The notes beneath the pieces are model-generated. The model was not told the DNA's origin and did no database searches. It saw nothing but the letters and a program-made list of their open reading frames with translations. Shown piece by piece: positions 1 through 64,000 of a DNA stretch of 64,000 nt; positions within the stretch are counted from its first letter, which is position 1, and each line of letters opens with the position of its first letter. This DNA comes from Planctomyces sp. SH-PL14 (lineage in GTDB: Bacteria; Planctomycetota; Planctomycetia; Planctomycetales; Planctomycetaceae). The DNA lies in assembly GCF_001610835.1 (NCBI RefSeq), contig NZ_CP011270.1, forward strand, positions 868,001-932,000, in the 5' to 3' direction. The translations under genes and the position numbers were made by a program.

Positions 1-1
1 G

Positions 2-139
2 CTTTAGCTCATCGCGCCGTTGGAGAAGCTGCAGAACCATCGGCACCAGTTCTACGAAGAGGCCCGACAGCACGCCGCTCACGCCGAGATCGTCGTTGAG
101 CTTCCCACCGAGCAGTAGAAACGTGCGCGCGGGAGTCAC
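2..139 (-). CDS. Possible N-terminal end of a small hydrophobic protein (runs off left edge)
   Basis: An open frame on the minus strand starts at a GTG (139) and stays open to the window edge (46 codons). The product begins MTPARTFLLLGGKLNDDLG and continues with hydrophobic residues. No family is recognised. The opposite strand gives only a short frame with an early stop. It lies outside the tRNA-bounded element, so it would be ancestral chromosome. Confidence 0.25.
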   Translation of the reverse strand, partial: MTPARTFLLLGGKLNDDLGVSGVLSGLFVELVPMVLQLLQRRDELK

Positions 140-190
140 CTGACCGCTGCGTCTCTGGAGGGAGCCGGACAAGAAATCGCACAACCGGCG

Positions 191-319
191 TCAGTCCAAC
201 GTGATCAAAGGCCTCATGATTCCCTCCTCTTTGGTCTCCATCACCCGGACTGCGCGATCGACCTGCGAGAACGGGATGCGGTGCGTCGTCATGAGGCTCG
301 GATCGACCCAGCCGACCGC
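191..319 (-). pseudogene. C-terminal fragment of a zinc-dependent alcohol dehydrogenase
   Basis: Reading the minus strand gives about 42 codons ending in a TGA at 193-191, with LMTTHRIPFSQVDRAVRVME and then an ending KEEGIMRPLITLD. This is the usual tail of medium-chain zinc alcohol dehydrogenases (helix, then K-x-I-K-P-L-I-T). The rest of the enzyme is absent: upstream (higher coordinates) the frame runs directly into the terminator of the tRNA-Ser. It is therefore a relic left by a deletion or rearrangement beside the tRNA. Confidence 0.6.
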
Positions 320-323
320 AAAG

Positions 324-365
324 AAAAAAACCTTGAACTTCCTGAGTTTTCTCAGGGGTTCAAGG
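324..365 (-). terminator. Rho-independent terminator of the tRNA-Ser gene
   Basis: On the minus strand, immediately after the tRNA, CCTTGAAC and CCTGAG pair with CTCAGG and GTTCAAGG around a four-base loop, followed by seven T residues. It would end the tRNA transcript before the dehydrogenase relic. Confidence 0.8.
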
Positions 366-372
366 TGTTAGA

Positions 373-464
<92 letters not shown>

Positions 465-519
465 GACTAATGTTTTTGCTAGCTTTTCGTTCCTCTTCGG
501 TGTTCGCTGTCGTCAGTCG

Positions 520-538
520 TGACACCTTGTTTGACACC
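520..538. promoter_or_regulatory. Candidate integrase arm-binding repeats
   Basis: TGACACC occurs at 520-526 and again at 532-538, about one helical turn apart. The same heptamer forms inverted pairs at 753-768 (GGTGTCAGATGACACC, inside the start of the integrase gene) and at 40065-40079 near the right end. Clusters of one short repeat at both ends of an integrated element fit arm-type recombinase sites. No binding evidence exists here. Confidence 0.4.
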
Positions 539-624
539 AGGGTCGCTCGCTACTATACAAAACGGCACCTGACTGAGTCACCAGGCAGGCGCCAAAGCCA
601 ACCCCTGCGTTACTAGGTGCTGAC

Positions 625-1866
625 GTGCCGAAGTCTATCGGCTTGCCCGGTGCTGGCAAGCCAAGGAAACCGCGTCCCGACTTCCCGCTTTTTCCGCACT
701 CCAGCGGACGCTGGTGCAAGAAGGTCCGGAGCAAGTTCGTCTACTTCGGGAAGGTGTCAGATGACACCGACGGCCAGAAGGCGCTCGCGCTCTGGCTCGA
801 GCAGAAGGACACGCTGCTCGCGGGGCGGGTTCCCCGAAAACGCCGAGAGGACGACGTTACACTCGAAGACCTGTGCGATTTCTTCATGAGTGCCAAGGAG
901 CGGGCGCGGAATGACGGGGAGCTGACTCCTCGGTCGTTCGCAGAGTATTACGGGACCTGTCAGAGGTTGCTCAACCACTTCGGCGCTTCTCGTATCGTGG
1001 ACGAGGAGAACCTGACAACTGAGGAGTTCGGAAAGTATCGCAGCGAGCTCCAGAAGACGCGTGGCCCTTCAGCGCTCGCGAGCGAGATCATTCGATCTCG
1101 GATGGTGTTCAAGTTCGGGTTCGACGAGCGACACCTGAAGACGCCGATTCGCTTCGGCCAGTCCTTCAGCGTTCCAAAGAGGAAGGACTTTCGACAAGCC
1201 GAGGCAGCCCGCGGCCCTAAGATGTTTGAAGCGGAGGAACTTCGTTCGATCTTGGCTGATTTGGAGCCTCGCGATCCAGTCCAGCACGCGATCGTCCTGC
1301 TGGCGATCAATGCGGGATACGGCCAAAACGATATTTCTTCAATCCCCCATACGGCTCTGGACCTCATGCGAGGTTGGGTCAACTTCCCACGACCAAAGAC
1401 CGGGCTGCCGCGACGGGCTAAGCTGTGGCCAGAAACCATCGCAGCCATCGAGAAGGCCATACCATTGAGGCGCGCGCCAAAATCGAACGAACACGCCGGG
1501 CTGGCGTTCCTGACTCGGAAGGGTGAGCCGTGGGTGCGTCATATTGAAGCGACGCTCGCCGCCGAAAACGAGAACGAGGAGGATTCGACGCTGTGGAAGT
1601 CACGAATTGACTCACTCGGCAAAGTGTTCAACCTGACTCTCAAGCGACTGGGCATTGGGGGGAAGCGAGGGTTTTACGGCATCAGGCACTCGTTCCAAAC
1701 CGCCGGTGACCGCTCCAAGGACGAGGGAGCCGTGAAGTTCTGCATGGGACACATCGACGAGAGCATGAGCGCCAGATATCGCGGGAAGCCCCCAGAAGAT
1801 GAGCGCCTGGTGGCGGTGGCGAATGCGGTCCGGGAGTGGTTGTTCGGGAATCCCAAGCCGTTGTAA
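625..1866 (+). CDS. Tyrosine-type site-specific integrase of the island
   Basis: This 413-residue recombinase is presumed to catalyse integration and excision at the tRNA-Ser repeats. It has an N-terminal SAM-like core-binding region (about residues 80-165) and a C-terminal catalytic domain. Box II is visible as GIRHSFQTAG, followed by MGHIDESMSARY with the nucleophilic tyrosine. Box I is atypical: AINAGYGQND stands where a GLRxxE-type arginine motif is expected, a variant I believe is common in planctomycete integrases. The GTG start at 625 is supported by the relic integrase at 40402, which begins with the same peptide at the same distance from its att repeat. The gene reads into the element. 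Confidence 0.9.
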   Translation: MPKSIGLPGAGKPRKPRPDFPLFPHSSGRWCKKVRSKFVYFGKVSDDTDGQKALALWLEQKDTLLAGRVPRKRREDDVTLEDLCDFFMSAKERARNDGELTPRSFAEYYGTCQRLLNHFGASRIVDEENLTTEEFGKYRSELQKTRGPSALASEIIRSRMVFKFGFDERHLKTPIRFGQSFSVPKRKDFRQAEAARGPKMFEAEELRSILADLEPRDPVQHAIVLLAINAGYGQNDISSIPHTALDLMRGWVNFPRPKTGLPRRAKLWPETIAAIEKAIPLRRAPKSNEHAGLAFLTRKGEPWVRHIEATLAAENENEEDSTLWKSRIDSLGKVFNLTLKRLGIGGKRGFYGIRHSFQTAGDRSKDEGAVKFCMGHIDESMSARYRGKPPEDERLVAVANAVREWLFGNPKPL

Positions 1867-1951
1867 CGTAGCTTCACTGAAGGTCATCTGCGGTTGGCCG
1901 AAACGAGTCTCCCGACGACGGATATGGGCTCGCCACCTTCACTCTTCGTTC

Positions 1952-2518
1952 ATGTCTGAAGTCACAGCCATCCTCGCAGCGGTTCAACGCGGAGAGCGTC
2001 AGGCGTCGGATGAACTCATCGCGCGACTGTACGCTGAGCTGCGAGCATTGGCGGCTGCGAAGTTGTCAGCCGAGCCGCCGGGGCAAACGATTCAGGCGAC
2101 GGCGCTCGTTCATGAGGCTTACCTACGGTTGGTCGGCGATCCAAGCTCGCTACAATGGGACAGCCGAGGGCACTTCTTCGCAGCGGCGGCCGAGTCGATG
2201 CGACGGATCCTTGTCGATCGCGCCCGTCAGCGATCGACAAAGAAGCACGGCGGAGACGCAGAGCGGATCGAGTTTGATGAGGCCGTCCTACAATCGCCCT
2301 CATCCGGGCCCCACGTCGATCTTGAATTGATCGATAACGCTCTTACGGAGCTGGAACTTCAAGACGAACCAGCGGCGAGACTGGTCAAGTTGCGGTATTT
2401 TGCAGGGTTGTCGCACCAGGAAGCGGCTGAGGCGATGGGAATGACGAGGCGAGCGGCGGATCGTCTCTGGGTTGTCGCGCGGGCGTGGCTGTTCCGGCGG
2501 CTACAGGAATCGATCTAA
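1952..2518 (+). CDS. ECF-family RNA polymerase sigma factor
   Basis: This 188-aa protein has the layout of the planctomycete/acidobacterial ECF group (TIGR02999 type). Region 2 contains ALVHEAYLRLVG and RGHFFAAAAESMRRILVDRAR. Region 4 contains LVKLRYFAGLSHQEAAEAMG, a helix-turn-helix for the -35 element. The ATG at 1952 is chosen because the family normally starts a few residues before the TAILAAVQRGE helix. The frame is open further upstream but that part is unconserved. It lies 95 bp before a Ser/Thr kinase, a frequent pairing in Planctomycetota in which the kinase is thought to control the sigma factor. Confidence 0.88.
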   Translation: MSEVTAILAAVQRGERQASDELIARLYAELRALAAAKLSAEPPGQTIQATALVHEAYLRLVGDPSSLQWDSRGHFFAAAAESMRRILVDRARQRSTKKHGGDAERIEFDEAVLQSPSSGPHVDLELIDNALTELELQDEPAARLVKLRYFAGLSHQEAAEAMGMTRRAADRLWVVARAWLFRRLQESI

Positions 2519-2613
2519 CGGTTCCAAGATTTTGCGTGCAGCTTGAGTGAATTTCTCGCATTGAGAGTGGGACGCGTCCGCGTCCGTACACAGTAGCGAG
2601 ACGAGGTGCGACG

Positions 2614-4506
2614 ATGGCGGAGTGGAATCCTCGGGCGAATGAGATTTTGGTCCATGCGATCGAAGCCGGATTCCCGGCCGACCGGAAGGCGGTGCTGGAT
2701 CGAGAGTGTGCCGGGGATGACGGGCTGCGAACACTGGTTGAGCAACTCCTCCAAGCGCACGACGCGGCTCAGAGCTTTCTGCAAGAACCACTGGCCTCCG
2801 GCGCCTCGACGAGGCTCGCCGGGCCAGACACAGCTTTAGATGCGACCGGGCAGGAGATCGGGCCGTACAAGCTGCTGCAGGTGATCGGCACAGGAGGAAT
2901 GGGGACCGTCTACCTAGCCGAACAGCACGAACCGGTCCGGCGAAAAGTGGCGCTCAAGGTGATCAAGGCGGGGATGGACACCGCCCAGGTAATCGCTCGA
3001 TTTGACGCCGAACGGCAGGCTCTGGCGCTGATGGATCATCCCAACATCGCCAAAGTTCTCGACGTCGGAATGACGGGCGCAGGCAGGCCCTACTTTGCGA
3101 TGGAACTGGTCAAAGGGGTGTCAATTACGAGGTACTGTGACGACAACCGGTTGACCCCGCGCGAGCGATTAGAGTTGTTCCTCCCGGTCTGTCAGGCAGT
3201 TCAGCATGCCCACCAGAAGGGTGTCATTCACCGTGACCTGAAGCCGTCGAACATCCTTGTTGCCAGCTACGACGGTCAGCCTGTTCCGAAAGTGATCGAC
3301 TTTGGCGTGGCCAAGGCCGTGGGAAGCCAACTCACTGAACAGACTCTATTCACCGGTTTCGGAAGTGTCGTCGGAACGTTCGAGTACATGAGCCCCGAGC
3401 AGGCCAACTTTAACGCTCTGGATGTCGACGTCCGTTCCGATGTCTACAGCCTGGGAGTGATTCTCTACGAGCTGCTGACAGGATCTCCTCCGTTGCCCGC
3501 TCAACAATTGCGGTGCGCGGCGATCCTCGATGTCCTGCGGATGATTCGTGAGCAGGAGCCCCCCCGTCCTAGCGCGCGGCTAACGGAATCGCAAGAAGCC
3601 CTACCGTCCCTTTCAGCGAGCCGTCGGCTCGATCCCGCGAAACTCAAGAAAGAGATCGGCGGCGAACTGGACTGGATTGTCATGAAGGCACTCGAAAAAG
3701 ATCGGTCTCGCCGGTACGAGTCTGCAAACGGTCTTGCACGGGACGTGACGAATTTTCTGCGAGACGATCCCGTCGAAGCCTGTCCTCCTTCGACGGCGTA
3801 CCGCTTTTGGAAGTTTGCGCGACGTCACGAACGGACTCTGGCGGCAGCCGCCTGCCTTGGAGTTGTTTTTCTGATCAGTTTCCTTGCTGTCTCCTGGCAG
3901 GCCTATCGAGCCGCGATTGCTGAACAGAGGGCGGTGATTTCGGCGCAGCTTTCCGCGCAGCAATTCGACGCCGTCAACCGGCAGCTAGGAAGTTCGATTA
4001 CAACGCTCGACGTGGCTGAACACGATCGCGACGTGGCAGTCAGCGAGCGCGACGACATTGTCGCGGGTCTGCATCGCGCGGTCTCTCGCAATCTGACTGA
4101 CAAGGAACGGGCCAGCCTCGCCGCTCGTGTGAGCGAGAACTTGAACACCCTGGAGTACCCTGGAGCGCGCCGGGTCGAGTCGAAGAATCTTGGATCGATT
4201 CACCTGATCACTCTCGATGCGCCCAACAGTTTGGACGAGGTCAAGCGTTGGTATCGCGAAACGTTAGAACAGCAAACCACGTCAACAAGTGGAGCGAAGC
4301 TTGTCGTTGGCACGGCGACCGAGCAAAAAAAGGCCGCACCAAGAAACGAAGCTGCGGTGTCGAGAGGAAGTTCTGACGACCTCGGTGAGCCTCGCTCAGC
4401 TAGCCGGACTCGGGTGTACAGAACGGGCGACGGAACGGTGATCATTTCATTCAGTCCGCGCGGAGGTCACGCTGGGACAATCGTTGATGTCATCTTCGTG
4501 CCATAG
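2614..4506 (+). CDS. Membrane-anchored Ser/Thr protein kinase
   Basis: This is a 630-aa PknB-like kinase. A ~80-residue N-terminal helical region precedes the kinase domain (about 82-350), which has the glycine loop IGTGGMGTVYLAE, the lysine motif VALKVIK, catalytic HRDLKPSN, DFGVAK, and GTFEYMSPEQA in the activation segment. A single membrane helix follows near residues 408-428 (ACLGVVFLISFLAVSW). The ~195-residue outer part is predicted helical and then unstructured. Related planctomycete kinases often carry WD40 or TPR repeats there, which I do not see. It directly follows the ECF sigma gene, so the two probably form a signalling pair. Confidence 0.9.
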   Translation: MAEWNPRANEILVHAIEAGFPADRKAVLDRECAGDDGLRTLVEQLLQAHDAAQSFLQEPLASGASTRLAGPDTALDATGQEIGPYKLLQVIGTGGMGTVYLAEQHEPVRRKVALKVIKAGMDTAQVIARFDAERQALALMDHPNIAKVLDVGMTGAGRPYFAMELVKGVSITRYCDDNRLTPRERLELFLPVCQAVQHAHQKGVIHRDLKPSNILVASYDGQPVPKVIDFGVAKAVGSQLTEQTLFTGFGSVVGTFEYMSPEQANFNALDVDVRSDVYSLGVILYELLTGSPPLPAQQLRCAAILDVLRMIREQEPPRPSARLTESQEALPSLSASRRLDPAKLKKEIGGELDWIVMKALEKDRSRRYESANGLARDVTNFLRDDPVEACPPSTAYRFWKFARRHERTLAAAACLGVVFLISFLAVSWQAYRAAIAEQRAVISAQLSAQQFDAVNRQLGSSITTLDVAEHDRDVAVSERDDIVAGLHRAVSRNLTDKERASLAARVSENLNTLEYPGARRVESKNLGSIHLITLDAPNSLDEVKRWYRETLEQQTTSTSGAKLVVGTATEQKKAAPRNEAAVSRGSSDDLGEPRSASRTRVYRTGDGTVIISFSPRGGHAGTIVDVIFVP

Positions 4507-5096
4507 GTGTCTGCGAAAGCCGTAAACGGCAGACCACCGGTTGAAGCCCGGGCACTGAACAAAATGGTGAACAGATTATTGACGTGCGTGGTCCTCGGAG
4601 GCAGAATCAGCACCCGAACAGGAACACGAGTAAGAGCGAAGGACGCTCGTTGACGGACCTCAAGACGTGGCCGCATTCATTCCTTCCGACGAGCAAATCA
4701 CCGACTGGCGGACGAACCCGCGGTTCTGCCGGAGCCTCGCTTTTTTGAGGGCTCATGCGGTCATGTTGATGGTGCGGCAGGTCGGTAGATCGTCGTAACG
4801 CTTTCGTGATCGAGCCCATTGCTGCGCTCGATCGATGACCAGGCTGTGAGGAACCCCGACCGCCGCTTCGCGGGTCGAGGCCGCCTGCGACCAAGGTGCA
4901 CACCACCTGCGTTAACCCACTCTCCGCGGGGTCGCGACGTCCGCTCGCGCGGGTAGGGCAATCGCACACGCGTTCCGACGCTTCGAACCCAACTCTCGGC
5001 ATCGCAACAAGTCAGAAACTCATTTAACCGGCCGGTGGTTGGCGCCTGCCACTCTGCCATTCCGTATTCTCCAAGGCGAAGAAGGCAAAACGCGAA
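4507..5096. other. 590-bp gap without a convincing gene
   Basis: Between the kinase and the DUF3987-like gene there is no frame with a recognisable protein. A small hairpin with TCTGC/GCAGA arms lies just after the kinase stop (about 4510-4532). The rest shows no repeat or RNA signature I can support. Confidence 0.4.
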
Positions 5097-6644
5097 ATGG
5101 TTTTCGTCAGTCGCGATCTCTCGTTTCTCGACGGCAACGCCGTCTCCAAATACGACACTCTCTTCAGGCACTCAGCAGTCAAAACCCTCGCGAGGATGTC
5201 GAGGGAACGGGAGTGGTCCCGCGAAGAGCTTCGGGCCTACGTCCAAGACCACAGCGGCCCTCGCCACTATGGATTCCCCGACGACCAAAGCTTCGACGAG
5301 TTCGTTGCGACGATGTGTAATGACTTCGAGTTTGAGCTTGGGCAAGAAGGGCTACCAGATGAGTTCTTCGCTGTTCCGGGCGTCCTTCAGGACTTTGCCT
5401 ACTTCGTCATCAAGACGTCTCCGCGTCCCCAGAAAGTACTGGCATTGCTCGGAGGGATTTGCCTCGTTTCCTGCCTGATCGGACGGAAGATTAAGAGCTC
5501 GCTGGGGGCAACGGGGAATGTGTTCATTGGTACCTTCGCGCAGTCGGCGTCCGGAAAAAACAGGGTACTTGAGGCATTCAGCAGAGTGACCTCCGCCGCC
5601 GGTTGTCCCGAGTACATCCTGCCCGGCGACATGACGAGCGACTCGGCTCTGGCAGATGCCTTGAGCAAGCAACCGGCGGGGTTGTGGCCCGTCGACGAGT
5701 TCGGAAAGTTCATGGAGATCGCCAACTCCGACAAGGCCTCGGGACCGCTGAAACTTTTGATTTCCCTCATGATGAAGATCTTTTCCGCCTGTGGAATTCG
5801 AGACTTCCGCCCGAAGAAGTTCGCCGACGGCAAGAACGATCGGGTTATCGACATGCCACATTTAGTCATCTACGCCACGGGAACCGACGACTCGCTTAGA
5901 CATCTGACTCCCGAGAGCAATCGAGACGGATTCAACTCTCGATTCATCTTCTACAACGAGACGAGTGCCCGGCCAGCTCACCGAACGGTCGAGGACGTGC
6001 CCATCCCTTCGGGGTTACTGGACTGGATCAAACTCGCTGCCAACTACCGGCCCGGCGGCGGAGATGTCACATGGCAGATGGGCGAGATGCGGGTAGTCCC
6101 GGTGTCTCCGGAGGCCCAACTCGCATGGGAACGATTTCGCCGGCGATGTGACATCCTGGCGGACACATACACCGAGGATGAAGGGGCGTCGATCTATGCC
6201 CGAACAGCCGAGCGAGCGAGTAACTTCGCCCTGATCTTCGCGGCCTCTCAAGTGTTCATCGATGGAGACATCCGCATCGAGAAGACGCACATGGATTGGG
6301 CGATCGCCCTGGTCGATTGGTTGACTGTCGAGACGCTGAAATGCATCGAGAAGGTTGGCCGCAATACACGCGAGCGAGACGTGAATGAGATCGTCGAATT
6401 CGTGCGATCGAAGAAGCGAGGTGGAGCGACGCTCACGGACATCACGAAGCACTTTCGCCGTATGACCCTTCGGTATCGCACGGAGCTGCTGGAGGAGCTC
6501 GTCGGGACCGAGGTCCTCGTCAGCGTGAAGACGCCCACCTCCCGAAAAATCCGAACGACGCTCTACATCCCCGGCTTCGCCCCGAAGGAAGCGGGTGAAG
6601 TGGAAATGGTTTCGATTGGAGCGTCCTCCTCTGCGAGTGACTGA
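5097..6644 (+). CDS. DUF3987-like ATPase, probable mobile-element replication protein
   Basis: This 515-aa protein resembles the DUF3987/primase-associated helicase-like proteins found next to integrases in planctomycete elements. Residues about 140-165 hold a P-loop-like stretch (TFAQSASGKNR) in which the usual Ser/Thr after Lys is Asn. An acidic Walker B-like motif follows (LWPVDEFGKF, about 200). A C-terminal winged-helix-like region (about 425-490) contains TLTDITKHFRRMTLRYRTEL. The likely job is element DNA replication or maintenance. The weak P-loop leaves ATPase activity uncertain. Confidence 0.6.
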   Translation: MVFVSRDLSFLDGNAVSKYDTLFRHSAVKTLARMSREREWSREELRAYVQDHSGPRHYGFPDDQSFDEFVATMCNDFEFELGQEGLPDEFFAVPGVLQDFAYFVIKTSPRPQKVLALLGGICLVSCLIGRKIKSSLGATGNVFIGTFAQSASGKNRVLEAFSRVTSAAGCPEYILPGDMTSDSALADALSKQPAGLWPVDEFGKFMEIANSDKASGPLKLLISLMMKIFSACGIRDFRPKKFADGKNDRVIDMPHLVIYATGTDDSLRHLTPESNRDGFNSRFIFYNETSARPAHRTVEDVPIPSGLLDWIKLAANYRPGGGDVTWQMGEMRVVPVSPEAQLAWERFRRRCDILADTYTEDEGASIYARTAERASNFALIFAASQVFIDGDIRIEKTHMDWAIALVDWLTVETLKCIEKVGRNTRERDVNEIVEFVRSKKRGGATLTDITKHFRRMTLRYRTELLEELVGTEVLVSVKTPTSRKIRTTLYIPGFAPKEAGEVEMVSIGASSSASD

Positions 6645-6857
6645 CAGCTTCCCAAATTGAACTTGGCAACGGGAACTTGTCGCCGGCCACAAGTCGCAGC
6701 CGGTCGGGAGGTTCGGTCAATCAATTCAATAAGTTCCATATTTTTAGATAGATATCTCTTCCCTTTCCTCCTCCCTCTCCCGGGCAGTCTCCGCCGAGAT
6801 GTGCCCCGGGAAATTATCCAACTTATCACTCTGTCGTTGCGACAGATCGGAGCCAGC

Positions 6858-7220
6858 GTGAAACGCGAGTATCCCCGCAACCCGGACATCCCCTCAGGTG
6901 CGGCTTTTCGGCCGTGGTTTCGTGAACTCATTGGAGACCAGCCCGCGTTCGTCGTGACGATGTCCATGAGCGGGATCAGCGAAGCCAAGGTCCGGCAAAT
7001 CTGCGCTGAGAGGGGAGTCGAGTTCTCCCCGCTGATGCAGGCCGCGTGCGAGCAGGCAGAGAGCGCGGACAAGGCAAACAGAGATGCTTTCCCATCGTTG
7101 GAAGAGCAGTTCGCCCCCTACGGCGGTCTGGACGCTTTCCTGCAGACCTACTGCAACGTCCGGCCGAACGGCGAAGCGCAACCGGCCGAGGGATCGTCGG
7201 GGAACGCGATCGAGGCGTGA
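6858..7220 (+). CDS. Hypothetical protein of the integrase/replication module
   Basis: About 120 aa from a GTG at 6858 (MKREYPRNPDIPSG...). The frame is open upstream to 6657, but that part reads as low-quality sequence. A segment SGISEAKVRQICAERGVEFS (about 30-50) looks like a helix-turn-helix, and the C-terminus is acidic and Ala/Gly-rich. No family is recognised. It sits between the DUF3987-like gene and the excisionase-like gene, so a role in element control or replication is plausible by position only. Confidence 0.5.
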   Translation: MKREYPRNPDIPSGAAFRPWFRELIGDQPAFVVTMSMSGISEAKVRQICAERGVEFSPLMQAACEQAESADKANRDAFPSLEEQFAPYGGLDAFLQTYCNVRPNGEAQPAEGSSGNAIEA

Positions 7221-7284
7221 TCCCGCGCTGGGATCCGCCTCACGGTGGGGCGGAATCCCCCGCTGACTCAACAGAAAGGAACGA

Positions 7285-7557
7285 ATGGCATCCGACAACC
7301 CCACGCATGCGTTTTCACCGACTGAATTAGCTGCACGTTGGAACTGCACACCGGAGACCATCCTGGCCATGATCCGGCGGGGAACCCTTCGGGCGTTCAC
7401 GCTGAGCCCTCCAGGCTGCAAGAGGCCTCGCTGGCGAGTGTCGCGAGCCGCGGTCGAAGACTACGAGGCCGGGCCTGTTCAGGTGAAACCGCCCGAGCAG
7501 CCTCGACCAAGTCGTCGAAGCCGGGATACGCAGCTTAAGCGTTTCTTCCGCGTGTGA
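7285..7557 (+). CDS. Excisionase-like helix-turn-helix protein
   Basis: A 90-aa basic protein with one MerR/Xis-type helix-turn-helix: FSPTELAARWNCTPETILAM, then IRRGTLRAFTLSP and RWRVSRAAVEDYEA, the pattern of PF12728-type domains that includes recombination directionality factors. The C-terminal tail is rich in Arg and Pro. Its place at the end of the integrase-replication block suggests it controls excision or local transcription. It is followed within 10 bp by a long hairpin that should terminate transcription. Confidence 0.72.
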   Translation: MASDNPTHAFSPTELAARWNCTPETILAMIRRGTLRAFTLSPPGCKRPRWRVSRAAVEDYEAGPVQVKPPEQPRPSRRSRDTQLKRFFRV

Positions 7558-7563
7558 GTTCGA

Positions 7564-7606
7564 CGTCGATCGAAACGACAGCCTTCGGGCTTCGTTTCGA
7601 TCGACG
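7564..7606 (+). terminator. Long perfect hairpin after the excisionase-like gene
   Basis: A 15-bp perfect stem (CGTCGATCGAAACGA with its complement) carries an inner AGCC-TTCG-GGCT stem-loop with a UUCG tetraloop, starting 7 bp after the stop codon. There is no T-run, so it is a terminator-like or mRNA-stabilising hairpin. Confidence 0.6.
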
Positions 7607-7911
7607 CAGCCTCCCACTTACGATGGAAACACCCGATGCTCGCGAGCCCTCAACTGAAAGTCAGGTCAGGAGAAGACAGCCGCTTGTCAGATGGCCTTAA
7701 CAATATACGGGTCCTTCCTGGGGGAAAACGCATTTCCTGATAGCCGGCGGAGGTATAGGCCGTCTAGGTATTTACACGCATATCAGATTCCGGCGATGTG
7801 ACGCGACACCTCTGCCGGTGAAGGGTCGCGCGATCGGAAGCAGCCTCGCGCTCACCCGATATCCCAAGTTGGGTTAAGCATATGCATATGCTCTTGCATT
7901 GAAAAGATTCA
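7607..7911. other. Spacer before the insertion sequences
   Basis: About 300 bp with no convincing gene. The base composition is more AT-rich near 7690-7900, and the nested IS remains follow. Confidence 0.4.
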
Positions 7912-8310
7912 TCAGTCTGCGAAGGATAAGGACGGCGAAAGTGAGACGATGCAGGCCCGCTGACGTCGTTGTGAGCCGTTCTTAGTACCGGCCAGCCGCG
8001 GCAATCGGGACAGCCAGCCGAAGCTTCGTTCCACAACCCACCGTCGCGGTAGGAGAACGAAGCCCTTGTGGGCTTCGACGTGTTTCACAACTTTCAGTTC
8101 AATCCCCTGGGCGAGAACCGCCTCGACTGTGGCTTCTCCGGGATATCCCTGATCGACATAGGCCAGTGCCACGGTTTGCCGGTTGCCTCTTGGACCTGTT
8201 CCGCAAGTTGAGCCACCTGAGCCAACTCCTGCTCGCTGGCAGGAGTAACGAGCAAGGCCAGGAGATGACCGGGAGTGTCCACAACGGCGTCAACCTTGGA
8301 GTCGTTCTGC
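7912..8310 (-). pseudogene. IS5-family transposase, C-terminal half (decayed, split by IS630)
   Basis: Minus-strand frames give [20 protein letters not shown], then a frameshift near 8170, then [11 protein letters not shown] and [20 protein letters not shown], the catalytic part of IS5-type DDE transposases (the last piece holds the ERSF glutamate region). A further shift near 8000 is followed by an in-frame stop before a recognisable tail ([16 protein letters not shown]). The missing N-terminal half lies beyond the IS630-type element at 9370-9620. Inactive. Confidence 0.8.
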
Positions 8311-9369
8311 GTTCGTATCCGAATTAGTCTCGTTTTCACGGCGGTGTAGCGGCGGGCCTGGAACTGGGGTGGTACCCGCAATGGGTGATGTAGCGGCCAC
8401 ATTCGTCCGCGGAGAAGCGGTCAAGAATCTTCCCCAGCAGTTCCCACAGCCCCTCCACCGTCCGTTCCTTGGCACTCCGCAGCAGCCGCTTCAGCTTCGA
8501 GAACACCAGCTCGATGGGGTTCAGGTCTGGACTGTACGGCGGTAGGTAGGCCACCCGCGCTCCGGCCCCCTCAATGGCTTCCCGAACACCCAGCACCTTG
8601 TGCGAGGCCAGGTTGTCCATCACCACGATGTCGCCAGTCCGCAAGGTTGGCACCAGCTGTTGGCGCACGTAGGCCAGGAAGATCCGCCCATTGATGGCGC
8701 CATCGATCACCACCGGCGCGGTGAGTCCCTCTAGCCGGAGTGCCGCCACGAACGTCGTGGTCTTCCAGTGCCCATGGGGGACGGTACCGATCAGCCGCTG
8801 GCCCTTGCGGCTGCGGCCATATCGGCGGCTCATGTTCGTCGAGGCCCAGGTCTCGTCGATAAAGACGAACCGGCTCATGTCCTCTGGACTCAGCGCGCTT
8901 TGCCACTTCCGCCAATCCGTGCGTTGGCTGGCGACGTCTGGCCGGTCCTGTTCCGCCGCGCGGAAGACTTTTTTTTCAAGGTGAACCGGAGGGCGATCAG
9001 CGCCCGGGAGAGAGTCGGGATGCTGAGTGGAATTTCCAGATGCTCTTTGAGTTCCGCGAGCGTGGCATCCGGCTGGTCCGTCACGAACTGCTCAATCGAG
9101 TCAGCATATGGTTGCCATTTGGGAGGAGACGTCTTCGGTCGCCGGGGAGCCGTTTCACCGCTCTCCCGCCGTCTCTGGCGGAGGCGTCTGATCCAAGACT
9201 CACTGACGTTGTACTTCACGGCAACCTGCCGGGCCTCCATCCCAGCGTCGCAGTCGGCCAGCACCCGGTTCCTGAGATCCATCGAGTAAGCCTTCATCGG
9301 CAGCCTCCTTGAGGTTACCTGTCTTACTCAATTCCCGCGGATGGCGCTAGAGACTGAAGAGAACCGCTC
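8311..9369 (-). mobile_element. IS630-family insertion sequence inserted into an IS5-type transposase
   Basis: The transposase genes at 8336-9297 are flanked by the two halves of an interrupted IS5-type transposase. The upstream half breaks off at a GGC-TA sequence, consistent with the TA target of IS630 elements. Exact terminal inverted repeats could not be fixed by eye, so the borders are approximate. Confidence 0.75.
8336..9297 (-). CDS. IS630-family transposase, two frames joined at an A8 slippery site
   Basis: The first frame (9297-8890) encodes an N-terminal helix-turn-helix with [20 protein letters not shown] and a second HTH, ending near RFTLKKK. The second (open upstream of 8878 down to 8336) continues with [14 protein letters not shown] and the DDE catalytic core: [17 protein letters not shown] and [11 protein letters not shown] supply the three acidic residues. 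The switch falls at eight A residues (8969-8976 on the plus strand as T8), a typical programmed frameshift site in this family. The combined protein is about 320 aa and looks intact. Confidence 0.88.
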
Positions 9370-9620
9370 TAGCCGGCCTGCCCTCCGCTCTTCGGCGTGG
9401 ACCGAATTGTCCGGCCATCGAGGATCACGGCGGAGTGATTCGCTCTCCGATCTCCGACCAGACGCAGGAGCTCTCGAACGTTTGTGCATAATGCCCCAGT
9501 CAGGGTATGCCGTTCGTGATCGAGGACCGCAAAGACGAAGAACTGGTCGTCGGTGCGAATGCCTGATGGAGCATTACGTTGGTGCTTCTCGCCTTTCTGC
9601 AACGTAGTTATTCTTCGATT
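9370..9620 (-). pseudogene. IS5-family transposase, N-terminal half
   Basis: The minus strand encodes RELLRLVGDRRANHSAVILD followed by GRTIRSTPKSGGQAG, matching the first catalytic Asp region of IS5-type transposases (AAILDxQSVKTTxxGG). The reading breaks at the IS630-type element. The remainder is at 7912-8310. Earlier N-terminal sequence is scrambled between frames. Confidence 0.7.
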
Positions 9621-9677
9621 CCAGCTAGCGGGGTTCGCGAAGAGGTCACACATTCACCACGGTTCGCTGCTTCCGGC

Positions 9678-11753
9678 ATGTCCATGTCCCTGAACACCTT
9701 TGTTACTCAATTGGTGGAAAGTGGTGTCGTCTCGCAGGACGTCGTCGAACGACTTCAGAGTGAGGCATCGCCAGCGAGCGCGGAGGAATTTGCCCGATCG
9801 CTCATCGCTCTGAAGCAATTGACTCCATACCAGGCGCGGAATCTCCTGGCCGGCAAAGGGCGTGGGCTGTTGCTGGGGAACTACGTGATCCTCGACAAGC
9901 TCGGTCAAGGCGGTATGGGAATGGTCCTCAAGGCCCACCACCGACGAATGGATCGGATCGTCGCCCTGAAGGTCCTCTCCCCACACTTGGTCAAATCCAA
10001 CGAGCTCGTCAGCCGTTTCCACCGAGAGGTCAAAGCGGCCGCGAAGCTGAGCCATCCCAGCATCGTCATGGCGTTCGACGCAGACGAAGCTCGGGGAACG
10101 CATTTTCTGGTGATGGAGTATGTCGAGGGGAGCGACCTTTCGGATGTCGTCGATCGCGAAGGGCCGCTAGCGATTCCACAAGCGGTCAGTTACGTCGTGC
10201 AAGCGGCTGAGGGACTTGCGTTCGCGCATCTCCACGGCGTCGTTCATCGAGATATCAAGCCCGCAAACCTTCTGCTGGGGCGAAATGGCTTTGTCAAGAT
10301 TCTTGACATGGGTTTGGCCCGGATCGAGGGGGAAACGGGAACCAACGCTCAACTCACAGGAAGCGGTGCCGTGATGGGGACGGTGGATTACATGGCTCCT
10401 GAGCAGGCGCTGAGCAGCAAGCGGGCCGATGCCCGCAGCGACATCTATTCTCTTGGGATCACGCTGTGGTATCTCCTGACGGGGCGTCCCGCATTCGATG
10501 GCGATTCGCTGATGGCCCGCCTGCTTGCTCACCGCGAGTCGCCAGTGCCCTCGCTTCGAACAGCCCGGCAAGACATCCCGTCAAAGCTTGACGACGTGTT
10601 CCGGAAAATGATCGCGAAGCGGCCAGAAGACAGGTTCTCGTCGATGCCTGAGGTCCTGGAGGCGCTTGTTCCTTTCGATACGCTGGCTCAAGCTAACGAA
10701 CGGCCCGCCGATGCGGCTTCCAGTCGCACTGTGAAGCAACCGCGACGAAGAAACGTCGCGGCCCTCCTGGACGCTGAGAAGGGCTCCCGCTCGGAGACAG
10801 TCCTCGAGCGGCCTTCGCCAGGCGGCAGCCGGCTGTCGGGAGCAACCCGGGTCCCGACATTTGCCGGGTCGCGCCGGTTCTTGTTTGGAGGGCTTGCGGT
10901 ACTGCTCCTGGCAGGAGCCCTGACAACCGCCCTACTTCTCGCGTCTCGCAGTTGGACCACCCATCTCGGAGACAACAGGCAGGGTGGGGCCGGCGAGGTC
11001 TATGGTCGCCCCGATCATTCCATCACTCCTCAAGGGAGCTCTCCCTCGCTCCCTTCGCCACCGCTCGATGGAGCGCGCCGTTCCGCATTGACTGGGGTGG
11101 CGGGGCTGAGATTCGACGGCGCAGAGTCTCACGTCGATGTCGCAGCACTCTCCCTAGACGCATCCAAGCCTTACACCGTCGAATTCTGGGGGACGCCCAC
11201 GGATCTTCCGGGGGGTTCCGTCGTCAAGTTGCACGGACCCATCGGTTTCAGTCTTTGGCGCGGACTTACTTACGCAAACTGGGGGACACTCGCGTTGCCT
11301 GGCCCCGCCTCAACGGCCGGCCCCACGGTGGCCCAGACGCATACTCGACGGATCACCATTGATCAGCGTCAGCATGTCGCAATGACTTTCGAGCCATCCA
11401 CTACCACGATACGCATCTTCCTGGATGGGAGCGATGTGGGTAGCAGCGTTTATTCGGTGCCAATCGAGGCGGACAGGAGAGATGCCGACGCGCCAAAGGA
11501 ACCAGGGGCCTTCACGATTGGTGCCTTCCCTCGGGCTCGTACCTACTACTTCGGAACGATTGATGAGTTGCGAGTTTCTCAATCGATCCGCTACCCCGGA
11601 GCTTTTTATCCGGAAGACACTTTCTCGAAAGACCCGTCGACCGTCTTGCTGTTTCACTTTGACGAGCGCTCGGGCGACGTGCTGACCGACTCCTCGGGAC
11701 GCGGCCAGCATGGCAGGATCGTCGGAGCCAAATGGGTGGAGATGCCGCGTTAG
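9678..11753 (+). CDS. Ser/Thr protein kinase with an extracytoplasmic LamG/concanavalin-like domain
   Basis: About 691 aa from the ATG at 9678. An N-terminal helical segment (about 1-65) precedes the kinase domain (about 70-335) with LGQGGMGMVLKAHHRRM, VALKVLSPH, HRDIKPANLLL, LDMGLAR (DMG in place of DFG) and GTVDYMAPEQA. A membrane helix lies near residues 395-417 (FLFGGLAVLLLAGALTTALL). The C-terminal ~190 residues form a LamG-3-like fold (VEFWGTPTDLPGG, DELRVSQSIRYPGAFY), probably a carbohydrate or surface sensor. The layout suggests sensing outside and phosphorylation inside. The start lies only ~60 bp from IS5 debris, so its promoter may have been changed by insertions. Confidence 0.9.
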   Translation: MSMSLNTFVTQLVESGVVSQDVVERLQSEASPASAEEFARSLIALKQLTPYQARNLLAGKGRGLLLGNYVILDKLGQGGMGMVLKAHHRRMDRIVALKVLSPHLVKSNELVSRFHREVKAAAKLSHPSIVMAFDADEARGTHFLVMEYVEGSDLSDVVDREGPLAIPQAVSYVVQAAEGLAFAHLHGVVHRDIKPANLLLGRNGFVKILDMGLARIEGETGTNAQLTGSGAVMGTVDYMAPEQALSSKRADARSDIYSLGITLWYLLTGRPAFDGDSLMARLLAHRESPVPSLRTARQDIPSKLDDVFRKMIAKRPEDRFSSMPEVLEALVPFDTLAQANERPADAASSRTVKQPRRRNVAALLDAEKGSRSETVLERPSPGGSRLSGATRVPTFAGSRRFLFGGLAVLLLAGALTTALLLASRSWTTHLGDNRQGGAGEVYGRPDHSITPQGSSPSLPSPPLDGARRSALTGVAGLRFDGAESHVDVAALSLDASKPYTVEFWGTPTDLPGGSVVKLHGPIGFSLWRGLTYANWGTLALPGPASTAGPTVAQTHTRRITIDQRQHVAMTFEPSTTTIRIFLDGSDVGSSVYSVPIEADRRDADAPKEPGAFTIGAFPRARTYYFGTIDELRVSQSIRYPGAFYPEDTFSKDPSTVLLFHFDERSGDVLTDSSGRGQHGRIVGAKWVEMPR

Positions 11754-12529
11754 TCCCGTTTGGTTCCGGGACAGACGCAATGACCGCCATTTCTAAACGG
11801 GCATCGTGTTCGATCTAAACCTATTCGTTAGGTGCTTGCGTGGCCTTGGCCAGACTCAGAATCAAACGGAAGCCTGCGACGGAGGTCCGGGTCGACGGTA
11901 CGTCCCTCACGCAAGACGCGTCCGGATCGTACTGTCCACTCCGAAAGTAAGGGCGACCCTGTTGCTTTCGGCCAAAGCTGACCAGACGGGCCCCATGAGT
12001 AACAAGCCTGCAACGAACAACGTCCTTGTAACGAAACACCAATCCCGCCCCATTGATCCTCCATGGGATTCCGGATGAGCCGGCGATGGACATCGCGACC
12101 GCCCAGGACTCGGACGGTGATGAGGATTCGACACATTGGCGAGTCCGGTGGCCAGCGGTGGTCGCCGCGATGGAGAAGGGCAGTCTAGAGGGGCCAACCG
12201 TGGTGAGCGGTCGCTCCGACGGCTTTGACTTCATCACCACTTGCTGCCATTCGACGAGACCGGTTCCCGTGTTGTCCTGGTCAACGAGGTCCGGCGGGCG
12301 CCGGCGGCTCGCCAGAGGTTTGGTGCAGTCTGCTTGGCGACCTTGATCATCGCCGGGCTCAAATTTGCGCCTGAGTAATACAGGGCACTGCGGGTCGGGC
12401 GTTATCGGCCGGGGTGCCCTCCGGGGTGGGGTGCGCCTCCCGCCGGTCCGTGAGCTGCGCATGTAGCTGTCTCGCAGACCACCGTGCTCCCCCAGAGCTT
12501 TCAAACACGGGGCTGTGTCGGGTGGTGCC
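11754..12529. other. 775-bp degraded region
   Basis: No intact gene is convincing. On the minus strand near 11821-11900 the peptide SVAGFRLILSLAK resembles the C-terminal end of formylglycine-generating-enzyme-like (sulfatase-modifying) proteins. Upstream frames are scrambled, so this may be a decayed copy. The rest shows no recognisable feature. Confidence 0.3.
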
Positions 12530-13105
12530 TCACGCCTCTTTTCGTACTCGCCGGCGTTGTGGGATTGCCGGCAACTCTCCCCTGGAGGTTCGCCAGGCAA
12601 GGTGTTCCTTCTGAAAAGACTTCATCGACTCCAGATGGGCGATGGTCAATCCGCAGCGAGTTTTTGCCCCCCTTTGCAGGAGGGCCTCGGACTGGTTGTT
12701 GTGCCAGCGCGTCGCCTCGTCGCGAGTGCCTAGTCGCACGATCTCGAACTGCTTTCCGAATTGGGAGCGGCAAAGCTGCTCGAACGTCGACTCAGCGGGC
12801 TTTGGGACCGTGATCCATGCTGACGCCAGCGTTTCTTCGGCAAAGTAAAACATCGCGGTCAGAACTGGCGTGGAAACAATGAATCCGGGCTTCGGCGTGT
12901 ACCAAACGGCAAATCGTTTCGTCAGGGGCCACTGCGTGAGTCCTGATGCATCGGTTCCGCCCAAGAGGTCGAGGACGTCGTCTCGGGTGGTTTGTCCGGG
13001 GACGAGTCGCTTGTCGACGTAGTACAGGTCATCAGGCGCGAGCACGGTCGTTTCCTCTCCAGAGGCAGAGCTGGCTTCCTGATCGTCTCGCGGCGTGCGG
13101 CACAT
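12530..13105 (-). CDS. Hypothetical protein with a BamE/SmpA-like segment
   Basis: 191 aa read from an ATG at 13105. The segment VDKRLVPGQTTRDDVLDLLG (about 30-50) resembles the opening of SmpA/BamE-like domains, where a GMTxxEV helix is followed by a small beta sheet. The next part (TKRFAVWYTPKPGFIV) continues as possible strands. There is no signal peptide or lipobox at this start, so the protein is either cytoplasmic or 5' truncated. It is transcribed divergently from the arsenic operon and shares its ~120-bp upstream region. Function unknown. Confidence 0.45.
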   Translation of the reverse strand: MCRTPRDDQEASSASGEETTVLAPDDLYYVDKRLVPGQTTRDDVLDLLGGTDASGLTQWPLTKRFAVWYTPKPGFIVSTPVLTAMFYFAEETLASAWITVPKPAESTFEQLCRSQFGKQFEIVRLGTRDEATRWHNNQSEALLQRGAKTRCGLTIAHLESMKSFQKEHLAWRTSRGELPAIPQRRRVRKEA

Positions 13106-13159
13106 TGCTAGCCCGCCACATTCGGCCGCAGATTGACGGCAGGGGAGGGGGGAGCCTAT

Positions 13160-13175
13160 ATTCGCCTAGGCGAAT
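13160..13175. promoter_or_regulatory. Perfect 16-bp palindrome, candidate ArsR operator
   Basis: ATTCGCCTAGGCGAAT is a perfect palindrome 48 bp before the arsC start, in the intergenic region divergent from the 12530-13105 gene. ArsR/SmtB-family repressors bind inverted repeats of this size, and an arsR gene lies in the operon, so autoregulation is the natural reading. Confidence 0.65.
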
Positions 13176-13222
13176 GAGTTGTCGGAACGGACCGAACGTC
13201 GAAAACAGACTGCCACCGCATC

Positions 13223-13654
13223 ATGAATCTCCCCACCGTCCTGATCCTGTGCACCGGGAACTCCTGTCGCAGCCAGATGGCCGAGGGTTACGTCCGACAC
13301 CTGGCCGGCGAGCGGTTCAACGTGTTGAGTGCCGGCACAAATCCAAGCGAACAGGTGCATCCGCTGGCCGTCCAAGTGATGGCCGAGGACGGCATCGATA
13401 TCAGCTCGCAGCGACCGAAGGGGCTCCGTGAGTACCTCGGTCGTGTCCCCGTCCATTACCTCATCATTGTCTGCGGCGGAGCGCAGGAAGCGTGTCCCCG
13501 GATCTGGCCGGGCCTGGGCGAGCGGTTGTTCTGGCCGTTCGACGATCCGGCCGCATTTGAAGGGACTGACCCCGAGACCGTGGCGGAGTTTCGGAGGGTT
13601 CGCTGTGAGATCCGCAGTCGTATTGAGGGGTGGGTCCCGGAGCTCGGCAAGTAG
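13223..13654 (+). CDS. arsC: Arsenate reductase, low-molecular-weight phosphatase family
   Basis: 143 aa. The N-terminus LILCTGNSCRSQMAEG holds the CX5R phosphate-binding loop, with the nucleophilic Cys in CTGNSCRS. VLSAGTNPSEQVHPLAVQVM and the FDDPAAFEG aspartate loop are typical of thioredoxin-coupled ArsC. It reduces arsenate to arsenite in the cytoplasm. It is the first gene of arsC-arsR-DUF6428-like. No arsenite pump (Acr3 or ArsB) or ArsM is seen nearby, so detoxification would depend on genes elsewhere. Confidence 0.9.
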   Translation: MNLPTVLILCTGNSCRSQMAEGYVRHLAGERFNVLSAGTNPSEQVHPLAVQVMAEDGIDISSQRPKGLREYLGRVPVHYLIIVCGGAQEACPRIWPGLGERLFWPFDDPAAFEGTDPETVAEFRRVRCEIRSRIEGWVPELGK

Positions 13655-13687
13655 GCCGCGAGGCGAAAGACGCTGTAAGCTCAGTGA

Positions 13688-14032
13688 ATGAAAACCGCGA
13701 CCTTCCATCCCGACCGAGTGTTCCGCGCATTGGCCGATCAGACCAGGCTCAGGATTCTGAACCTGTTGCAGGGCGGGGAAGTGTGCGTCTGTGACCTCGT
13801 CTGCGTACTTGAGAGTCCGCAGCCGACTGTGTCCCGGCACCTCGCCTACCTTCGGCGGGCCGGTCTCGTGAAAGCCCGCAAGGAAGGAATCTGGGCGTAC
13901 TACGAGCTCGTCCCGGCGGAGTCAGAGTTCGAACAGGCCGTTCGAAAGTGCTTAGACGTGTGCGGCGGCGAAGCACGGTTTGCGAGAGACGCCGCGATGC
14001 TTCGAAAGAAGCAGTCCCCGTGCTGCGAGTAG
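13688..14032 (+). CDS. arsR: ArsR-family metalloregulator
   Basis: 114 aa winged-helix repressor. RALADQTRLRILNLL begins the domain and GGEVCVCDLVCVLESPQPTV contains the As(III)-binding CxC in helix 3 (ELCVCDL type). Recognition helix SRHLAYLRRAGLVKARKEG and the wing follow. A C-terminal CC pair (SPCCE) could add ligands. It lies 33 bp after arsC. It should release the palindrome upstream of arsC when arsenite binds. Confidence 0.9.
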   Translation: MKTATFHPDRVFRALADQTRLRILNLLQGGEVCVCDLVCVLESPQPTVSRHLAYLRRAGLVKARKEGIWAYYELVPAESEFEQAVRKCLDVCGGEARFARDAAMLRKKQSPCCE

Positions 14033-14045
14033 TAAGGAGAAGGAA

Positions 14046-14486
14046 ATGACGGTCCGCGACCTGCATTTGATTCTGAAGCGTGCCGGCGACCGGCTGATTG
14101 AGGTCCGCCTGCCATCGGGGGAACGAATTCCCGCTCACTTTCATGTGACCGAAGTCGGACGTGTCGACAAGAACTTCATCGACTGCGGAGGGACGGTCCG
14201 GCACATGGCCTCCTGCCTTCTTCAGACCTGGACGGCCGATGACTACGACCATCGCCTCAAGTCCGCGAAGCTGGCCGGGATCATTCGGATGGCAGAACCT
14301 CTGCTGAAGTCGCTGGACCTGCCTGCAGAGCTCGAATATGGGGCGGATGTCGCGTCGCAGTACGCGATCACCGATTTCGACCTGTCGGATGATGCGATTA
14401 TCCTCACGCTCAGCGGCAAGGAGACGGAATGCTTGGCACCGGATCGATGCGGTGTCCCGGGGTGCACCCCCGGTCAGTGCTGCTGA
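14046..14486 (+). CDS. DUF6428-like protein of the arsenic operon
   Basis: 146 aa, starting at an ATG 6 bp after an AAGGAGAAGG ribosome-binding site. The protein (VRDLHLILKRAGDRLIEVRL, PAHFHVTEVGRVDKNFIDCG) resembles the DUF6428 proteins that accompany arsR in several phyla. It ends in a cysteine-rich tail with CLAPDRCGVPGC and CC, a possible thiol site for arsenite. Overlapping translation with arsR suggests one transcript. The biochemical role is unknown to me. Confidence 0.65.
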   Translation: MTVRDLHLILKRAGDRLIEVRLPSGERIPAHFHVTEVGRVDKNFIDCGGTVRHMASCLLQTWTADDYDHRLKSAKLAGIIRMAEPLLKSLDLPAELEYGADVASQYAITDFDLSDDAIILTLSGKETECLAPDRCGVPGCTPGQCC

Positions 14487-14835
14487 CTTCAGCAGGGGAG
14501 GGGACCGCGCGAGAGGAGCAACTCCGCGGCTCCGGGGTCAGCGGCCGGGGGCCCCTCAGGGTTGGCCGCGCCCCCCGGAGCCGGGCCGCAGGCCGATCAA
14601 GACACGAAAACGCCGGTGTGGGAACTCAGGCATCCCAAGGGCCATCGGGAATGGCGAGCTCGACCGCACCGGCAATGCGAAGTTTATGAGCAGCCCGCTC
14701 CCGGACAAGGCGGAAAATTCGCCATCCGGTGTTGAGATCGCCGGTGCGGCGGACGCATCGGCCATTGTGGGGGCCGACTTAGCCCGCGCATTCCACGGCA
14801 CCGGCACGGTCAGTGCATCAAAATGCACCGATCCT
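14487..14835. other. Gap between convergent arsenic and ParB-like genes
   Basis: A very GC-rich stretch without a convincing gene. A 90-codon frame on the minus strand (14828-14556) follows the ParB-like stop, but its product looks random. A small hairpin, GTGCAT-CAAA-ATGCAC at 14813-14828, lies just past the ParB-like stop and could help end that transcript. Confidence 0.4.
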
Positions 14836-16161
14836 TCATCTCATCGAAAGGTCTGCCGGACGCATTCCTGGCGGAAAAATGGCCTTCTTGACCTTCGCTT
14901 CGATCTCCGGCCCGTAGACGTCCTGCAAGTCCGCCAGCTCGGCCGGCGTCAGCGAGGCGAGAAACTCCTCGGCGTACTTGATCCCGACCGCCTTGAGGAT
15001 GGCACGCCCCTGCGAGAAGTCCTTGATGAACCACAGGCGGTCCCGGCTCGCCAGCATCGCGGCTTCTTTCAGGTACTCCGCCAGGTAAGTCATGACGCCG
15101 GAGGCTTTGATCTTCCCGGTCTGCCAGATGTGCGACAGCGGATTGAGGGCGTCGGGACCGCCGCGACCGCCGCCGGCTGCCCAGTGGATCGAGTTCGACC
15201 GGACCGGGAACGACAGTTCCAGAAGCGGGAGCCACTTCACCGCCGCTGCCGGGTGCTTCATGCAATACGCCTGGAACCGGCGATTGATCCAGGCCAGGAC
15301 GATCCGCTGGCGGACGAGGATGTCCGGCGTCTTGGTCTTCGGTTCCTCTTCGGCCGCTTCCTTCTCGGCCTGAGCCTGGGCGTCGTCGGTGATCTTCTTC
15401 CAGGCGGCGACATTGAAGGCCACCGGCTTCCCGTTGAGGTTCCGGATGTCGAGCTCCGTCCTGTGGGCCTCGTAGAGGGGCAGGGGCTTCGTCCCCTCCG
15501 GAGCATGGCAGGGCCGGCTGATGTCGTTGACGTACTTGGCGGCTTCCTCCTCCCAATCCTTGACCGTGATCGACTTGGACGTGGTGAGGCAGTTGTAGAG
15601 CTGGGCCAGCTCCTTCGGGAGCTTCTCATGCACCTGGCTCAAGGCGGGAATGATCCGGGCGTGGGTGGGGTCGGCCAGCCCCTTCCGGAGCAGGAGCTGC
15701 CACTCTTCCGGCAGCTCCAGGAGCGCCAGCGATCGCGAGAGGGCCGCCTCGGCATAACCGAGGGCCGCGGCGGCCGCCTTCTGCTTCCCCTTTCCGGTCT
15801 GCATGTCGACCAGGGCTCGGAACTCGGTTGCCTTCTCGATGGGGTTGAGGTCTTTCCGCTCGAGGTTCTCGATGATCCGGAGGGTGTGCTCCTGCTGGAC
15901 GGTCATTCCCTTGGGGTAGGTCCGGCAGACGACCTCCTTCAGGCCAGCCAGGCCGGCGGCGATCACCCGGCGGGTGCCGTAGATGATCGTCCCGTCATCC
16001 CGCACGGCAGGTTCCTGCAGGATGCCATTGACCTTAATCGAGGCGGCAAGGGCCTTCGTGTCGGGATCGTTCTCGATGTCGAGCCGGGCATTGAGTTCCG
16101 ACCGTTTCAGGTCAGAGAGCTTCCAAGCCTTGAGCGTGTACGTACCGGTAGCGCGGACCAT
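14836..16161 (-). CDS. ParB-like nuclease-domain protein
   Basis: 441 aa from the ATG at 16161, with AGGAG nine bases upstream. The N-terminal ParB/Srx fold (about 10-105) shows LKRSELNARLDIENDPDTKA, GILQEPAVRDDGTIIYGTRR and ERKDLNPIEKA. A helix-turn-helix region follows (about 130-165: KQKAAAAALGYAEAALSRSL). The ~250-residue C-terminal part is unique to this group, with a Glu/Lys linker near 290. It is the last gene of a leftward operon (106-aa protein, 50-aa membrane protein, ParB-like) that starts beside repeat R1. No ParA ATPase is nearby, so this is probably a DNA-binding or nuclease protein of the element, not a standard partition pair. Confidence 0.8.
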   Translation of the reverse strand: MVRATGTYTLKAWKLSDLKRSELNARLDIENDPDTKALAASIKVNGILQEPAVRDDGTIIYGTRRVIAAGLAGLKEVVCRTYPKGMTVQQEHTLRIIENLERKDLNPIEKATEFRALVDMQTGKGKQKAAAAALGYAEAALSRSLALLELPEEWQLLLRKGLADPTHARIIPALSQVHEKLPKELAQLYNCLTTSKSITVKDWEEEAAKYVNDISRPCHAPEGTKPLPLYEAHRTELDIRNLNGKPVAFNVAAWKKITDDAQAQAEKEAAEEEPKTKTPDILVRQRIVLAWINRRFQAYCMKHPAAAVKWLPLLELSFPVRSNSIHWAAGGGRGGPDALNPLSHIWQTGKIKASGVMTYLAEYLKEAAMLASRDRLWFIKDFSQGRAILKAVGIKYAEEFLASLTPAELADLQDVYGPEIEAKVKKAIFPPGMRPADLSMR

Positions 16162-16249
16162 CAGCGGGTCTCCTGAGAGAGAGTGAAGAGGGAGGGCCAA
16201 AGAGGTCCCGGCCGAAAGCGATGGCCGGGACGGTTCGTGAAGCGGGTCG

Positions 16250-16402
16250 TTACTCGGCCGAGGCCGGCGTCAGGTAGGGGAGATACCGCTCAAGGTGGGC
16301 CACCCGGCGGGAGAGGGCGTTGACCTGGGCGTTGGTCAGCACGACGCCGGCGAAGGCGATGAGCATGCCGAGGGCAAGCCAGGTCCATTTCTCGCGAAAC
16401 AT
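16250..16402 (-). CDS. Small single-pass membrane protein (50 aa)
   Basis: ATG at 16402 with GGAGTG upstream, TAA at 16250. The product has a membrane helix (WLALGMLIAFAGVVLTN) and then a short helical, coiled-coil-like tail (NALSRRVAHLERYLPYL). It starts 16 bp after the 106-aa gene and precedes the ParB-like gene. The second module has a 37-aa membrane protein in the equivalent place, which supports it as a real gene. Confidence 0.65.
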   Translation of the reverse strand: MFREKWTWLALGMLIAFAGVVLTNAQVNALSRRVAHLERYLPYLTPASAE

Positions 16403-16418
16403 GGTGGGAACACTCCGT

Positions 16419-16739
16419 TCAAAAGGGGATGTGGTGCATCCCGAGGGAATAGCCTGTCAGGAAGTCGAACAGGCGTTGGTCGTGGGAAGCGGGGTCGTGA
16501 GCGATGGCGGACGGCACTGGGCGGTCCTTGATTGAGATCAGCCAGACCCAGAAGTTCCCGACTCGCTCGGGCCGGACCGCGAAGCCGCAGCGATACGCCA
16601 GGTCATCGAGGGCCGGGGCCAGCTCGGGCGGTTCGTCGGGGTCCGGGTCGGGCAGGGGACAGAGCAGGGGATCCCAGCGGGGACCGTGGATCAGCCGGAC
16701 GTTGCCGCCGGTGGGGCACTTCTCCGTTTCGAGGGTCAT
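16419..16739 (-). CDS. Hypothetical protein heading the ParB-like operon
   Basis: 106 aa from the ATG at 16739. It is Pro/Asp-rich near residues 28-40 (PDPDPDEPPE), then has a compact segment with YRCGFAVRPERVGNFWVWLI. No family is recognised. It is the first gene leftward of repeat R1 and of the TTGACTCAAGTCAA palindrome at 16753-16766, which lies only 14 bp upstream and so could act as its operator. Confidence 0.5.
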   Translation of the reverse strand: MTLETEKCPTGGNVRLIHGPRWDPLLCPLPDPDPDEPPELAPALDDLAYRCGFAVRPERVGNFWVWLISIKDRPVPSAIAHDPASHDQRLFDFLTGYSLGMHHIPF

Positions 16740-16752
16740 GGAGTTCCGTTTC

Positions 16753-16766
16753 TTGACTCAAGTCAA
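16753..16766. repeat. Short palindrome TTGACTCAAGTCAA
   Basis: A perfect 14-bp palindrome, 14 bp upstream of the leftward 106-aa gene. Variants (TTGCCTCAAGGCAA or TTGCCTTGAGGCAA) recur at 18809, 20358 and 21813, all within array 1. Confidence 0.6.
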
Positions 16767-16778
16767 TTTCGCGGACGG

Positions 16779-17110
16779 GTTCCGGCCAACGAGCCGGCCA
16801 GCCGGGGAAGCGATCCTTTGGGGGGACCGCGTCAGTCGGCAGCCTGGGTGAAGGGGTCTCACCCCTTCTCCGCCGGAAGGCCCAGCGGAGCGACCGCCGC
16901 ATTTCAAAACCCCGTCCGTCCGAGGGGCCTGCGGTGGATTCGTCGTAGGGCTCACCCGGGGGTTCCCTGCGACGAATTCACCGCTGAGCCCCCTCGGACA
17001 CAAAAGAGCCGGCTGCATAGCCGTCCCTGGAGCGTCAGGGATCGCAGTGGAGACCCCGCAGGCTTTGCGAGGAGTCGGAACGGAGAGCCCGGCCCGTTGA
17101 GGGGACGCCA
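16779..17110 (+). repeat. Repeat R1, copy a: multi-hairpin element, candidate structured RNA
   Basis: A ~330-bp sequence, closely similar to 30167-30496, with its last ~47 bp repeated at 18844-18890. Elements in order: AAGGGG/CCCCTT hairpin; CTCCGC/GCGGAG hairpin with CGGAAGG in the loop; a ~30-bp stem (16918-16999) interrupted by small bulges; a CCCTG/CAGGG hairpin; and a conserved 3' segment with GGA motifs. The long stem differs between copies by paired substitutions, so the structure itself appears conserved. No conserved protein is encoded. It lies between the leftward ParB-like operon and the rightward array. Confidence 0.7.
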
Positions 17111-17120
17111 TCGGCCCAGA

Positions 17121-17296
17121 GTCACGCAGCTTGCAGCGGCTGGCGCGCGAAGAACTCAGGAACCTGCGTATCGGTTAGCGAGCGAAGCAACTCGGCAAAT
17201 GCAGCGAATCGCAGCGGAGCATCAGGGTAATTCCGGACCGTCGACAGGCCGGTTGCCGGAATTGGGCAAGGCGGGACCGGGCGTCAGCCCGGTTTC
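17121..17296 (+). repeat. Repeat R2, copy a
   Basis: A ~176-bp sequence similar to 19336-19510, starting 10 bp after R1. It contains GC-rich self-complementary stretches (ACCGGGCGTCAGCCCGGT; CCGGTTGCCGG). It ends just before a degenerate CCTTGAGTCAA motif. No protein is conserved across the copies. Confidence 0.65.
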
Positions 17297-17509
17297 TGGC
17301 CTTGAGTCAATCGCGGCGAGATTGCCGTCCTGAAGAACGTGTTAGCAGGCAGGGCGGCGGCCGGATGCGTCCGTCGAAGCGGGTTCCGTCACTGCCTACG
17401 ATCCGGAGCTCCGTGCAGAGAGGAATGGAGCTGACGCTCCCAGCTCCAGGGCCAAGCAAGAGTAGTGGCGGTTGCGATGTCCTTGATTCCAGAACCGTAT
17501 CCCGAGGGC

Positions 17510-17830
17510 ATGTTGGTCCTGTCGCGAAGTGTGCGGGAGTCGTTCGTTGTCGACGAGTCGATCGTCTTCACAGTGAGGCGGATCGGCACCATCCGGGCGA
17601 CGCTGGTCCGCACGACTGCAGACATGCCGTTCGGTGCTGAGGTCGAGATTCACGTGGACGGATTGCGGGACATCGGCCCCGGGCTGCGGGCGGTCATGTT
17701 TCCTTCCCGTCCAGGCCGGATCCGCATTGGTGTGGTGGCCAGTCCGGAAAGGCACATCCGCAGACTGAACCCCTTCGAGCGGCCCGTCCGTCCGCGTCCT
17801 CCCTCGCACGACGGCACCGCCTCGCCTTAA
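17510..17830 (+). CDS. CsrA-like post-transcriptional regulator with an internal insertion
   Basis: 106 aa if started at the ATG at 17510, which aligns with CsrA residue 1 (MLVLSRSVRESFVVDESIVF against [20 protein letters not shown]). GTG 17465 and ATG 17477 are alternative upstream starts. The CsrA end is recognisable as RIRIGVVASPERHIRRLNPF. Between the two halves is an extra segment of about 35 residues (TADMPFGAEVEIHVDG...). Leu4 and Arg6 are kept, Arg7 is Ser. CsrA proteins bind GGA motifs in RNA hairpins. This gene lies directly downstream of the GGA-rich repeats R1 and R2. Confidence 0.72.
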   Translation: MLVLSRSVRESFVVDESIVFTVRRIGTIRATLVRTTADMPFGAEVEIHVDGLRDIGPGLRAVMFPSRPGRIRIGVVASPERHIRRLNPFERPVRPRPPSHDGTASP

Positions 17831-17916
17831 CCTCGTCTTGTGTCCCGCATGTGGTGCAAGCAGACTGTCGGTCGATCCGGGCGGCAGTCTCAGGGAGGCT
17901 TTTCGAGGTTCGTCAC

Positions 17917-18798
17917 ATGGCGGTGATTTCGCGGTCGTTCATTCTGGCCCTGCTCTCTGGCCTCGGGTTCGTGATGTCGACAGCTTTCAGCGACGATCAG
18001 ACTTTGAAGCGAGTGGAGGAGCTGTTGGTGGCGGCGGATTTCGCCAGCCCGCATCGCCAACTGGTGACAAGGATCTTCAGCAGTATGGCGGACTGGGAAC
18101 TGGCCGAAATGGTTGTAGATTCTCCCAGCATGTCCCTGCGTCTGCGGGCGGCTGAGGAGCTGGCGCTCCGCAGGGAGGACCGACATCCGTGTGAGACGTT
18201 TCTGGAACTCGTCGGCGGGGTGCTCGATGTGACCGTCCCGCCACGTGCCCAAGATGCCATCCGTCACGGGGTTCCCCAGCCGGCAGGCGGCCTCGCCTTC
18301 ATCGACGGAGAAATCCGACCCTTGATGAGAGGCGGAGCGACTTCAATCGAGGATGAAGCGGGGGGCTGGTCGGTCACGTTTCAGAGGCCGAGATCTCTTG
18401 TCGTGAAAGTGGCAGGGCGTCGCCATGAAGTCGCCGTGCCATACCAGCGACCGACTGTCGCGGCGGGATCCGAAGATGGGGTCATGGTCTGTTCGCTGTA
18501 TGAGCCCTACGGCGATTCTCCGCCTCTCAGTGTCGCCTTTTCTGCACAAACGGGAGAGGAGATCTGGCGACGTGAGAATCTCGCACCCGGTAAGCCGGTC
18601 CTTCCGCGCGGTCTGCGGCAAGACATAGAGCTCGTCATCCAGGGAGACCGGGTTTACCTGTTCGGAGTCTGTTCCCAGTCCATGTTCATCGAATGCTTTT
18701 TGCTGTCGGATGGGCGTCGCATTGGCGGCTACCGGAGTCGCTCCGCGCTGATTTTCGCGGTCCCGGCGCAGGTTCTGAAACCCGCTGCGGACCGATAG
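17917..18798 (+). CDS. Secreted hypothetical protein
   Basis: 293 aa from the ATG at 17917, preceded by a signal peptide (VISRSFILALLSGLGFVMST). The mature part begins with an alpha-helical segment (VEELLVAADFASPHRQLVTR), followed by a mainly beta region with WSVTFQRPRSLVVKVAG and ELVIQGDRVYLFGVCSQS. The latter resembles a beta-propeller or PQQ-type blade but is too short to assign. No family is recognised. It follows the CsrA-like gene by about 85 bp and ends just before a TTGCCTCAAGGCAA palindrome. Confidence 0.55.
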   Translation: MAVISRSFILALLSGLGFVMSTAFSDDQTLKRVEELLVAADFASPHRQLVTRIFSSMADWELAEMVVDSPSMSLRLRAAEELALRREDRHPCETFLELVGGVLDVTVPPRAQDAIRHGVPQPAGGLAFIDGEIRPLMRGGATSIEDEAGGWSVTFQRPRSLVVKVAGRRHEVAVPYQRPTVAAGSEDGVMVCSLYEPYGDSPPLSVAFSAQTGEEIWRRENLAPGKPVLPRGLRQDIELVIQGDRVYLFGVCSQSMFIECFLLSDGRRIGGYRSRSALIFAVPAQVLKPAADR

Positions 18799-18806
18799 GC
18801 CGCTAG

Positions 18807-18824
18807 AATTGCCTCAAGGCAATT
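18807..18824. repeat. Palindrome AATTGCCTCAAGGCAATT
   Basis: A perfect 18-bp inverted repeat (7-bp stem, TCAA loop) followed by TTTT, 8 bp after the stop of the secreted-protein gene. It could act as a weak terminator or a protein-binding site. Same core at 20358 and 21813. Confidence 0.6.
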
Positions 18825-18843
18825 TTGGCCATTCGGCACCCCG

Positions 18844-18890
18844 GGCTTTGCGAGGAGTCGGAACGGAGAGCCCGGCCCGTTGAGGGGACA
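18844..18890 (+). repeat. Repeat R1, 3'-end fragment
   Basis: About 47 bp nearly identical to the last part of R1 (GCTTTGCGAGGAGTCGG through GTTGAGGGGAC). The upstream hairpins are absent, so this segment can exist on its own. Confidence 0.7.
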
Positions 18891-19018
18891 CCCTGAAGTC
18901 GCTGAGCAAAACGCTGGCGAACTACTGGCCGTTGGGAAATAATGCGGCAGAAATCTGGCCTGAAGCCGTGAGGGTCAGAAGAGTTCTCGGTGAATCACGA
19001 CAACTGAGCTTGTTTTCG

Positions 19019-19297
19019 ATGCCTGGCACCGCGGACAGCCACATTGAGATTGGATCGGAGGACTTTGCGTACCTCCGATCACTGGCCTACAGCATCTCGG
19101 GGAGCTCTGCGATCCTTCCCGATGCGGTTCCGTGCTCGCTTGAGCGGCTTTCGAGGCTGGAACTGGTCACGGTGATGGGCGGCAGGGTCTTCATCACGGG
19201 GCGGGGGATGTGTGCGGTCGAGTCCGGACCTGTCTCGACGAACGGAGACGTTCTCAGGTTCCGGACGGTAGATCTGAAGCGCGGCCGGGTGGACTAA
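19019..19297 (+). CDS. Array 1 small protein, family A (winged-helix-like)
   Basis: 92 aa from the ATG at 19019; the frame is open upstream to 18932. Residues about 14-72 align with the protein at 31046-31300: FAYLRSLAYSISGS against LSHLRRMAYSVSGS, and RVFITGRGMCAVE against RAFITGHGILAVE. The layout (helix E/D-x-x-x-L, variable middle, L-x-x-L-x-L, then F-I-T-x-x-G) is shared with other array proteins and suggests a small winged helix. Function unknown. It lies between the R1 fragment and R2 copy b. Confidence 0.6.
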   Translation: MPGTADSHIEIGSEDFAYLRSLAYSISGSSAILPDAVPCSLERLSRLELVTVMGGRVFITGRGMCAVESGPVSTNGDVLRFRTVDLKRGRVD

Positions 19298-19335
19298 GCG
19301 ACTCCCGCCCGTCCTGGTGAGAGTGACGTCCCGGA

Positions 19336-19510
19336 GTGACGCAGCTTGCAGCGGCTGGCGTGCGAAGAACTCCGGACCCTGCGTATCGGTAGCGAGCGAA
19401 CAAACTCAACGAGTGCACCGAATCGCAGCGGGGGCTCAAGGAGATTCCGGACCCTCGACCGGCCGGTCGCCGGAATCGGGCAAGGGCGGACCAAGCGTCA
19501 GCCCGGTTTC
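19336..19510 (+). repeat. Repeat R2, copy b
   Basis: A ~175-bp sequence similar to 17121-17296, starting with GACGCAGCTTGCAGCGGCTGG and ending with CAGCCCGGTTTC. It lies between family A and family B genes of array 1. Both copies keep the GCCGGAAT and GTCAGCCCGGTTTC blocks. Confidence 0.65.
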
Positions 19511-19692
19511 CGTCTCGAGGTTCTGCCCGTTTGGGCGCCTCCAGGCGACGGCAATGGCGGGGCAAAACAGATGGCGAATCTGTCAAAAAAAGGGCCTAGC
19601 CAGGAACCGAAGTGCGGCAAAAAATGGGCGGGGTTTCCGAGGCCTGCCGGGCTTCGCTCCTCTCAGCGCTGAGGGGGGCTTTGGGGTGGGGG

Positions 19693-19983
19693 ATGAAGGA
19701 TCTGGTGTTGTTGGGGGATGAAATTGCGATTCTCAAGCTCGCCGCAAAGCAGAGAGTGTCGCTGCGCGAAGGCCGGACGATTGCCCACGAGACCGCCTGT
19801 GAATTCCTTTGTGATGCGGGCTTGGCCCGTTGTCACGATGAGGAAATTGAGCTGACCGCCCTCGGGAAAGGGCTGGCGGCTTGGTTGGTGAAACAGGGCA
19901 TTTCCGGACCACGAGCGGTTTCTGGGGCCATCCTCGAAGGGCTTGTTGCATCGGATGAACGGCCCAAGGCGTCCGGCTCGTGA
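19693..19983 (+). CDS. Array 1 small protein, family B (winged-helix-like)
   Basis: 96 aa from the ATG at 19693. It is exactly as long as its paralogue at 31814-32104 and clearly related: MKDLVLLGDEIAILKLAAKQ against MKDLVLLPDEVALLKFAAKQ, then HETACEFLCDAGLA against HDIACDFFCETGLA, then IELTALGKGLA against IRLTQLGQRVA. The first 36 nucleotides of the two genes are almost identical, so the duplication is fairly recent or under constraint. The pattern of helix, GL(A/V) turn and I-x-L-T-x-x-G wing suggests a DNA- or protein-binding winged helix. Function unknown. Confidence 0.65.
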   Translation: MKDLVLLGDEIAILKLAAKQRVSLREGRTIAHETACEFLCDAGLARCHDEEIELTALGKGLAAWLVKQGISGPRAVSGAILEGLVASDERPKASGS

Positions 19984-20034
19984 GCCGGCCTTCAGCAAAC
20001 AATTGTTCTGCCACTCGGCAGCTTGGCGGTGATC

Positions 20035-20337
20035 ATGCGCGCGGAGACCAAAGTGAATCGGGACGGTGAGTCGACAATCGACCTAGGGAAGGGCAGCGTT
20101 TTGTCGTTAACGGCGGTGGAATACTGTTCGCTCTTGGCGGTCGTGGCGGGACGACTGTTTCGGGGCGAGGTCACGCCGACCGTCCTGAGTTCGCTGGAGC
20201 GGCTTGTGGAGCTGGGATTGGTGCGGGAGAGCCGCGAGATTTACGGCCCGACGGAGGTGGGGGCGCTAATTGCAGGGGCTCCGGCCGCCGAGCAAGCCGG
20301 AGTTGTGACAATCGACACCAGAGCGATCCGGCGGTAG
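20035..20337 (+). CDS. Array 1 small protein, family C (winged-helix-like)
   Basis: 100 aa from the ATG at 20035; a TTG at 20023 is also possible. The core VLSLTAVEYCSLLAVVAGRL, LSSLERLVELGLV and YGPTEVGALI follows the shared array pattern. The C-terminal strand VVTIDTRAIRR matches SIRIDMRALGW in the protein at 21467 and TVAFDYRHLGW in the protein at 31312, which defines family C. Function unknown. A TTGCCTTGAGGCAA palindrome follows 20 bp after the stop. Confidence 0.62.
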   Translation: MRAETKVNRDGESTIDLGKGSVLSLTAVEYCSLLAVVAGRLFRGEVTPTVLSSLERLVELGLVRESREIYGPTEVGALIAGAPAAEQAGVVTIDTRAIRR

Positions 20338-20357
20338 CCGAGCTCTCGCTCCGTTTC

Positions 20358-20371
20358 TTGCCTTGAGGCAA
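20358..20371. repeat. Palindrome TTGCCTTGAGGCAA
   Basis: A 14-bp perfect inverted repeat with the central TCAA reversed to TTGA relative to the 18809 and 21813 copies. It lies 20 bp downstream of a family C gene. Confidence 0.6.
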
Positions 20372-20566
20372 TCCCCGCAAGCGAGCCGCCGATGATGACG
20401 CTGGACTGTCCATGCCGTCTCCGTCAGTCGGGAAAAGATCAGAGCGGAATCCCTGATCCCGTGGAGTCGGGGCCGGCGACATCACCGGCAGTCAAAACAT
20501 TGATTGCGGTAACTCAGCAGGTAAAATTTGGGCACTGCCGACGGTATGTGAGTATGGAGGGCGGCC

Positions 20567-20911
20567 ATGTCGCTGGAGGGGCCACCGAGCGTCTTCATTC
20601 TGCGATCGGAATACGATTACTTGCTTCAGATCGTTCGAGCGCGGGGCACATTGATTCGAAATCCGCTCTCGGCAGATTTTGTGAGAGCGCGCTACCTGGA
20701 GCGGAAGGGACTGGTCGCACTCGATGGCGACTGGGTTTCTGCGACGGCCTTGGGTGTAGCTCTGTCGCAACTTCCCTTCCGGTCGGCGGCATTTGGGACG
20801 GCAGTGATGGTGGAGCTCGGACCAGACGGGGAATTGCCTGAGGTAGTGGGTCCCGCATGCTCACAATGGGATGCCGGTGGGCATCGCGACAGCAGTTTCC
20901 GGCGGCCGTAA
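20567..20911 (+). CDS. Array 1 small protein, unassigned winged-helix-like member
   Basis: 114 aa. ATG 20567 follows a GGAGGGCGG ribosome-binding site. The N-terminal FILRSEYDYLLQIVRARG matches the shared opening (strand, then E-x-x-x-L helix). RARYLERKGLVALDGDWVSA and TALGVALSQL follow the usual GL(V) turn and wing. The tail is extended and polar. No close pair in array 2, though the protein at 32258 is similar in outline. Function unknown. Confidence 0.55.
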   Translation: MSLEGPPSVFILRSEYDYLLQIVRARGTLIRNPLSADFVRARYLERKGLVALDGDWVSATALGVALSQLPFRSAAFGTAVMVELGPDGELPEVVGPACSQWDAGGHRDSSFRRP

Positions 20912-21081
20912 TCGTCGGACTCCGATCCAAGCTCGGGCGAATCGTCTGATCTGTCACAGTTCGGTCACATTCACAATCTGAGGTCCCAGGGCGACCAGCC
21001 TTTGCCACGATACAGATGACTCTTTGAACGCCTGACAATTCTGTGCAGGGCCATCGACGCTAGCCCCGAAAGGAGGCTCCG

Positions 21082-21309
21082 ATGTCTATGAGGATTGACG
21101 GGCTGAGCTTGTCGCCAAGAGCGGCATATCTGATGCGGCAGTACGCCGTGGCACGCAGTTGCCTGGAAGACGCCGCCGAGCGGGCGGAAGAAACGCGGGA
21201 GCGGCTTGAAATTCTGCGTGCCCGCATCGAGAGGCGCATCGCCTTGAACGACGCCTTTCTGGCCGCGCAGGACGTGAGACTCTGGGAGTCTAAGCAAAGT
21301 CACCGGTAG
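21082..21309 (+). CDS. Small coiled-coil protein
   Basis: 75 aa with a strong ribosome-binding site (AAGGAGG) 6 bp before the ATG. The sequence is almost entirely helical and charged (LEDAAERAEETRERLEILRA), a likely short coiled coil. It is unlike the winged-helix-like neighbours and may be a partner or adaptor. No family is recognised. Confidence 0.55.
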   Translation: MSMRIDGLSLSPRAAYLMRQYAVARSCLEDAAERAEETRERLEILRARIERRIALNDAFLAAQDVRLWESKQSHR

Positions 21310-21466
21310 GGCTGTGTCCTTGCCTGGTCTGCTCCCCGCTGTGCGGATGGATTACGCTTCGGAGTCGTTGGAGCCGCAGTTCATGTCCGGCAGTGCCGCT
21401 CGTGGCATTGGCGCATCGCAACTCGGCCGTGTGCCAAGGGGGGGACTGTGAGAGCCGGACGGCGTC

Positions 21467-21796
21467 ATGTCTGACAATCCAACAGAGCAGGGGGATGCGC
21501 TGTCCGACAGCGCGATCGTGCTGTCGCAAGGCATCCTGACGATGCCGATTCCGGTCTATGTCGCGCTTCATGCAACGAACGGGGCTCTGCGGTTGCACCC
21601 CGGGAATGTCACTCCCGCCAGGCGTGCGCACCTGGACGCATTGCTCGAAGTGGGCCTGGTCATGCGCCGCGAGATCTACTTCTCGCCGACAGAGGCTGGA
21701 GTGCAGGTCATGAAAGCGGCCATCCGCACGGAACGTGATCGCTCGCAGGACACGAGCGGCAGTATCCGGATCGACATGAGAGCGCTGGGCTGGTGA
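21467..21796 (+). CDS. Array 1 small protein, family C
   Basis: 109 aa from the ATG at 21467. The helix IPVYVALHATNGALRLHP, then AHLDALLEVGLVMRREIYFS and PTEAGVQVM, and the terminal SIRIDMRALGW align with the proteins at 20035 and 31312. Y(F/G)(S/P)PTE is shared with 20035 (YGPTEVG against FSPTEAG). Function unknown. A TTGCCTCAAGGCAA palindrome follows 17 bp after the stop. Confidence 0.62.
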   Translation: MSDNPTEQGDALSDSAIVLSQGILTMPIPVYVALHATNGALRLHPGNVTPARRAHLDALLEVGLVMRREIYFSPTEAGVQVMKAAIRTERDRSQDTSGSIRIDMRALGW

Positions 21797-21812
21797 CAGG
21801 GGGCGGGCGTTC

Positions 21813-21826
21813 TTGCCTCAAGGCAA
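21813..21826. repeat. Palindrome TTGCCTCAAGGCAA
   Basis: Same 14-bp core and following TTTTGGCC as the copy at 18809, again just downstream of a gene in array 1. Confidence 0.6.
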
Positions 21827-21929
21827 TTTTGGCCCCCGGGGGATTCCTCAGTATCACCCCCCCATCTACTCCTCAGGAATGGGCCGGATCGCAAGGGTTC
21901 CCTTCCGGCCGGCCCGATCTCGCATCCCC

Positions 21930-22124
21930 TCAATCTCCGTCTCCGGGTCCCCGGCGGATGTCCTCGATCTGTTCTCTCAGCGCCTGATTCTCGGCGTCCT
22001 GTTCGTGCGAGGCGGAGCGCTGGGCCAGGATAAGGGTCGCGAAGCCGCAACCCAGGCAAGCCGCAAAGAGGAGTAAGCGGGCGAGCCGGGACGGCCGTTC
22101 CTCTGACGCACGGGGATCGTTCAT
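21930..22124 (-). CDS. Small membrane protein (64 aa)
   Basis: ATG at 22124 with GGAGAGCC upstream. A membrane helix (ARLLLFAACLGCGFATLILA) is followed by a helical acidic tail (HEQDAENQALREQIEDIRRG). The layout recalls the 50-aa membrane protein at 16250. It runs opposite to array 1 and closes it. Function unknown. Confidence 0.5.
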   Translation of the reverse strand: MNDPRASEERPSRLARLLLFAACLGCGFATLILAQRSASHEQDAENQALREQIEDIRRGPGDGD

Positions 22125-22379
22125 TCGGCTCTCCAAAGGGAAGGAGCCAGTCTGGGCGGCTGACGGGCACTACTCAACAGCCTGGCCGCCGGAATCGCCC
22201 TCGAATGATGGGATCCGTCCAGATCCGGGCGCGGCCGGTCGGCCCGACAGCATTGCGCGCACGGTGTCCGTATCGAGGGTCTTTTCGGGATTGATTGAGC
22301 GTATTTCTGTGCGTGTCCGCTGCGCAACAGAAGTCGCGAGGTCGTCTCCGGGATCGGGGCCGTTCAACTCTTCTCGGAC

Positions 22380-23234
22380 GGACTGTGAATCATCTCGAAT
22401 ACCGTGGAGGTCCTCGACTGGTTCGCCGCGATCATTGACCAGTTTGAAGCGGCCGCATCTGTCACCTGGTACGTGCAACTCCACATCCTCCGGTGTCCGA
22501 ACAGGACAGCCGGAATCTCGGTCTGGACATCGCGCCAGTTGTCGACCTGGCGACCCTCGGAGCTGCTTCGCACGCGGAGACCTAGCGGAGACCCTGAAAG
22601 GGCTGCTCGACGTCGCGAATGAGAAGTCCCGGACGATGATCGTCGCGGAACCGCTCATGCTCACCGTGGACGGGGACACCGGCACCTGGCAGCGATCGCG
22701 ACAAGTCCCAATCGAGAGCTCTGTGATTGACCCGCGCACCGGGGCCATCTCCAGGAGTTACGATTACCGATCTGCCGGGCTCAACGTCACGGTCGACCTG
22801 CGGGAGTCGTCCTGGAGATCAGCGCGCGTCAACTTCAACATCCAGCTTGGGGACGTCATCTCCGGCGGCGATGGGTCCGGACCGCCGGTGATCGCCGATC
22901 GTGGCTCAAGGCCTCGGCCGATGTCTACACCGGCGGTGTCTATCTGGTCGGCGCTCTCCGGGAGGGGACCGGGAACAAAGGGGCTGCGGGCGCTCTCACG
23001 TTCGGAGATCGCCAATCGTCGGATTCCACGGAGGTTGTGTTGTTCGCCCGTGTCGCTCGGATCGGACGTTCCCTGATTTCCGATCCGGGGACGGAAGGGC
23101 CGGAGCAGGACAGTGGGAGCGCGGTTGAGATACCGAGGGACACTCCCCCGATACCTCATCCGCTACTTCCGGCTCCAGCGGGGCCCGAGCTTCTTCCCTT
23201 GGAGCGGACCTCTAGATCGTTGAGGGAAAAGTGA
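22380..23234 (+). pseudogene. Secretin-like (type II/III secretion) protein remnant
   Basis: A coherent protein can be read only by changing frame several times: VEVLDWFAAIIDQFEAAASV, then SRNLGLDIAPVVDLATLGAA, then AETLKGLLDVANEKSRTMI with AEPLMLTVDG and VIDPRTGAISRSYDYRSAGL, then (after about 22905) YTGGVYLVGALREG and TEVVLFARVARIGRSL. The order resembles the C-terminal secretin domain of GspD/PilQ-like outer-membrane channels. At least three frameshifts mean it is not functional as read. Confidence 0.5.
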
Positions 23235-23249
23235 GACCTATAATGTGTC

Positions 23250-23747
23250 TCACTCTTCCGGCTCGTCAGCCTCCGCGTTGATGGTCCGCGCCAAGGCTGT
23301 CAACGCCTCGTCGGTTGCTTCCTCCTCAGCAATATTCGCCTTGAGAAGCTTCAAGGCTTGGGAATAGCCGAGGATTTCGGCCCACGTGCACAGCGTACCG
23401 TACGTCGCGATTTCATAGTGTTCGACCTTTTGGGCGCACGCGATGAGCAGGGCATCCATGACTTCGGGAGAGGCATCCTCCTCCATCATGCTGGACGCTT
23501 CCGTGATGAGTCCCTCCATCGCCTCGCACTTCTTCGCCTTCGCGGCCTTGCCTGTGTCGCCGAACGCCTTCTCCACCCGCTCCACTTGAGCCTTGGTCTC
23601 TTTGAGGTGTTTCTCGAAGGCGCGAATGAGCTGCGGAGCCGTAGCGGCCTTCGACATCTTCGGCAGGGCCTTTAACAGCTGTTTTTCTGCACTGAGGACA
23701 TCGCGGAGCTCGTCATGAAAGGCATCGGCCAGAGATTTCAGGGCCAT
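23250..23747 (-). CDS. DUF892 (YciE/YciF-type) ferritin-like stress protein
   Basis: 165 aa from the ATG at 23747, where the family normally begins ([20 protein letters not shown]). The four-helix ferritin-like fold has metal-ligand candidates in [20 protein letters not shown] and [15 protein letters not shown]. Members are induced by osmotic and other stresses; the activity is poorly defined. It is divergent from the general-stress-17M gene, sharing a ~150-bp promoter region. Confidence 0.88.
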
Positions 23748-23898
23748 TCCAAACCTCGTAGGGAGAAGTGATGAAATCGTTACCGAGCACCTGCCGCAAC
23801 TGACATGCCGCCTCAGATTGCAGAAGAGGTCATGGGCGCACGACTTGCGTAAGCCGGCTGTGTCTCGCGTCCCACATGTCCATGAAAGGCTCGCATTC

Positions 23899-24393
23899 AT
23901 GACCACGTCCACCACTACTCTCGGTACCGTTGTTGGCTCTTTCGAGAGCGAGGCCCAAGCTCAGCGTGCGGTCAATGCGCTGCGAGGCGAGGGTTTTACT
24001 GAGGACGAAATCGGAATTGTCGCTCCGAACTCGACTACTGGGGTGTCGGGTACGGCCACGGCCACGAAAGCCGAGGAAGGGGCCGTCGCTGGGCTCGCCA
24101 CAGGTGCCGCGCTCGGTGCTGTCTGGGGAATGGGAATACTTGCCGGCATGATTCCAGGGATCGGGCCAGCGATCGCTGGCGGCACCTTGGCGGCGTTGCT
24201 CTCAAGCGCAGGCGCTGGAGCGGCGGCGGCCGGCGTTGCGGGTGCTCTCATCGGAATGGGAATCCCTGAGAAAGACGCAACGTACTACGACGCGGAGTAC
24301 GGTCGGGGACGTTCGATCGTGACCGTACGGGGAGGTCGCACCAGCGAAGCGCGGGCAATTCTTGACGCGAACGGTGCGCTTCGGCGTGTTTGA
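23899..24393 (+). CDS. General stress protein 17M-like membrane-associated protein
   Basis: 164 aa from the ATG at 23899. The N-terminal ferredoxin-like half ([31 protein letters not shown]) is the YflT/GSP17M pattern. A long Gly/Ala-rich hydrophobic stretch follows (about 60-115: [20 protein letters not shown]), then [18 protein letters not shown]. The protein probably inserts in or binds the membrane. It is divergent from the DUF892 gene, forming a small stress locus. Confidence 0.85.
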
Positions 24394-25035
24394 GGGATCA
24401 CCGCGGCTCGGCAGCAGTCGAACGCGGACTGACCGTTTGCCTTGCTGCTGCCGAGCCATTACTTAGCTTGCAAACCCGTGCTACGAGATTCCGAAGTGAG
24501 TCACGAGAGCGCCCGATGGCACGTTGGCCACCACCCGTGTTCCCGATTTTCGCTGCTCGGGACTGACTTCTCTTGGTCACTGCGGCGAACTAAATGCAAC
24601 CTGCCTGAATGGAAGGTCGACTGGCTGACCGCCCCGCTCTTGTCGGAGGGGCCGGAGCTGAGCGGGGGACCCGGCGCAGGCCCCGGAGATAGGGAAGGCC
24701 GTTCGCATCTACTGGACAGTATGCCGCTCGGCCTCAACAGCCCGCGTTACAGGTCGAATCTTCAGAACTCGATGGATGCAATCGCTGCCGGACGCTTGAG
24801 CGCGGGACGAACCTCTCCGCGTTCGCGTCGCGCTGCGTTTTGCGGACTTCGTGGTCCTTCCGGTCAGCGAATCTGCGACGGCGTTTCAGTTGAACCGGCT
24901 TGGCTGTTCTTCAAGAAACTCCCGCGGCATTCTCGCCAATACCTCTGACCGCCCGGGGACGGTCGAGCCGGTAGGTGCCGTGCTGGCCCGCCTCACTCCC
25001 GCTCCTGTCCTCGGACATTCCACCAGCAATTGGCG
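24394..25035. other. 640-bp gap
   Basis: No convincing gene, repeat or RNA was found. A 168-codon frame crosses the region but has no recognisable content. The RsbR-like gene ends at its right side. Confidence 0.35.
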
Positions 25036-25893
25036 TCAGCTCCTTTTCGTAACGACGAGCTGGAGACGCTTCATTGCCAGTTCCAGCGCGTCTGCGAGAG
25101 TCGCTTTCGTGATGACCCCCCCGAGATCGATGCCGAGATGGACTATCGTCTGAGCAATTTGCGGCCGTACGCCGGAGATGATGCATTCCGCGCCCATCAA
25201 TTGAAGGGCAGTCACGGTCTTCAGGAGATGTTGGGCCACTAGGGTGTCAACGGTTGGAACTCCCGTGATGTCGAGGATCGCGATCTCTGATCCGGTCTCG
25301 ACCACTCGTTGGAGTAGGGACTCCATAACGATCTGTGTCCGCTCGCTATCCAGGGTGCCGATCATCGGAAGGGCCAGAATTCCATCCCACAACTTCACCA
25401 CTGGCGTTGAGAGTTCCAGCAGGTCTTGCTGTTGTCGGCGGATCACATCCTCTCTGGTCTTCTGGAAGGCTCGAACAGTGAGCAATCCCATCTTGTCGAG
25501 CAGCTCTGTCGCCACCCAAGTTTCCTCAGTGAAAGCCTCGGCGTCTTTGGCCAGATCCGTTTTCAGACGAGCGAAGAGAGGCTGTTTGAACGAAAAGACA
25601 AAACGAGCCGTTTCGTCTACGGTGAAGCCCTGCAGGACCCGGGTGCGCGACACCTCGGCGAGAAACCCTTCGATTTCTTTCCACTCGGGCCGGGTCGTAT
25701 CCGTGATGTCGCCGCTCTGTGTAGCCTTCTGAAGCAACGAGACGAATTCACCGGCCTGGGTCTTCAGGTCACTCTCATTGATGCGGTTGTCTCGCCCTGA
25801 ACCGCCTTCTCGCAGTAGCCGCATCCAATCGGAAATCAGCGAGTCTTCGTGCTTCTTGATCGTATCGGCGATTCGACCGACGGCTTTCGCCAT
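25036..25893 (-). CDS. RsbR-type STAS regulator (stressosome co-antagonist family)
   Basis: 285 aa from the ATG at 25893. An N-terminal globin-like RsbR_N region (about 1-150: IKKHEDSLISDWMRLLREGG) precedes a linker helix (REDVIRRQQQDLLELSTPVV) and a C-terminal STAS domain with IAILDITGVPTVDTLVAQHL, in which the Thr residues are the usual phospho-acceptors. Such proteins form stressosome-like complexes and control a sigma cascade. No RsbS/RsbT partner is nearby. A same-length paralogue with two stop codons is at 34001. Confidence 0.88.
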   Translation of the reverse strand: MAKAVGRIADTIKKHEDSLISDWMRLLREGGSGRDNRINESDLKTQAGEFVSLLQKATQSGDITDTTRPEWKEIEGFLAEVSRTRVLQGFTVDETARFVFSFKQPLFARLKTDLAKDAEAFTEETWVATELLDKMGLLTVRAFQKTREDVIRRQQQDLLELSTPVVKLWDGILALPMIGTLDSERTQIVMESLLQRVVETGSEIAILDITGVPTVDTLVAQHLLKTVTALQLMGAECIISGVRPQIAQTIVHLGIDLGGVITKATLADALELAMKRLQLVVTKRS

Positions 25894-26149
25894 TGAGGTG
25901 CTTCGGTGTTTCGAGGGCAGGGGAGAAGCCAGTACGCGTGATGATCGTAAGCCACCGTGTGGTGAAGGGACATGAGGTCGGGCGGAACATTTGGCAAAAA
26001 TGTCGCCACGGGTGTCCTTCGCCCCGTGTCTGTCCCGGCAAGCGCACCGCCAGTGATCGCCCCGAGTGGACGGGAATGCCGGCTGACGGCACTCCCGTTT
26101 TCCTGAGAGTACCGTCACGGCTCGATGCCACTGCAACTCTCGCTGTTTG

Positions 26150-26470
26150 AGAAGACCAGGGAGGCCCTGGGGCCGCAGGCCGGGCCGGTAACGGCCGCGA
26201 ATCTTGCGGAGGTTCTCCGTCAGGAGGTAGGGGCACCGGACGAGCTCGTCGATGTACGTCTCCCGGTCCCATTCGGTCGTGAAGTCGATTCACCGTGTCG
26301 CCGCGACTTGGGCTGCTCTGTGAGTGTTCCAAGGCTCCGCCGAGCGCAGGAACTCGATCAGCCAGGCCGCCATCGTCGCCTCGTTCGCTCGGCTCTCGTG
26401 CTGCGTATTTTTCAGCACCTTCGAGAAGGTGGCTTCCTCGCGGCGAGGTTACGGCCCCGATCCATCCCAG
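26150..26470 (-). pseudogene. C-terminal fragment of a ParB-like paralogue
   Basis: The minus strand reads EATFSKVLKNTQHESRANEA, WLIEFLRSAEPWN, an in-frame TGA, then FTTEWDRETYIDELVRC and TENLRKIRGR. It matches the tail of the broken ParB-like gene at 28724-29765 (EPIFSKVLEQTQHKSRANEA, WLIEFLRSAELWN, EDLRKIRGR). Only about 100 codons remain. Confidence 0.65.
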
Positions 26471-26869
26471 GTTTTTTTCCGGTGTCGACGCGCGTCGATT
26501 TTGCCCGGCCGCTCCAAGTCCGACCTGGTCAACGTCGACGTCGTGGGAAGCTGAGTCCTGCTGGGCCTTCCATCCCGAACGATCGAAGGTGTTGAGGATT
26601 GCCGATCAACGGGTCTTGTGCTGCTGGCCGACGAAGTGTCCCTCTTCAGGCTCGGGGCAGGGGAGAGGGGAGAGGAGAGAGGAGAATTCCTCGAAGTGGC
26701 AGGACATGCGTCCACAAGACTGAGTTGGACCAGGGGCGCTCCGGGGCGCCATCAGACGACACGTCACGAAAAGTACCCGAATTTTGAAATACTGACCGGC
26801 CGCCAAGCGACATAACTTCGGCGAGCATACGCCACCGGCATTCCGAGTGACGATTTCACGGGAGGTTTG
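26471..26869. other. 400-bp spacer with a palindrome
   Basis: TCGACGCGCGTCGA at 26485-26498 is a perfect 14-bp palindrome that recurs at 29975 and 31679. A purine-rich GGGGAGAGGGGAGAGGAG run lies near 26660. No gene is convincing. A GGGAGG ribosome-binding site at the right end belongs to the ECF gene. Confidence 0.4.
26485..26498. repeat. Palindrome TCGACGCGCGTCGA
   Basis: First of three exact copies. The flank following each copy is TT(T/C), so the repeated unit is slightly longer than the palindrome. Variants lie at 32597 and 39344. Confidence 0.5.
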
Positions 26870-27391
26870 ATGGATTGGAAGTCTGTATTGGAACGGGATG
26901 GTCCCACCGCTTGGCGGGCGGCCTACCGCCTCCTTGGAAACTCCGCAGATGCCGACGACTGCCTGCAGGAGGCTGCAATCGATGCCGTAAAGGTGGCCCG
27001 TCGCGAACCCATCGCCAACTGGAGGGCACTCCTGACCCGGCTGGCCTCGGTCCGAGCGATGGATCTTCTGCGGAAGCGGTACCGCAGCCAGAGCAATCAC
27101 GGGCTTGATCGCGAGTCCCCAGTCATGGCGGATCGGCTCGATCCTGGCGAAAACGCTCAGCTGCAGGAGCTGCGACACCAATTAAGGGTCGCGCTCAGTC
27201 AATTGTCACAGGAACAGGCCGCAGCGTTCTGCCTCTGCGTGCTGGAAGGCTGGACCTATGCCGAGGCAGCCGAACATCTGAGGGCGCCAGCCAGCACGGT
27301 CGGCGTCCTAGTACACCGGGCACGACAACATCTGCGCGAACTGCTGAAAGATGTCGTCCCTGAATCCCTATCGACAAGGAGTTCTCCATGA
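26870..27391 (+). CDS. ECF-family RNA polymerase sigma factor
   Basis: 173 aa from the ATG at 26870, seven bases after GGGAGG. Region 2 shows AWRAAYRLLGNSADADDCLQ and NWRALLTRLASVRAMDLLRK. Region 4 shows LSQEQAAAFCLCVLEGWTYA and HLRAPASTVGVLVHRARQHL. The stop overlaps the start of the next gene by ATGA, a tight translational link typical of a sigma factor and its membrane regulator. Confidence 0.88.
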   Translation: MDWKSVLERDGPTAWRAAYRLLGNSADADDCLQEAAIDAVKVARREPIANWRALLTRLASVRAMDLLRKRYRSQSNHGLDRESPVMADRLDPGENAQLQELRHQLRVALSQLSQEQAAAFCLCVLEGWTYAEAAEHLRAPASTVGVLVHRARQHLRELLKDVVPESLSTRSSP

Positions 27392-28593
27392 ACGCGAACC
27401 ATGCTCCAAATGATTCTCTCGATGCCGCGGAAGCTTCCCTGCGGGAGCTCCCGGCGCACATCGTCCCGTTGACTGCGACATTGGATCGCATCGCCGCCCA
27501 TGTCGGCGAACTGGACACCCCTTTGATGCCCCGCCATATCAAGACGGTTTGGTCCTCCCGAGGGCGACGATTCGCGGCGATGTTGCTGACCTCCGCGGCG
27601 CTCGTCGCGGTGGTGTTCGGCCTGATGCACTCGCCGCAGGAAGCCTTTGCGTTGGAGGATATCGCCGCTGCCGTGCGGGAGGTGAGCACCCTCACTTACA
27701 CGACGGTCCTCACTCCCAAGAATGGAAGTGCTTCGCAACTCAAGAACTATCACAAGGGGAAGCTGGCGCGTACGGAGAGTATCGACGGCAGTTACCGCGT
27801 GACGGACAGTGCTGAGCGGAGAATGTTGTCAGTTCGTCCAGGCGTGAAGGCGGCTACGCTGACGAAGCTGGGGAGCGGTCCTCAAGACGTGCCGACGATG
27901 TCGGATTCGATCATTGCTTGGCTGAAGACTGCCGAAACGACCGGTGAACCGGCCGGAGACAAGACTATCAACGGCGTTCGGACTCAAGGATTCAAGGCCA
28001 CGTTTGGCGCCACAACGATGACGTTGTGGGGGGATCCAAAGACGAAGTTGCCGGTGCTGATCGAAGCGACGATCGGATCTTTGGCGGATCCGATCCACAT
28101 GGTGATGCAGGATTTCGTCTTCAATCAGCCCTTGCCTGATGCGATGTTCTCCTTCGAGATCCCGACTGGATTCAAGACTGAAGAGATAACCTTCCCGAGC
28201 GTCGACTTCACTGCGTTAGGCAAGGTACCGCCCGAAGATCACGTTGTCAGAGTCTTGCGATTCTACGCCAAACTGAACGACGGAGCCTTCCCCGAGCGAA
28301 TCGACGGTCCGGAACTCGTCGCGAAGATCACGAAGGCCGCGGGGGCGGATCGTGTGAACAATCCGGAGTTCATGAAGGAGTTCATGGAATTGACGGGCAG
28401 CATGGGAGCGGCTTGGACGTTCCGCCAATCGCTCGACAAGTTTGGCTACGACGGGACGGCACGCTTGGATGATGCCGACCGGATCGTCTTCTGGTATCTC
28501 CCTAAGGGGGCCGAGAAATACCGCGTCGTCTTCGCGGACTTGACTATTGGTGATGCACCGGAAGCAAAGCTTCCCAAAGCGCCGAAGAAGTGA
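27388..28593 (+). CDS. Membrane protein, probable anti-sigma factor with LolA-like outer domain
   Basis: 401 aa, overlapping the ECF gene by 4 bp. A ~55-residue cytoplasmic part precedes one membrane helix (FAAMLLTSAALVAVVFGLMH, about 62-82). The outer region (about 90-270) resembles LolA/LppX-like beta-sandwich domains common in planctomycete regulators (SQLKNYHKGKLARTESIDGS, MTLWGDPKTKLPVLIEA, DFVFNQPLPDAMFSFEIPTG). The last ~110 residues are helical with no clear family. No HCxxC zinc anti-sigma motif is visible, so the sigma-inhibiting role is inferred from the overlap and topology. Confidence 0.7.
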   Translation: MNANHAPNDSLDAAEASLRELPAHIVPLTATLDRIAAHVGELDTPLMPRHIKTVWSSRGRRFAAMLLTSAALVAVVFGLMHSPQEAFALEDIAAAVREVSTLTYTTVLTPKNGSASQLKNYHKGKLARTESIDGSYRVTDSAERRMLSVRPGVKAATLTKLGSGPQDVPTMSDSIIAWLKTAETTGEPAGDKTINGVRTQGFKATFGATTMTLWGDPKTKLPVLIEATIGSLADPIHMVMQDFVFNQPLPDAMFSFEIPTGFKTEEITFPSVDFTALGKVPPEDHVVRVLRFYAKLNDGAFPERIDGPELVAKITKAAGADRVNNPEFMKEFMELTGSMGAAWTFRQSLDKFGYDGTARLDDADRIVFWYLPKGAEKYRVVFADLTIGDAPEAKLPKAPKK

Positions 28594-28664
28594 GCGTCGG
28601 GATTCGTTGCGACACTTGTTCGATCAAAGCCGGCCCGCTTCAGGTCTCCCGTCGATTGAGAAGA

Positions 28665-28694
28665 AAGCGCCCCTGCATGCGGGGGCGCTTTCCT
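28665..28694 (+). terminator. Rho-independent terminator of the ECF/anti-sigma operon
   Basis: An AAAGCGCCCC / GGGGGCGCTTT stem around a TGCATG loop, followed by T-rich TTTCCTTT, about 75 bp after the stop. Confidence 0.8.
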
Positions 28695-28723
28695 TTATTG
28701 AGTCAGAGAATTCGTTGATCATT

Positions 28724-29765
28724 TCAGCAGAGCAGGGAGGTCCTTCGGCCCAGACTAGGCAGGTCTCGGCCGCGAATCTTGCGGAGGTCCTCCGGCAGGA
28801 GGTCGTAGCAGCGGGTCAGGTCGTCGATGCACGTCTCCTGGTCCCACTCGGTGGCGAAGTCGATTCCAGGGTCGCCGCGACGCGCGCCGCCTCGTGAGCG
28901 TTCCAGAGCTCCGCCGATCGCAGGAACTCGATCAGCCAGATCGCCAGCGCCGCCTCGTTCGCTCGGCTCTTGTGCTGGGTTTGTTCCAGGACCTTCGAGA
29001 AGATAGGTTCTTCGCGGAGGTCCTGATCCTGGTAGTACCGGAACAGCGCGAAGGAAAGTCCTCCGAGGGCACCGACTCCGGATCCCGCCATCATCGCCGG
29101 GACCAGAGCGAGCAGTTTCGGCCGCGATCGGGCGTTGTCGAGCTTCTTGATGATGGCTCGGGTGAACCAAGTGGCGAGAAAGGAAAGACGCTTCCATTCG
29201 TCCGGGATCTGCTCGGCCTTCGCCGGCGTCGGCTCCGGTTCCTCGTTCTCCTTCGACGCCGCCAGGTCGGCCGCCCGGTGGTCCTTGGCGAGCTGGTCCC
29301 ATAGCTCGATGTTGAAACACCGCTCGTTCTCTTCGAAGCGGTGGACGTCCGGGGCCTTCTTGTTGTTCGCCTGCCATTTGCAGTTCGGGTCGAAGTCCCG
29401 CGAGAGCTTGTAAACGGTGTTGTTGACGAGGGTCTGCCACCAGCTCGTGGTGACCTCGGCATTGTTCCCGCGCCATTTGTCCCACTCCTGGCGGAAGGCG
29501 GTCGCGATCGCCGGGTGCTTCAGCCACTTCGTCACCGCCCCGGCGTGGGTGGGTGTGAACGATCCGTCGCGGATCTCCTTCTCCCACTGCGGGGACTGTC
29601 CTGCAGGACCCCGAACGATTTGACGGAGGCTATGGTCTCCTTAAGGCCGGCGGCGGTGCCGGCTTCGAGGGCTTGCCGGGTCCGGCGGTTCAGCGGGCTG
29701 GGGTCGATCAGGGAGAGGTCGACATCCTGCGATTCAACGTTCTTTGACTTGGTGACTATGAGAGC
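28724..29765 (-). pseudogene. ParB-like gene with internal deletion and frameshift
   Basis: The N-terminus (DLSLIDPSPLNRR, AAGLKETIASVKSFGVLQ) is ParB-like, but the frame breaks near 29600 and jumps to QWEKEIRDGSFTPTHAGAVT, so most of the ParB nuclease domain and helix-turn-helix is gone. The C-terminal part (29535 down to about 28870: HPAIATAFRQEWDKWRGNNA, WFTRAIIKKLDN, WLIEFLRSAELWN) is open. A last frameshift near 28850 is followed by DLLPEDLRKIRGRDL. It occupies the same position relative to repeat R1 as the intact ParB-like gene at 14836. Confidence 0.7.
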
Positions 29766-29772
29766 GGGTTCC

Positions 29773-30000
29773 TTAGAACGGAGGGTCTACGGGTGGTTGC
29801 CGGAGCCACTCGGCGGCGTCGGCGACGAAAGCGGACAACTTGCGGAGCGTGATCTCGGCGAAAGCGGCCGTAGCCAGGACTCGCCGGCGTCGTTCGATGG
29901 ATGTGTTCTCATCCATCCAGTGGATTTCCTCGCGCAGCCGGCGGAGCTGGTCCTCCAGATCCTTGAGCTGCAAATCGACGCGCGTCGATTCCGGTTTCAC
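29773..30000 (-). CDS. Small coiled-coil protein of module 2
   Basis: 75 aa from a GTG at 30000 whose bases overlap the stop of the upstream 37-aa gene. A heptad-like stretch LKDLEDQLRRLREEIHWMDE precedes a helical C-terminus (AFAEITLRKLSAFVADAAEW). A TCGACGCGCGTCGA palindrome lies inside its codons 4-8, so either the palindrome tolerates coding use or the true start is further in. No family is recognised. Confidence 0.5.
   Translation of the reverse strand: MKPESTRVDLQLKDLEDQLRRLREEIHWMDENTSIERRRRVLATAAFAEITLRKLSAFVADAAEWLRQPPVDPPF
29975..29988. repeat. Palindrome TCGACGCGCGTCGA (second copy)
   Basis: Exact copy inside the 5' end of the coiled-coil gene. Confidence 0.5.
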
Positions 30001-30110
30001 TTGCGGCTCTCGTCGCGAAGGGAGCGCGTCATCCGCGCGACCAGGAGGTAGGCGGCGTAGCAACACAGTAGCGCCATGCAGACGACGTAGATCGTTTCGA
30101 AGGTGGTCAT
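29997..30110 (-). CDS. Small single-pass membrane protein (37 aa)
   Basis: From the ATG at 30110: a membrane helix (IYVVCMALLCCYAAYLLVA) and a short basic tail (RMTRSLRDESRK). The stop overlaps the GTG of the next gene. It holds the place of the 50-aa membrane protein in module 1: first leftward gene beside R1, upstream of a ParB-like gene. Confidence 0.6.
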   Translation of the reverse strand: MTTFETIYVVCMALLCCYAAYLLVARMTRSLRDESRK

Positions 30111-30166
30111 GGGTTGTGGTCCTTGTGTCCCGCCAACGGGCGGGCAGGGGGGAAGGGCGGTCGAGT

Positions 30167-30496
30167 GTTCCCGGCCATCGAGCCGGCCCGCCGCCGTAGT
30201 GGTCCTTTGGTTGAGCAGCTCCGGTCGGCTGTTGGGTGAAGGGGTCTCGCCCCTTCTCCGCCGGAAGGCCCAGCGGAGCGACCCCGCATTCAAAAACCCC
30301 GTCCGTTCGGAAGGGCTGCGGCTGCGTCGTCGTAGGGCTCGCAAGGGGGTTCCCTGCGACGACGCAGCCGCTGACCCTTCCGGACACAAAAGAGCCGGCT
30401 GCCTAGCCGTCCCTGGAGCGTCAGGGATCGGAGAGGAGACCCCGCAGGCTTTGCGAGGAGTCGGAGCGGAGAGCCCGGCCCGTTGAGGGGACGCCA
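30167..30496 (+). repeat. Repeat R1, copy b: multi-hairpin element, candidate structured RNA
   Basis: Homologous to 16779-17110 over its full length. The central stem (30305-30385) keeps pairing despite changed bases: block CTGCG with CGCAG here replaces TGGAT with ATTCA in copy a, and GGAAGGG with CCCTTCC replaces GAGGGG with CCCCTC. The 3' half from ACAAAAGAGCCGGCTGC on is nearly identical. It lies between the leftward module-2 operon and the rightward array 2, as copy a does in module 1. Confidence 0.7.
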
Positions 30497-30624
30497 GGCC
30501 GCACTTGCCTTAGCCACCCAAGGAAATCTCTCGGGACTGAGCCAGGAATCGCCCGTTGTGACGGAGACAACTTCTGTGTGAACTTCAGCCTGCTAGTAGG
30601 CGGTGAGGTCTGGAGTGTCGGACG

Positions 30625-30927
30625 ATGTTTCGAGTTGTCGCGAATGCGGCTGAGTGGGGCTGGCTCCTGCATCTGCTTGATGTTCCAGTGAGGGTCTCTG
30701 AGCTCTCCGAGTCAGAAGCGGAGCTGGTGCTCGGCCTGCAAGATCGCTTCCTCGTGGCAACGTTGAACGGTGTCTCGACCTTGACCGCCTTAGGCAGGGG
30801 CTTCGTCGTCTCCGCTCCGGCCGTCGGGTCCGCCGGGCTCCGCGTCTGGGCAGAAGACAGGGAACCGTTTGACGCAGAGACGACTTCGATTGGTCGCGAT
30901 CGCGGCTCGTTGCCAGAGTCCTGTTGA
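30625..30927 (+). CDS. Array 2 small protein, unassigned winged-helix-like member
   Basis: 100 aa from the ATG at 30625, first gene of array 2, about 130 bp after R1 copy b. VANAAEWGWLLHLLDVPVRV, a central helix and STLTALGRGFVVSAPAVGS give the array outline (aromatic/acidic start helix, T-x-L-G-R-G wing). The tail is acidic. No close pair. Function unknown. Confidence 0.5.
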   Translation: MFRVVANAAEWGWLLHLLDVPVRVSELSESEAELVLGLQDRFLVATLNGVSTLTALGRGFVVSAPAVGSAGLRVWAEDREPFDAETTSIGRDRGSLPESC

Positions 30928-31045
30928 GTCGACTGCCGAATGGAGCGTCCGAGTTGTCGAGGGCGCACCGGAATCGTGTTTGGTTCGTGCGGTTGATAAG
31001 GTGCGTGCCGTCAGGCCTTGGCTGGGCTGACGGTGGAGGTGCTGA

Positions 31046-31300
31046 ATGTCGAATCCCCCTGGGGGCGAGGTTCGGGTGACCGAATCGGATCTCAGTCACT
31101 TGAGGAGGATGGCATACAGCGTTTCGGGGAGCTGCGATGTCGGTGTCGACCTGCCGGCGGCACAGGCGCAGGCTCTTGCAAGTCGTGGCCTTGTCTTGAT
31201 TGCGGAGCAGAGAGCGTTCATCACGGGGCATGGAATCCTCGCGGTCGAAAAGGCGATGGACGGTGCACCGAGCGTTCGGGCGATCGGTAAAGGCAACTAA
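31046..31300 (+). CDS. Array 2 small protein, family A
   Basis: 84 aa. It pairs with the array-1 protein at 19019: shared SLAYSISGS / RMAYSVSGS and FITG(R/H)G blocks at equal spacing. Family A proteins keep a LR-x-hAYS(I/V)SGS stretch not seen in the other families. Its stop is 11 bp before the next gene, suggesting one transcript. Function unknown. Confidence 0.6.
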   Translation: MSNPPGGEVRVTESDLSHLRRMAYSVSGSCDVGVDLPAAQAQALASRGLVLIAEQRAFITGHGILAVEKAMDGAPSVRAIGKGN

Positions 31301-31311
31301 CGGCGGCAGAT

Positions 31312-31644
31312 GTGGACCAAAAAACGGGATCCGGTGGATCGGAAGCAGAGTTCGGCGATGACGGCGTCAGCGGCCATCCGCCGCACGTTTTCCGGCTGAT
31401 GCTCATCGAGTACGAAGTGCTGGCAGAGCTGGGCATCGAACCCATGCGCGCCGAGCTGGTCCCCGCTGCGATCGCGGACGCGATCGGCCATCTGGTGCTC
31501 AAGGGATTGGCCACCAACGAGCAGCGGACGGTGACGATCACCGACCGCGGTCGGCAGCTCTTGGAAGTCGGACCGGTGAGCCAGACGCCATACACCGTCG
31601 CCTTCGACTACCGCCATTTGGGTTGGAATGACGGAACGCCGTAG
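31312..31644 (+). CDS. Array 2 small protein, family C
   Basis: 110 aa. After a polar N-terminus, VFRLMLIEYEVLAELGIEPM, GHLVLKGLATNEQRTVTITD and RGRQLL give the winged-helix-like core. The end TVAFDYRHLGW matches the C-terminal strand of the proteins at 20035 and 21467. This is the clearest wing (VTITDRGRQLLE) of the set and resembles small PadR/MarR-like domains. Function unknown. Confidence 0.62.
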   Translation: MDQKTGSGGSEAEFGDDGVSGHPPHVFRLMLIEYEVLAELGIEPMRAELVPAAIADAIGHLVLKGLATNEQRTVTITDRGRQLLEVGPVSQTPYTVAFDYRHLGWNDGTP

Positions 31645-31678
31645 ACGGGCGGTGTCGGGCAGCTGTCTTCGGCCGCAG

Positions 31679-31692
31679 TCGACGCGCGTCGA
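31679..31692. repeat. Palindrome TCGACGCGCGTCGA (third copy)
   Basis: Exact copy, about 35 bp downstream of the family C gene of array 2. Confidence 0.5.
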
Positions 31693-31813
31693 TTTCCGCT
31701 GCGGCCAGAAAAATGGGACTGGCCACGAGTCGACCCATTGCGAAAATGTGCCGTGGAATCGGGTTCGCTCCGGTCTTCCGTTCCCGGTCTCGCTCGGTCC
31801 CGTGGAGTGGTGG

Positions 31814-32104
31814 ATGAAGGATCTGGTGTTGTTGCCGGATGAAGTTGCGCTCTTGAAGTTCGCTGCAAAGCAGGGAGCCCTAAATCGGTCCGGTCCGACT
31901 CTCAGCCACGACATCGCCTGTGACTTCTTCTGCGAGACGGGCTTGGCGGAGTCCGACGGCGACCACATTCGTCTGACCCAACTTGGCCAACGGGTCGCGA
32001 ACGCTTTCCTTTGCGCGGGTGTATTAGGTACCGCCTCGATCTCTCGGTGTGTCCTAAATGCTCTGGGACCGCAAGTTGCATTCACCGACGGGGCGTACCG
32101 GTAA
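31814..32104 (+). CDS. Array 2 small protein, family B
   Basis: 96 aa, the same length as its partner at 19693, with closely matching protein and an almost identical first 36 bp. Core: DEVALLKFAAKQGALNRSGP, CDFFCETGLAESDGDHIRLT, QLGQRVANAFLC. Changes between the copies are conservative, which suggests the protein has been kept under selection after duplication. Function unknown. Confidence 0.65.
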   Translation: MKDLVLLPDEVALLKFAAKQGALNRSGPTLSHDIACDFFCETGLAESDGDHIRLTQLGQRVANAFLCAGVLGTASISRCVLNALGPQVAFTDGAYR

Positions 32105-32257
32105 CGGTCACGTCTGGGGGCACTCCTGTGCCACCTGCCGGCATGCGTCCTCACTTGGCGGCAGAATGGCTTGTCCCCGGCGTGACCGTCCTCCGCTCGG
32201 AGCAGGGGAGTCTCGTCATTGATGGATGGGTGTTGTTGAAAATGGGATTGCGGCGGA

Positions 32258-32518
32258 ATGGCCATTCAACGGATCACGATCTTGGAAGAAGAGTGGCGAC
32301 TGCTGGTCGACCTCATCGCCGGGTTCAACCTGGCTCACTACCACCCGGTGAAGTTCGACCTCGCACTTGCCGGCTTGCTTCGAAGCGGCCTGGTCGAGGA
32401 GGTTCCGCAGGGGACCCGCGTCAGTCGCCTGGGGTATCAGGTGAGGAAAGCGGCTCCGCTCTACGCTCTCGGAGAACCTCGTATCTGGTACGGGGTGGAG
32501 GAGCCCGATGTGCCCTGA
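32258..32518 (+). CDS. Array 2 small protein, unassigned winged-helix-like member
   Basis: 86 aa from the ATG at 32258. ITILEEEWRLLVDLIAGFNL, LAGLLRSGLVEEVPQGTRVS and LGYQVRKAAPLY reproduce the strand-E-x-x-x-L helix, the GLV turn and the wing. It resembles the protein at 20567 in outline. Function unknown. Confidence 0.55.
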   Translation: MAIQRITILEEEWRLLVDLIAGFNLAHYHPVKFDLALAGLLRSGLVEEVPQGTRVSRLGYQVRKAAPLYALGEPRIWYGVEEPDVP

Positions 32519-32893
32519 AGCCGACCTACCGCAATCCAGTTGGGCTCGTGGTCATGTGGCCTTCGGAACTGCTTGGCCAGCCTCGTGGGCAGGAAATCGC
32601 CGCGCGTCGATTCAGTGTTCGACGACCTTCTTGGCCAGGCCCGAGGTGAGCGACCGGCGTTGACTCCACTAGGGGCTGATCTCACTGCCACCAAGTCGAG
32701 TAATCGCCCCGCTTGATTTCGGGGGCGTCCTACCTGGCCTTTTTGGGTGGGCTGTCGTCGTGGACAATCCCTGCCAAATTCAGCAACTCATCCGAATGTC
32801 GTCCGAACACGGGCACCGGTGAGATACAATCGACCCAACACGCTGGCCAACTTCGACCACCGTAATTCGCTTTCGGTGACCACGAGGTTCCGC
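32519..32893. other. 375-bp intergenic stretch in array 2
   Basis: No gene is convincing. A variant palindrome TCGCCGCGCGTCGA lies at 32597-32610. A GC hairpin-like CCCCGCTTGATTTCGGGGGCG lies near 32707. The region probably holds the promoter of the next gene. Confidence 0.35.
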
Positions 32894-33139
32894 ATGGATG
32901 GGATTGTGCTTTGGAATGATGAGTCCGCTTTCTTGAGGCGGTTGAGCAAAGGCTGGGGTATCCTCTCGCTGTCAGGCTGCCCGGATGAGCAGGCGGTCGC
33001 CGATTACGTGTGTGCCCGGGGGTTCGCGACGCAAACAGGAAATGCGATCCGGCTTTCCAGCGTCGGGAAGCGTCTATCACGCTTTGTTCAGGAGCACTCG
33101 GTGCCCATGCTGCAGGTGCCGGCCGTCGAATTGGCGTAG
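32894..33139 (+). CDS. Array 2 small protein, family B (divergent, short)
   Basis: 81 aa from the ATG at 32894. MDGIVLWNDESAFLRRLSKG, VADYVCARGFATQTGNAIRL and SSVGKRLSRFV align with MKDLVLLGDEIAILKLAAKQ and the rest of family B at the same spacing, so it is a diverged third member. Function unknown. Confidence 0.58.
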   Translation: MDGIVLWNDESAFLRRLSKGWGILSLSGCPDEQAVADYVCARGFATQTGNAIRLSSVGKRLSRFVQEHSVPMLQVPAVELA

Positions 33140-33330
33140 CGGCTGGTTGAACGCGTTTGGACTCCGAAACCGTTCCCAATGTTCCGGGTGTGCCGTTTGC
33201 CTTTAACCCGCCGTTGCAGCAGCGGCCCGGTCGGGAAAACGATGAGTCTCGGCTGCCGCCAGGCTTCATGAGCTGCGGTCGGTCGAGGTTCTCCAACACC
33301 GCGTGTCGGTATGGTCAAGTAGGGGACAAT

Positions 33331-33648
33331 GTGCTTGCCGAAGATCTGATCTTCTCAGACATGAGTTACGAGCTCCTTCAGGCTTGTGCGATCGGGGAAG
33401 GTGTCCCGATGGACGAGCTGTCCGTGTCCGCGGCGTCGTCCGCGCTGGCGCTGGGATTGCTGGGCTTGGTGGTTCAAGAGAGGGGGCGGCTGATGACGAC
33501 CGCCCGCGGCAGTGTCGTGTGCCGCGCCGAGACAGAGGCGGTGAACGGCGTGGATGTCCGTGTCAGGGCGGGGTCCCTATGGGTGTCGGAGTTGTCGGAG
33601 CAGTGGGCCGCGCTCGACGTTTCCCGGCAGAGGTCGTGGGGCGAGTAA
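33331..33648 (+). CDS. Array 2 small protein, unassigned winged-helix-like member
   Basis: 105 aa from a GTG at 33331, chosen because the array proteins start with a short strand before the E-x-x-x-L helix; ATG 33361 is possible. LIFSDMSYELLQACAIGEGV, SSALALGLLGLVVQERGRLM and TTARGSVVC follow the array outline. A longer C-terminal tail ends in Trp-rich SLWVSELSEQWAALD. Function unknown. Confidence 0.5.
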   Translation: MLAEDLIFSDMSYELLQACAIGEGVPMDELSVSAASSALALGLLGLVVQERGRLMTTARGSVVCRAETEAVNGVDVRVRAGSLWVSELSEQWAALDVSRQRSWGE

Positions 33649-34000
33649 TGTTCGAGGAGGTGTGTGGTGTGACGCGTCACAATCTGATCAGGGCTGCCAC
33701 ACCGGCGTCACCCCGGGACGTTGGTCGCGTGTGGTTCGAGCCGCACACCTTCGAGGCTCTGCCAGTGGAGTGGGATGCAAGAAGAGAATCAGCGCCTGGA
33801 GCCTGATTCATCTGACGCGCCATGTTCTACACACGATTTCGATCAGCCCCTAACCGAAGGTCATTGGCGGCAGGCGGAGCGGACTCCTACCGACCACCCC
33901 CCGATCCACCTGGACGCCGCGAATCGGCTACCGCTCACACCGGCGGCCGTCGCACTCGGCTCGTTGGAGAGGTTACCCGGCGACTTTGAAAGTCCGGCGA
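33649..34000. other. 350-bp stretch between array 2 and the RsbR paralogue
   Basis: A 100-codon frame from an ATG at 33775 (MQEENQRLEPDSSDAPC...) runs into the convergent RsbR paralogue. Its composition is not clearly coding. Nothing else is recognised. Confidence 0.35.
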
Positions 34001-34858
34001 TCAGCCTCTTATTGCGACAACGAGACGGAGTTGCTTCGCTCCCAGAATCAGTGCATCCGCTAGGGTGGACCTCGTAGCCACGCCTTCGAGGTCAATACCG
34101 AAATGAACGATCGTTTGAGCGATCTGCGGCCGGCTGCCAGAGATGATGCACTCCGCGCCCACCAGCCGGATAGCCGTGACGGTTTTCAGCAGATGCTGAG
34201 CAATGAGGGTGTCGACGGTCGGTACACCAGTGATGTCGATGATCGCGATATCTGAGCCGGTCTCGACGATTCGCTTAAGGAGCGATTCCATGACATATTG
34301 AGTCGGCTCACTATCCTGGGTGCCGATCATCGGAAGGGCCAGGATTCCGTCCCACAACTTCACGACGGACGTGGAAAGTTCGAACAGTTCCTGCTGCTGC
34401 CGGCGGATCACATCTTCCCGGGCCCTCTGGACGGCTCGGATGGTCAGCATGCCCATGGCGTCGAGCAGCTCCGTAACGCGCCACATCTGCTGGGCGAGCA
34501 CCTCTGGATCTTTCCCGGAGTCCGCTTTCAGTTGCACAAAGTGAACCTCCTTGAGTGAAAGGACGATGCCAGTGGTTTCGTCAGCAGAAAGCCCTTGGTG
34601 AATCCGAGTGCGCGAGACCTAAGCCAGAAAGTCCTCAATCGCTTTCCACTCCGGGCCTCTCGAACTCGCGGTGTCGCCGCATTGCGCCACCCTCTGCAGC
34701 AACGCGACAAACTCTCCGGCCTGCGATCTGAGCGAGCTTTCGTGGATCCGGTTGTCCCGCTAGGCACCCCTGTCGCGCAGCCGATCCATCCAATCGGAGA
34801 GCCGTTGGATCTCATGGTTCCAAAGCGTTTCGGCGATCGAACTTGAGGCTTTCGCCAT
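34001..34858 (-). pseudogene. RsbR-type STAS protein with two in-frame TAG codons
   Basis: The frame from the ATG at 34858 is 858 nt, exactly the length of the intact paralogue at 25036-25893, with no frameshift. It is interrupted only by TAG at codon 33 (34762-34760, in RDRGA*RDNR where the paralogue has GGSGRDNR) and codon 80 (34621-34619, DFLA*VSRTR where the paralogue has FLAEVSRTR). The STAS part is fully conserved (IAIIDITGVPTVDTLIAQHL). If not read through, a shorter product could start at an internal ATG (34537). Confidence 0.75.
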
Positions 34859-35027
34859 TACGCTCACCTGGAGAACGGGTTCATGGCAAAAGCGATTGAA
34901 TGCAGCGAGCGATCGTAGGACAAGTTGCCCCTGCACAACACGATCGCAGGCAAAGCATTCCGGGAACGTGCAGACATTTCCGTTTCGCGGCGGTTCAGTC
35001 GGGCACGACTGAGCGTGGCCTCCCCCT

Positions 35028-35222
35028 TCAATTGGCGCTGGGAAGCCGCGCGAACTCCCCCGTTCTGAACTGATCCAGCCGATTCTGTGGACCAATCCAC
35101 ACGTCCCAGGAGAGCGGCCGGAACCCCCAGACGTCGAGCATCAGCTGTATGTCATCCTCGGTGACCTGTATTCCAAGCGCTGTGCAGTTGGCGAATAATA
35201 GCCGAGTATCGACGCGGATCAT
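35028..35222 (-). CDS. Small hypothetical protein
   Basis: 64 aa from an ATG at 35222 preceded by AGGA. The product (MIRVDTRLLFANCTALGI, VTEDDIQLMLDVWGFRPL) looks like a compact alpha/beta protein. No family is recognised. A leftward gene on the same strand as the RsbR paralogue. Confidence 0.45.
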   Translation of the reverse strand: MIRVDTRLLFANCTALGIQVTEDDIQLMLDVWGFRPLSWDVWIGPQNRLDQFRTGEFARLPSAN

Positions 35223-35348
35223 CGCTTCCTGAGCTCTCTCAGCGGGCATTCAAAGTTCTCATTCAGCCGCTGCCTTTCAGGGGAAACGCGGGAGCCGCCA
35301 GTGATCGAGCGACATTCGGCGGCGGAGTTCCAAGTTGATCGGGACAGT

Positions 35349-35732
35349 CTACGTTGTGGCGACGATGGTACCTGTCGTTTCGAACAACAGACGAATCAAT
35401 GTCGAGGCATCAATCGGACGGGGCAAGCAGAGTTCGCGCGGCCACTGCCATTGATCGGCCAGCTCTGCGCTGGAGGAGTCGCCCGTGAGAAACACCCGCG
35501 CGCGGTCACTTTCTCCATCGGCGCGCGCCATCCATCTCATCGTTCGGTCGAGAGGAGCAGGCTGCGTACCCGAAGCGACAATCAGGAAGTCCGGACGATA
35601 CGCCTGAACCGCCCCGTAGCACTCGCTCGCGTGGTTCAGGTAGCCAACATCCATGCCTCGCAGAGAGAGCGCCGCGATGAGCCCCCGGCCGAGTTTCAAC
35701 GGCGGGTCGCAGATCAGCAGGAGCTGGGGCAC
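35349..35732 (-). CDS. Degenerate receiver-like protein 1
   Basis: 127 aa from a GTG at 35732 (PQLLLICDPPLKLGRGLIAA). The response-regulator fold order is visible: first strand with an acidic residue (ICDP), PDFLIVASG at the position of the phospho-acceptor strand (Asp replaced by Ala), VFLTGDSSSAELADQWQWPR and LPRPIDASTL where KPF is expected (Lys replaced by Arg). Two paralogues follow on the plus strand. It is unlikely to be phosphorylated in the usual way. Confidence 0.6.
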   Translation of the reverse strand: MPQLLLICDPPLKLGRGLIAALSLRGMDVGYLNHASECYGAVQAYRPDFLIVASGTQPAPLDRTMRWMARADGESDRARVFLTGDSSSAELADQWQWPRELCLPRPIDASTLIRLLFETTGTIVATT

Positions 35733-36059
35733 AGATCTCTTTTCTGTCTCAGGCGAGCTTCCGAACTCTGAGACGGTCAGCCGGTGTCTCGTTCCGAAGA
35801 GAGCGAGGTCTGACTGTATCCGGTGGGCGCCGCGATTGGGGAAGATTCGGTTGGTCCGGACGATTTGGTCAGGAATCGCAGGCCATGGAGCGCTTCGCCA
35901 CCGAAATCGAACATTCGGTCGGAGACACTCGCAATTCCTGAGGCGGGAGGGAGGGATGTGCGACAATGAGCGCGCCGCCGGTCGCTCAACGCCGGCGCCA
36001 TCGGCTGCCGCCACCTTCTGACGGACCGGATTTGCTGAGCTGAACAAGGACGGTGCGCC
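35733..36059. other. 327-bp divergent intergenic region
   Basis: It separates receiver-like protein 1 (leftward) from proteins 2 and 3 (rightward) and should hold both promoters. Frames crossing it on either strand have no recognisable product. Confidence 0.4.
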
Positions 36060-36494
36060 ATGCCTCCGCTTCTGCTGATTTGTGATCCCACTTACGACTA
36101 CCCGCGCTCCTTCCGCGAGCATCTCAACCGCCGCGAGATCGTGACTCGCCATAGCCGGACCGGGAGGGAATGCCTCCAAGCGGTCCAGATCCATCTGCCG
36201 GACTTTGTCCTGATCTCCTCCGAGACGGATGGTGGACGGCTTGGCGAGGTGGTGCGGGGACTCCACAACATGACCAACCGCACGCCGCGGGTGTTCTATG
36301 CCAGCTTCAAACCGGCGTGGCGCTTCTCGGAAGAGCAGGGGCTTCCAGCCGGGCAGTGCGTTCAGCGGCCGTTTGACGAGGCGGCCTTTGCCGAGCGTCT
36401 GGTCTCGCTCTGGAACGAAGACGGGGCAGCGGCGGACTCCCCGGCGGAGGGGACGCAGCCCGCGGGGCCCGGTCTCCGGAATCTGCCTTTGTGA
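36060..36494 (+). CDS. Degenerate receiver-like protein 2
   Basis: 144 aa. PPLLLICDPTYDYPRSFREH, then LQAVQIHLPDFVLISSETDG (Ser at the phospho-acceptor place), RVFYASFKPAWRFSEEQGLP and CVQRPFDEAAFAERL. It is closely related to the proteins at 35349 and 36544 (shared Q-C-x-x-RP-x-D block). A Gly/Pro-rich tail follows. A pseudo-receiver that may act by protein contact. Confidence 0.6.
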   Translation: MPPLLLICDPTYDYPRSFREHLNRREIVTRHSRTGRECLQAVQIHLPDFVLISSETDGGRLGEVVRGLHNMTNRTPRVFYASFKPAWRFSEEQGLPAGQCVQRPFDEAAFAERLVSLWNEDGAAADSPAEGTQPAGPGLRNLPL

Positions 36495-36543
36495 GGCGTA
36501 GAGGGACCTGTCGCGCGCAACAGAACTTCAGAAAGAAGAACTC

Positions 36544-36927
36544 ATGAATCGTGTCCTGCTGGTTTCGGACTCCGAGATCGAGTATTCCCAACCGTTCGTC
36601 GAACGGCTACGGGAGATGGGAATCGAGGTCTGCTACGCGAGAGATGAGGCGGCCTGCCTGCGAGGGCTGAAGCAACTGGCGCCCGACTTTCTGCTTGTCG
36701 ATCCCGCGGAGCATCTGACGACCCTGGAGAGCCTGCTGGATCAGCTGGAGCGGGGCCGGGGACGAGAGAGCCACCCAGAGGTGCTGGTGACCGGACAGGG
36801 ATCGGATCAGGATCTGGCGGACTCCTGGGGATGGCCCCGTGCCCAGTGCTTTACGCGGCCCCTCGATGAAGCGCGATTGGGAAGGATGCTGGGAATGGAC
36901 GATGTCCCGGCGGCGGTCGAGGTCTGA
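36544..36927 (+). CDS. Degenerate receiver-like protein 3
   Basis: 127 aa, ATG shortly after an AGAAAGAAG purine tract, 46 bp after protein 2. NRVLLVSDSEIEYSQPFVER, APDFLLVDPAEHLTTLESLL (Asp kept one step along the strand), VLVTGQGSDQDLADSWGWPR and CFTRPLDEARLGRML. Of the three it is the nearest to a usable phospho-acceptor site. Likely in one operon with protein 2. Confidence 0.6.
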   Translation: MNRVLLVSDSEIEYSQPFVERLREMGIEVCYARDEAACLRGLKQLAPDFLLVDPAEHLTTLESLLDQLERGRGRESHPEVLVTGQGSDQDLADSWGWPRAQCFTRPLDEARLGRMLGMDDVPAAVEV

Positions 36928-37026
36928 AGTCCGCTCCCTTCCCGGTCAGCGAAGACGCTGTTCCCGAACGCCCCGGCCTCCCGGGCCCGATCAGGCGGCC
37001 CGCGTTCCCCGTCTGAGAATGAGAAG

Positions 37027-37450
37027 ATGAGCTCGTCCGTCGCCGCAGTGACCTTTCGTCCGCTGGAGATGACTATGGACGTCGTAGTCCGGCCGAACGA
37101 GCGGGCCGGTGTCGACGGCTCCTCCATGTCGACCCTGGTGAAGTGGCTCGAACTGGGACGGATGGAGCTGTTCCGGTAGCAGGGAATCAGTCCGCGTCAG
37201 TTGGAAGACCTGGGCTACTTCCTCGTGGTGATCCACGTGGAATGTGACGTGATCGAGCCCCTCGCGATCGCTGAACGGTTTACGCTGCGCACATGGGAAT
37301 CGCGTCTCACTCCCGCCAAGGTGGAGCATTCGTACGAGTTCCGGTCGCGGGGGGGCCGTGGCTGTGGGGAAAACCGTCGTGGCATGCATCGATCGCGATC
37401 GAGTCGTGCAGAAACTGGAAGAGACTCTTCTGCGGGTGTTCGCCGGATGA
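37027..37450 (+). pseudogene. 4HBT-type acyl-CoA thioesterase, broken by TAG and a frameshift
   Basis: From ATG 37027: VVVRPNERAGVDGSSMST, LVKWLELGRMELFR, TAG (37177-37179), then QGISPRQLEDLGYFLVVIHV and IAERFTLRTWESRLTPAKVE, the hot-dog fold of 4-hydroxybenzoyl-CoA-type thioesterases. The expected active-site Asp near YxDTD is replaced in NERAGVDG. After a G-run at about 37348-37354 the tail continues in another frame (VGKTVVACIDRDRVVQKLEE, stop at 37450). Two lesions make it a pseudogene. Confidence 0.7.
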
Positions 37451-37773
37451 CGGGCTGCAAAGGATGCGCGCGGACAGTAGTCCCGCCTCTCACCCGGTCC
37501 CGATGAACGGGACGGAACGTTCTCTGGATGTCGTCTCCGGCCCGCGAAAGGAACCGCTTTCAAACCGAGCGCCGCGCGATTTGCTGTATTCCGAGGGACT
37601 CGCGTGTTTCCCTCGCCGTTCGCCGATCGCGTTCTGCTAGCATCCGTCTATCTCATTCCACTTTGATGCTGGATGAACGATCCGTCTGCTTTGGCCGGGT
37701 CTCCCATCGCTTCTCGTCCAGCGAAACCGTTCCTTCGGATGCGGCCCCGCGCGCGACGATCGAAAGGAACGTC
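37451..37773. other. 320-bp region upstream of the RRM gene
   Basis: No gene seen. It is the likely promoter and 5' leader of the RNA-binding protein gene. Leaders of such genes are often long and structured in cold-responsive members, but no specific motif can be claimed. Confidence 0.35.
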
Positions 37774-38067
37774 ATGGCTACGAAACTGTATGTAGGCAAC
37801 CTGACCTACGACACGACAAGTCAAACCCTTCAGGATCTGTTCGGCGAGCATGGAGAAGTCCGCTCCGCCGAGGTCATCATGGACCGGGACACTGGCCGCT
37901 CGAAGGGCTTCGGCTTCGTCGAGATGTCGAACGACAACGCAGCGAAGGCCGCCATCAACTCCCTGAACGGCCACGATGTCGGTGGACGATCGCTGACAGT
38001 CAACGAGGCCCGGCCTCGCGAGTCCCGCGGGGGCGGCGGCGGGGGATTCCGAGGCGGTCGATACTAG
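37774..38067 (+). CDS. RRM-domain RNA-binding protein with glycine-rich tail
   Basis: 97 aa, ATG 37774 after GAAAGGAAC. One RNA-recognition motif: RNP2 LYVGNL (5-10) and RNP1 KGFGFVEM (about 46-53), then GRSLTVNEARPRESRGGGGG, a short glycine-rich end. Single-RRM proteins of this kind are cold-induced RNA chaperones in cyanobacteria and planctomycetes. Confidence 0.9.
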   Translation: MATKLYVGNLTYDTTSQTLQDLFGEHGEVRSAEVIMDRDTGRSKGFGFVEMSNDNAAKAAINSLNGHDVGGRSLTVNEARPRESRGGGGGGFRGGRY

Positions 38068-38270
38068 GACGGTTTCAGGATCGGTCGTCCGTCGTGACTT
38101 TCAGACGCGTGTAGCCGCAACATCAAGGTGATGGCTAATCGGCGACCCATGGCTGATCCGGCCGACGGCCGCGAAACGGCGGAGCCTTCCTTGCGTGGGG
38201 CGAGGAGGCTTCGCGTTCTCTATCTCATCAAGACCACGCGACAGCACTCTTAGGAAGCTGGGAGCGAATC

Positions 38271-38420
38271 ATCACCAAGAATCGGAACACCCTCGTCAAA
38301 AGGCAGCGAGAACAGGACAAGCGCCGCCGCGCGGAGGACAAGCGGGTTCGAAAGGACCTCAAGAAGGCGGATAGAGGAACGGCTTCCGTGGATGGCGTGA
38401 AACCGCCACTGGGGCCCTAG
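38271..38420 (+). CDS. Possible small basic protein with no standard start codon
   Basis: An open frame of 49 codons ending at TAG 38420 encodes ITKNRNTLVKRQREQDKRRR and a Lys/Glu-rich tail (EDKRVRKDLKKADRGTASVD). It resembles the short, highly basic proteins often found beside cold-shock or RNA-binding genes. No ATG, GTG or TTG fits. ATC codons at 38268 and 38271 lie about 6-9 bp after GGAG. Either a rare ATC start is used or an ATG was lost. Confidence 0.35.
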   Translation: MTKNRNTLVKRQREQDKRRRAEDKRVRKDLKKADRGTASVDGVKPPLGP

Positions 38421-38489
38421 TGATGATCAGCCGGGCGGGCGTTGTGTGAATTCGGACGCCTTGTGGCATTCTTTGTAGAAATGATTGTG

Positions 38490-38717
38490 ATGGCCACCGC
38501 CGAGCGAATGAACTACGACGACTTTGACCTCATCTGCTGCGCCGCGGACGCCGCGAAGCCGCTCTCCGCCGCGGAACTGTCGACGTCGCTGCGGGGGGTC
38601 AATCTCGAGCCGCGTGTAATCATCTCGCTGCAACGGCTCATCCGTCAGGGCTACATCGAATCCGTCGGTGAGGATCAGTACCAGATCACGGGAGACGGGC
38701 GGAAGGCTCTGGCATGA
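38490..38717 (+). CDS. Small winged-helix protein related in outline to the arrays
   Basis: 75 aa from the ATG at 38490 (ATG 38481 also possible). MNYDDFDLICCAADAAKPLS, LSTSLRGVNLEPRVIISLQR, LIRQGYIESVGEDQYQITGD and GRKAL form a standard winged helix. The E/D start helix, the G-Y turn and the QITGDGR wing match the array pattern, so it may be a distant member standing alone. Probably DNA-binding. Confidence 0.6.
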   Translation: MATAERMNYDDFDLICCAADAAKPLSAAELSTSLRGVNLEPRVIISLQRLIRQGYIESVGEDQYQITGDGRKALA

Positions 38718-38793
38718 CGGGGGCTTCGGTCCAGCGTCCATTTTGCATCCACTCGGCAAGGTCCCAGCACTTCGGCAACGAGAGGAGCCCCGG

Positions 38794-39123
38794 ATGCCTG
38801 ATCGAGATCCGAAGACGTTAGTTTGCGACCCGGTGGCCGAGCAGGAAGCCATCGACGAGTTTGCGGAACGGCGATTGAACGCTCGCGGAGCGCGGACGTA
38901 TCGGGACACGTACCAGCGTGCGGCGTCGATGCATTTCAAACAGGCGTCGGTCATCGAGATCCGGGAGGAGTTGCTCCGTGCTCCCTCACCGCCAGCCCCG
39001 GGCAAGGACGGGCACGCTCCCCTGCAGAAGCGCAAGGAGTTCGAGGCGGAGCGACGCATGGTTGCCGTACGGCTCAAGGCCATCAAGGACGCAGTTGATA
39101 GGCGTCCTGCCTCGTACGAGTGA
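38794..39123 (+). CDS. Hypothetical helical protein
   Basis: 109 aa, ATG 38794 after AGAGGAG. Mostly charged helix: EQEAIDEFAERRLNARGART, KQASVIEIREELLRAP, KRKEFEAERRMVAVRLKAIK. No family is recognised. Its 3' end overlaps the convergent recombinase frame. Confidence 0.45.
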   Translation: MPDRDPKTLVCDPVAEQEAIDEFAERRLNARGARTYRDTYQRAASMHFKQASVIEIREELLRAPSPPAPGKDGHAPLQKRKEFEAERRMVAVRLKAIKDAVDRRPASYE

Positions 39124-39943
39124 TATCCGCGACCCACGCGCCAGCACCCTTCTCCGATCTAAGCCGGCCTGAGCAAGTCCAAGCGACTCCGATGCCGATT
39201 GGGTGATAAAGATACGGCATGCCGCGTGTAGCCTGGGTTATCGCCTGACTTCGCGAGCGCGGGATGGCGCCACGCCAGGAGTTCCCCCCGATTCTTGTGG
39301 GCGATGGCGGGCGGGGTAGAAGTTGAGCGCGCGACTTCGAAATCGAGGCGCGTCGATCATGGGTAGCGGAGATGCCTCTGGAAGACTCCCATTGCCCCCA
39401 TGGCCCCCATGGCCCCTTTCGAGTAGGTCTTGAGATCGGATCGCAGCACTTCCCCTGTACGCACGGCTCCCCGCTGGCGGGCTTCATCGTCCGATTCCGG
39501 CACTCCGGTCGAGCCGCGTCGAGAACGCCGCCACGGGCCCTGTAGGCGGTCAAGCCGGACTTGGTCCGCTCGCTGATTCGGCGGGCTTCGTCCTCAGCGA
39601 CGGCGCTCATGATGTGCAGCGTCAGGCGGTTCGCGAACTGCATGTCCGCCGCGGAGAACTCGACTCCGCTTTCCATGAGCGTCGACACGAAGCGGACCGA
39701 GCGGGCAAGCCTGTCCAGCTTGGCGACGATCAGCGTGGCCCGCTGGCGTTTGGCGTAGGCGATCGCCTTCACAAGCTCCGGCCGCTCATCGTCACGGCCG
39801 CTCTCGACCTCCACGAAGCTCCCGACGATCTTCGCATCGTGTTGGGCTGCGAACTCGCGGACGGCGTTCTCTTGAGCCGCCAGGCCAGGTCCCGATCGGC
39901 TTTGGCGTTGCTTGCTGACTCGAACGTAGCTCACGACCTTCAT
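39083..39943 (-). CDS. Serine recombinase (resolvase/invertase family), probably C-terminally damaged
   Basis: From the ATG at 39943 the catalytic domain is intact: VVSYVRVSKQRQSRSGPGLA (nucleophilic Ser in YVRVS), FVEVESGRDDERPELVKAI, LIVAKLDRLARS and FANRLTLHIMSAVAEDEARR. After about residue 135 the usual GGVLGAARPECRN region decays into low-quality sequence with tandem GGGGCCAT units. The frame runs on to 39083 over the opposite gene. The DNA-binding domain is probably lost, so activity is doubtful. It is the last gene before the right att repeat. Confidence 0.7.
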   Translation of the reverse strand: MKVVSYVRVSKQRQSRSGPGLAAQENAVREFAAQHDAKIVGSFVEVESGRDDERPELVKAIAYAKRQRATLIVAKLDRLARSVRFVSTLMESGVEFSAADMQFANRLTLHIMSAVAEDEARRISERTKSGLTAYRARGGVLDAARPECRNRTMKPASGEPCVQGKCCDPISRPTRKGPWGPWGQWESSRGISATHDRRASISKSRAQLLPRPPSPTRIGGNSWRGAIPRSRSQAITQATRGMPYLYHPIGIGVAWTCSGRLRSEKGAGAWVADITRTRQDAYQLRP

Positions 39944-40064
39944 GGCTGCCTCTCGCTGTGGTTGGACAGGCAAGTGTTACACAACCTTCAACGAACGTTC
40001 CTGACTCCGTAACGGGGGCGAGAAGGCCGAGTTTGGCCCAAGTCTCTTGTGCCCTTTTGATGCT

Positions 40065-40079
40065 GGTGTCACTGACACC
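40065..40079. promoter_or_regulatory. Inverted TGACACC pair near the right end
   Basis: GGTGTCA and TGACACC separated by one base, 125 bp inside the right att repeat. The same heptamer is repeated near the left end, suggesting a recombinase arm site. Confidence 0.4.
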
Positions 40080-40143
40080 AGTACCCCACCGAAACCACCG
40101 GTTTTTCTAGGGTTTTCAAGCGAATTGGCTCTGCGGATCAGAA

Positions 40144-40163
40144 GTGGATTTCGCTAACGAAAT
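40144..40163. other. Hairpin inside the right end
   Basis: GGATTTCG-CTAA-CGAAATCC, a perfect 8-bp stem with a 4-base loop, 41 bp inside the right att repeat. Possible terminator or recombination-related structure. Confidence 0.45.
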
Positions 40164-40203
40164 CCTTGGTTTTCCGCTGAAACTGGCCCTGGAGAGAATC
40201 TTT

Positions 40204-40244
40204 TTAGCAATCCGGCGCTTTCGGCCACTCAGCCATCTCTCCGA
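40204..40244. other. Right attachment repeat of the genomic island
   Basis: Identical over 41 bp to 426-466, i.e. the 5' half of tRNA-Ser(GCU). No tRNA 3' half is attached, so this is a partial tRNA and marks the outer boundary of the ~39.8-kb element. Confidence 0.9.
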
Positions 40245-40401
40245 ATCAAATTGTCCTGCTGCGAAGTTTCCTCCGCCGTATAGAGCGGCCTCGGGGGCGA
40301 CCTTTGCGGAAGGCCACTCTCGACCGCTGCTATACAAAACCGCACGTGACTGTTGAGGCAGCCAAATGCCGACGCCAACTCCTGGAGGGCCAGAGGCTGA
40401 C

Positions 40402-40490
40402 GTGTCGAAGTCTATCGGCTCGCCCGAGGCTGGCAAGCCAAGGAAACCTCGCCCGGATTTCCGGCTTTCCCGGCTGCCGGCGCGATGTTG
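40402..40490 (+). pseudogene. Relic of a second, related integrase
   Basis: Starting at a GTG 158 bp after the right att repeat, the frame encodes SKSIGSPEAGKPRKPRPDFR, against PKSIGLPGAGKPRKPRPDFP at the start of the integrase at 625. The DNA before it also matches the left end (TATACAAAACSGCACSTGACT). After about 28 codons the similarity stops. This is the truncated left end of an older element at the same tRNA site. Confidence 0.8.
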
Positions 40491-40549
40491 CGGGCGACTG
40501 CACGGGGCGGCGATGGCGGATGGTCGGATGGGCTGTCCCCAGGAGGTCG

Positions 40550-41044
40550 TCAAGTCGATCCGGCCAGCGGCTCGGGGGAGGGGACGCCGTGACAATAGGC
40601 GAGCGCGGCTTCGACGCTGTCCAACTGGGGACACAGGCCGGTCAGCCGATGTTCGGCCAGGCGCGCGGACATTTCGGCCGAGAGGTGGCAGACGGCAGCC
40701 CTGCCGCGGGTCGAACGGATGAAACCGACGATGGCATCGGTCAGGACGGCCCCCCGGAACAGCCGCCACTGGAGATCGACCACCAGGTTTTTGAACGTCG
40801 GTCCGTTGAGCAGATCCTGAATGCGGCCGATGTCGTTGTGGACGTCCTGATAGCGGAACTCCTCGAGGTCCCCCGCCGGCGTGACGAGGAGCGTCGAATC
40901 CCTGGCTGTCACCTGAAACGACCGGCAGATGCTCACCGAGAAGGGAGTGTGGCTGTGTGAAGCGGGGCCGTGGGGAGCGGGGCCACGCGGTCCGGGTTCT
41001 CCGTTCCGGCGCGGTCCCGGACCATCGCCCTGTGGCGGTCTCAT
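40550..41044 (-). CDS. STAS-domain (anti-anti-sigma-like) protein
   Basis: 164 aa. Its ATG overlaps the stop of the universal stress gene (ATGA). After a Pro/Gly-rich N-terminus, VTARDSTLLVTPAGDLEEFR, KNLVVDLQWRLFRGAVLTDA and ALAYCHGVPSPE follow the STAS fold, but the usual DLSGVxxIDSxG phospho-site is altered. It is probably co-translated with the stress protein under a sigma-54 promoter. Confidence 0.7.
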   Translation of the reverse strand: MRPPQGDGPGPRRNGEPGPRGPAPHGPASHSHTPFSVSICRSFQVTARDSTLLVTPAGDLEEFRYQDVHNDIGRIQDLLNGPTFKNLVVDLQWRLFRGAVLTDAIVGFIRSTRGRAAVCHLSAEMSARLAEHRLTGLCPQLDSVEAALAYCHGVPSPEPLAGST

Positions 41045-42093
41045 TTCCGTCCCTCCGGGGATGCCAGGAGATTCGGCTCGATCCTTCCGCGCGGAGCGGG
41101 ATGGTCGCTGACCTGGGGCGGGCTGGGCAGGACCAGCACGGGAACCTGAGCGTTGCGGGCGATCTCAACGGACGGAGAGGTTTCGGCCCAGGAGAACTCT
41201 CTGGCTCCCGTCGGTCGCGCGACCGCGATCAGGTCGACGTCGCTCTCTCCCGTGATGTTCGCCAATGTGGACGGGCCTCCGTGCCCGCGGCTCGCGATCA
41301 CGACCGTCGTTCGTGCCGAAGGGAGTTCGGCGCCCGTGGCCTCCGGCGACCGCGAGAGCCAGGCGTTCGCCGCGAAGGCAGCCTCCTCGGAGATGGGCCA
41401 GAGCGAGATAAGTTGCGGCTCGCGTCCTCCCAGGAGCTGGACATGGCCGATCAGGCGCGGGACCGATTGCGGGTCTTCGAGCGGGAGGACGACATGGCGG
41501 CAGAGCGGATGGCCGGTGAGGTCCGCGGGGGCGTCGTAACCGCGGATCAGGAGCACCGGGCGTTCGGCGCGGTCGAGCAGCAGATCGACCATGCTCTCGC
41601 GGCAGAGGCGGCTGAGCCAGCCGCGGCGGCGGGACGTCAGGACGGTGAGGTCCGTCTGGGCCTGAAGCTCCTTGAGCTGGCGGCCGGGGGCGTCGCTTTC
41701 GAGGAGCGAGGCGATGACCGGGACCTGATGAACGCGGGAGATCCGCTGGACCACCGACTGGAGGTAGTGCTCGTGCGGTTCGCGGATGGCACCCGCGGGA
41801 TCGTCTTCCGACCAGACCCCGTCCTGTGAGGCCGCCTCCTCCCGATAGGAGTAGGCCTGGGCGATGCGGAGGACGGCTCGGTTGCGGCGGGCGATCGCCA
41901 GGGCGTGCGGAAGGGCATGCTCCGCGTGCCGCGTTCCATCCAGGGGGACCAGGATGGAACGGATCTCGGTGTTGTCGGCCCCGGTTTCGGCGATGGCGGA
42001 GGCAGCCGGCTGAACCGGGGGCGCGAACCTTCCGTGCGGGACGCGTCCGATGACGAGATGGGAGAGGGGGGACATCGCGGGCTCCACAGCCAC
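41041..42093 (-). CDS. Tandem universal stress protein
   Basis: 350 aa from the ATG at 42093 (ATG 42075 also possible). The first UspA domain (about 45-205) shows IRSILVPLDGTRHAEHALPH and a GWLSRLCRESMVDLLLDRAE segment. The second (about 215-330) ends in TGESDVDLIAVARPTGARE and VPVLVLPSP. The G-2x-G-9x-G(S/T) ATP motif is not clear, so it may be of the non-ATP type. It is the first gene of usp-STAS, divergent from the two-component pair. Confidence 0.82.
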   Translation of the reverse strand: MAVEPAMSPLSHLVIGRVPHGRFAPPVQPAASAIAETGADNTEIRSILVPLDGTRHAEHALPHALAIARRNRAVLRIAQAYSYREEAASQDGVWSEDDPAGAIREPHEHYLQSVVQRISRVHQVPVIASLLESDAPGRQLKELQAQTDLTVLTSRRRGWLSRLCRESMVDLLLDRAERPVLLIRGYDAPADLTGHPLCRHVVLPLEDPQSVPRLIGHVQLLGGREPQLISLWPISEEAAFAANAWLSRSPEATGAELPSARTTVVIASRGHGGPSTLANITGESDVDLIAVARPTGAREFSWAETSPSVEIARNAQVPVLVLPSPPQVSDHPAPRGRIEPNLLASPEGRK

Positions 42094-42174
42094 GGTTCCA
42101 ATTGGGAAGCAAGGATCGGCGGTCCCCGGCCGCGCGGTTCAAGTGGGGCACCGGCCAGGGCTCCCAGTTCTGTT

Positions 42175-42188
42175 CGCAAGCCCCATGC
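42175..42188 (-). promoter_or_regulatory. Candidate sigma-54 promoter for usp-STAS
   Basis: On the minus strand GGCATGGGGCTTGC places GG and GC exactly ten bases apart, the -24/-12 spacing of sigma-54 promoters (TGGCACG-N4-TTGCA). Transcription would start near 42163, about 70 bp before the usp ATG. Confidence 0.55.
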
Positions 42189-42248
42189 CGTCCCGGGCCG
42201 ACACGTCGGAACGATGCCAAACGGCCTGCTTCTGGTCGGACGGAGGCA

Positions 42249-42280
42249 GAGACACTGTCGCCGGTTGGTGACAGTGTCTC
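42249..42280. promoter_or_regulatory. Perfect 11-bp inverted repeat, candidate enhancer for the NtrC-type regulator
   Basis: GAGACACTGTC and GACAGTGTCTC are separated by 10 bp, centred about 100 bp upstream of the predicted sigma-54 start. This is the usual place for an enhancer-binding protein, and such a regulator is encoded next door at 43695. Confidence 0.6.
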
Positions 42281-42471
42281 CGGGCGATGACGCCTCAGAC
42301 CGCGACGGAGAGATCGCCTTTTTCCCGGCCTGCGGCGGCCCGGGAGCCCGCTACAATCACTCGTGTTTGTCGCCGCGTTCGTTTGGCGAATGGCGTCCGC
42401 CCTCTGGGGTGTGACGTCTGCTCCGAGTGATTCGAATGCGGCGAGTGCTTCGGAACGATGGACTCTGCGAA

Positions 42472-43698
42472 ATGGAACCTCGCGCCGACCAGCGGCCCGG
42501 CGTCCCGGCGTCGACATCCGATCGGGACGACATCGTTCCTGACGATCGCCACTTTCGCGCCGTCGCGAACTGCACAGCCGACTGGGAGAGCTGGCACGGA
42601 CCGGACGGACGGCTGATCTGGGTCAATCCGGCCGTCGAGCGGATGACGGGGTACTCGGTCGCCGAGTGCCTGAGCATGCCGGAGTATCCGTTGCCGATCG
42701 TGGTCCCGGAAGACCGCGCGGAGATCAGCTGGATCCTGACGAGCGCGGCGGCGCGCAGCTTTGGAAGCGGGGTCGATTTTCGCGCGGAGCATCGTGGCGG
42801 CTCCGTCCGCTGGTTCTCGATGTCGTGGCAGCCGATGTACGAGATCGACGGCCGCTGGCTCGGCTTCCGGACGAGCGTCCGCGATGTGACCGAGCGGTCC
42901 CAGCTTCGCGAAGAACTCCGCCTGCACGCGGAGCATCTGGAGCAACTGGTCCAGGAGCGGACGGAGCGGCTCCGGCAGCTGGAGCTCAAGCAGCGGCAGA
43001 TGGAGAAGCTGGCGGCGCTGGGACAGCTGGCGGCGGGGGTGGCTCACGAGATCAATAATCCGCTGGCGGGGATGCGGAACGCCTTCGAGCTGATCCGGGG
43101 TTCCACGTCGCCGGACCACGAGCACTATGAGCTCCTCGAGTTGATCGACCGCGAGATTGAGCGAATCGGACGGATCACGCATCAGATGTATCAGCTCTAC
43201 GGTCGCTCTCCCCAAAGGCCGGCGGAGTTCTCGCTGGGACGCGTCGTCTCCGAGGTCGTGACGATGCTGGAGAGCGTGGCGCGTCGAGGCGGCGTCTCGA
43301 TCGAATACGACGCCCCCACGGACCGTCCCGCGGTCCTGCTGGTCGAAGGGGAGGTGAAGCAGATCCTCTACAACCTCGTGCGGAACGCGGTTCAGGCGAC
43401 TCCGTCCGGCGGGGTCGTCACGCTGCGGCTCCGCACGGAGCGCCGCGAGGCCGTCATCGAGGTCGAGGATGCGGGCGGGGGGATTCCGCCCGAGGTTCTT
43501 CCCCGCATTTTCGAGCCGTTCTTCAGCACGAAGTCCGCCGACGGCCAGGCCGGGATGGGGATGGGATTGTCGGTCTCCCGCAGCCTCATCGACGCCATGG
43601 GGGGGCGGATTGACGTGACCACCATTCCCGGACAAGGCAGCGTGTTCGCCGCCGTCTTTCCCCTCTCCTCCGAGCTCGCCGCGGCGCCTCCCCGATGA
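42472..43698 (+). CDS. PAS-domain sensor histidine kinase
   Basis: 408 aa from the ATG at 42472. The PAS domain (about 30-150) shows GPDGRLIWVNPAVERMTGYS and WLGFRTSVRDVTERSQLREE, followed by a coiled-coil linker. The HisKA domain has LAAGVAHEINNPLAGMRNAF (phospho-His). The ATPase domain has N box QILYNLVRNAVQA, G1 VEDAGGGIPPE, F box IFEPFFSTK and G2 GMGMGLSVSR. No membrane helix, so a cytoplasmic sensor. The stop overlaps the next gene by ATGA. Confidence 0.92.
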   Translation: MEPRADQRPGVPASTSDRDDIVPDDRHFRAVANCTADWESWHGPDGRLIWVNPAVERMTGYSVAECLSMPEYPLPIVVPEDRAEISWILTSAAARSFGSGVDFRAEHRGGSVRWFSMSWQPMYEIDGRWLGFRTSVRDVTERSQLREELRLHAEHLEQLVQERTERLRQLELKQRQMEKLAALGQLAAGVAHEINNPLAGMRNAFELIRGSTSPDHEHYELLELIDREIERIGRITHQMYQLYGRSPQRPAEFSLGRVVSEVVTMLESVARRGGVSIEYDAPTDRPAVLLVEGEVKQILYNLVRNAVQATPSGGVVTLRLRTERREAVIEVEDAGGGIPPEVLPRIFEPFFSTKSADGQAGMGMGLSVSRSLIDAMGGRIDVTTIPGQGSVFAAVFPLSSELAAAPPR

Positions 43699-45101
43699 AC
43701 GCTTCCGCTTCAACGCCGTCCCTGCTCACTCCGTCGCCGCGGATTCTCGTTGCGGACGATGAGCCGCTCTACCGGCGGACCACCGCCGCCCTCCTGGAGA
43801 AGGAGGGGTTTCGATGCGTGCAGGCGGCCGATGGTCACGCGGCGCTCCGGGCTCTGGAGTCGGAGCCGTTCGACCTGGTGCTGTCGGACCTCAACATGCC
43901 CGGCAACCTGCGACTTGAGCTTCTTCACGAGGGGCGGCGCCGCTGGCCCGAGGTTCCGCTGATCGTGGTGACGGGGGCGGCGACCCTCCCCTCGGCGATC
44001 GAAGCGGTCCGGTTGGGGATCGCCGACTACCTGCTCAAGCCGGTCCGCTTTGAGGAACTGCTGACGAGCGTCCGCAAGGTTCTCGCCCAGGCGACCCGGC
44101 GGCGGGAGACGGTCGAGGAACGGGAGCCGGGGACGTTCGCTGATCTGATCGGCGACAGCCCGCCGATGCGCGAGCTCCAGGACATGCTGCGGCAGGTGGC
44201 GCGGACCGACACGAACATCCTCATCACGGGGGAGAGCGGGACCGGCAAAGAGGTGGTGGCCCGGACGATCCATCGGCACAGCCTGCGTGCGGATCAGCCG
44301 TTTCAGGTGATCGACTGCACCGCGATCCCCGAGGCCCTGTTTGAGTCGCTGCTGTTCGGGCATGTCCGCGGTGCGTTCACCGGGGCGGTTCGCGATCAGA
44401 CCGGGCTGTTGCTCCAGGCGCACCGGGGGACGGTCTTCTTCGACGAAATCGGGGACCTTCCCGCGCCGCTCCAATCGAAGCTTCTGCGGGTGATCCAGGA
44501 GCAGACGTTCCTTCCGCTCGGCAAGAACGAACCGGAGCGGATCGACGTGCGGTTCCTGTGCGCCACGAACCGGGACCTGGAGCTCGATGTTCGGGCGGGA
44601 CGGTTCCGGCGGGACCTGTTCTATCGGCTGGCGGTCATTCCGATCGTGCTGCCGCCGCTGCGCGATCGCGACGGAGACGTGGTGCTGCTGGCCCGGCACT
44701 TCCTGCGACTGTTGAGTCCGGCGGACCGGCCGGGCCTCGATCTCGGCGAGGCGGCGGTCGAGCGGCTGGCGCAATACGGCTGGCCGGGGAATATCCGGGA
44801 GCTGCGGAATGCGATCGAGCATGGGATCGCCATGGCGCGGACGGACCGGATCGAGCCGCAGGATCTCCCGGCCGCGATCCGGTCGGGAGGGAGCGATCCG
44901 GCAGCGGCGCCGGGGCCGTTGGCCGTCAACGACTCGCGGGCCGGGGCGATGGAGGACGCAGAGCGCCGCTACCTAGTCCAGCTGCTGAAGGACCATGCGG
45001 GGAACGTGGCGCGGTCGGCGGTCCAGGCGGGGCTGTCGCGGCAGGGGCTGCACAAGCTCCTGCGGAAGCACTCGATCGATGCGGCCGAGTTCCGGCCGTA
45101 G
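43695..45101 (+). CDS. NtrC-family sigma-54-dependent response regulator
   Basis: 468 aa. The receiver (about 15-130) has LVADDEPLYRR, phospho-acceptor LVLSDLNMPGN, and DYLLKPVRFEE with the Lys. The AAA+ domain (about 150-380) has Walker A GESGTGKEV, GAFTGA loop for sigma-54 contact, Walker B VFFDEIGDL and the arginine-finger region. The Fis-type HTH at the C-terminus shows NVARSAVQAGLSRQGLHKLL. It is the cognate regulator of the overlapping histidine kinase and is likely to act at the sigma-54 promoter upstream of usp. Confidence 0.93.
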   Translation: MNASASTPSLLTPSPRILVADDEPLYRRTTAALLEKEGFRCVQAADGHAALRALESEPFDLVLSDLNMPGNLRLELLHEGRRRWPEVPLIVVTGAATLPSAIEAVRLGIADYLLKPVRFEELLTSVRKVLAQATRRRETVEEREPGTFADLIGDSPPMRELQDMLRQVARTDTNILITGESGTGKEVVARTIHRHSLRADQPFQVIDCTAIPEALFESLLFGHVRGAFTGAVRDQTGLLLQAHRGTVFFDEIGDLPAPLQSKLLRVIQEQTFLPLGKNEPERIDVRFLCATNRDLELDVRAGRFRRDLFYRLAVIPIVLPPLRDRDGDVVLLARHFLRLLSPADRPGLDLGEAAVERLAQYGWPGNIRELRNAIEHGIAMARTDRIEPQDLPAAIRSGGSDPAAAPGPLAVNDSRAGAMEDAERRYLVQLLKDHAGNVARSAVQAGLSRQGLHKLLRKHSIDAAEFRP

Positions 45102-45338
45102 GCGGACGCCGTTCGGAGGTCTTTCCGGCGAGACTGTCGCCTGACGTAGTCCGGGGTGTCGCCGGGTGGAGACGGCGAAGGGCGAGCAGAGGGCGTGGGC
45201 CGGGCGCGGTGCTGCGGTTTCCTTCGAGAAATCAGTTTCGGCGCCGATGTCGCGCGGATGGTCCTGAAGTTGCTTTTCGTCAGAACTGGACACGGCACTG
45301 GGCCGTGCGCTTCGCATTCGTGAACGAGGGTTTCGAAC

Positions 45339-45785
45339 ATGTCTCGACCGCAGATCCTGCTCACTGTTGAAGACTACAACCGGCTTCGGGCACTGTTGAC
45401 GTCGCGCGTGGCGCAGTACGTCAGCGGTTCGGAGCGGCTGGCGGAGTTGCGGACGGAGCTGCAGCGCGCACGTGTCGTGGAAAGTGGCGAGGTTCCGGCG
45501 GACGTGGTCACGATGAACTCGATCATCACGTTCCGGGATCTCGATACGGACGAGTTGGAGACCTACATGCTGGTCTATCCGGGGGATGCCGACATTTCGA
45601 AGGGGCGGTTGTCGGTGCTCGCTCCGATCGGGACGGCGATCCTGGGGTTTCGCGTCGGCGACGAAGTCCGTTGGGGCGTGCCGGTCGGCTGGCGGAAGTT
45701 GCGGATCGAGACGCTGGTCTATCAGCCGGAGCGTGGCGGCACAGACGTGCTGGCGGAGGCCGATCTCTATCAAAGCTCAATCTGA
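45339..45785 (+). CDS. GreA/Rnk-type regulator
   Basis: 148 aa. An N-terminal helical part (LTVEDYNRLRALLTSRVAQY) lacks the long GreA coiled coil, and the C-terminal FKBP-like domain shows VVTMNSIITFRDLDTDELET, VYPGDADISKGRLSVLAPIG and ILGFRVGDEVRW. This is the layout of Rnk, regulator of nucleoside diphosphate kinase, which binds RNA polymerase. A single gene with a ~240-bp upstream region. Confidence 0.82.
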   Translation: MSRPQILLTVEDYNRLRALLTSRVAQYVSGSERLAELRTELQRARVVESGEVPADVVTMNSIITFRDLDTDELETYMLVYPGDADISKGRLSVLAPIGTAILGFRVGDEVRWGVPVGWRKLRIETLVYQPERGGTDVLAEADLYQSSI

Positions 45786-45942
45786 TCAGGGGCGAGGCCC
45801 CTGGACCTGGTGGCCGTGGAACGATGGGACTGAGCCGACGGGAGCTGTGCCGGCGGGCGCGGTGTTCGAGCGAATATCGGAGACCGCGCCCAGCGGAGCG
45901 TCTTAGGGACGGCTGCGATCAGGCCGCGGTCTGGGACCGCGG

Positions 45943-46944
45943 TCACGTCGGCTGGAGCGGGGCGGCAATCTCGTCCAGCGTGACGAAGGTCGCTTTCGCC
46001 TCGGCCTCTTTCACGAGCCTGGCGATCAGGTCGATCGTTTTGAACTCGGGGTCCTTTGCGACCAGGCAGGCCGGGTGGCCGAGGAAGTCGAAGACGGCCC
46101 GGTTCGCGATGGCCCATTCGATGCCCCGCCGAGTCACGTCGAGAAACGCCTCGAGCGGCCAGCGGGCGTTGCGGAAGGCGCCGATGTCGCTGACGGGACT
46201 CATCGGGAGCTCGACGAGTCCCGAGGGATAGACGAACGGCTGTGACGCGGCGTAGCCGGCGTCGATCGACTCGAGCACTTTCGCGGTCGGGGGCGCGCCG
46301 GCGGTCCCGACGTCGTGTCGCGGATAGACGCTGCTGACCCAGCGGTAGCCCTGCCCCAGGAGCAGCTCCTGCAGGTCCGGACGCTCGCGCAGTCCCTGCG
46401 GGTATCCGCCGGGAGTGCGAAAGCCGCTTGGTCCTGTTCCGAGCCGCTGGATCATGGCCCGCTCCGCGAGCCGGATGTTGCGGGCGATCGTCTGCTGTGG
46501 CTCCTCGCCTTCGATGAGCCACGGCGATCGCTGGAAGCGGTACTGGATCTCGGCCGGCGTCTTCGCCATCAGGTTGACGTGGTCGTAGGTGTGGTTGCCG
46601 ATCCGGTGTCCTTCGCGGATCAGCTCCAGCAGCCAGTCGACGTTCGCCTGCTCGAGCGTCCGGCCGAGGGCGAAGAAGTGGACTCGGCCACCGGCCGCTT
46701 TGATGCGACGGGCGGCTTCCAGGGCGTACTGCTTCGTGGCGTCGTCGAGGTTTCCCTTTTCGTAGTCCCAATGGGTGTCGTCCCAGGCCGGGAAGTTGCG
46801 GCACATCTCGAGGTCGAGGGAGACGGCGATGCGGGCTTTGGGCGGCTCGGCGGCCGGCAGGAAGCGGGTTGCCAGCGTCACGGCGGCCGCGGCGGTGGAA
46901 GTGAGGAACGAGCGGCGGGACAGGGAAGCGGTGGAGCAGGACAT
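45943..46944 (-). CDS. Secreted polysaccharide deacetylase
   Basis: 333 aa from the ATG at 46944. The N-terminus SLSRRSFLTSTAAAAVTLAT is a twin-arginine signal. The NodB homology domain has VSLDLE (catalytic and metal Asp), GHRIGNHTYDHVNL (metal His pair HxxxH), a FRTPGGYPQGL arginine motif and a C-terminal FLGHPACLV His. It likely removes acetyl groups from a surface polysaccharide after export. Confidence 0.85.
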   Translation of the reverse strand: MSCSTASLSRRSFLTSTAAAAVTLATRFLPAAEPPKARIAVSLDLEMCRNFPAWDDTHWDYEKGNLDDATKQYALEAARRIKAAGGRVHFFALGRTLEQANVDWLLELIREGHRIGNHTYDHVNLMAKTPAEIQYRFQRSPWLIEGEEPQQTIARNIRLAERAMIQRLGTGPSGFRTPGGYPQGLRERPDLQELLLGQGYRWVSSVYPRHDVGTAGAPPTAKVLESIDAGYAASQPFVYPSGLVELPMSPVSDIGAFRNARWPLEAFLDVTRRGIEWAIANRAVFDFLGHPACLVAKDPEFKTIDLIARLVKEAEAKATFVTLDEIAAPLQPT

Positions 46945-47369
46945 GCGACGATCTCCTTCAGAGCTGGCGACCGCGAGCGTGCGGCGAGTGTATCGCGTCC
47001 TTGTGTCGACGCCATGGCAGCGGGATGTTCACAACCAAACCGGGGTCCAGGGGGCCCCACTGGTGGGGGATGCAAGGGGGCAACGCCCTCTTGCCCGCCG
47101 GAGGCCTGGCCGTCGAGAGATGTCTGAAGAAGTGAGTGTTCAAACGCGGACAACACGTCGGATGCCCCCCTCACCACCCCGCGGGGACTGCAAAGCGAGC
47201 GGTGTGATGTGAGGGAGTCCTCATAGCCAGTTCCACAAAGCGGTCGCCCGTTGCTTTCCACGGTTCCTCATGGAAGCGCCTCCGGCGGCAAGGGGTGACC
47301 CCCTTGACCCCGGCTGCCGTAGCACGTTGGGTTTGACGTGGCATCGCCGTGCCGGCAAGGACGCGATTC
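46945..47369. repeat. 425-bp intergenic region with two inverted copies of a GC-rich hairpin repeat
   Basis: CAAGGGGGCAACGCCCTCTT followed by GCCCGCCGGAGGC (about 47070-47107) appears again inverted near 47276-47310 as GCCTCCGGCGGCAAGGGGTG with ACCCCCTTGACCCC. Both consist of a CAAGGGG/CCCCTTG hairpin next to CGCCGGAGGC, the same motif type that opens repeat R1. They lie between two genes read leftward. No protein gene is convincing. Confidence 0.5.
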
Positions 47370-48482
47370 TCAGTCCTTCGCACTCGACAGCTCCCGGTTC
47401 TCGTCCGGCCTGATCCACGATCCCTGCGTGATTAGCAGATCCAGCGCCGCGAAGCTCACCGCGGCCGTCGTCGCAAACCGCGGCGTGGGATGCGCCGGGA
47501 ACGTCGCGATCGTCGCGTCGCCAACGAGGAACACATCAAAATCCTTCCGCAGATTCTCGTACCCGGCGGTCGTCGAGCAGACACACATGTCGGTGTTGTA
47601 GCCCGCCAACAGGACATGCCGGACCCCCTGCTCCTGAAGATGCGTCTTCAGGAGCTCGTACCCCTCGGCGTCGTAAACCACCACGTCCTCGGGAGCGACC
47701 GCGATGGTCCGCATCACCGGGATCGGCAGCTTCCAGAACCCCTCAGGGTCGTACTTCGGCCCCGCATCGAGCCCCCGGAACTGCTTGAAGTAATCCCGGA
47801 CGGGCGTCTCGGTCGAGACGGTGAGCGCGGCCGGCAGCGGACTCCCTTCATAACGAAAGCTCGCAAGCCGGGCCGCCAGTTCGACAGCCCCCTGCTGCCG
47901 GTCGGTCTCGGTCGGCCGCGTCCGGACCGAGCGATAGAGCTTGCGGCGGATCGGGTCCTCGGTCCCGGGAAGGCTGTAGACGATCGACTTGACCCGCGGA
48001 CGGAGCGCCCTGAGGAGCGGATCGATCACCTCCTTGCCGTGGTCCAGGACGATGGCATTCTTGGCGGGGGTACACTGGAAGGCCGCCCCGGCGGGCTGAG
48101 GCGTGACCCATCCCTGTCCGTCGTCGATCCCCCACGGATGGACGACGACGATCGCCGTCCGATCGGCCCGCAGCCGGTTGGGGATCTCGATGATCCCGCG
48201 GGCGTTGTACGAGAACCGCCACGCCCGAACCGACAGGTCCGCGCCCGGGTCGTCGACCAGCGTCGGCGCCTCGAAGCGGGCGGTCTCGCGGATCGGCTCC
48301 ACATATTCGGGATGGTCCCCCAGGATCGGCGCGGGGTTGGCGATCGGCGTCAGGCGGTTCTCGTAGGTCCGGGTTGCGCCGGCGGGCTCGTCGGCCGCCG
48401 GCGCACCGTGAGGGACGAGAAGGCCGGTCGCTGCAACGGTCGCCAGAAGGAGTGCGGTCGCGACGGAACAGGGCCGAGTCAT
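47370..48482 (-). CDS. Secreted isochorismatase-like hydrolase
   Basis: 370 aa from the ATG at 48482 with a signal peptide (SVATALLLATVAATGLLVPH). The cysteine-hydrolase fold is visible: TAIVVVHPWGIDDGQGWVTP in place of the usual D-x-Q-x-x-F opening, VYDAEGYELLKTHLQEQGVR, and HVLLAGYNTDMCVCSTTAGY where Cys is the expected nucleophile. Substrate unknown. It is larger than usual (family about 180-220 aa) because of an extended N-terminal part. Confidence 0.75.
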   Translation of the reverse strand: MTRPCSVATALLLATVAATGLLVPHGAPAADEPAGATRTYENRLTPIANPAPILGDHPEYVEPIRETARFEAPTLVDDPGADLSVRAWRFSYNARGIIEIPNRLRADRTAIVVVHPWGIDDGQGWVTPQPAGAAFQCTPAKNAIVLDHGKEVIDPLLRALRPRVKSIVYSLPGTEDPIRRKLYRSVRTRPTETDRQQGAVELAARLASFRYEGSPLPAALTVSTETPVRDYFKQFRGLDAGPKYDPEGFWKLPIPVMRTIAVAPEDVVVYDAEGYELLKTHLQEQGVRHVLLAGYNTDMCVCSTTAGYENLRKDFDVFLVGDATIATFPAHPTPRFATTAAVSFAALDLLITQGSWIRPDENRELSSAKD

Positions 48483-48538
48483 TGTGTCCTCGTCATTGGT
48501 TGGAAAAGTGGGCGGGAGAGCGCCGGAGCGGCAAGCCG

Positions 48539-51511
48539 TCACGGAGACGGATCGGGCGGTCGGCGGAGGAAGGCGAACAGGTCACGGAGTTCCTGCGGCG
48601 TCAGGGGACTCAGGAGCCGCTCCGGCATGAGCGAGACGGGAGAGTCGTGAGCGGTCTCGATCTCGCCGCGGGGGATGCGGACCCGTTCGTTGCGGGAGGT
48701 AACGAGCGTGACCGCCGCCGCGTCCTGCTCGGCGACGAGCCCCGTCTGAACCGTCCCGGTGGTCGTGACGATCACCTGTGGAACGTATTCGCTCCGGATG
48801 ACGGCACTCGGATCGACGATGTTGGTGAGGAGCGACGTCAGCTCTCCTCGGGCCGTCCCCGAGAGATCGGGGCCGAGCGGAGTTCCCTCTCCGTGGAGCC
48901 GGTGGCATGTCGCGCAGTGTTTGCGGAAGAGAGCGCCGCCGGCGGCCACCTGGCCTGTTCCGGCCCGGAGATCGTTCTGGATCCGCCGGACCTCCGCCAG
49001 CTTGACCTCTGCCGTGGCGGCCTGGACCTGCCCCCAGTGACGGCGGACCAGCGCGTCGATCGCCGGATCCGCATGGAGTCCCAGCGAGGCGACCTGCTCC
49101 AGCGAAAGCGACGTGGCCGGAAACCGACCCGCATCGACCGCCTCCAGGTACGCCAGACCACCGGCGCGGCTCGCGAGCAGTTGGTCGCGAGCCGCCTGCT
49201 GAACGGGCGCGGACAAGCTCGGCAGCGTCTCAAGAACGCGGGCCACGGCGGCCGGTTCGGGAAACCGGCCGACGATCCGCAGCGCGGCGGTCTGAACGTC
49301 AGCAGCCACGTCGGTCCGGAGGAACGACAGGGCCAGGGGAACCGCGTCGGCGTCGCCGAACTCGGCCAGGAGCGTCAGCAGGGAGGCGTCTCCCGAACGG
49401 GAGGCGGCGAGGCGGCTCAAAAGATCGCCGTATGTGGCGGCGACTCCCGCTTCCAGGGCCAGCCGGGTCCGCACGAGACTTGCCGGCTGAGCAGTCCAGG
49501 CGGCTGCGATTCGGTTGTGCAGTCCCGGGGCGACCGCGACGGTCCGCCCTCGCTCAGAGCCGCGCGGCCGCTGCCGCAGTCCGGCCGTGACCGCTTCGAC
49601 GATCGAGTCCACCTCCGCTTCGGGGGCCGAACCCCACAGGGCGTCACACGCGGCGTCGGCCGCCGGAGTTCCTTCGGCAGCGTAGCGCCGGACAAGAAGC
49701 CGAAGCACGCGACGTGTTTCCGGGCGACTCCATGACTCCGGCGCTGCGAAACTGTCCAGAACGGCTTGGACGTGCGGGACCGAGACGCTCTCAACGGCCC
49801 ACCATGTGAGCCACTGGAGAGCGGGGTCGGAGGGGGATGCGTCTCCGCGCAACAGAGCGAGGACGAGCCGGAGATTGGTCGCCGCGGGCAGCCGCTTGGC
49901 CGTGCTCATGAGCTGCGACCGAACCACGACGCTCGCCTCCCGTCCCGCCACGTCCACGAGGCGGGCTTCCATCTCCGGACTCACCCGCCCGGCATCGCCG
50001 AGGAGCCGGACCGTCCAGGCCCGGACGTGCTCCGAGTCGTGATCGAGAAGCCGCGCGGCGCGAGCGTCCGTCAACGCCTCCAGTCCGTGCAGGGCCCACA
50101 GCCCCTGAAGGACAGCATCGGGATCCCGATCGCGCGACAGGGCATCCAACTCGGGAACGGCCGCGGCATCGCGGCGCTCCGTGAGCAGCCGCCGGGCGCG
50201 ATCCCGCATCCACCCGTTCGGGCTGCGGAGCAGCGCCACGAGTTCGCCGGTCGAAAGGCGATGCAGATCGAACGGTTCAGGTGGCGCAGCGGCGGCTGTC
50301 GCCTGGATACGGTAGATCCGCCCGTTCGAGCGGTCCCAGTTCGCGTCGGGATCGGGATGGGCGGTCCGCTGGTCGTGAAAGTCGCTCACGTAAACCTCGC
50401 CAGCGGGGCCCAGGCAGAGATCGGTCGCGCCGAACCACGTGTCATGCGAATCGAGCAGCGTCCCTTCGAGAGTCGCCGACACCGTCGAGCCCTCTGGCAC
50501 GACACGCCACCACGAGCAGGTGTGAGTCAGAAAGTCGCTGCACAGGTAGGCATCCCGGAACGCGGGTGGGAACGATGTCCCGAGGTAGACGGTGCCGCCG
50601 GGATTCGGTCGACCGGTCTGGCCGCGGATCACGACGTGCGGCAGGAAGCCATAGGCGTGCGGGTTGTGGAGCGGCCCATGTTTGCCGAAGTTCTTCTCGT
50701 AGTAGGCCCCCTGCAGACCGTGCCAGAAGAGGCCGCCGTTGGAGCTGTAGAACAGCCGCCCCTGGCGATCGAAGGTGAGTCCGTAGACGTTCCCGCCCCC
50801 TTCGCAGAACAGCTCGAAGGCCCGCGTCCGGGGATGATACCGCCACACTCCCTGCTGAAACTCGATCCCGCGGATGCGGCAGGTTGTGGTGCTGCCGTTG
50901 AGACCGTAGAGCCAGCCGTCCGGTCCCCAGGTGAGATGGTTCGCCAGCGACTGCGCGTCCTCCATCCCGAAGCCGTCGAGCAGGACTTCGGGATCGCCGT
51001 CGGGGACGTCGTCCCGATTCCGGTCCGGATAGAACAGGAGGTACGGAACCTGAATGACGTAGACGCCGCCGTCGCCGAACTCGACCCCCGTGCAGAGATT
51101 GAGCCCGGTGATGAAGTCGCGGAAGCGGTCCGCCCGACAGTCGCCGTCGATGTCCTCGAGGATCGTGATCCGATCCTCTCCCCGTGGACCGTGCGGGGGC
51201 GGCTCGGGCTTTCGGTCATAAGTCGTGCGGGAGAAGCGGTCAACCTGAACCCGCTTCAGCCCGGCTGGATTGGGATACTGCAGGTACTGGATCGTCCACA
51301 GCCGGCCGCGGTCGTCGCACTTGCAGAAGATCGGCTGCCGAACCTCCGGCTCCGAGGCGAAGAGCGTCGCGGTAAGTCCTTCGGGGAGCGTCATCCGGCC
51401 GACCGCCTCGTGAGACGGGTATCCCTGACTGCGGGCCGAGCCGGGGGAGAAGCCGCCCAGGACTGCCATCGTCCACAGAAGTGCCGCGCGGAAGCCGGGA
51501 CGTCCACCCAT
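48539..51511 (-). CDS. PVC-type heme-binding CxxCH protein
   Basis: 990 aa with a signal peptide. The N-terminal beta-propeller (PVC/Piru_Ver type, about 40-400) has ITILEDIDGDCRADRFRDFI, WGPDGWLYGLNGSTTT and LGPAGEVYVSDFHDQR. A HEAT-repeat region (about 430-830) has WMRDRARRLLTERRDAAAVP. A C-terminal cytochrome c module has HCATCHRLHGEGTPLGPDLS (CxxCH). Such proteins are periplasmic in Planctomycetota and thought to take part in polymer oxidation. First in a long leftward block of secreted proteins. Confidence 0.9.
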   Translation of the reverse strand: MGGRPGFRAALLWTMAVLGGFSPGSARSQGYPSHEAVGRMTLPEGLTATLFASEPEVRQPIFCKCDDRGRLWTIQYLQYPNPAGLKRVQVDRFSRTTYDRKPEPPPHGPRGEDRITILEDIDGDCRADRFRDFITGLNLCTGVEFGDGGVYVIQVPYLLFYPDRNRDDVPDGDPEVLLDGFGMEDAQSLANHLTWGPDGWLYGLNGSTTTCRIRGIEFQQGVWRYHPRTRAFELFCEGGGNVYGLTFDRQGRLFYSSNGGLFWHGLQGAYYEKNFGKHGPLHNPHAYGFLPHVVIRGQTGRPNPGGTVYLGTSFPPAFRDAYLCSDFLTHTCSWWRVVPEGSTVSATLEGTLLDSHDTWFGATDLCLGPAGEVYVSDFHDQRTAHPDPDANWDRSNGRIYRIQATAAAAPPEPFDLHRLSTGELVALLRSPNGWMRDRARRLLTERRDAAAVPELDALSRDRDPDAVLQGLWALHGLEALTDARAARLLDHDSEHVRAWTVRLLGDAGRVSPEMEARLVDVAGREASVVVRSQLMSTAKRLPAATNLRLVLALLRGDASPSDPALQWLTWWAVESVSVPHVQAVLDSFAAPESWSRPETRRVLRLLVRRYAAEGTPAADAACDALWGSAPEAEVDSIVEAVTAGLRQRPRGSERGRTVAVAPGLHNRIAAAWTAQPASLVRTRLALEAGVAATYGDLLSRLAASRSGDASLLTLLAEFGDADAVPLALSFLRTDVAADVQTAALRIVGRFPEPAAVARVLETLPSLSAPVQQAARDQLLASRAGGLAYLEAVDAGRFPATSLSLEQVASLGLHADPAIDALVRRHWGQVQAATAEVKLAEVRRIQNDLRAGTGQVAAGGALFRKHCATCHRLHGEGTPLGPDLSGTARGELTSLLTNIVDPSAVIRSEYVPQVIVTTTGTVQTGLVAEQDAAAVTLVTSRNERVRIPRGEIETAHDSPVSLMPERLLSPLTPQELRDLFAFLRRPPDPSP

Positions 51512-51661
51512 AGTCGAAGAGGCCGAACGGTCTGCGTCGCGGCGGGAGAGCGAACCGCGCCGTCAACAGGTGAGGACCGACGATCGCCGGAAAGCGTACG
51601 GGCTCACCCGCGAAAACTCGACTGAGCAGCTCGGCGGAGTTCAGGAACGGGAGGAGTGGGG

Positions 51662-53098
51662 CTAAACACCGCCCGCGATGAGGCCCGGAACGACGTGACC
51701 GTGGACGTCGGTCAGGCGGAAGTCGCGGCCCTGGGAGCGGTAGGTCAGGCGGGTGTGGTCGACTCCCAGCAGGTGCAGCAGCGTGGCGTTGAGGTCGTGG
51801 ACGTGCACCGGATCCCGGACGACGTTAAAGCTGAAGTCGTCGGTCTCGCCATAGACCGTCGCCGGCCGGCTCCCCCCTCCAGCCATCCAGATCGTGAAGC
51901 AGCGGCCGTGGTGGTCGCGGCCGTAGTTGGAGGGTTCGAGCGTCCCCTGCGTGTAGACGGTCCGGCCGAACTCGCCCCCCCAGACCACCAGCGTTTCGTC
52001 CAAGAGGCCCCGCTGCTTGAGATCGCCCAGGAGAGCCGCCACCGGCTGATCGATGTCGCGGCACTGCAGGCGGAGGTCGCTCGGCAGGTTGTAGTGCTGA
52101 TCCCAGCCGCGGTGATAGAGCTGGATGAAGCGAACGCCCCGCTCCGCCATCCGCCGCGCGAGAAGGCAGTTGGCGGCGAACGTGCCGGGCTGCTTTGACT
52201 GCGGACCGTAGGCCGAGAACGTGGCGGCGGTCTCGCTGCCGAGATCGGTGAGCTCCGGGACGGAGGCCTGCATCCGGAACGTCATCTCATACTGGGCGAT
52301 CCGGCCGGCGATCTCCGGATCCTGTTGTTCCGCGAGCGCCAGACGGTTCATCTCCGCAAGCACATCGAGCTGATCGCGGCGGGCGGCGCGGTCAATGCCG
52401 GCCGGATTCGCGAGGTAGAGGACCGGGTCGCCGCTGCTGCGAAGCGAGACCCCCTGGTGGTTCGACGGGAGGAAGCCCGCGCCCCAGAGCCGCGCGTAGA
52501 GAGGATCGGCCGGCCGGGCGGCGCTTCCCCGCGAGATCATGACCACGAACGCCGGGAGGTTGCTGTTCTCGCTCCCCAGGCCGTAGCTGGCCCAGGCTCC
52601 GAAGCTCGGCCGGCCCGGCTGCTGGTGTCCGGTCTGGAGGAACGTGACCGCGGGATCGTGGTTGATCGCTTCCGTGTGCATCGAGCGTACGATGCAGAGT
52701 TCGTCGACGACGCCCGCCGTGTGGGGAAGCAGTTCGGAGACCCAGGCCCCACTCTCGCCAGCCTGACGGAAACGGAACAGCGATGACGTGACAGGGAACG
52801 ACTTCTGCCCGCTCGTCATGCCGGTCAGCCGCTGATCGCCGCGAACGGAAGAGGGGAGTTCCTGGCCGTGCAGAGGCTTCAACGCCGGCTTGTGGTCCAG
52901 GAGATCGAGCTGCGACGGTCCCCCGTGCATGAATAGCGAGATGATCCGCTTGGCGCGAGGGGCTACTTGCGGCGATCCCGCGGCATTGGTTCCCGGCCAC
53001 AGCGAAGCGAGCGCGAGCGAGCCCACTCCGAGTCCGCTTTGCCCCAGGAAGGCGCGGCGGGTGACTGATGGTGGCAGGAGCTCCCGAGAGATCGTCAT
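51662..53098 (-). CDS. DUF1501 family secreted protein
   Basis: 478 aa from the ATG at 53098, which overlaps the stop of the PSD1 gene (ATGA). The Tat signal [20 protein letters not shown] precedes [56 protein letters not shown] and [20 protein letters not shown], hallmarks of DUF1501, a sulfatase/alkaline-phosphatase-like fold. DUF1501 and PSD1 genes are regularly paired in planctomycetes. Confidence 0.93.
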
Positions 53099-56000
53099 CG
53101 GCGCGTCACCGCTTCGTCGAGGTTGAGGAGTGTGTGGGCCAGCACGGTCCAGGCAGCGATCTCCCCCGCGGGGCAGCTGTCGAGCCTCTCCGGCGTTCCG
53201 ACCGAGAGGAGGCGCACTGCCGCCTGCGGGTCTGCGGCGAAGCGAGCCCGCTGCCGGTACAGCAGCCCGGAGAACAGAGACGCTTCCTCAGGCTGGGGGG
53301 ACCGCGAGAGGACGCGGCGGAAGAGCCGGGTCAGACGGTCCGAGTCGGAGGTCGAGTCGCTGCAGCACGCGATCGCCAGATGCCGCGCCGCCTCCACGTA
53401 GGTTTCGTCATTGAGGAGCAGCAGCGCCTGGAGCGGGGTGTTGGTCCGCGGCCGACGGACGGTGCACTTCTCCCGCGTCGGCCCGTCGAAGAGCAGCAGG
53501 CCTGGCGGAGGGGACTGTCGCTTGATGTATGTGTAGAGGCTCCGCCGCCACAGTCCGTCCCCTCGATCAGGAACATACGATTCGTCGCCGTTGTAGGAGA
53601 CCTCCTCCCACAGTCCCGGGGGCTGATATGGCTTCACGCTCGGTCCACCCAGCCGCCCGACCAGCAATCCGGAGGCCGCAAGCGCCTGGTCGCGGATCAT
53701 CTCCATCGGCAACCGGAACCGGGCGCCCCGCGACAACCAGCGGTTCTCCGGATCGACGACCTCCCCCTGATGCAGGATGGCGTTCGACTGCTGCCGGTAC
53801 GTTTCCGACGTGACAATGAAACGGAGCATCGCTTTGACATCCCAGCCACTGTCGCGGAACCGGGCCGCCAGGAAGTCCAAGAGCTCCGGATGGATCGGAA
53901 GATCTCCCTGCGTCCCAAAGTCGTTGACCGTCCGGACGAGTCCCTCGCCGAAGCACTGCCTCCAGAGCCGGTTCACCGCCACCCGGGCCGTCAGCGGATG
54001 GTCGGGAGCGACAAGCCACCGCGCGAGGCCGAGCCGATTGCGCGGGGCCCCCTCGGGCCAGGCCAGGACCGCCGACGGGACGTCCGGCTCTACTTCCCTC
54101 CCGCGCTTGTCGTACTGCCCTCGCTCCAGGACGTAAGTCGGCCGCGGCGGGGACATCTCGTCCATGACGAGCGCGAAGGGAATGACCCCTTTCAGCCGGG
54201 CCTCGGCAGCCCGTGCACTGCGGACGACATCCCGCGTCATTCGCACAGGCGGGCTCCCGTGCCGGTCGATGAAGTCATCGAGGAGGATGTCGCGTTCCTG
54301 CGGGCTCCGCTTCTCGGCGGGCTTCTGCAGGATCCCCCGCAACCGGTCGGAGCGAGTCCAGTCTGCGACCGCTTCCGGACTGACAGCGGTCCCCAGAATC
54401 CGGAGCTCGTCGAGCAGGCCGTAGTAGCCGAGCCCCTCGTCCCGCCGTCCGACGCGGAGCGGCTCGGCGTTGGCGATCGCCCCATCGAGCGTGTCCCTCC
54501 GAACTTCGACCGCCGCGGGAGCGCCGTCGAGGAAGACGCGGAGCCCCGCCGCCCGGCCCGATCCGTCGCAGGTGATTACCAGGTGATGCCACTGCTTCGC
54601 CGCGAACGTCTCCCGCGTCGCCACCTCGATGGCGTTCGCTCCCCATTCGTGGACCAGATGGACCACGATCCGCCCCTTCTGCCACAGCACTTCCCAGCCG
54701 CGGCGGTTCCCTTCAGGCTCGATCCGCGAGAGGGGGCAGCTCAGCGAACTCGTGGGCGACATCCAGAGGCCGATCGTCCACGGCCCATCGGGGGGGAGAG
54801 AGCCGGGCACCACCTCCAGATGCTGCGTGGCGTCGAACTTCAATCCGTTCCCCTGAATCCCGGCATCCGTCTGCAGCGAGGTCCCGAGTGCGTTCCATCC
54901 CGCTTCCAGGGGAACCTCGAAGTGGCTCTGAGCGGCCAGCGAGTCCTCCGGCGGGGCCGGCAGGGTCGCCAGGAACTCCGTCTCCCGCTGACTTCGACTC
55001 TGTTCCGCCTCCCGCCGCATCGGCTCGTAGGCGGTCTCGGCCGCCGCGGTGGCCGCCGCCAATCGGACGAGCTCCGCCTGCTGCGCTTCGCTCGGAACCG
55101 AGATCCGCGGCTGGGCGTTGGTCCCCACGAGGAGTCCCTTTTCCGGGACGTTGTTGAAGAACGCAAAGAGCTGAAAATACTCCCGCTGCGAAACCGGATC
55201 GAACTTGTGGTCGTGGCACTGAGCGCAGCCGACGGTCAGCCCCAGCCACGTCGTCATCGTCGTCTCGACCCGGTCGACGACGTATTCGACGCGGTACTCT
55301 TCGTCGATCAGCCCGGTCTCGTCGTTCGACATGTGATTGCGGTTGAAGCCGGTCGCAATCCGCTGGCGGACCGAGGCGCCGGGAAGCAGGTCTCCCGCGA
55401 GCTGTTCGATCGTGAACTGGTCGAACGGCATGTTGTTGTTGAAGGCGTCGATCACCCAGTCCCGCCAGAGCCACATCTCGCGAGGCTTGTCGCCGAAGTA
55501 TCCGTCCGTATCCGCGTACCGGGCGGCGTCGAGCCAGTCCGCCGCCATCCGCTCGCCAAAGTGCGGCGAGCTGAGGAGTCGGTCGACGTAGTCCTCGTAG
55601 GGTTCCTCCGCGATCCGCCCTAGGTCCTCGACGGTCGGGGGGAGGCCGATCAGGTCAAAGCTGACCCGCCGCCGCAACTGAAGGGGGTCCGCCGGCGGGG
55701 ACGGCTCTAGGCCCCGGTGAGGAAGTTCTGTCCGCACGAAGGCGTCGATCGGATGGGCAGCGTCCGACACCGACGGGGGGCGGACGGAACGGATCGGTGC
55801 GAATGACCAGTGTTTTTCGTACTCCGCCCCGCCGCGAATCCACTCCCGCAGCGTGTCGACCTCGGAATCCGACAGCCGCCGGGCGGCATCCGGTGGAGGC
55901 ATCTGGTGATCGGCGGACGAAGAGGTCACCCGCTCGATCAGGGAGCTCTCCTCAGGACGCCCCGGAACGATCGCCGCCCGGCCCGAATCGGCCGCTTTGG

Positions 56001-56217
56001 TCGCGGACGCGCGGACATCCAGCCGCAGTCCCCCCTGCCGCTGGGCGGGATCGAACCCGTGGCATCGCCAGCAGTGCTGCGCCAGGATGGGGCGGACGTC
56101 CCGATTGAACGTGGGCGGGCCGGCCGGACTTGGCGCCGGAAGCAGCACGAGGCCGACCATCCAGAGGAGCAGCCGGGACGCCAGTGCGGACCATCGCCAG
56201 AGACGAATACAAGACAC
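53095..56217 (-). CDS. PSD1 planctomycete cytochrome protein with an inserted LamG domain
   Basis: 1040 aa. After a membrane/signal segment, PSCyt1 has [20 protein letters not shown] with the heme CxxCH motif. PSCyt2 (about 165-370) has [21 protein letters not shown] LamG-like insert (about 430-630) has [19 protein letters not shown] and [20 protein letters not shown]. The PSD1 domain (about 720-1000) has [20 protein letters not shown]. Probably an exported heme protein acting on or binding carbohydrates. Translationally coupled to DUF1501. Confidence 0.92.
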
Positions 56218-56493
56218 GGCGGGACGCTCCCCGTGGGATGATGAGCCGCAGCGGAGTGTTGTCGGAGGGGCCGCGTCTTGAGAGCGTCACGAGGCGCGGG
56301 AACTGCGAACCGGACTATAACTCGTTGGATTGTCGATCTCGATCAAGTCTGCGGGCGTGCGTTCGCCGGGTGGTGGTCGACGCGGCTTATCCCGTTGGCT
56401 CGAACGACATCTTTACCCAACGATGTCCCTTCGCGTCGAAACTCATCGTGCGACGGCGCGCCGGCCTTCGAGAACGAGTTCGACGGCCGCAGT

Positions 56494-57735
56494 TCAGTAC
56501 TTGGGAAAGATGGCCGGCGTCGGAAAGCGATCCTCAGGATTGTTTCCGTCGTTCAGATATTCGTCCCGGGAGACGGTGAGTTCGGGCCAGTTCCCCGGGC
56601 GGATACGGACGACCCGGCCGGGGCGGATCCCTTCGATGATGAGGTCCGTCTCGAAGCGGACCTGGATTCCGCTGCTCCCCAGGGGGATCTCTCCGGTCGC
56701 TTTCGTGACGTCGAGAATCGGACCGCGCGAGGCCATGTGGGCCGGGCCGTAAGCTCCCCCCGCGTGCTTCAGCGTGTTCTCGGCGGCATTCATCACCGCT
56801 TGACTCCCCTTCTGGAAGTCCGCGTAGAGAGACGGATCCATGCCGCCGAACAACGTGGCGGTGACGGTGGCGCGGCCGAACTTACCGTACTCGACGGCAT
56901 CGACCCAGGCGGGCATCCAGCGGCTGCGGATCAGCGTCTTGTGCGTCTCGCTCTGAATCTGCGCGGCACGCTGCAAGGCGGTCTCATCCAGCCACATGTC
57001 CGTGATGTGATACCGCAGAAACACACCGCCCGGAGTCGGCTGCCAGGTGAGTCCGAGTTGGACCGTCTGGCCGGCCAGCGACTTTTTCCCCTCCGCGGGC
57101 CAGAGCCCCTCGGAAACGAGATCGGCAACCATGAGACACTCGCGGCCGCGCCAGATCCGAGTTCCGGCATCGAACGTCAGCTTCTCCTCTGTGGCCTGAC
57201 CGTCTCCCCCATCCCTGGGTTCGCGGCTGGCGACGATCATCCCCTGGTCCTTCTTCAGGTCCACTTCCTTCAGCTTCCAGGCCTTCCCCTCCCGCAGGCA
57301 GAAGCTGGGCTCGTCTTCGAGCAGGATCGCATGGTTTTCGGCGGGCCGCTCGGGAGGTCCCTTCTGGGAGACCGGGACGGCGGAGGTCTTGGGGTCGGGC
57401 GGCAGAAAGGCCCGGACGTGCAGGACAGCCCCCAGCGGAATGTCCCGGAGGTCCGCCGGTGCCCCGTGCTGACGGACCAGACCGTAAGGGAGCATCGCGA
57501 ATGGATGCGGCGGGTTGCGGAAGAACTCGCCCGTCGATTCCACGCGGAGGCTGCCGCGACGATTCGCGTGATCCACGAACGCCAGCACGCCCCGGTAGGA
57601 GCGCGACTTCTCCAAAGGAGGAAACGTCCCTGCTTCGGGGCGGAACGGTTCGTCCGCGGCGAGCGCGGCGCTGGCGATCAGGGACAGGCTGAAGCAGAGC
57701 GCGGTGAGCCAGCCGGGGGTGCGGGTGCGAGTCAT
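56494..57735 (-). CDS. Secreted planctomycete protein of unknown function
   Basis: 413 aa from the ATG at 57735, overlapping the stop of the DUF1552 gene by ATGA. Signal peptide: [20 protein letters not shown]. The mature part has repeated short beta segments ([39 protein letters not shown]) and a C-terminal region with [20 protein letters not shown]. No family can be named with certainty. Coupling to DUF1552 and DUF1592 suggests a shared extracytoplasmic job. Confidence 0.6.
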
Positions 57736-59087
57736 AGTTCGATGGCCTTGTTGCTGTCGCCGAAGTGGTCGGTCTCGACGCCCATCCGCTGGGCCATCAG
57801 GAGGAGCAGGTTGCTCATGTGGGCATCCGGGTTCGCCGGGCGGCTGCAGAGCGAATAGTGCTCGCCCGGTTTGTCGAGCTGATAACCCTTGAAGTGCCCC
57901 TGGTTGAAGTCGAGATGGCTGCCGTGCTTCAGCCCCAGGTCCGAGCCCCCCGCGAGCACGAGCGGCAGGTTGGCGTTGCCGTGGCTGTGCCCGTACGACA
58001 TCCCGCTGCCGAAGAGGGCCATCGTCGAGCCCAACAGCGGCTTGCCGCTGAGATCCTTCGTCTCCGCGAGCCGGGTGAGGAAGTACCCGTACTGCTCGAT
58101 GGCGAAGGTGTCGTAGTTCGTGAGCTTCTCCATGTAGCCCGGATCGCCGCCGTGGTGGCTGAGCTGATGCCGCGACTCCGTGATGCCGATCTCCGGAATC
58201 GAGATGGCGTCCCCCTCACCCCCCAGGCTGAAGGTGGCCACGCGGGTCACATCGGTCTGGAAGGCGAGCACGATCAGGTCATAGACCGTGCGGAAATAGT
58301 CCCCTGCCATCGTGTGCGCGATGTCGCGGTTGGTCCGCTGGCGGTCGGCGGCCGAAATCGTCGGAAGCGGCGTGTCGAGCCAGGCGTCGGCCCGCCGCGT
58401 CCGGATCTCCGCTTCGCGGATGGAGGTGAGGTACTGCTCCATGCGGCCCTTGTCGGCCGAACCCATCTTCTGCTCGAGCTGCCGGACTTCAGCGAGGTTG
58501 GCGTCGAGGACGCTCCCCTTGCGGCGGAGGGCCCGGCGCTGGACTCCCGTCCCCCCTTTGGGTTCCTCGAACAGGGACGCAAAGATTTCGCTGCAACGAC
58601 GCATCGCGGGGAGCCGGACTCCGTCGGCCGTCCAGGCGAGCGAATCCTGGGTGATCGCGACTTCCAGGGACGAGTAGCGCGTGTGCTTCGCCGTGATCTC
58701 GGCCATCTTCTGGTCGACGGAGATCGTGTTCCGATCCGAAGGACCCAGCTTGCCGCCCGTAAGCCAGACCGAGATGCAGTTGTGATGGTGGCTGAGGGCC
58801 CCCGGGTGATGCAGGCCGCTGATCGGCGTGATCACGTCGCGGTGCTTCTCGAGGGGCCTCAGCGAACGCGAGAACTGATAATCCCGGCCCGGCGCGGTGA
58901 TCTGGTAGTTCAGCGAATGGACGCCGTTCGCCAGGTAGATGAACGCGCTCCGCCGCGGAGTGGCGGTTTTCTCCTCAGCGGCACCGAGCGGCACCATGCA
59001 CTCCAGGAACGGCAGTGCGATGCAGGTCCCCATCGCCCGCAGGGCATATCGGCGGTCGACCAACCACGATTGGGAAAGGAAGCTCAT
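57732..59087 (-). CDS. DUF1552 family secreted protein
   Basis: 451 aa with an [20 protein letters not shown] Tat-like N-terminus. [59 protein letters not shown] and [20 protein letters not shown] are typical of DUF1552, a DUF1501-related family. It lies between the unknown secreted protein and the DUF1592 gene, the usual DUF1552-DUF1592 partner. Confidence 0.92.
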
Positions 59088-59173
59088 CGTTCCGGGTTCC
59101 TTCTACTGGGTTCTTCGGGGACGAACGGTCAATGGCGCTCGGGATGTTCAAGACCCGTCGGCCCGGGCGTGGG

Positions 59174-61630
<2,457 letters not shown>

Positions 61631-61919
61631 TGGGAGGTTCGCTTTCAGCCGCGTCGTTCAATGCGTCCAGGCCCTTGGAATCCACATCATCGGAGCGACG
61701 TCCGCTCGACGCAAGACATTCCGCGCAATCCCAATGAGGCATCGCCCGTCCGTCGCATGCGCCTCGTTCGTTGAGTCTCTTCCCCGACCAGCCTCCTTTC
61801 CATCGACTTTCGGGAGACGCGGACCCCTTCCACTGCGGACGGCGTTCCGGCGGCAGACTCCAAGTCGGGCCGCGGAGCGGGTAGGATCAATTCCATCGAA
61901 CCCTTTCTCGGGCACATCC

Positions 61920-63179
61920 TTGTCCAGCAACGCGCGGCCGCCGCTGAAACCGGAATGGTGGACCGACACCGGTCGTCCACCCCGGTGGCCGTTGACGATA
62001 GCGAAGCTGGCGTGCGTACTGGTCGTCGCGCTGATCCTGGTGAACTGGTATGTCCAGGGTCTGGTTCCGGCGGTGGGGCAGAGCAACCCTGTCGCGGGGC
62101 AGCCCAAGCCGGTTGCCGGGCCGAAGGAAACCGTTCTGGGGCAAGTCCGCGGGCCGCAACGACCGCCGCCGCGATCCGAGCCCGGCCCTTTTCGTGATGG
62201 GAGTGTCGCTTCGTCGGCCACCGAGCCGCGGGTGGTCCTCTCGGAAGATGTGTTCGCAGCCGATCCGGGCGTGGTCCTCGCGGACGCCGCGTTTGCGGCG
62301 GACCCGCAGACCGTGACGACGGTCCGTATTGCGACTCCTGAGCTTCCTCCGGCCCGGATGCCGGTGGCCGATCCCTGGCCGGAGCTGGAACGGCGGTTGG
62401 GAAGCGGGGAGGGGAGGGGATCGGCGGCGGTCAATTCCGCGTTCGAGGAGTACGTGCGGTCGAAGCCGCCCAGGAATCCGGAGCGGCGGCCGCTCGACCT
62501 GACCGTGATTGGAACCCTCGGTCCGACCGATGAGGCGCTGTTCAATACGGTGCGGACGTTCCTTGGGACGACCTTCGATGCGCCGGTTCTCGTTCGGCGA
62601 AGGGTCGGGCTCAGCGAACTTCCGCTTGGAACGCTGCGGACCGACGGGCCGCTCGGGGATCGGTCTCTGGTGACACCGGAGGTGCTGCGGCTGCTGGGAG
62701 ACTCCAGGGGCGAACCGCCGTTTGGCCGGGTCGCCGTCTGCACCGTCGGTCCGCTTCCGACTCCGTCGTTCACTTATCTCCGGTCACTGCAGACCGACGG
62801 CCCCCGCGGGGGGATCGTGGTCTGGCGACCAGTCGGGGCGGGAGCGACGACACGGGACGAGCAACACCAACTCCTGCGACGCACCTTTTCCGCGAGTCTG
62901 CGAGGGACAGCGTCCGTATTTGACCTGCCCCCCTGTCCGGAGGACGGATGCGGCCTGGCGGGGGACAAAGAGGCCGATGCCGTGGGACTCTGTCCGGCGT
63001 GCCTGCACCGGCTCTGCTGGAACCTCGATGTCGCCCCCACGGTCTGGCTGGAGCGGCAGGAGCGTCTGCTGGAACAGGTGGGGCTCCGCGGCGAGGCGGC
63101 GCAGTACCGGCGATGGCGGAGATTGCTCCAGGCCCGCGTCGAGCGGCGTCAGGAAATCGGCGGCGCTTCCCCGCCGTAA
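61920..63179 (+). CDS. Membrane-anchored archaemetzincin-like protein lacking the catalytic histidines
   Basis: About 419 aa if started at TTG 61920. ATG 61734 would add 62 residues of unconvincing sequence, so the start is uncertain. A membrane helix (LACVLVVALILVNWYV) is followed by a Pro-rich linker (about 60-180), then an archaemetzincin-like domain (LTVIGTLGPTDEALFNTVRT, APVLVRRRVGLSELP). The structural zinc cluster is kept (CPEDGC and CPAC, C-x4-C-x13-C-x2-C), but the HExxHxxGxxH motif that should precede it reads RGTASVFDLPP. Probably a non-enzymatic relative. It overlaps the radical SAM gene tail to tail. Confidence 0.6.
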   Translation: MSSNARPPLKPEWWTDTGRPPRWPLTIAKLACVLVVALILVNWYVQGLVPAVGQSNPVAGQPKPVAGPKETVLGQVRGPQRPPPRSEPGPFRDGSVASSATEPRVVLSEDVFAADPGVVLADAAFAADPQTVTTVRIATPELPPARMPVADPWPELERRLGSGEGRGSAAVNSAFEEYVRSKPPRNPERRPLDLTVIGTLGPTDEALFNTVRTFLGTTFDAPVLVRRRVGLSELPLGTLRTDGPLGDRSLVTPEVLRLLGDSRGEPPFGRVAVCTVGPLPTPSFTYLRSLQTDGPRGGIVVWRPVGAGATTRDEQHQLLRRTFSASLRGTASVFDLPPCPEDGCGLAGDKEADAVGLCPACLHRLCWNLDVAPTVWLERQERLLEQVGLRGEAAQYRRWRRLLQARVERRQEIGGASPP

Positions 63180-64000
63180 TAGGACTCGACCGTCAGTCCG
63201 GTCCGCTGGCGGACCGTCTCTGAGATCGCGTCGACCTCTTGAGGCGCGAGGGGCGCCACGAAGTCCTCGGCAGGACGACGGGCGACCGTGTAGATCTGTA
63301 CCAGTTTCAACCGGCCCCCGTGCCGCTTGATCGTGTTCAGCCGCTCGCAGTATTCGAGGATCTCCGATTCGCCCGGCGGCGTCCCGTCGAGACGCATGAA
63401 CAGGCTCTGAATCACGAGCGGGCGGACGTGCGCGGCCAGCAGGAGATTGTCGAGGACCTGCTGGAACGGGATCCGGGTCCGGTCGACTTTTTCGAAGTAG
63501 TCGGCCGTTCCGGCGTCGAGCTTGGCCCACACCTCGCCCTGGTTCTCGTCGAGGATCGACATCCCCCGCTGGACGACCGGGCGGTGGAACAGGCTGGCAT
63601 TGGAGATCAGGACGAGCTTCACCTGGTCGAGCCCGCGGGACCGCTTGAGGTCGGCGGTGCGGCGGATGATCTCGTCGAAGTTCTTGTAGCTCGTCGGCTC
63701 GCCGTCGCCGGAGAAGGCGATGTCGTTGAACCGGCGGCGGTCGGCGGGGACGGAGGCGAACTGCGGGTGGGTCCAGATTTCGCCCGAGCGGATCTCGTCG
63801 ACGAGGGCTTCCATCTCCCCGAAGAGCCGGTCGGTCTCGACGAAGGTCACTTCCGGTTCCGCTTCCGGGGAGCGGTCCACCTGGCAGTAGACACAGTCGA
63901 AGTTGCAGATCTTGTCCGGGTTGAGGTTCACCCCCAGCGACAACCCTTTGCTCCGTCGGGAGACGACGGGGTAGCAGAAGCGGTTGTCCTCGAACCGCCG
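63149..64000 (-). CDS. Radical SAM protein (5' end beyond the window)
   Basis: At least 283 residues; the frame is open to the right edge (RRFEDNRFCYPVVSRRSKG precedes the motif). The [4Fe-4S] motif is CNFDCVYCQ (C-x3-C-x2-C). IAFSGDGEPTSYKNFDEIIR and KLDAGTADYFEKVDRTRIPF match the TIM-barrel SAM-binding regions of a small radical SAM family found in many bacteria. Substrate unknown. Convergent with the archaemetzincin-like gene, overlapping by 31 bp. Confidence 0.85.
   Translation of the reverse strand, partial: RRFEDNRFCYPVVSRRSKGLSLGVNLNPDKICNFDCVYCQVDRSPEAEPEVTFVETDRLFGEMEALVDEIRSGEIWTHPQFASVPADRRRFNDIAFSGDGEPTSYKNFDEIIRRTADLKRSRGLDQVKLVLISNASLFHRPVVQRGMSILDENQGEVWAKLDAGTADYFEKVDRTRIPFQQVLDNLLLAAHVRPLVIQSLFMRLDGTPPGESEILEYCERLNTIKRHGGRLKLVQIYTVARRPAEDFVAPLAPQEVDAISETVRQRTGLTVESYYGGEAPPIS

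Follow-up and report, generated by a model that had tools for sequence, protein, structure and literature searches.

The closest described counterparts of the proteins analyzed in this study are winged helix proteins and domains. Like MarR of E. coli (3vb2) and QsrR (4hqm), the predicted structures have helix 1, the position of the recognition helix, a wing hairpin and a next helix in the same order, and in the comparison of the model of protein B2 with MarR 69 residues were aligned across 83 of MarR (Z 9.0, rmsd 2.5). Unlike MarR, whose chains are mostly 130–150 residues, the members described here have 81–114 residues, the position of the first helix of the helix-turn-helix is modeled without a helix, and the predicted recognition-helix position is not basic. 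A compact small winged helix is also found in RPA3401 (2jtv), which we take to be DUF3253 (59 of 65 residues, Z 8.0, for B2; 60 residues, Z 7.6, for A1), although a sequence search of the PDB at E ≤ 1 did not return RPA3401. The Pfam families HVO_A0261_N and HemN_C share the wing motif, with weak matches in 8 (best E 2.2e-4) and 6 (best E 0.014), respectively, of 50 members searched; HemN_C is part of a larger protein. Stand-alone winged helices of small size also occur among the DNA-organizing proteins Sso10a, AspA of pNOB8 and TubR (5k5q/4rs8, Z 8.1–8.3 to B2; TubR 4asn, Z 7.0 to A1), and NCBIfam Sso10a matched one of 50 members (E 0.014). These proteins differ from those reported here in that a genome encodes only a few of them and in that they contact DNA through basic residues.

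One Superfamily of Array Proteins

We analyzed a stretch of 64,000 nucleotides from the chromosome of Planctomyces sp. SH-PL14 (the window), in which two arrays of small genes had been predicted from sequence to hold three paralogous families, A, B and C, plus at least four proteins of the same outline (Table 1). All of the named open reading frames were present at their starts, and the four look-alikes are those at 20567, 30625, 32258 and 33331/33361. The family A proteins share AYSISGS/AYSVSGS and FITG at 31–33% identity. The family B motif reads LVLLGDEIAILK at 19693 and LVLLPDEVALLK at 31814, with a looser form, IVLWNDESAFLR, at 32894; B1 and B2 are of equal length, and their first 36 bases differ at 3. 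The family C proteins end in IDTRAIR (20035), IDMRALG (21467) and FDYRHLG (31312). For F1 the GTG start was preferred over ATG 33361 because its paralogues, by eye, conserve residues upstream of the ATG.

Table 1. Array genes and box repeats of the window.
Feature	Position	Strand	Description
box copy	17046..17110	+	within longer repeat 5' of array 1
box copy	18838..18892	+	upstream of array 1
A1	19019..19297	+	92 aa, superfamily member, subfamily e; AlphaFold2 winged helix, pLDDT 78
B1	19693..19983	+	96 aa, superfamily member, subfamily a; dN/dS 0.49 vs B2
C1	20035..20337	+	100 aa, superfamily member, subfamily b
D1	20567..20911	+	114 aa, superfamily member, subfamily c
X1	21082..21309	+	75 aa, outside superfamily
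C2	21467..21796	+	109 aa, superfamily member, subfamily c (family C of the original prediction)
box	30430..30500	+	non-coding repeat upstream of array 2
D2	30625..30927	+	100 aa, superfamily member, subfamily d
A2	31046..31300	+	84 aa, superfamily member, subfamily e
C3	31312..31644	+	110 aa from GTG, superfamily member, subfamily b
B2	31814..32104	+	96 aa, superfamily member, subfamily a; AlphaFold2 pLDDT 86
E1	32258..32518	+	86 aa, superfamily member, subfamily f
B3	32894..33139	+	81 aa, superfamily member, subfamily a
F1	33331..33648	+	superfamily member, subfamily c; GTG start 33331

Profile searches and pairwise phmmer placed the 12 array proteins of the window in one superfamily. The predicted paralogy across arrays therefore stands and families A (subfamily e) and B (subfamily a) cohere, but the three families belong to a single superfamily and family C is split by the clustering, C1 and C3 falling in subfamily b while C2 joins D1 and F1 in c. 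Iterative profile searches of 6,239 ORFs over four rounds recruited 54–73 largely shared ORFs from seeds B, C, D1, D2 and E1, 23 from seed A, where growth was ongoing, and 13 from seed F1; the decoy and random-seed controls were clean. At E < 1e-3 (database of 102), phmmer joined 102 members into one connected component, whereas no component exceeded 2 when 102 ORFs were drawn at random three times. The alternative of three unrelated families was thus rejected by the profile searches, the phmmer component and the controls.

The superfamily consists of single-domain proteins of about 80–115 residues, with approximately 100 copies on the chromosome that sort into about seven subfamilies (a–g) showing all degrees of divergence. 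Its profile had 98 matches on the 8.44 Mb chromosome, some of them partial, among 135 of 383 candidates scored, and 684 kb of chromosome DNA contained 105 matching ORFs in 26 clusters. Removal of the three ORFs longer than 230 residues gave the set of 102; the set of 74 used for codon usage was formed after five fragment ORFs had been left out. With B2 as query, 27 own-genome matches were obtained at E ≤ 1, B2 itself counted. Truncated copies also exist, such as those at 280628 and 5125113. X1 has one paralogue in the 464 kb searched, within an array at 3.86 Mb, and each of the two lies directly before a subfamily c gene.

Distribution Beyond This Chromosome

The family was found in none of the other genomes searched and, as judged from sequence, appears to be an orphan of this chromosome. 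A subfamily profile run on 391 other genomes from the phylum detected no full-length relative (at most 13 candidates scored per genome), and searches of 149 genomes of the same family (at most 36 candidates each) and 396 of the same class (at most 13 each) returned short wing pieces in 14 and 3 genomes, respectively, and no full-length relative; with so few candidates scored per genome these searches could have overlooked a genuine relative with a weak score. The superfamily profile gave partial matches in 7 of 39 other genomes; the samples of 39, 149 and 396 overlap. Distant partial matches span at most 52 of the 86 profile positions and nearly all lie within frames of 232–962 residues, one being in a frame of 99 residues (G105:C51). 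The 15 partial-match loci inspected were wing segments, some presumably of HemN-like proteins as judged by sequence. Short peptide patterns, which are sensitive to close relatives only, were scanned against species genomes and against viral contigs, and B2 was compared by tblastn with plasmids and phages (E ≤ 0.01); neither approach found a relative. No description of such a family was found in the literature, searched largely at the level of abstract openings.

Coding Status, Selection and Duplication

The array ORFs are real genes under purifying selection. Codon usage by itself called 59 of 74 ORFs as genes, and dN/dS was 0.09–0.58 (median 0.27) in all 214 pairs with dS of 0.05–3. The 281 pairs also included 8 with dS < 0.05, 3 with dS > 3 and 56 that were saturated; among the eight, two (dS 0.013) had ratios of 1.5–1.9 and one had dS 0 and dN 0.005, these three values being based on very few changes. 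When 307 pairs were pooled by structural region none exceeded 1, the fastest being loop 21–29 (0.86), where the alignment is least certain. Spurious ORFs were excluded by dN/dS, codon usage and the controls, and positive selection by the 214 informative pairs together with the regional ratios. The dN/dS values are thus not near 1, and "rapidly diverging", as the arrays had been described, holds as sequence distance and not as positive selection.

Superfamily copies sit in duplicated blocks of kilobase scale, 673 pairs of which were found at E ≤ 1e-10 in the chromosome DNA examined, the 90 longest being 64–100% identical. Such abundance would suit the view that the genome is simply prone to duplication and that the high copy number follows from this, with most copies idle and carried along with their neighbors, and so would the truncated copies. 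We consider this very unlikely, as purifying selection was evident in every informative pair and the family has ~100 copies versus 3 for DUF892 and 9 for Hsp20. Gene-cassette shuffling with integron-like junctions was also rejected, on the basis of 200 block ends located close to genes of the family. At distances of up to 30 bp, starts had 6 block ends (6.0 expected) and stops had 10 (5.9 expected, p 0.06); at up to 10 bp the counts were 4 (p 0.15) and 5 (p 0.05), with 2.0 expected for each. There is thus no excess at starts, a weak one at stops, and most block ends lie elsewhere. Array organization was assessed on 19 array strings, which omit single-gene clusters, g strings and two near-identical copies and retain partial copies. 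Subfamilies are not mixed more evenly per array than in shuffled strings (p 0.51); their order is somewhat conserved (p 0.009), and d or e tends to come first (p 0.03).

With 40 of 47 candidates scored, the box repeat has at least 16 genome-wide matches at E ≤ 0.01; all 16 are within 25 kb, and 15 within 5 kb, of superfamily genes. A structured leader RNA was discounted, since positions 30381–30510 gave no folding signal (fold z 0.08) and an Rfam search identified no family, its one match having E 0.56.

Pfam identified DUF892, YflT, Hsp20, DUF1003, DUF1275, RsbRD/STAS and a sigma-70-family factor among the neighboring genes; response-regulator-like proteins were also noticed there by eye, and a CsrA-like protein is among the signaling neighbors. 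Within 25 kb of family genes, which covers 10% of the genome, are 3 of 3 DUF892, 3 of 5 RsbRD_N and 3 of 9 Hsp20 genes. By itself the Hsp20 association has p 0.054 at 25 kb and that of DUF892 p 0.11 at 5 kb, and the stress-gene associations are not independent because the blocks were duplicated jointly.

Predicted Fold and DNA Binding

The original prediction had proposed a winged helix, and AlphaFold2 models of two members agree with it. B2 was modeled from all 12 paralogues of the window (pLDDT 86) and A1 from the five A and C proteins and no B protein (pLDDT 78); since every sequence used for A1 was also in the B2 alignment, the two models are only partly independent. Both have the predicted order strand, helix 1, loop, helix 2, wing hairpin, helix 3 and C-terminal strand, and hence are not unrelated structures. 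In VIA both were matched best by winged helices of the MarR type (Z 9.0 and 8.4, respectively); Foldseek found no match at E ≤ 0.001 in the PDB, nor was there one among viral structures. By DSSP each model has a single helix between helix 1 and the wing, the complete helix-turn-helix of MarR being absent: the site of its first helix corresponds to a predicted helix-free gap of 9 residues in B2 and 14 in A1. Superfamily members are therefore predicted to be reduced winged helices, although a helix absent from predicted models is not proof of its absence.

The fold itself raises the possibility that these proteins regulate transcription by binding DNA, as small dimeric half-MarR proteins that would each control the array in which they are encoded or stress genes close by. 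In favor of this, most of the best structural matches bind DNA, among them MarR, QsrR, AF1382 and AspA, and the genes lie among regulators and stress genes. In addition, basic residues that are partly conserved in subfamily a (R53, R60, R63/K64) form a patch on helix 3 and the wing that could contact nucleic acid. We regard this explanation as somewhat unlikely, given that the first helix-turn-helix helix is missing in both models and that helix 2 lacks a conserved basic face. In subfamily a helix 2 bears conserved acids at 33, 37 and 41, and in b–g no conserved basic face was found on it; lone arginines occur in e (one conserved, 38), f (two partly conserved, 31 and 41) and g (one just behind the helix, 43), and the consensus of d contains an arginine under the conservation threshold used. 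A basic DNA-contacting recognition helix like that of MarR was thus not identified in the superfamily. Nor did any of the 12 window members reach a Pfam family cut-off, the best match among 50 members being the CARF-associated HTH in one (5e-5), with MarR_2 also in one (E 0.022). No motif is common to most upstream regions, where the enriched words were the box, at some arrays, and CCTGCCGG in 12 of 90 regions; sigma-70 promoters (1) and terminators (11) were not found above shuffles.

Discussion

The explanation we favor, with a probability of about 45%, is that the members of this orphan superfamily, which have a reduced winged helix, were duplicated in blocks and are under purifying selection, act as small regulators or adaptors by binding partners that are likelier to be protein than DNA. 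The arrays are local clusters of one superfamily. Our computations show that its copies were multiplied by kilobase block duplication within islands that also hold stress and signaling genes, and that purifying selection has retained them. Because the conserved residues look fold-related, with no evident catalytic set, and other positions vary, we infer a binding role with a partner for each copy; each would most likely dock on a different partner, more probably a protein than DNA, in stress or signaling pathways.

Diverged surfaces could possibly provide target diversity, as had been suggested for the arrays along with a role in defense or addiction, for which we found no support. A repertoire of orphan immunity or antitoxin proteins would fit small, clustered genes without relatives elsewhere, and the calculated pI is below 7 for 47 of 61 non-redundant members, a common property of immunity proteins. 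With PADLOC, however, eight models gave weak matches, each to one or two members out of 50 (best E 4.4e-4, to LmuC, in one member), 10 window neighbors had no match at 0.01, and no structural region has dN/dS above 1, making such a repertoire very unlikely.

Returning to a family of binding regulators or adaptors, a bolder and doubtful extension is that a stripped-down winged helix which lost DNA reading became a hundred-member repertoire of binding modules, renewed through duplication between repeat-bearing islands and serving as a private scaffold for many specificities in a stress and signaling network. For a bacterium, a protein family that has not been seen elsewhere and has approximately 100 copies on a single chromosome is, to our knowledge, extreme. 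With about seven subfamilies at all degrees of divergence, partner specificity could be directly mappable. Provided that the copies have a function, which the selection data suggest, they would represent a natural experiment in building a private regulatory or binding repertoire.

A single superfamily of array proteins

The original prediction divided the small proteins of the two arrays in the window into three paralogous families, A, B and C. All the ORFs named in it are present in the sequence, as are the motifs common to the families, with B3 matching the family B motif loosely, and B1 and B2 are indeed of equal length (96 aa) with nearly identical first 36 bases (3 mismatches). When each window family in turn served as the seed of a profile search against the 6,239 ORFs in the initial 464 kb, these proteins instead proved to constitute one superfamily. 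After four iterations the largely overlapping sets reached comprised 65 (B), 73 (C), 61 (D1), 54 (D2) and 69 (E1) ORFs; seed A had reached 23, its set still expanding, and seed F1 13. Across 684 kb of the chromosome, one or more profiles matched (E < 1e-3) a total of 105 ORFs, a few being fragments, which form 26 clusters; 12 of these ORFs are in the window. Pairwise phmmer comparison (database of 102) joined 102 of the ORFs in a single component at E < 1e-3; tightening the threshold to 1e-5 left 100 of the 102 connected. In control analyses, none of 9,010 reversed ORFs matched any of eight profiles at E < 1e-3, 12 random ORF seeds reached at most five members each and no superfamily member, and the largest component in three random sets of 102 ORFs was at most two. 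A 50-row profile had 98 matches in its own genome, some of them partial (135 of 383 candidates scored). Clustering resolved seven subfamilies, the smallest with 6 members and the largest with 26; families A and B were retained and family C was divided. For F1, GTG 33331 is the most likely start, since its paralogues conserve residues upstream of ATG 33361.

Selection on the array genes

Superfamily members are real genes under constraint. Simple codon usage called 59 of 74 members, and dN/dS in the 214 pairs with dS of 0.05–3 (from 281 pairs with at least 40% identity) was 0.09–0.58, with a median of 0.27 (B1–B2, 0.49), demonstrating purifying selection. By structural region, dN/dS was highest in the loop that joins helix 1 to helix 2 (0.86), was not raised in helix 2 (0.49) and exceeded 1 nowhere; as regional values are averages across sites, positive selection may still act at a few positions.

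Block duplication, repeats and island neighbors

Array islands are joined by duplicated blocks of up to 6.6 kb, and segmental duplications reach the window itself (table). Block ends are not enriched at gene starts and are weakly enriched at gene stops, so the arrangement does not resemble a cassette system.

Features of the window and their copies
Feature	Window position	Copies or partners
Segmental duplications	14867-17297, 34014-38419, 8320-9373	7.15, 4.36, 4.39 Mb; 94-99% identity
ParB-like protein	14836-16200 (-)	97% copy at 7.148 Mb
Mosaic repeat, box	17046-17110, 18838-18892, 30430-30500	16 in genome
Mosaic repeat, also	17111-17296, 19327-19510	
CsrA-like protein	17465-17830	two additional among genes called in 684 kb
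Protein of ~300 aa	17851-18798	6 genome matches
Palindrome ATTGCCTCAAGGCAAT	18808-18823, ~20357-20372, 21812-21827	12 sites at <=2 mismatches in 684 kb
RsbRD/STAS paralogue	34001-34834	
Small receiver-like pair (by eye)	36060-36494 + 36544-36927	pair at 4.366 Mb

A non-coding box lies within 5 kb of superfamily genes in 15 of its 16 genome copies; nine copies stand 75–276 bp before the first gene of a cluster and two at such a distance before an internal gene. Its region gave no RNA-structure signal. Together with eight copies of its 3' half it forms a mosaic repeat, always near array genes, and in several arrays unrelated sequence starts directly after the box end GGGGACGCC. Of 90 non-redundant 200 bp regions upstream of superfamily genes (684 kb), 12 contain the word CCTGCCGG, which lies outside the box, versus 3 of 573 for other genes. 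The near-perfect palindrome, which in the window lies soon 3' of stop codons, resembles a terminator by eye and is absent from the output of a consensus terminator scan.

Pfam identified DUF892, YflT, Hsp20, DUF1003, DUF1275, RsbRD/STAS, a sigma-70-family factor and a ParB-like protein among island genes, alongside CsrA-like (below the Pfam cut-off) and, by eye, response-regulator-like proteins. Genome-wide, 3/3 DUF892, 3/5 RsbRD_N and 3/9 Hsp20 genes are no farther than 25 kb from a superfamily gene, a zone that makes up 10% of the genome; these counts are non-independent because blocks were duplicated together. The window RsbRD/STAS paralogue looks broken, with two in-frame TAG codons in its RsbRD_N part and an open STAS part, and the CsrA-like protein (E 3.6e-5) has a C-terminal extension. 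Distant copies of the ParB-like protein adjoin arrays at 7.170 and 7.195 Mb, and relatives carry versions that match about as closely as the copy at 3.229 Mb does. The first receiver-like protein had no Pfam match at 0.01. The ~300 aa protein, whose start is signal-peptide-like by eye, has five of its six matches within 25 kb of array genes and none in 39 relatives, and so forms a further private family of the array islands.

Predicted fold

The superfamily is predicted to adopt a winged helix. The AlphaFold2 model of B2, made with the 12 window paralogues (pLDDT 86), has a strand (4–6), helices (8–20, 30–41), strands (45–48, 51–54), a helix (56–68), a strand (74–76) and a helix (78–84). The A1 model, for which A and C proteins alone were aligned, a subset of the B2 alignment, has the identical order of elements (pLDDT 78, the best of five models ranging from 57). 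Both resemble MarR-type winged helices across ~70 residues (Z 9.0 for B2 and 8.4 for A1) but lack the helix that opens a helix-turn-helix. Since Foldseek alone gave nothing at E <= 0.001 and Z near 8 can be just a common arrangement, the prediction rests as much on the agreement between the two models and on the GL-LTxxG wing motif as on Z.

Conservation is strongest superfamily-wide at L14, L44 and G58; E10 (or D) is kept in every subfamily except c, and subfamilies a, b, e and g share a basic residue at 15. Within subfamily a, the helix in the recognition position has conserved acids at 33, 37 and 41 and two cysteines four apart (36 in 12/21 members, 40 in 18/21), and a basic patch (R53, R60, R63/K64) is partly conserved.

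Occurrence and possible function

Beyond this chromosome, no full-length relatives of the superfamily were found in the genomes and sequences searched. In 391 other genomes from the phylum, a subfamily profile had no match at 1e-4; the superfamily profile matched a short wing segment, nearly always inside larger frames, in 7/39 relatives and 14/149 same-family genomes (both 1e-3) and 3/396 same-class genomes (1e-5). No relatives were found by two peptide-pattern scans of 84,980 species (one genome each), by one such scan of viral contigs, or by tblastn with B2 of plasmids and phages. The profile searches scored a limited number of candidates per genome and may have passed over a weak relative, and the peptide patterns are sensitive to close relatives only. 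Pfam, NCBIfam, PHROGs and PADLOC gave only scattered weak matches for 50 members, and the Pfam models matched by the largest numbers of members are winged helices.

Small size, acidity, clustering and lineage restriction are the sole support for the role in defense or addiction suggested in the original prediction. The computational results establish the superfamily, its copy number, its absence from the other sequences searched, purifying selection, a predicted winged helix and block duplication. From these we infer that the superfamily proteins are small binding regulators or adaptors, whose partners are more likely to be proteins than DNA.
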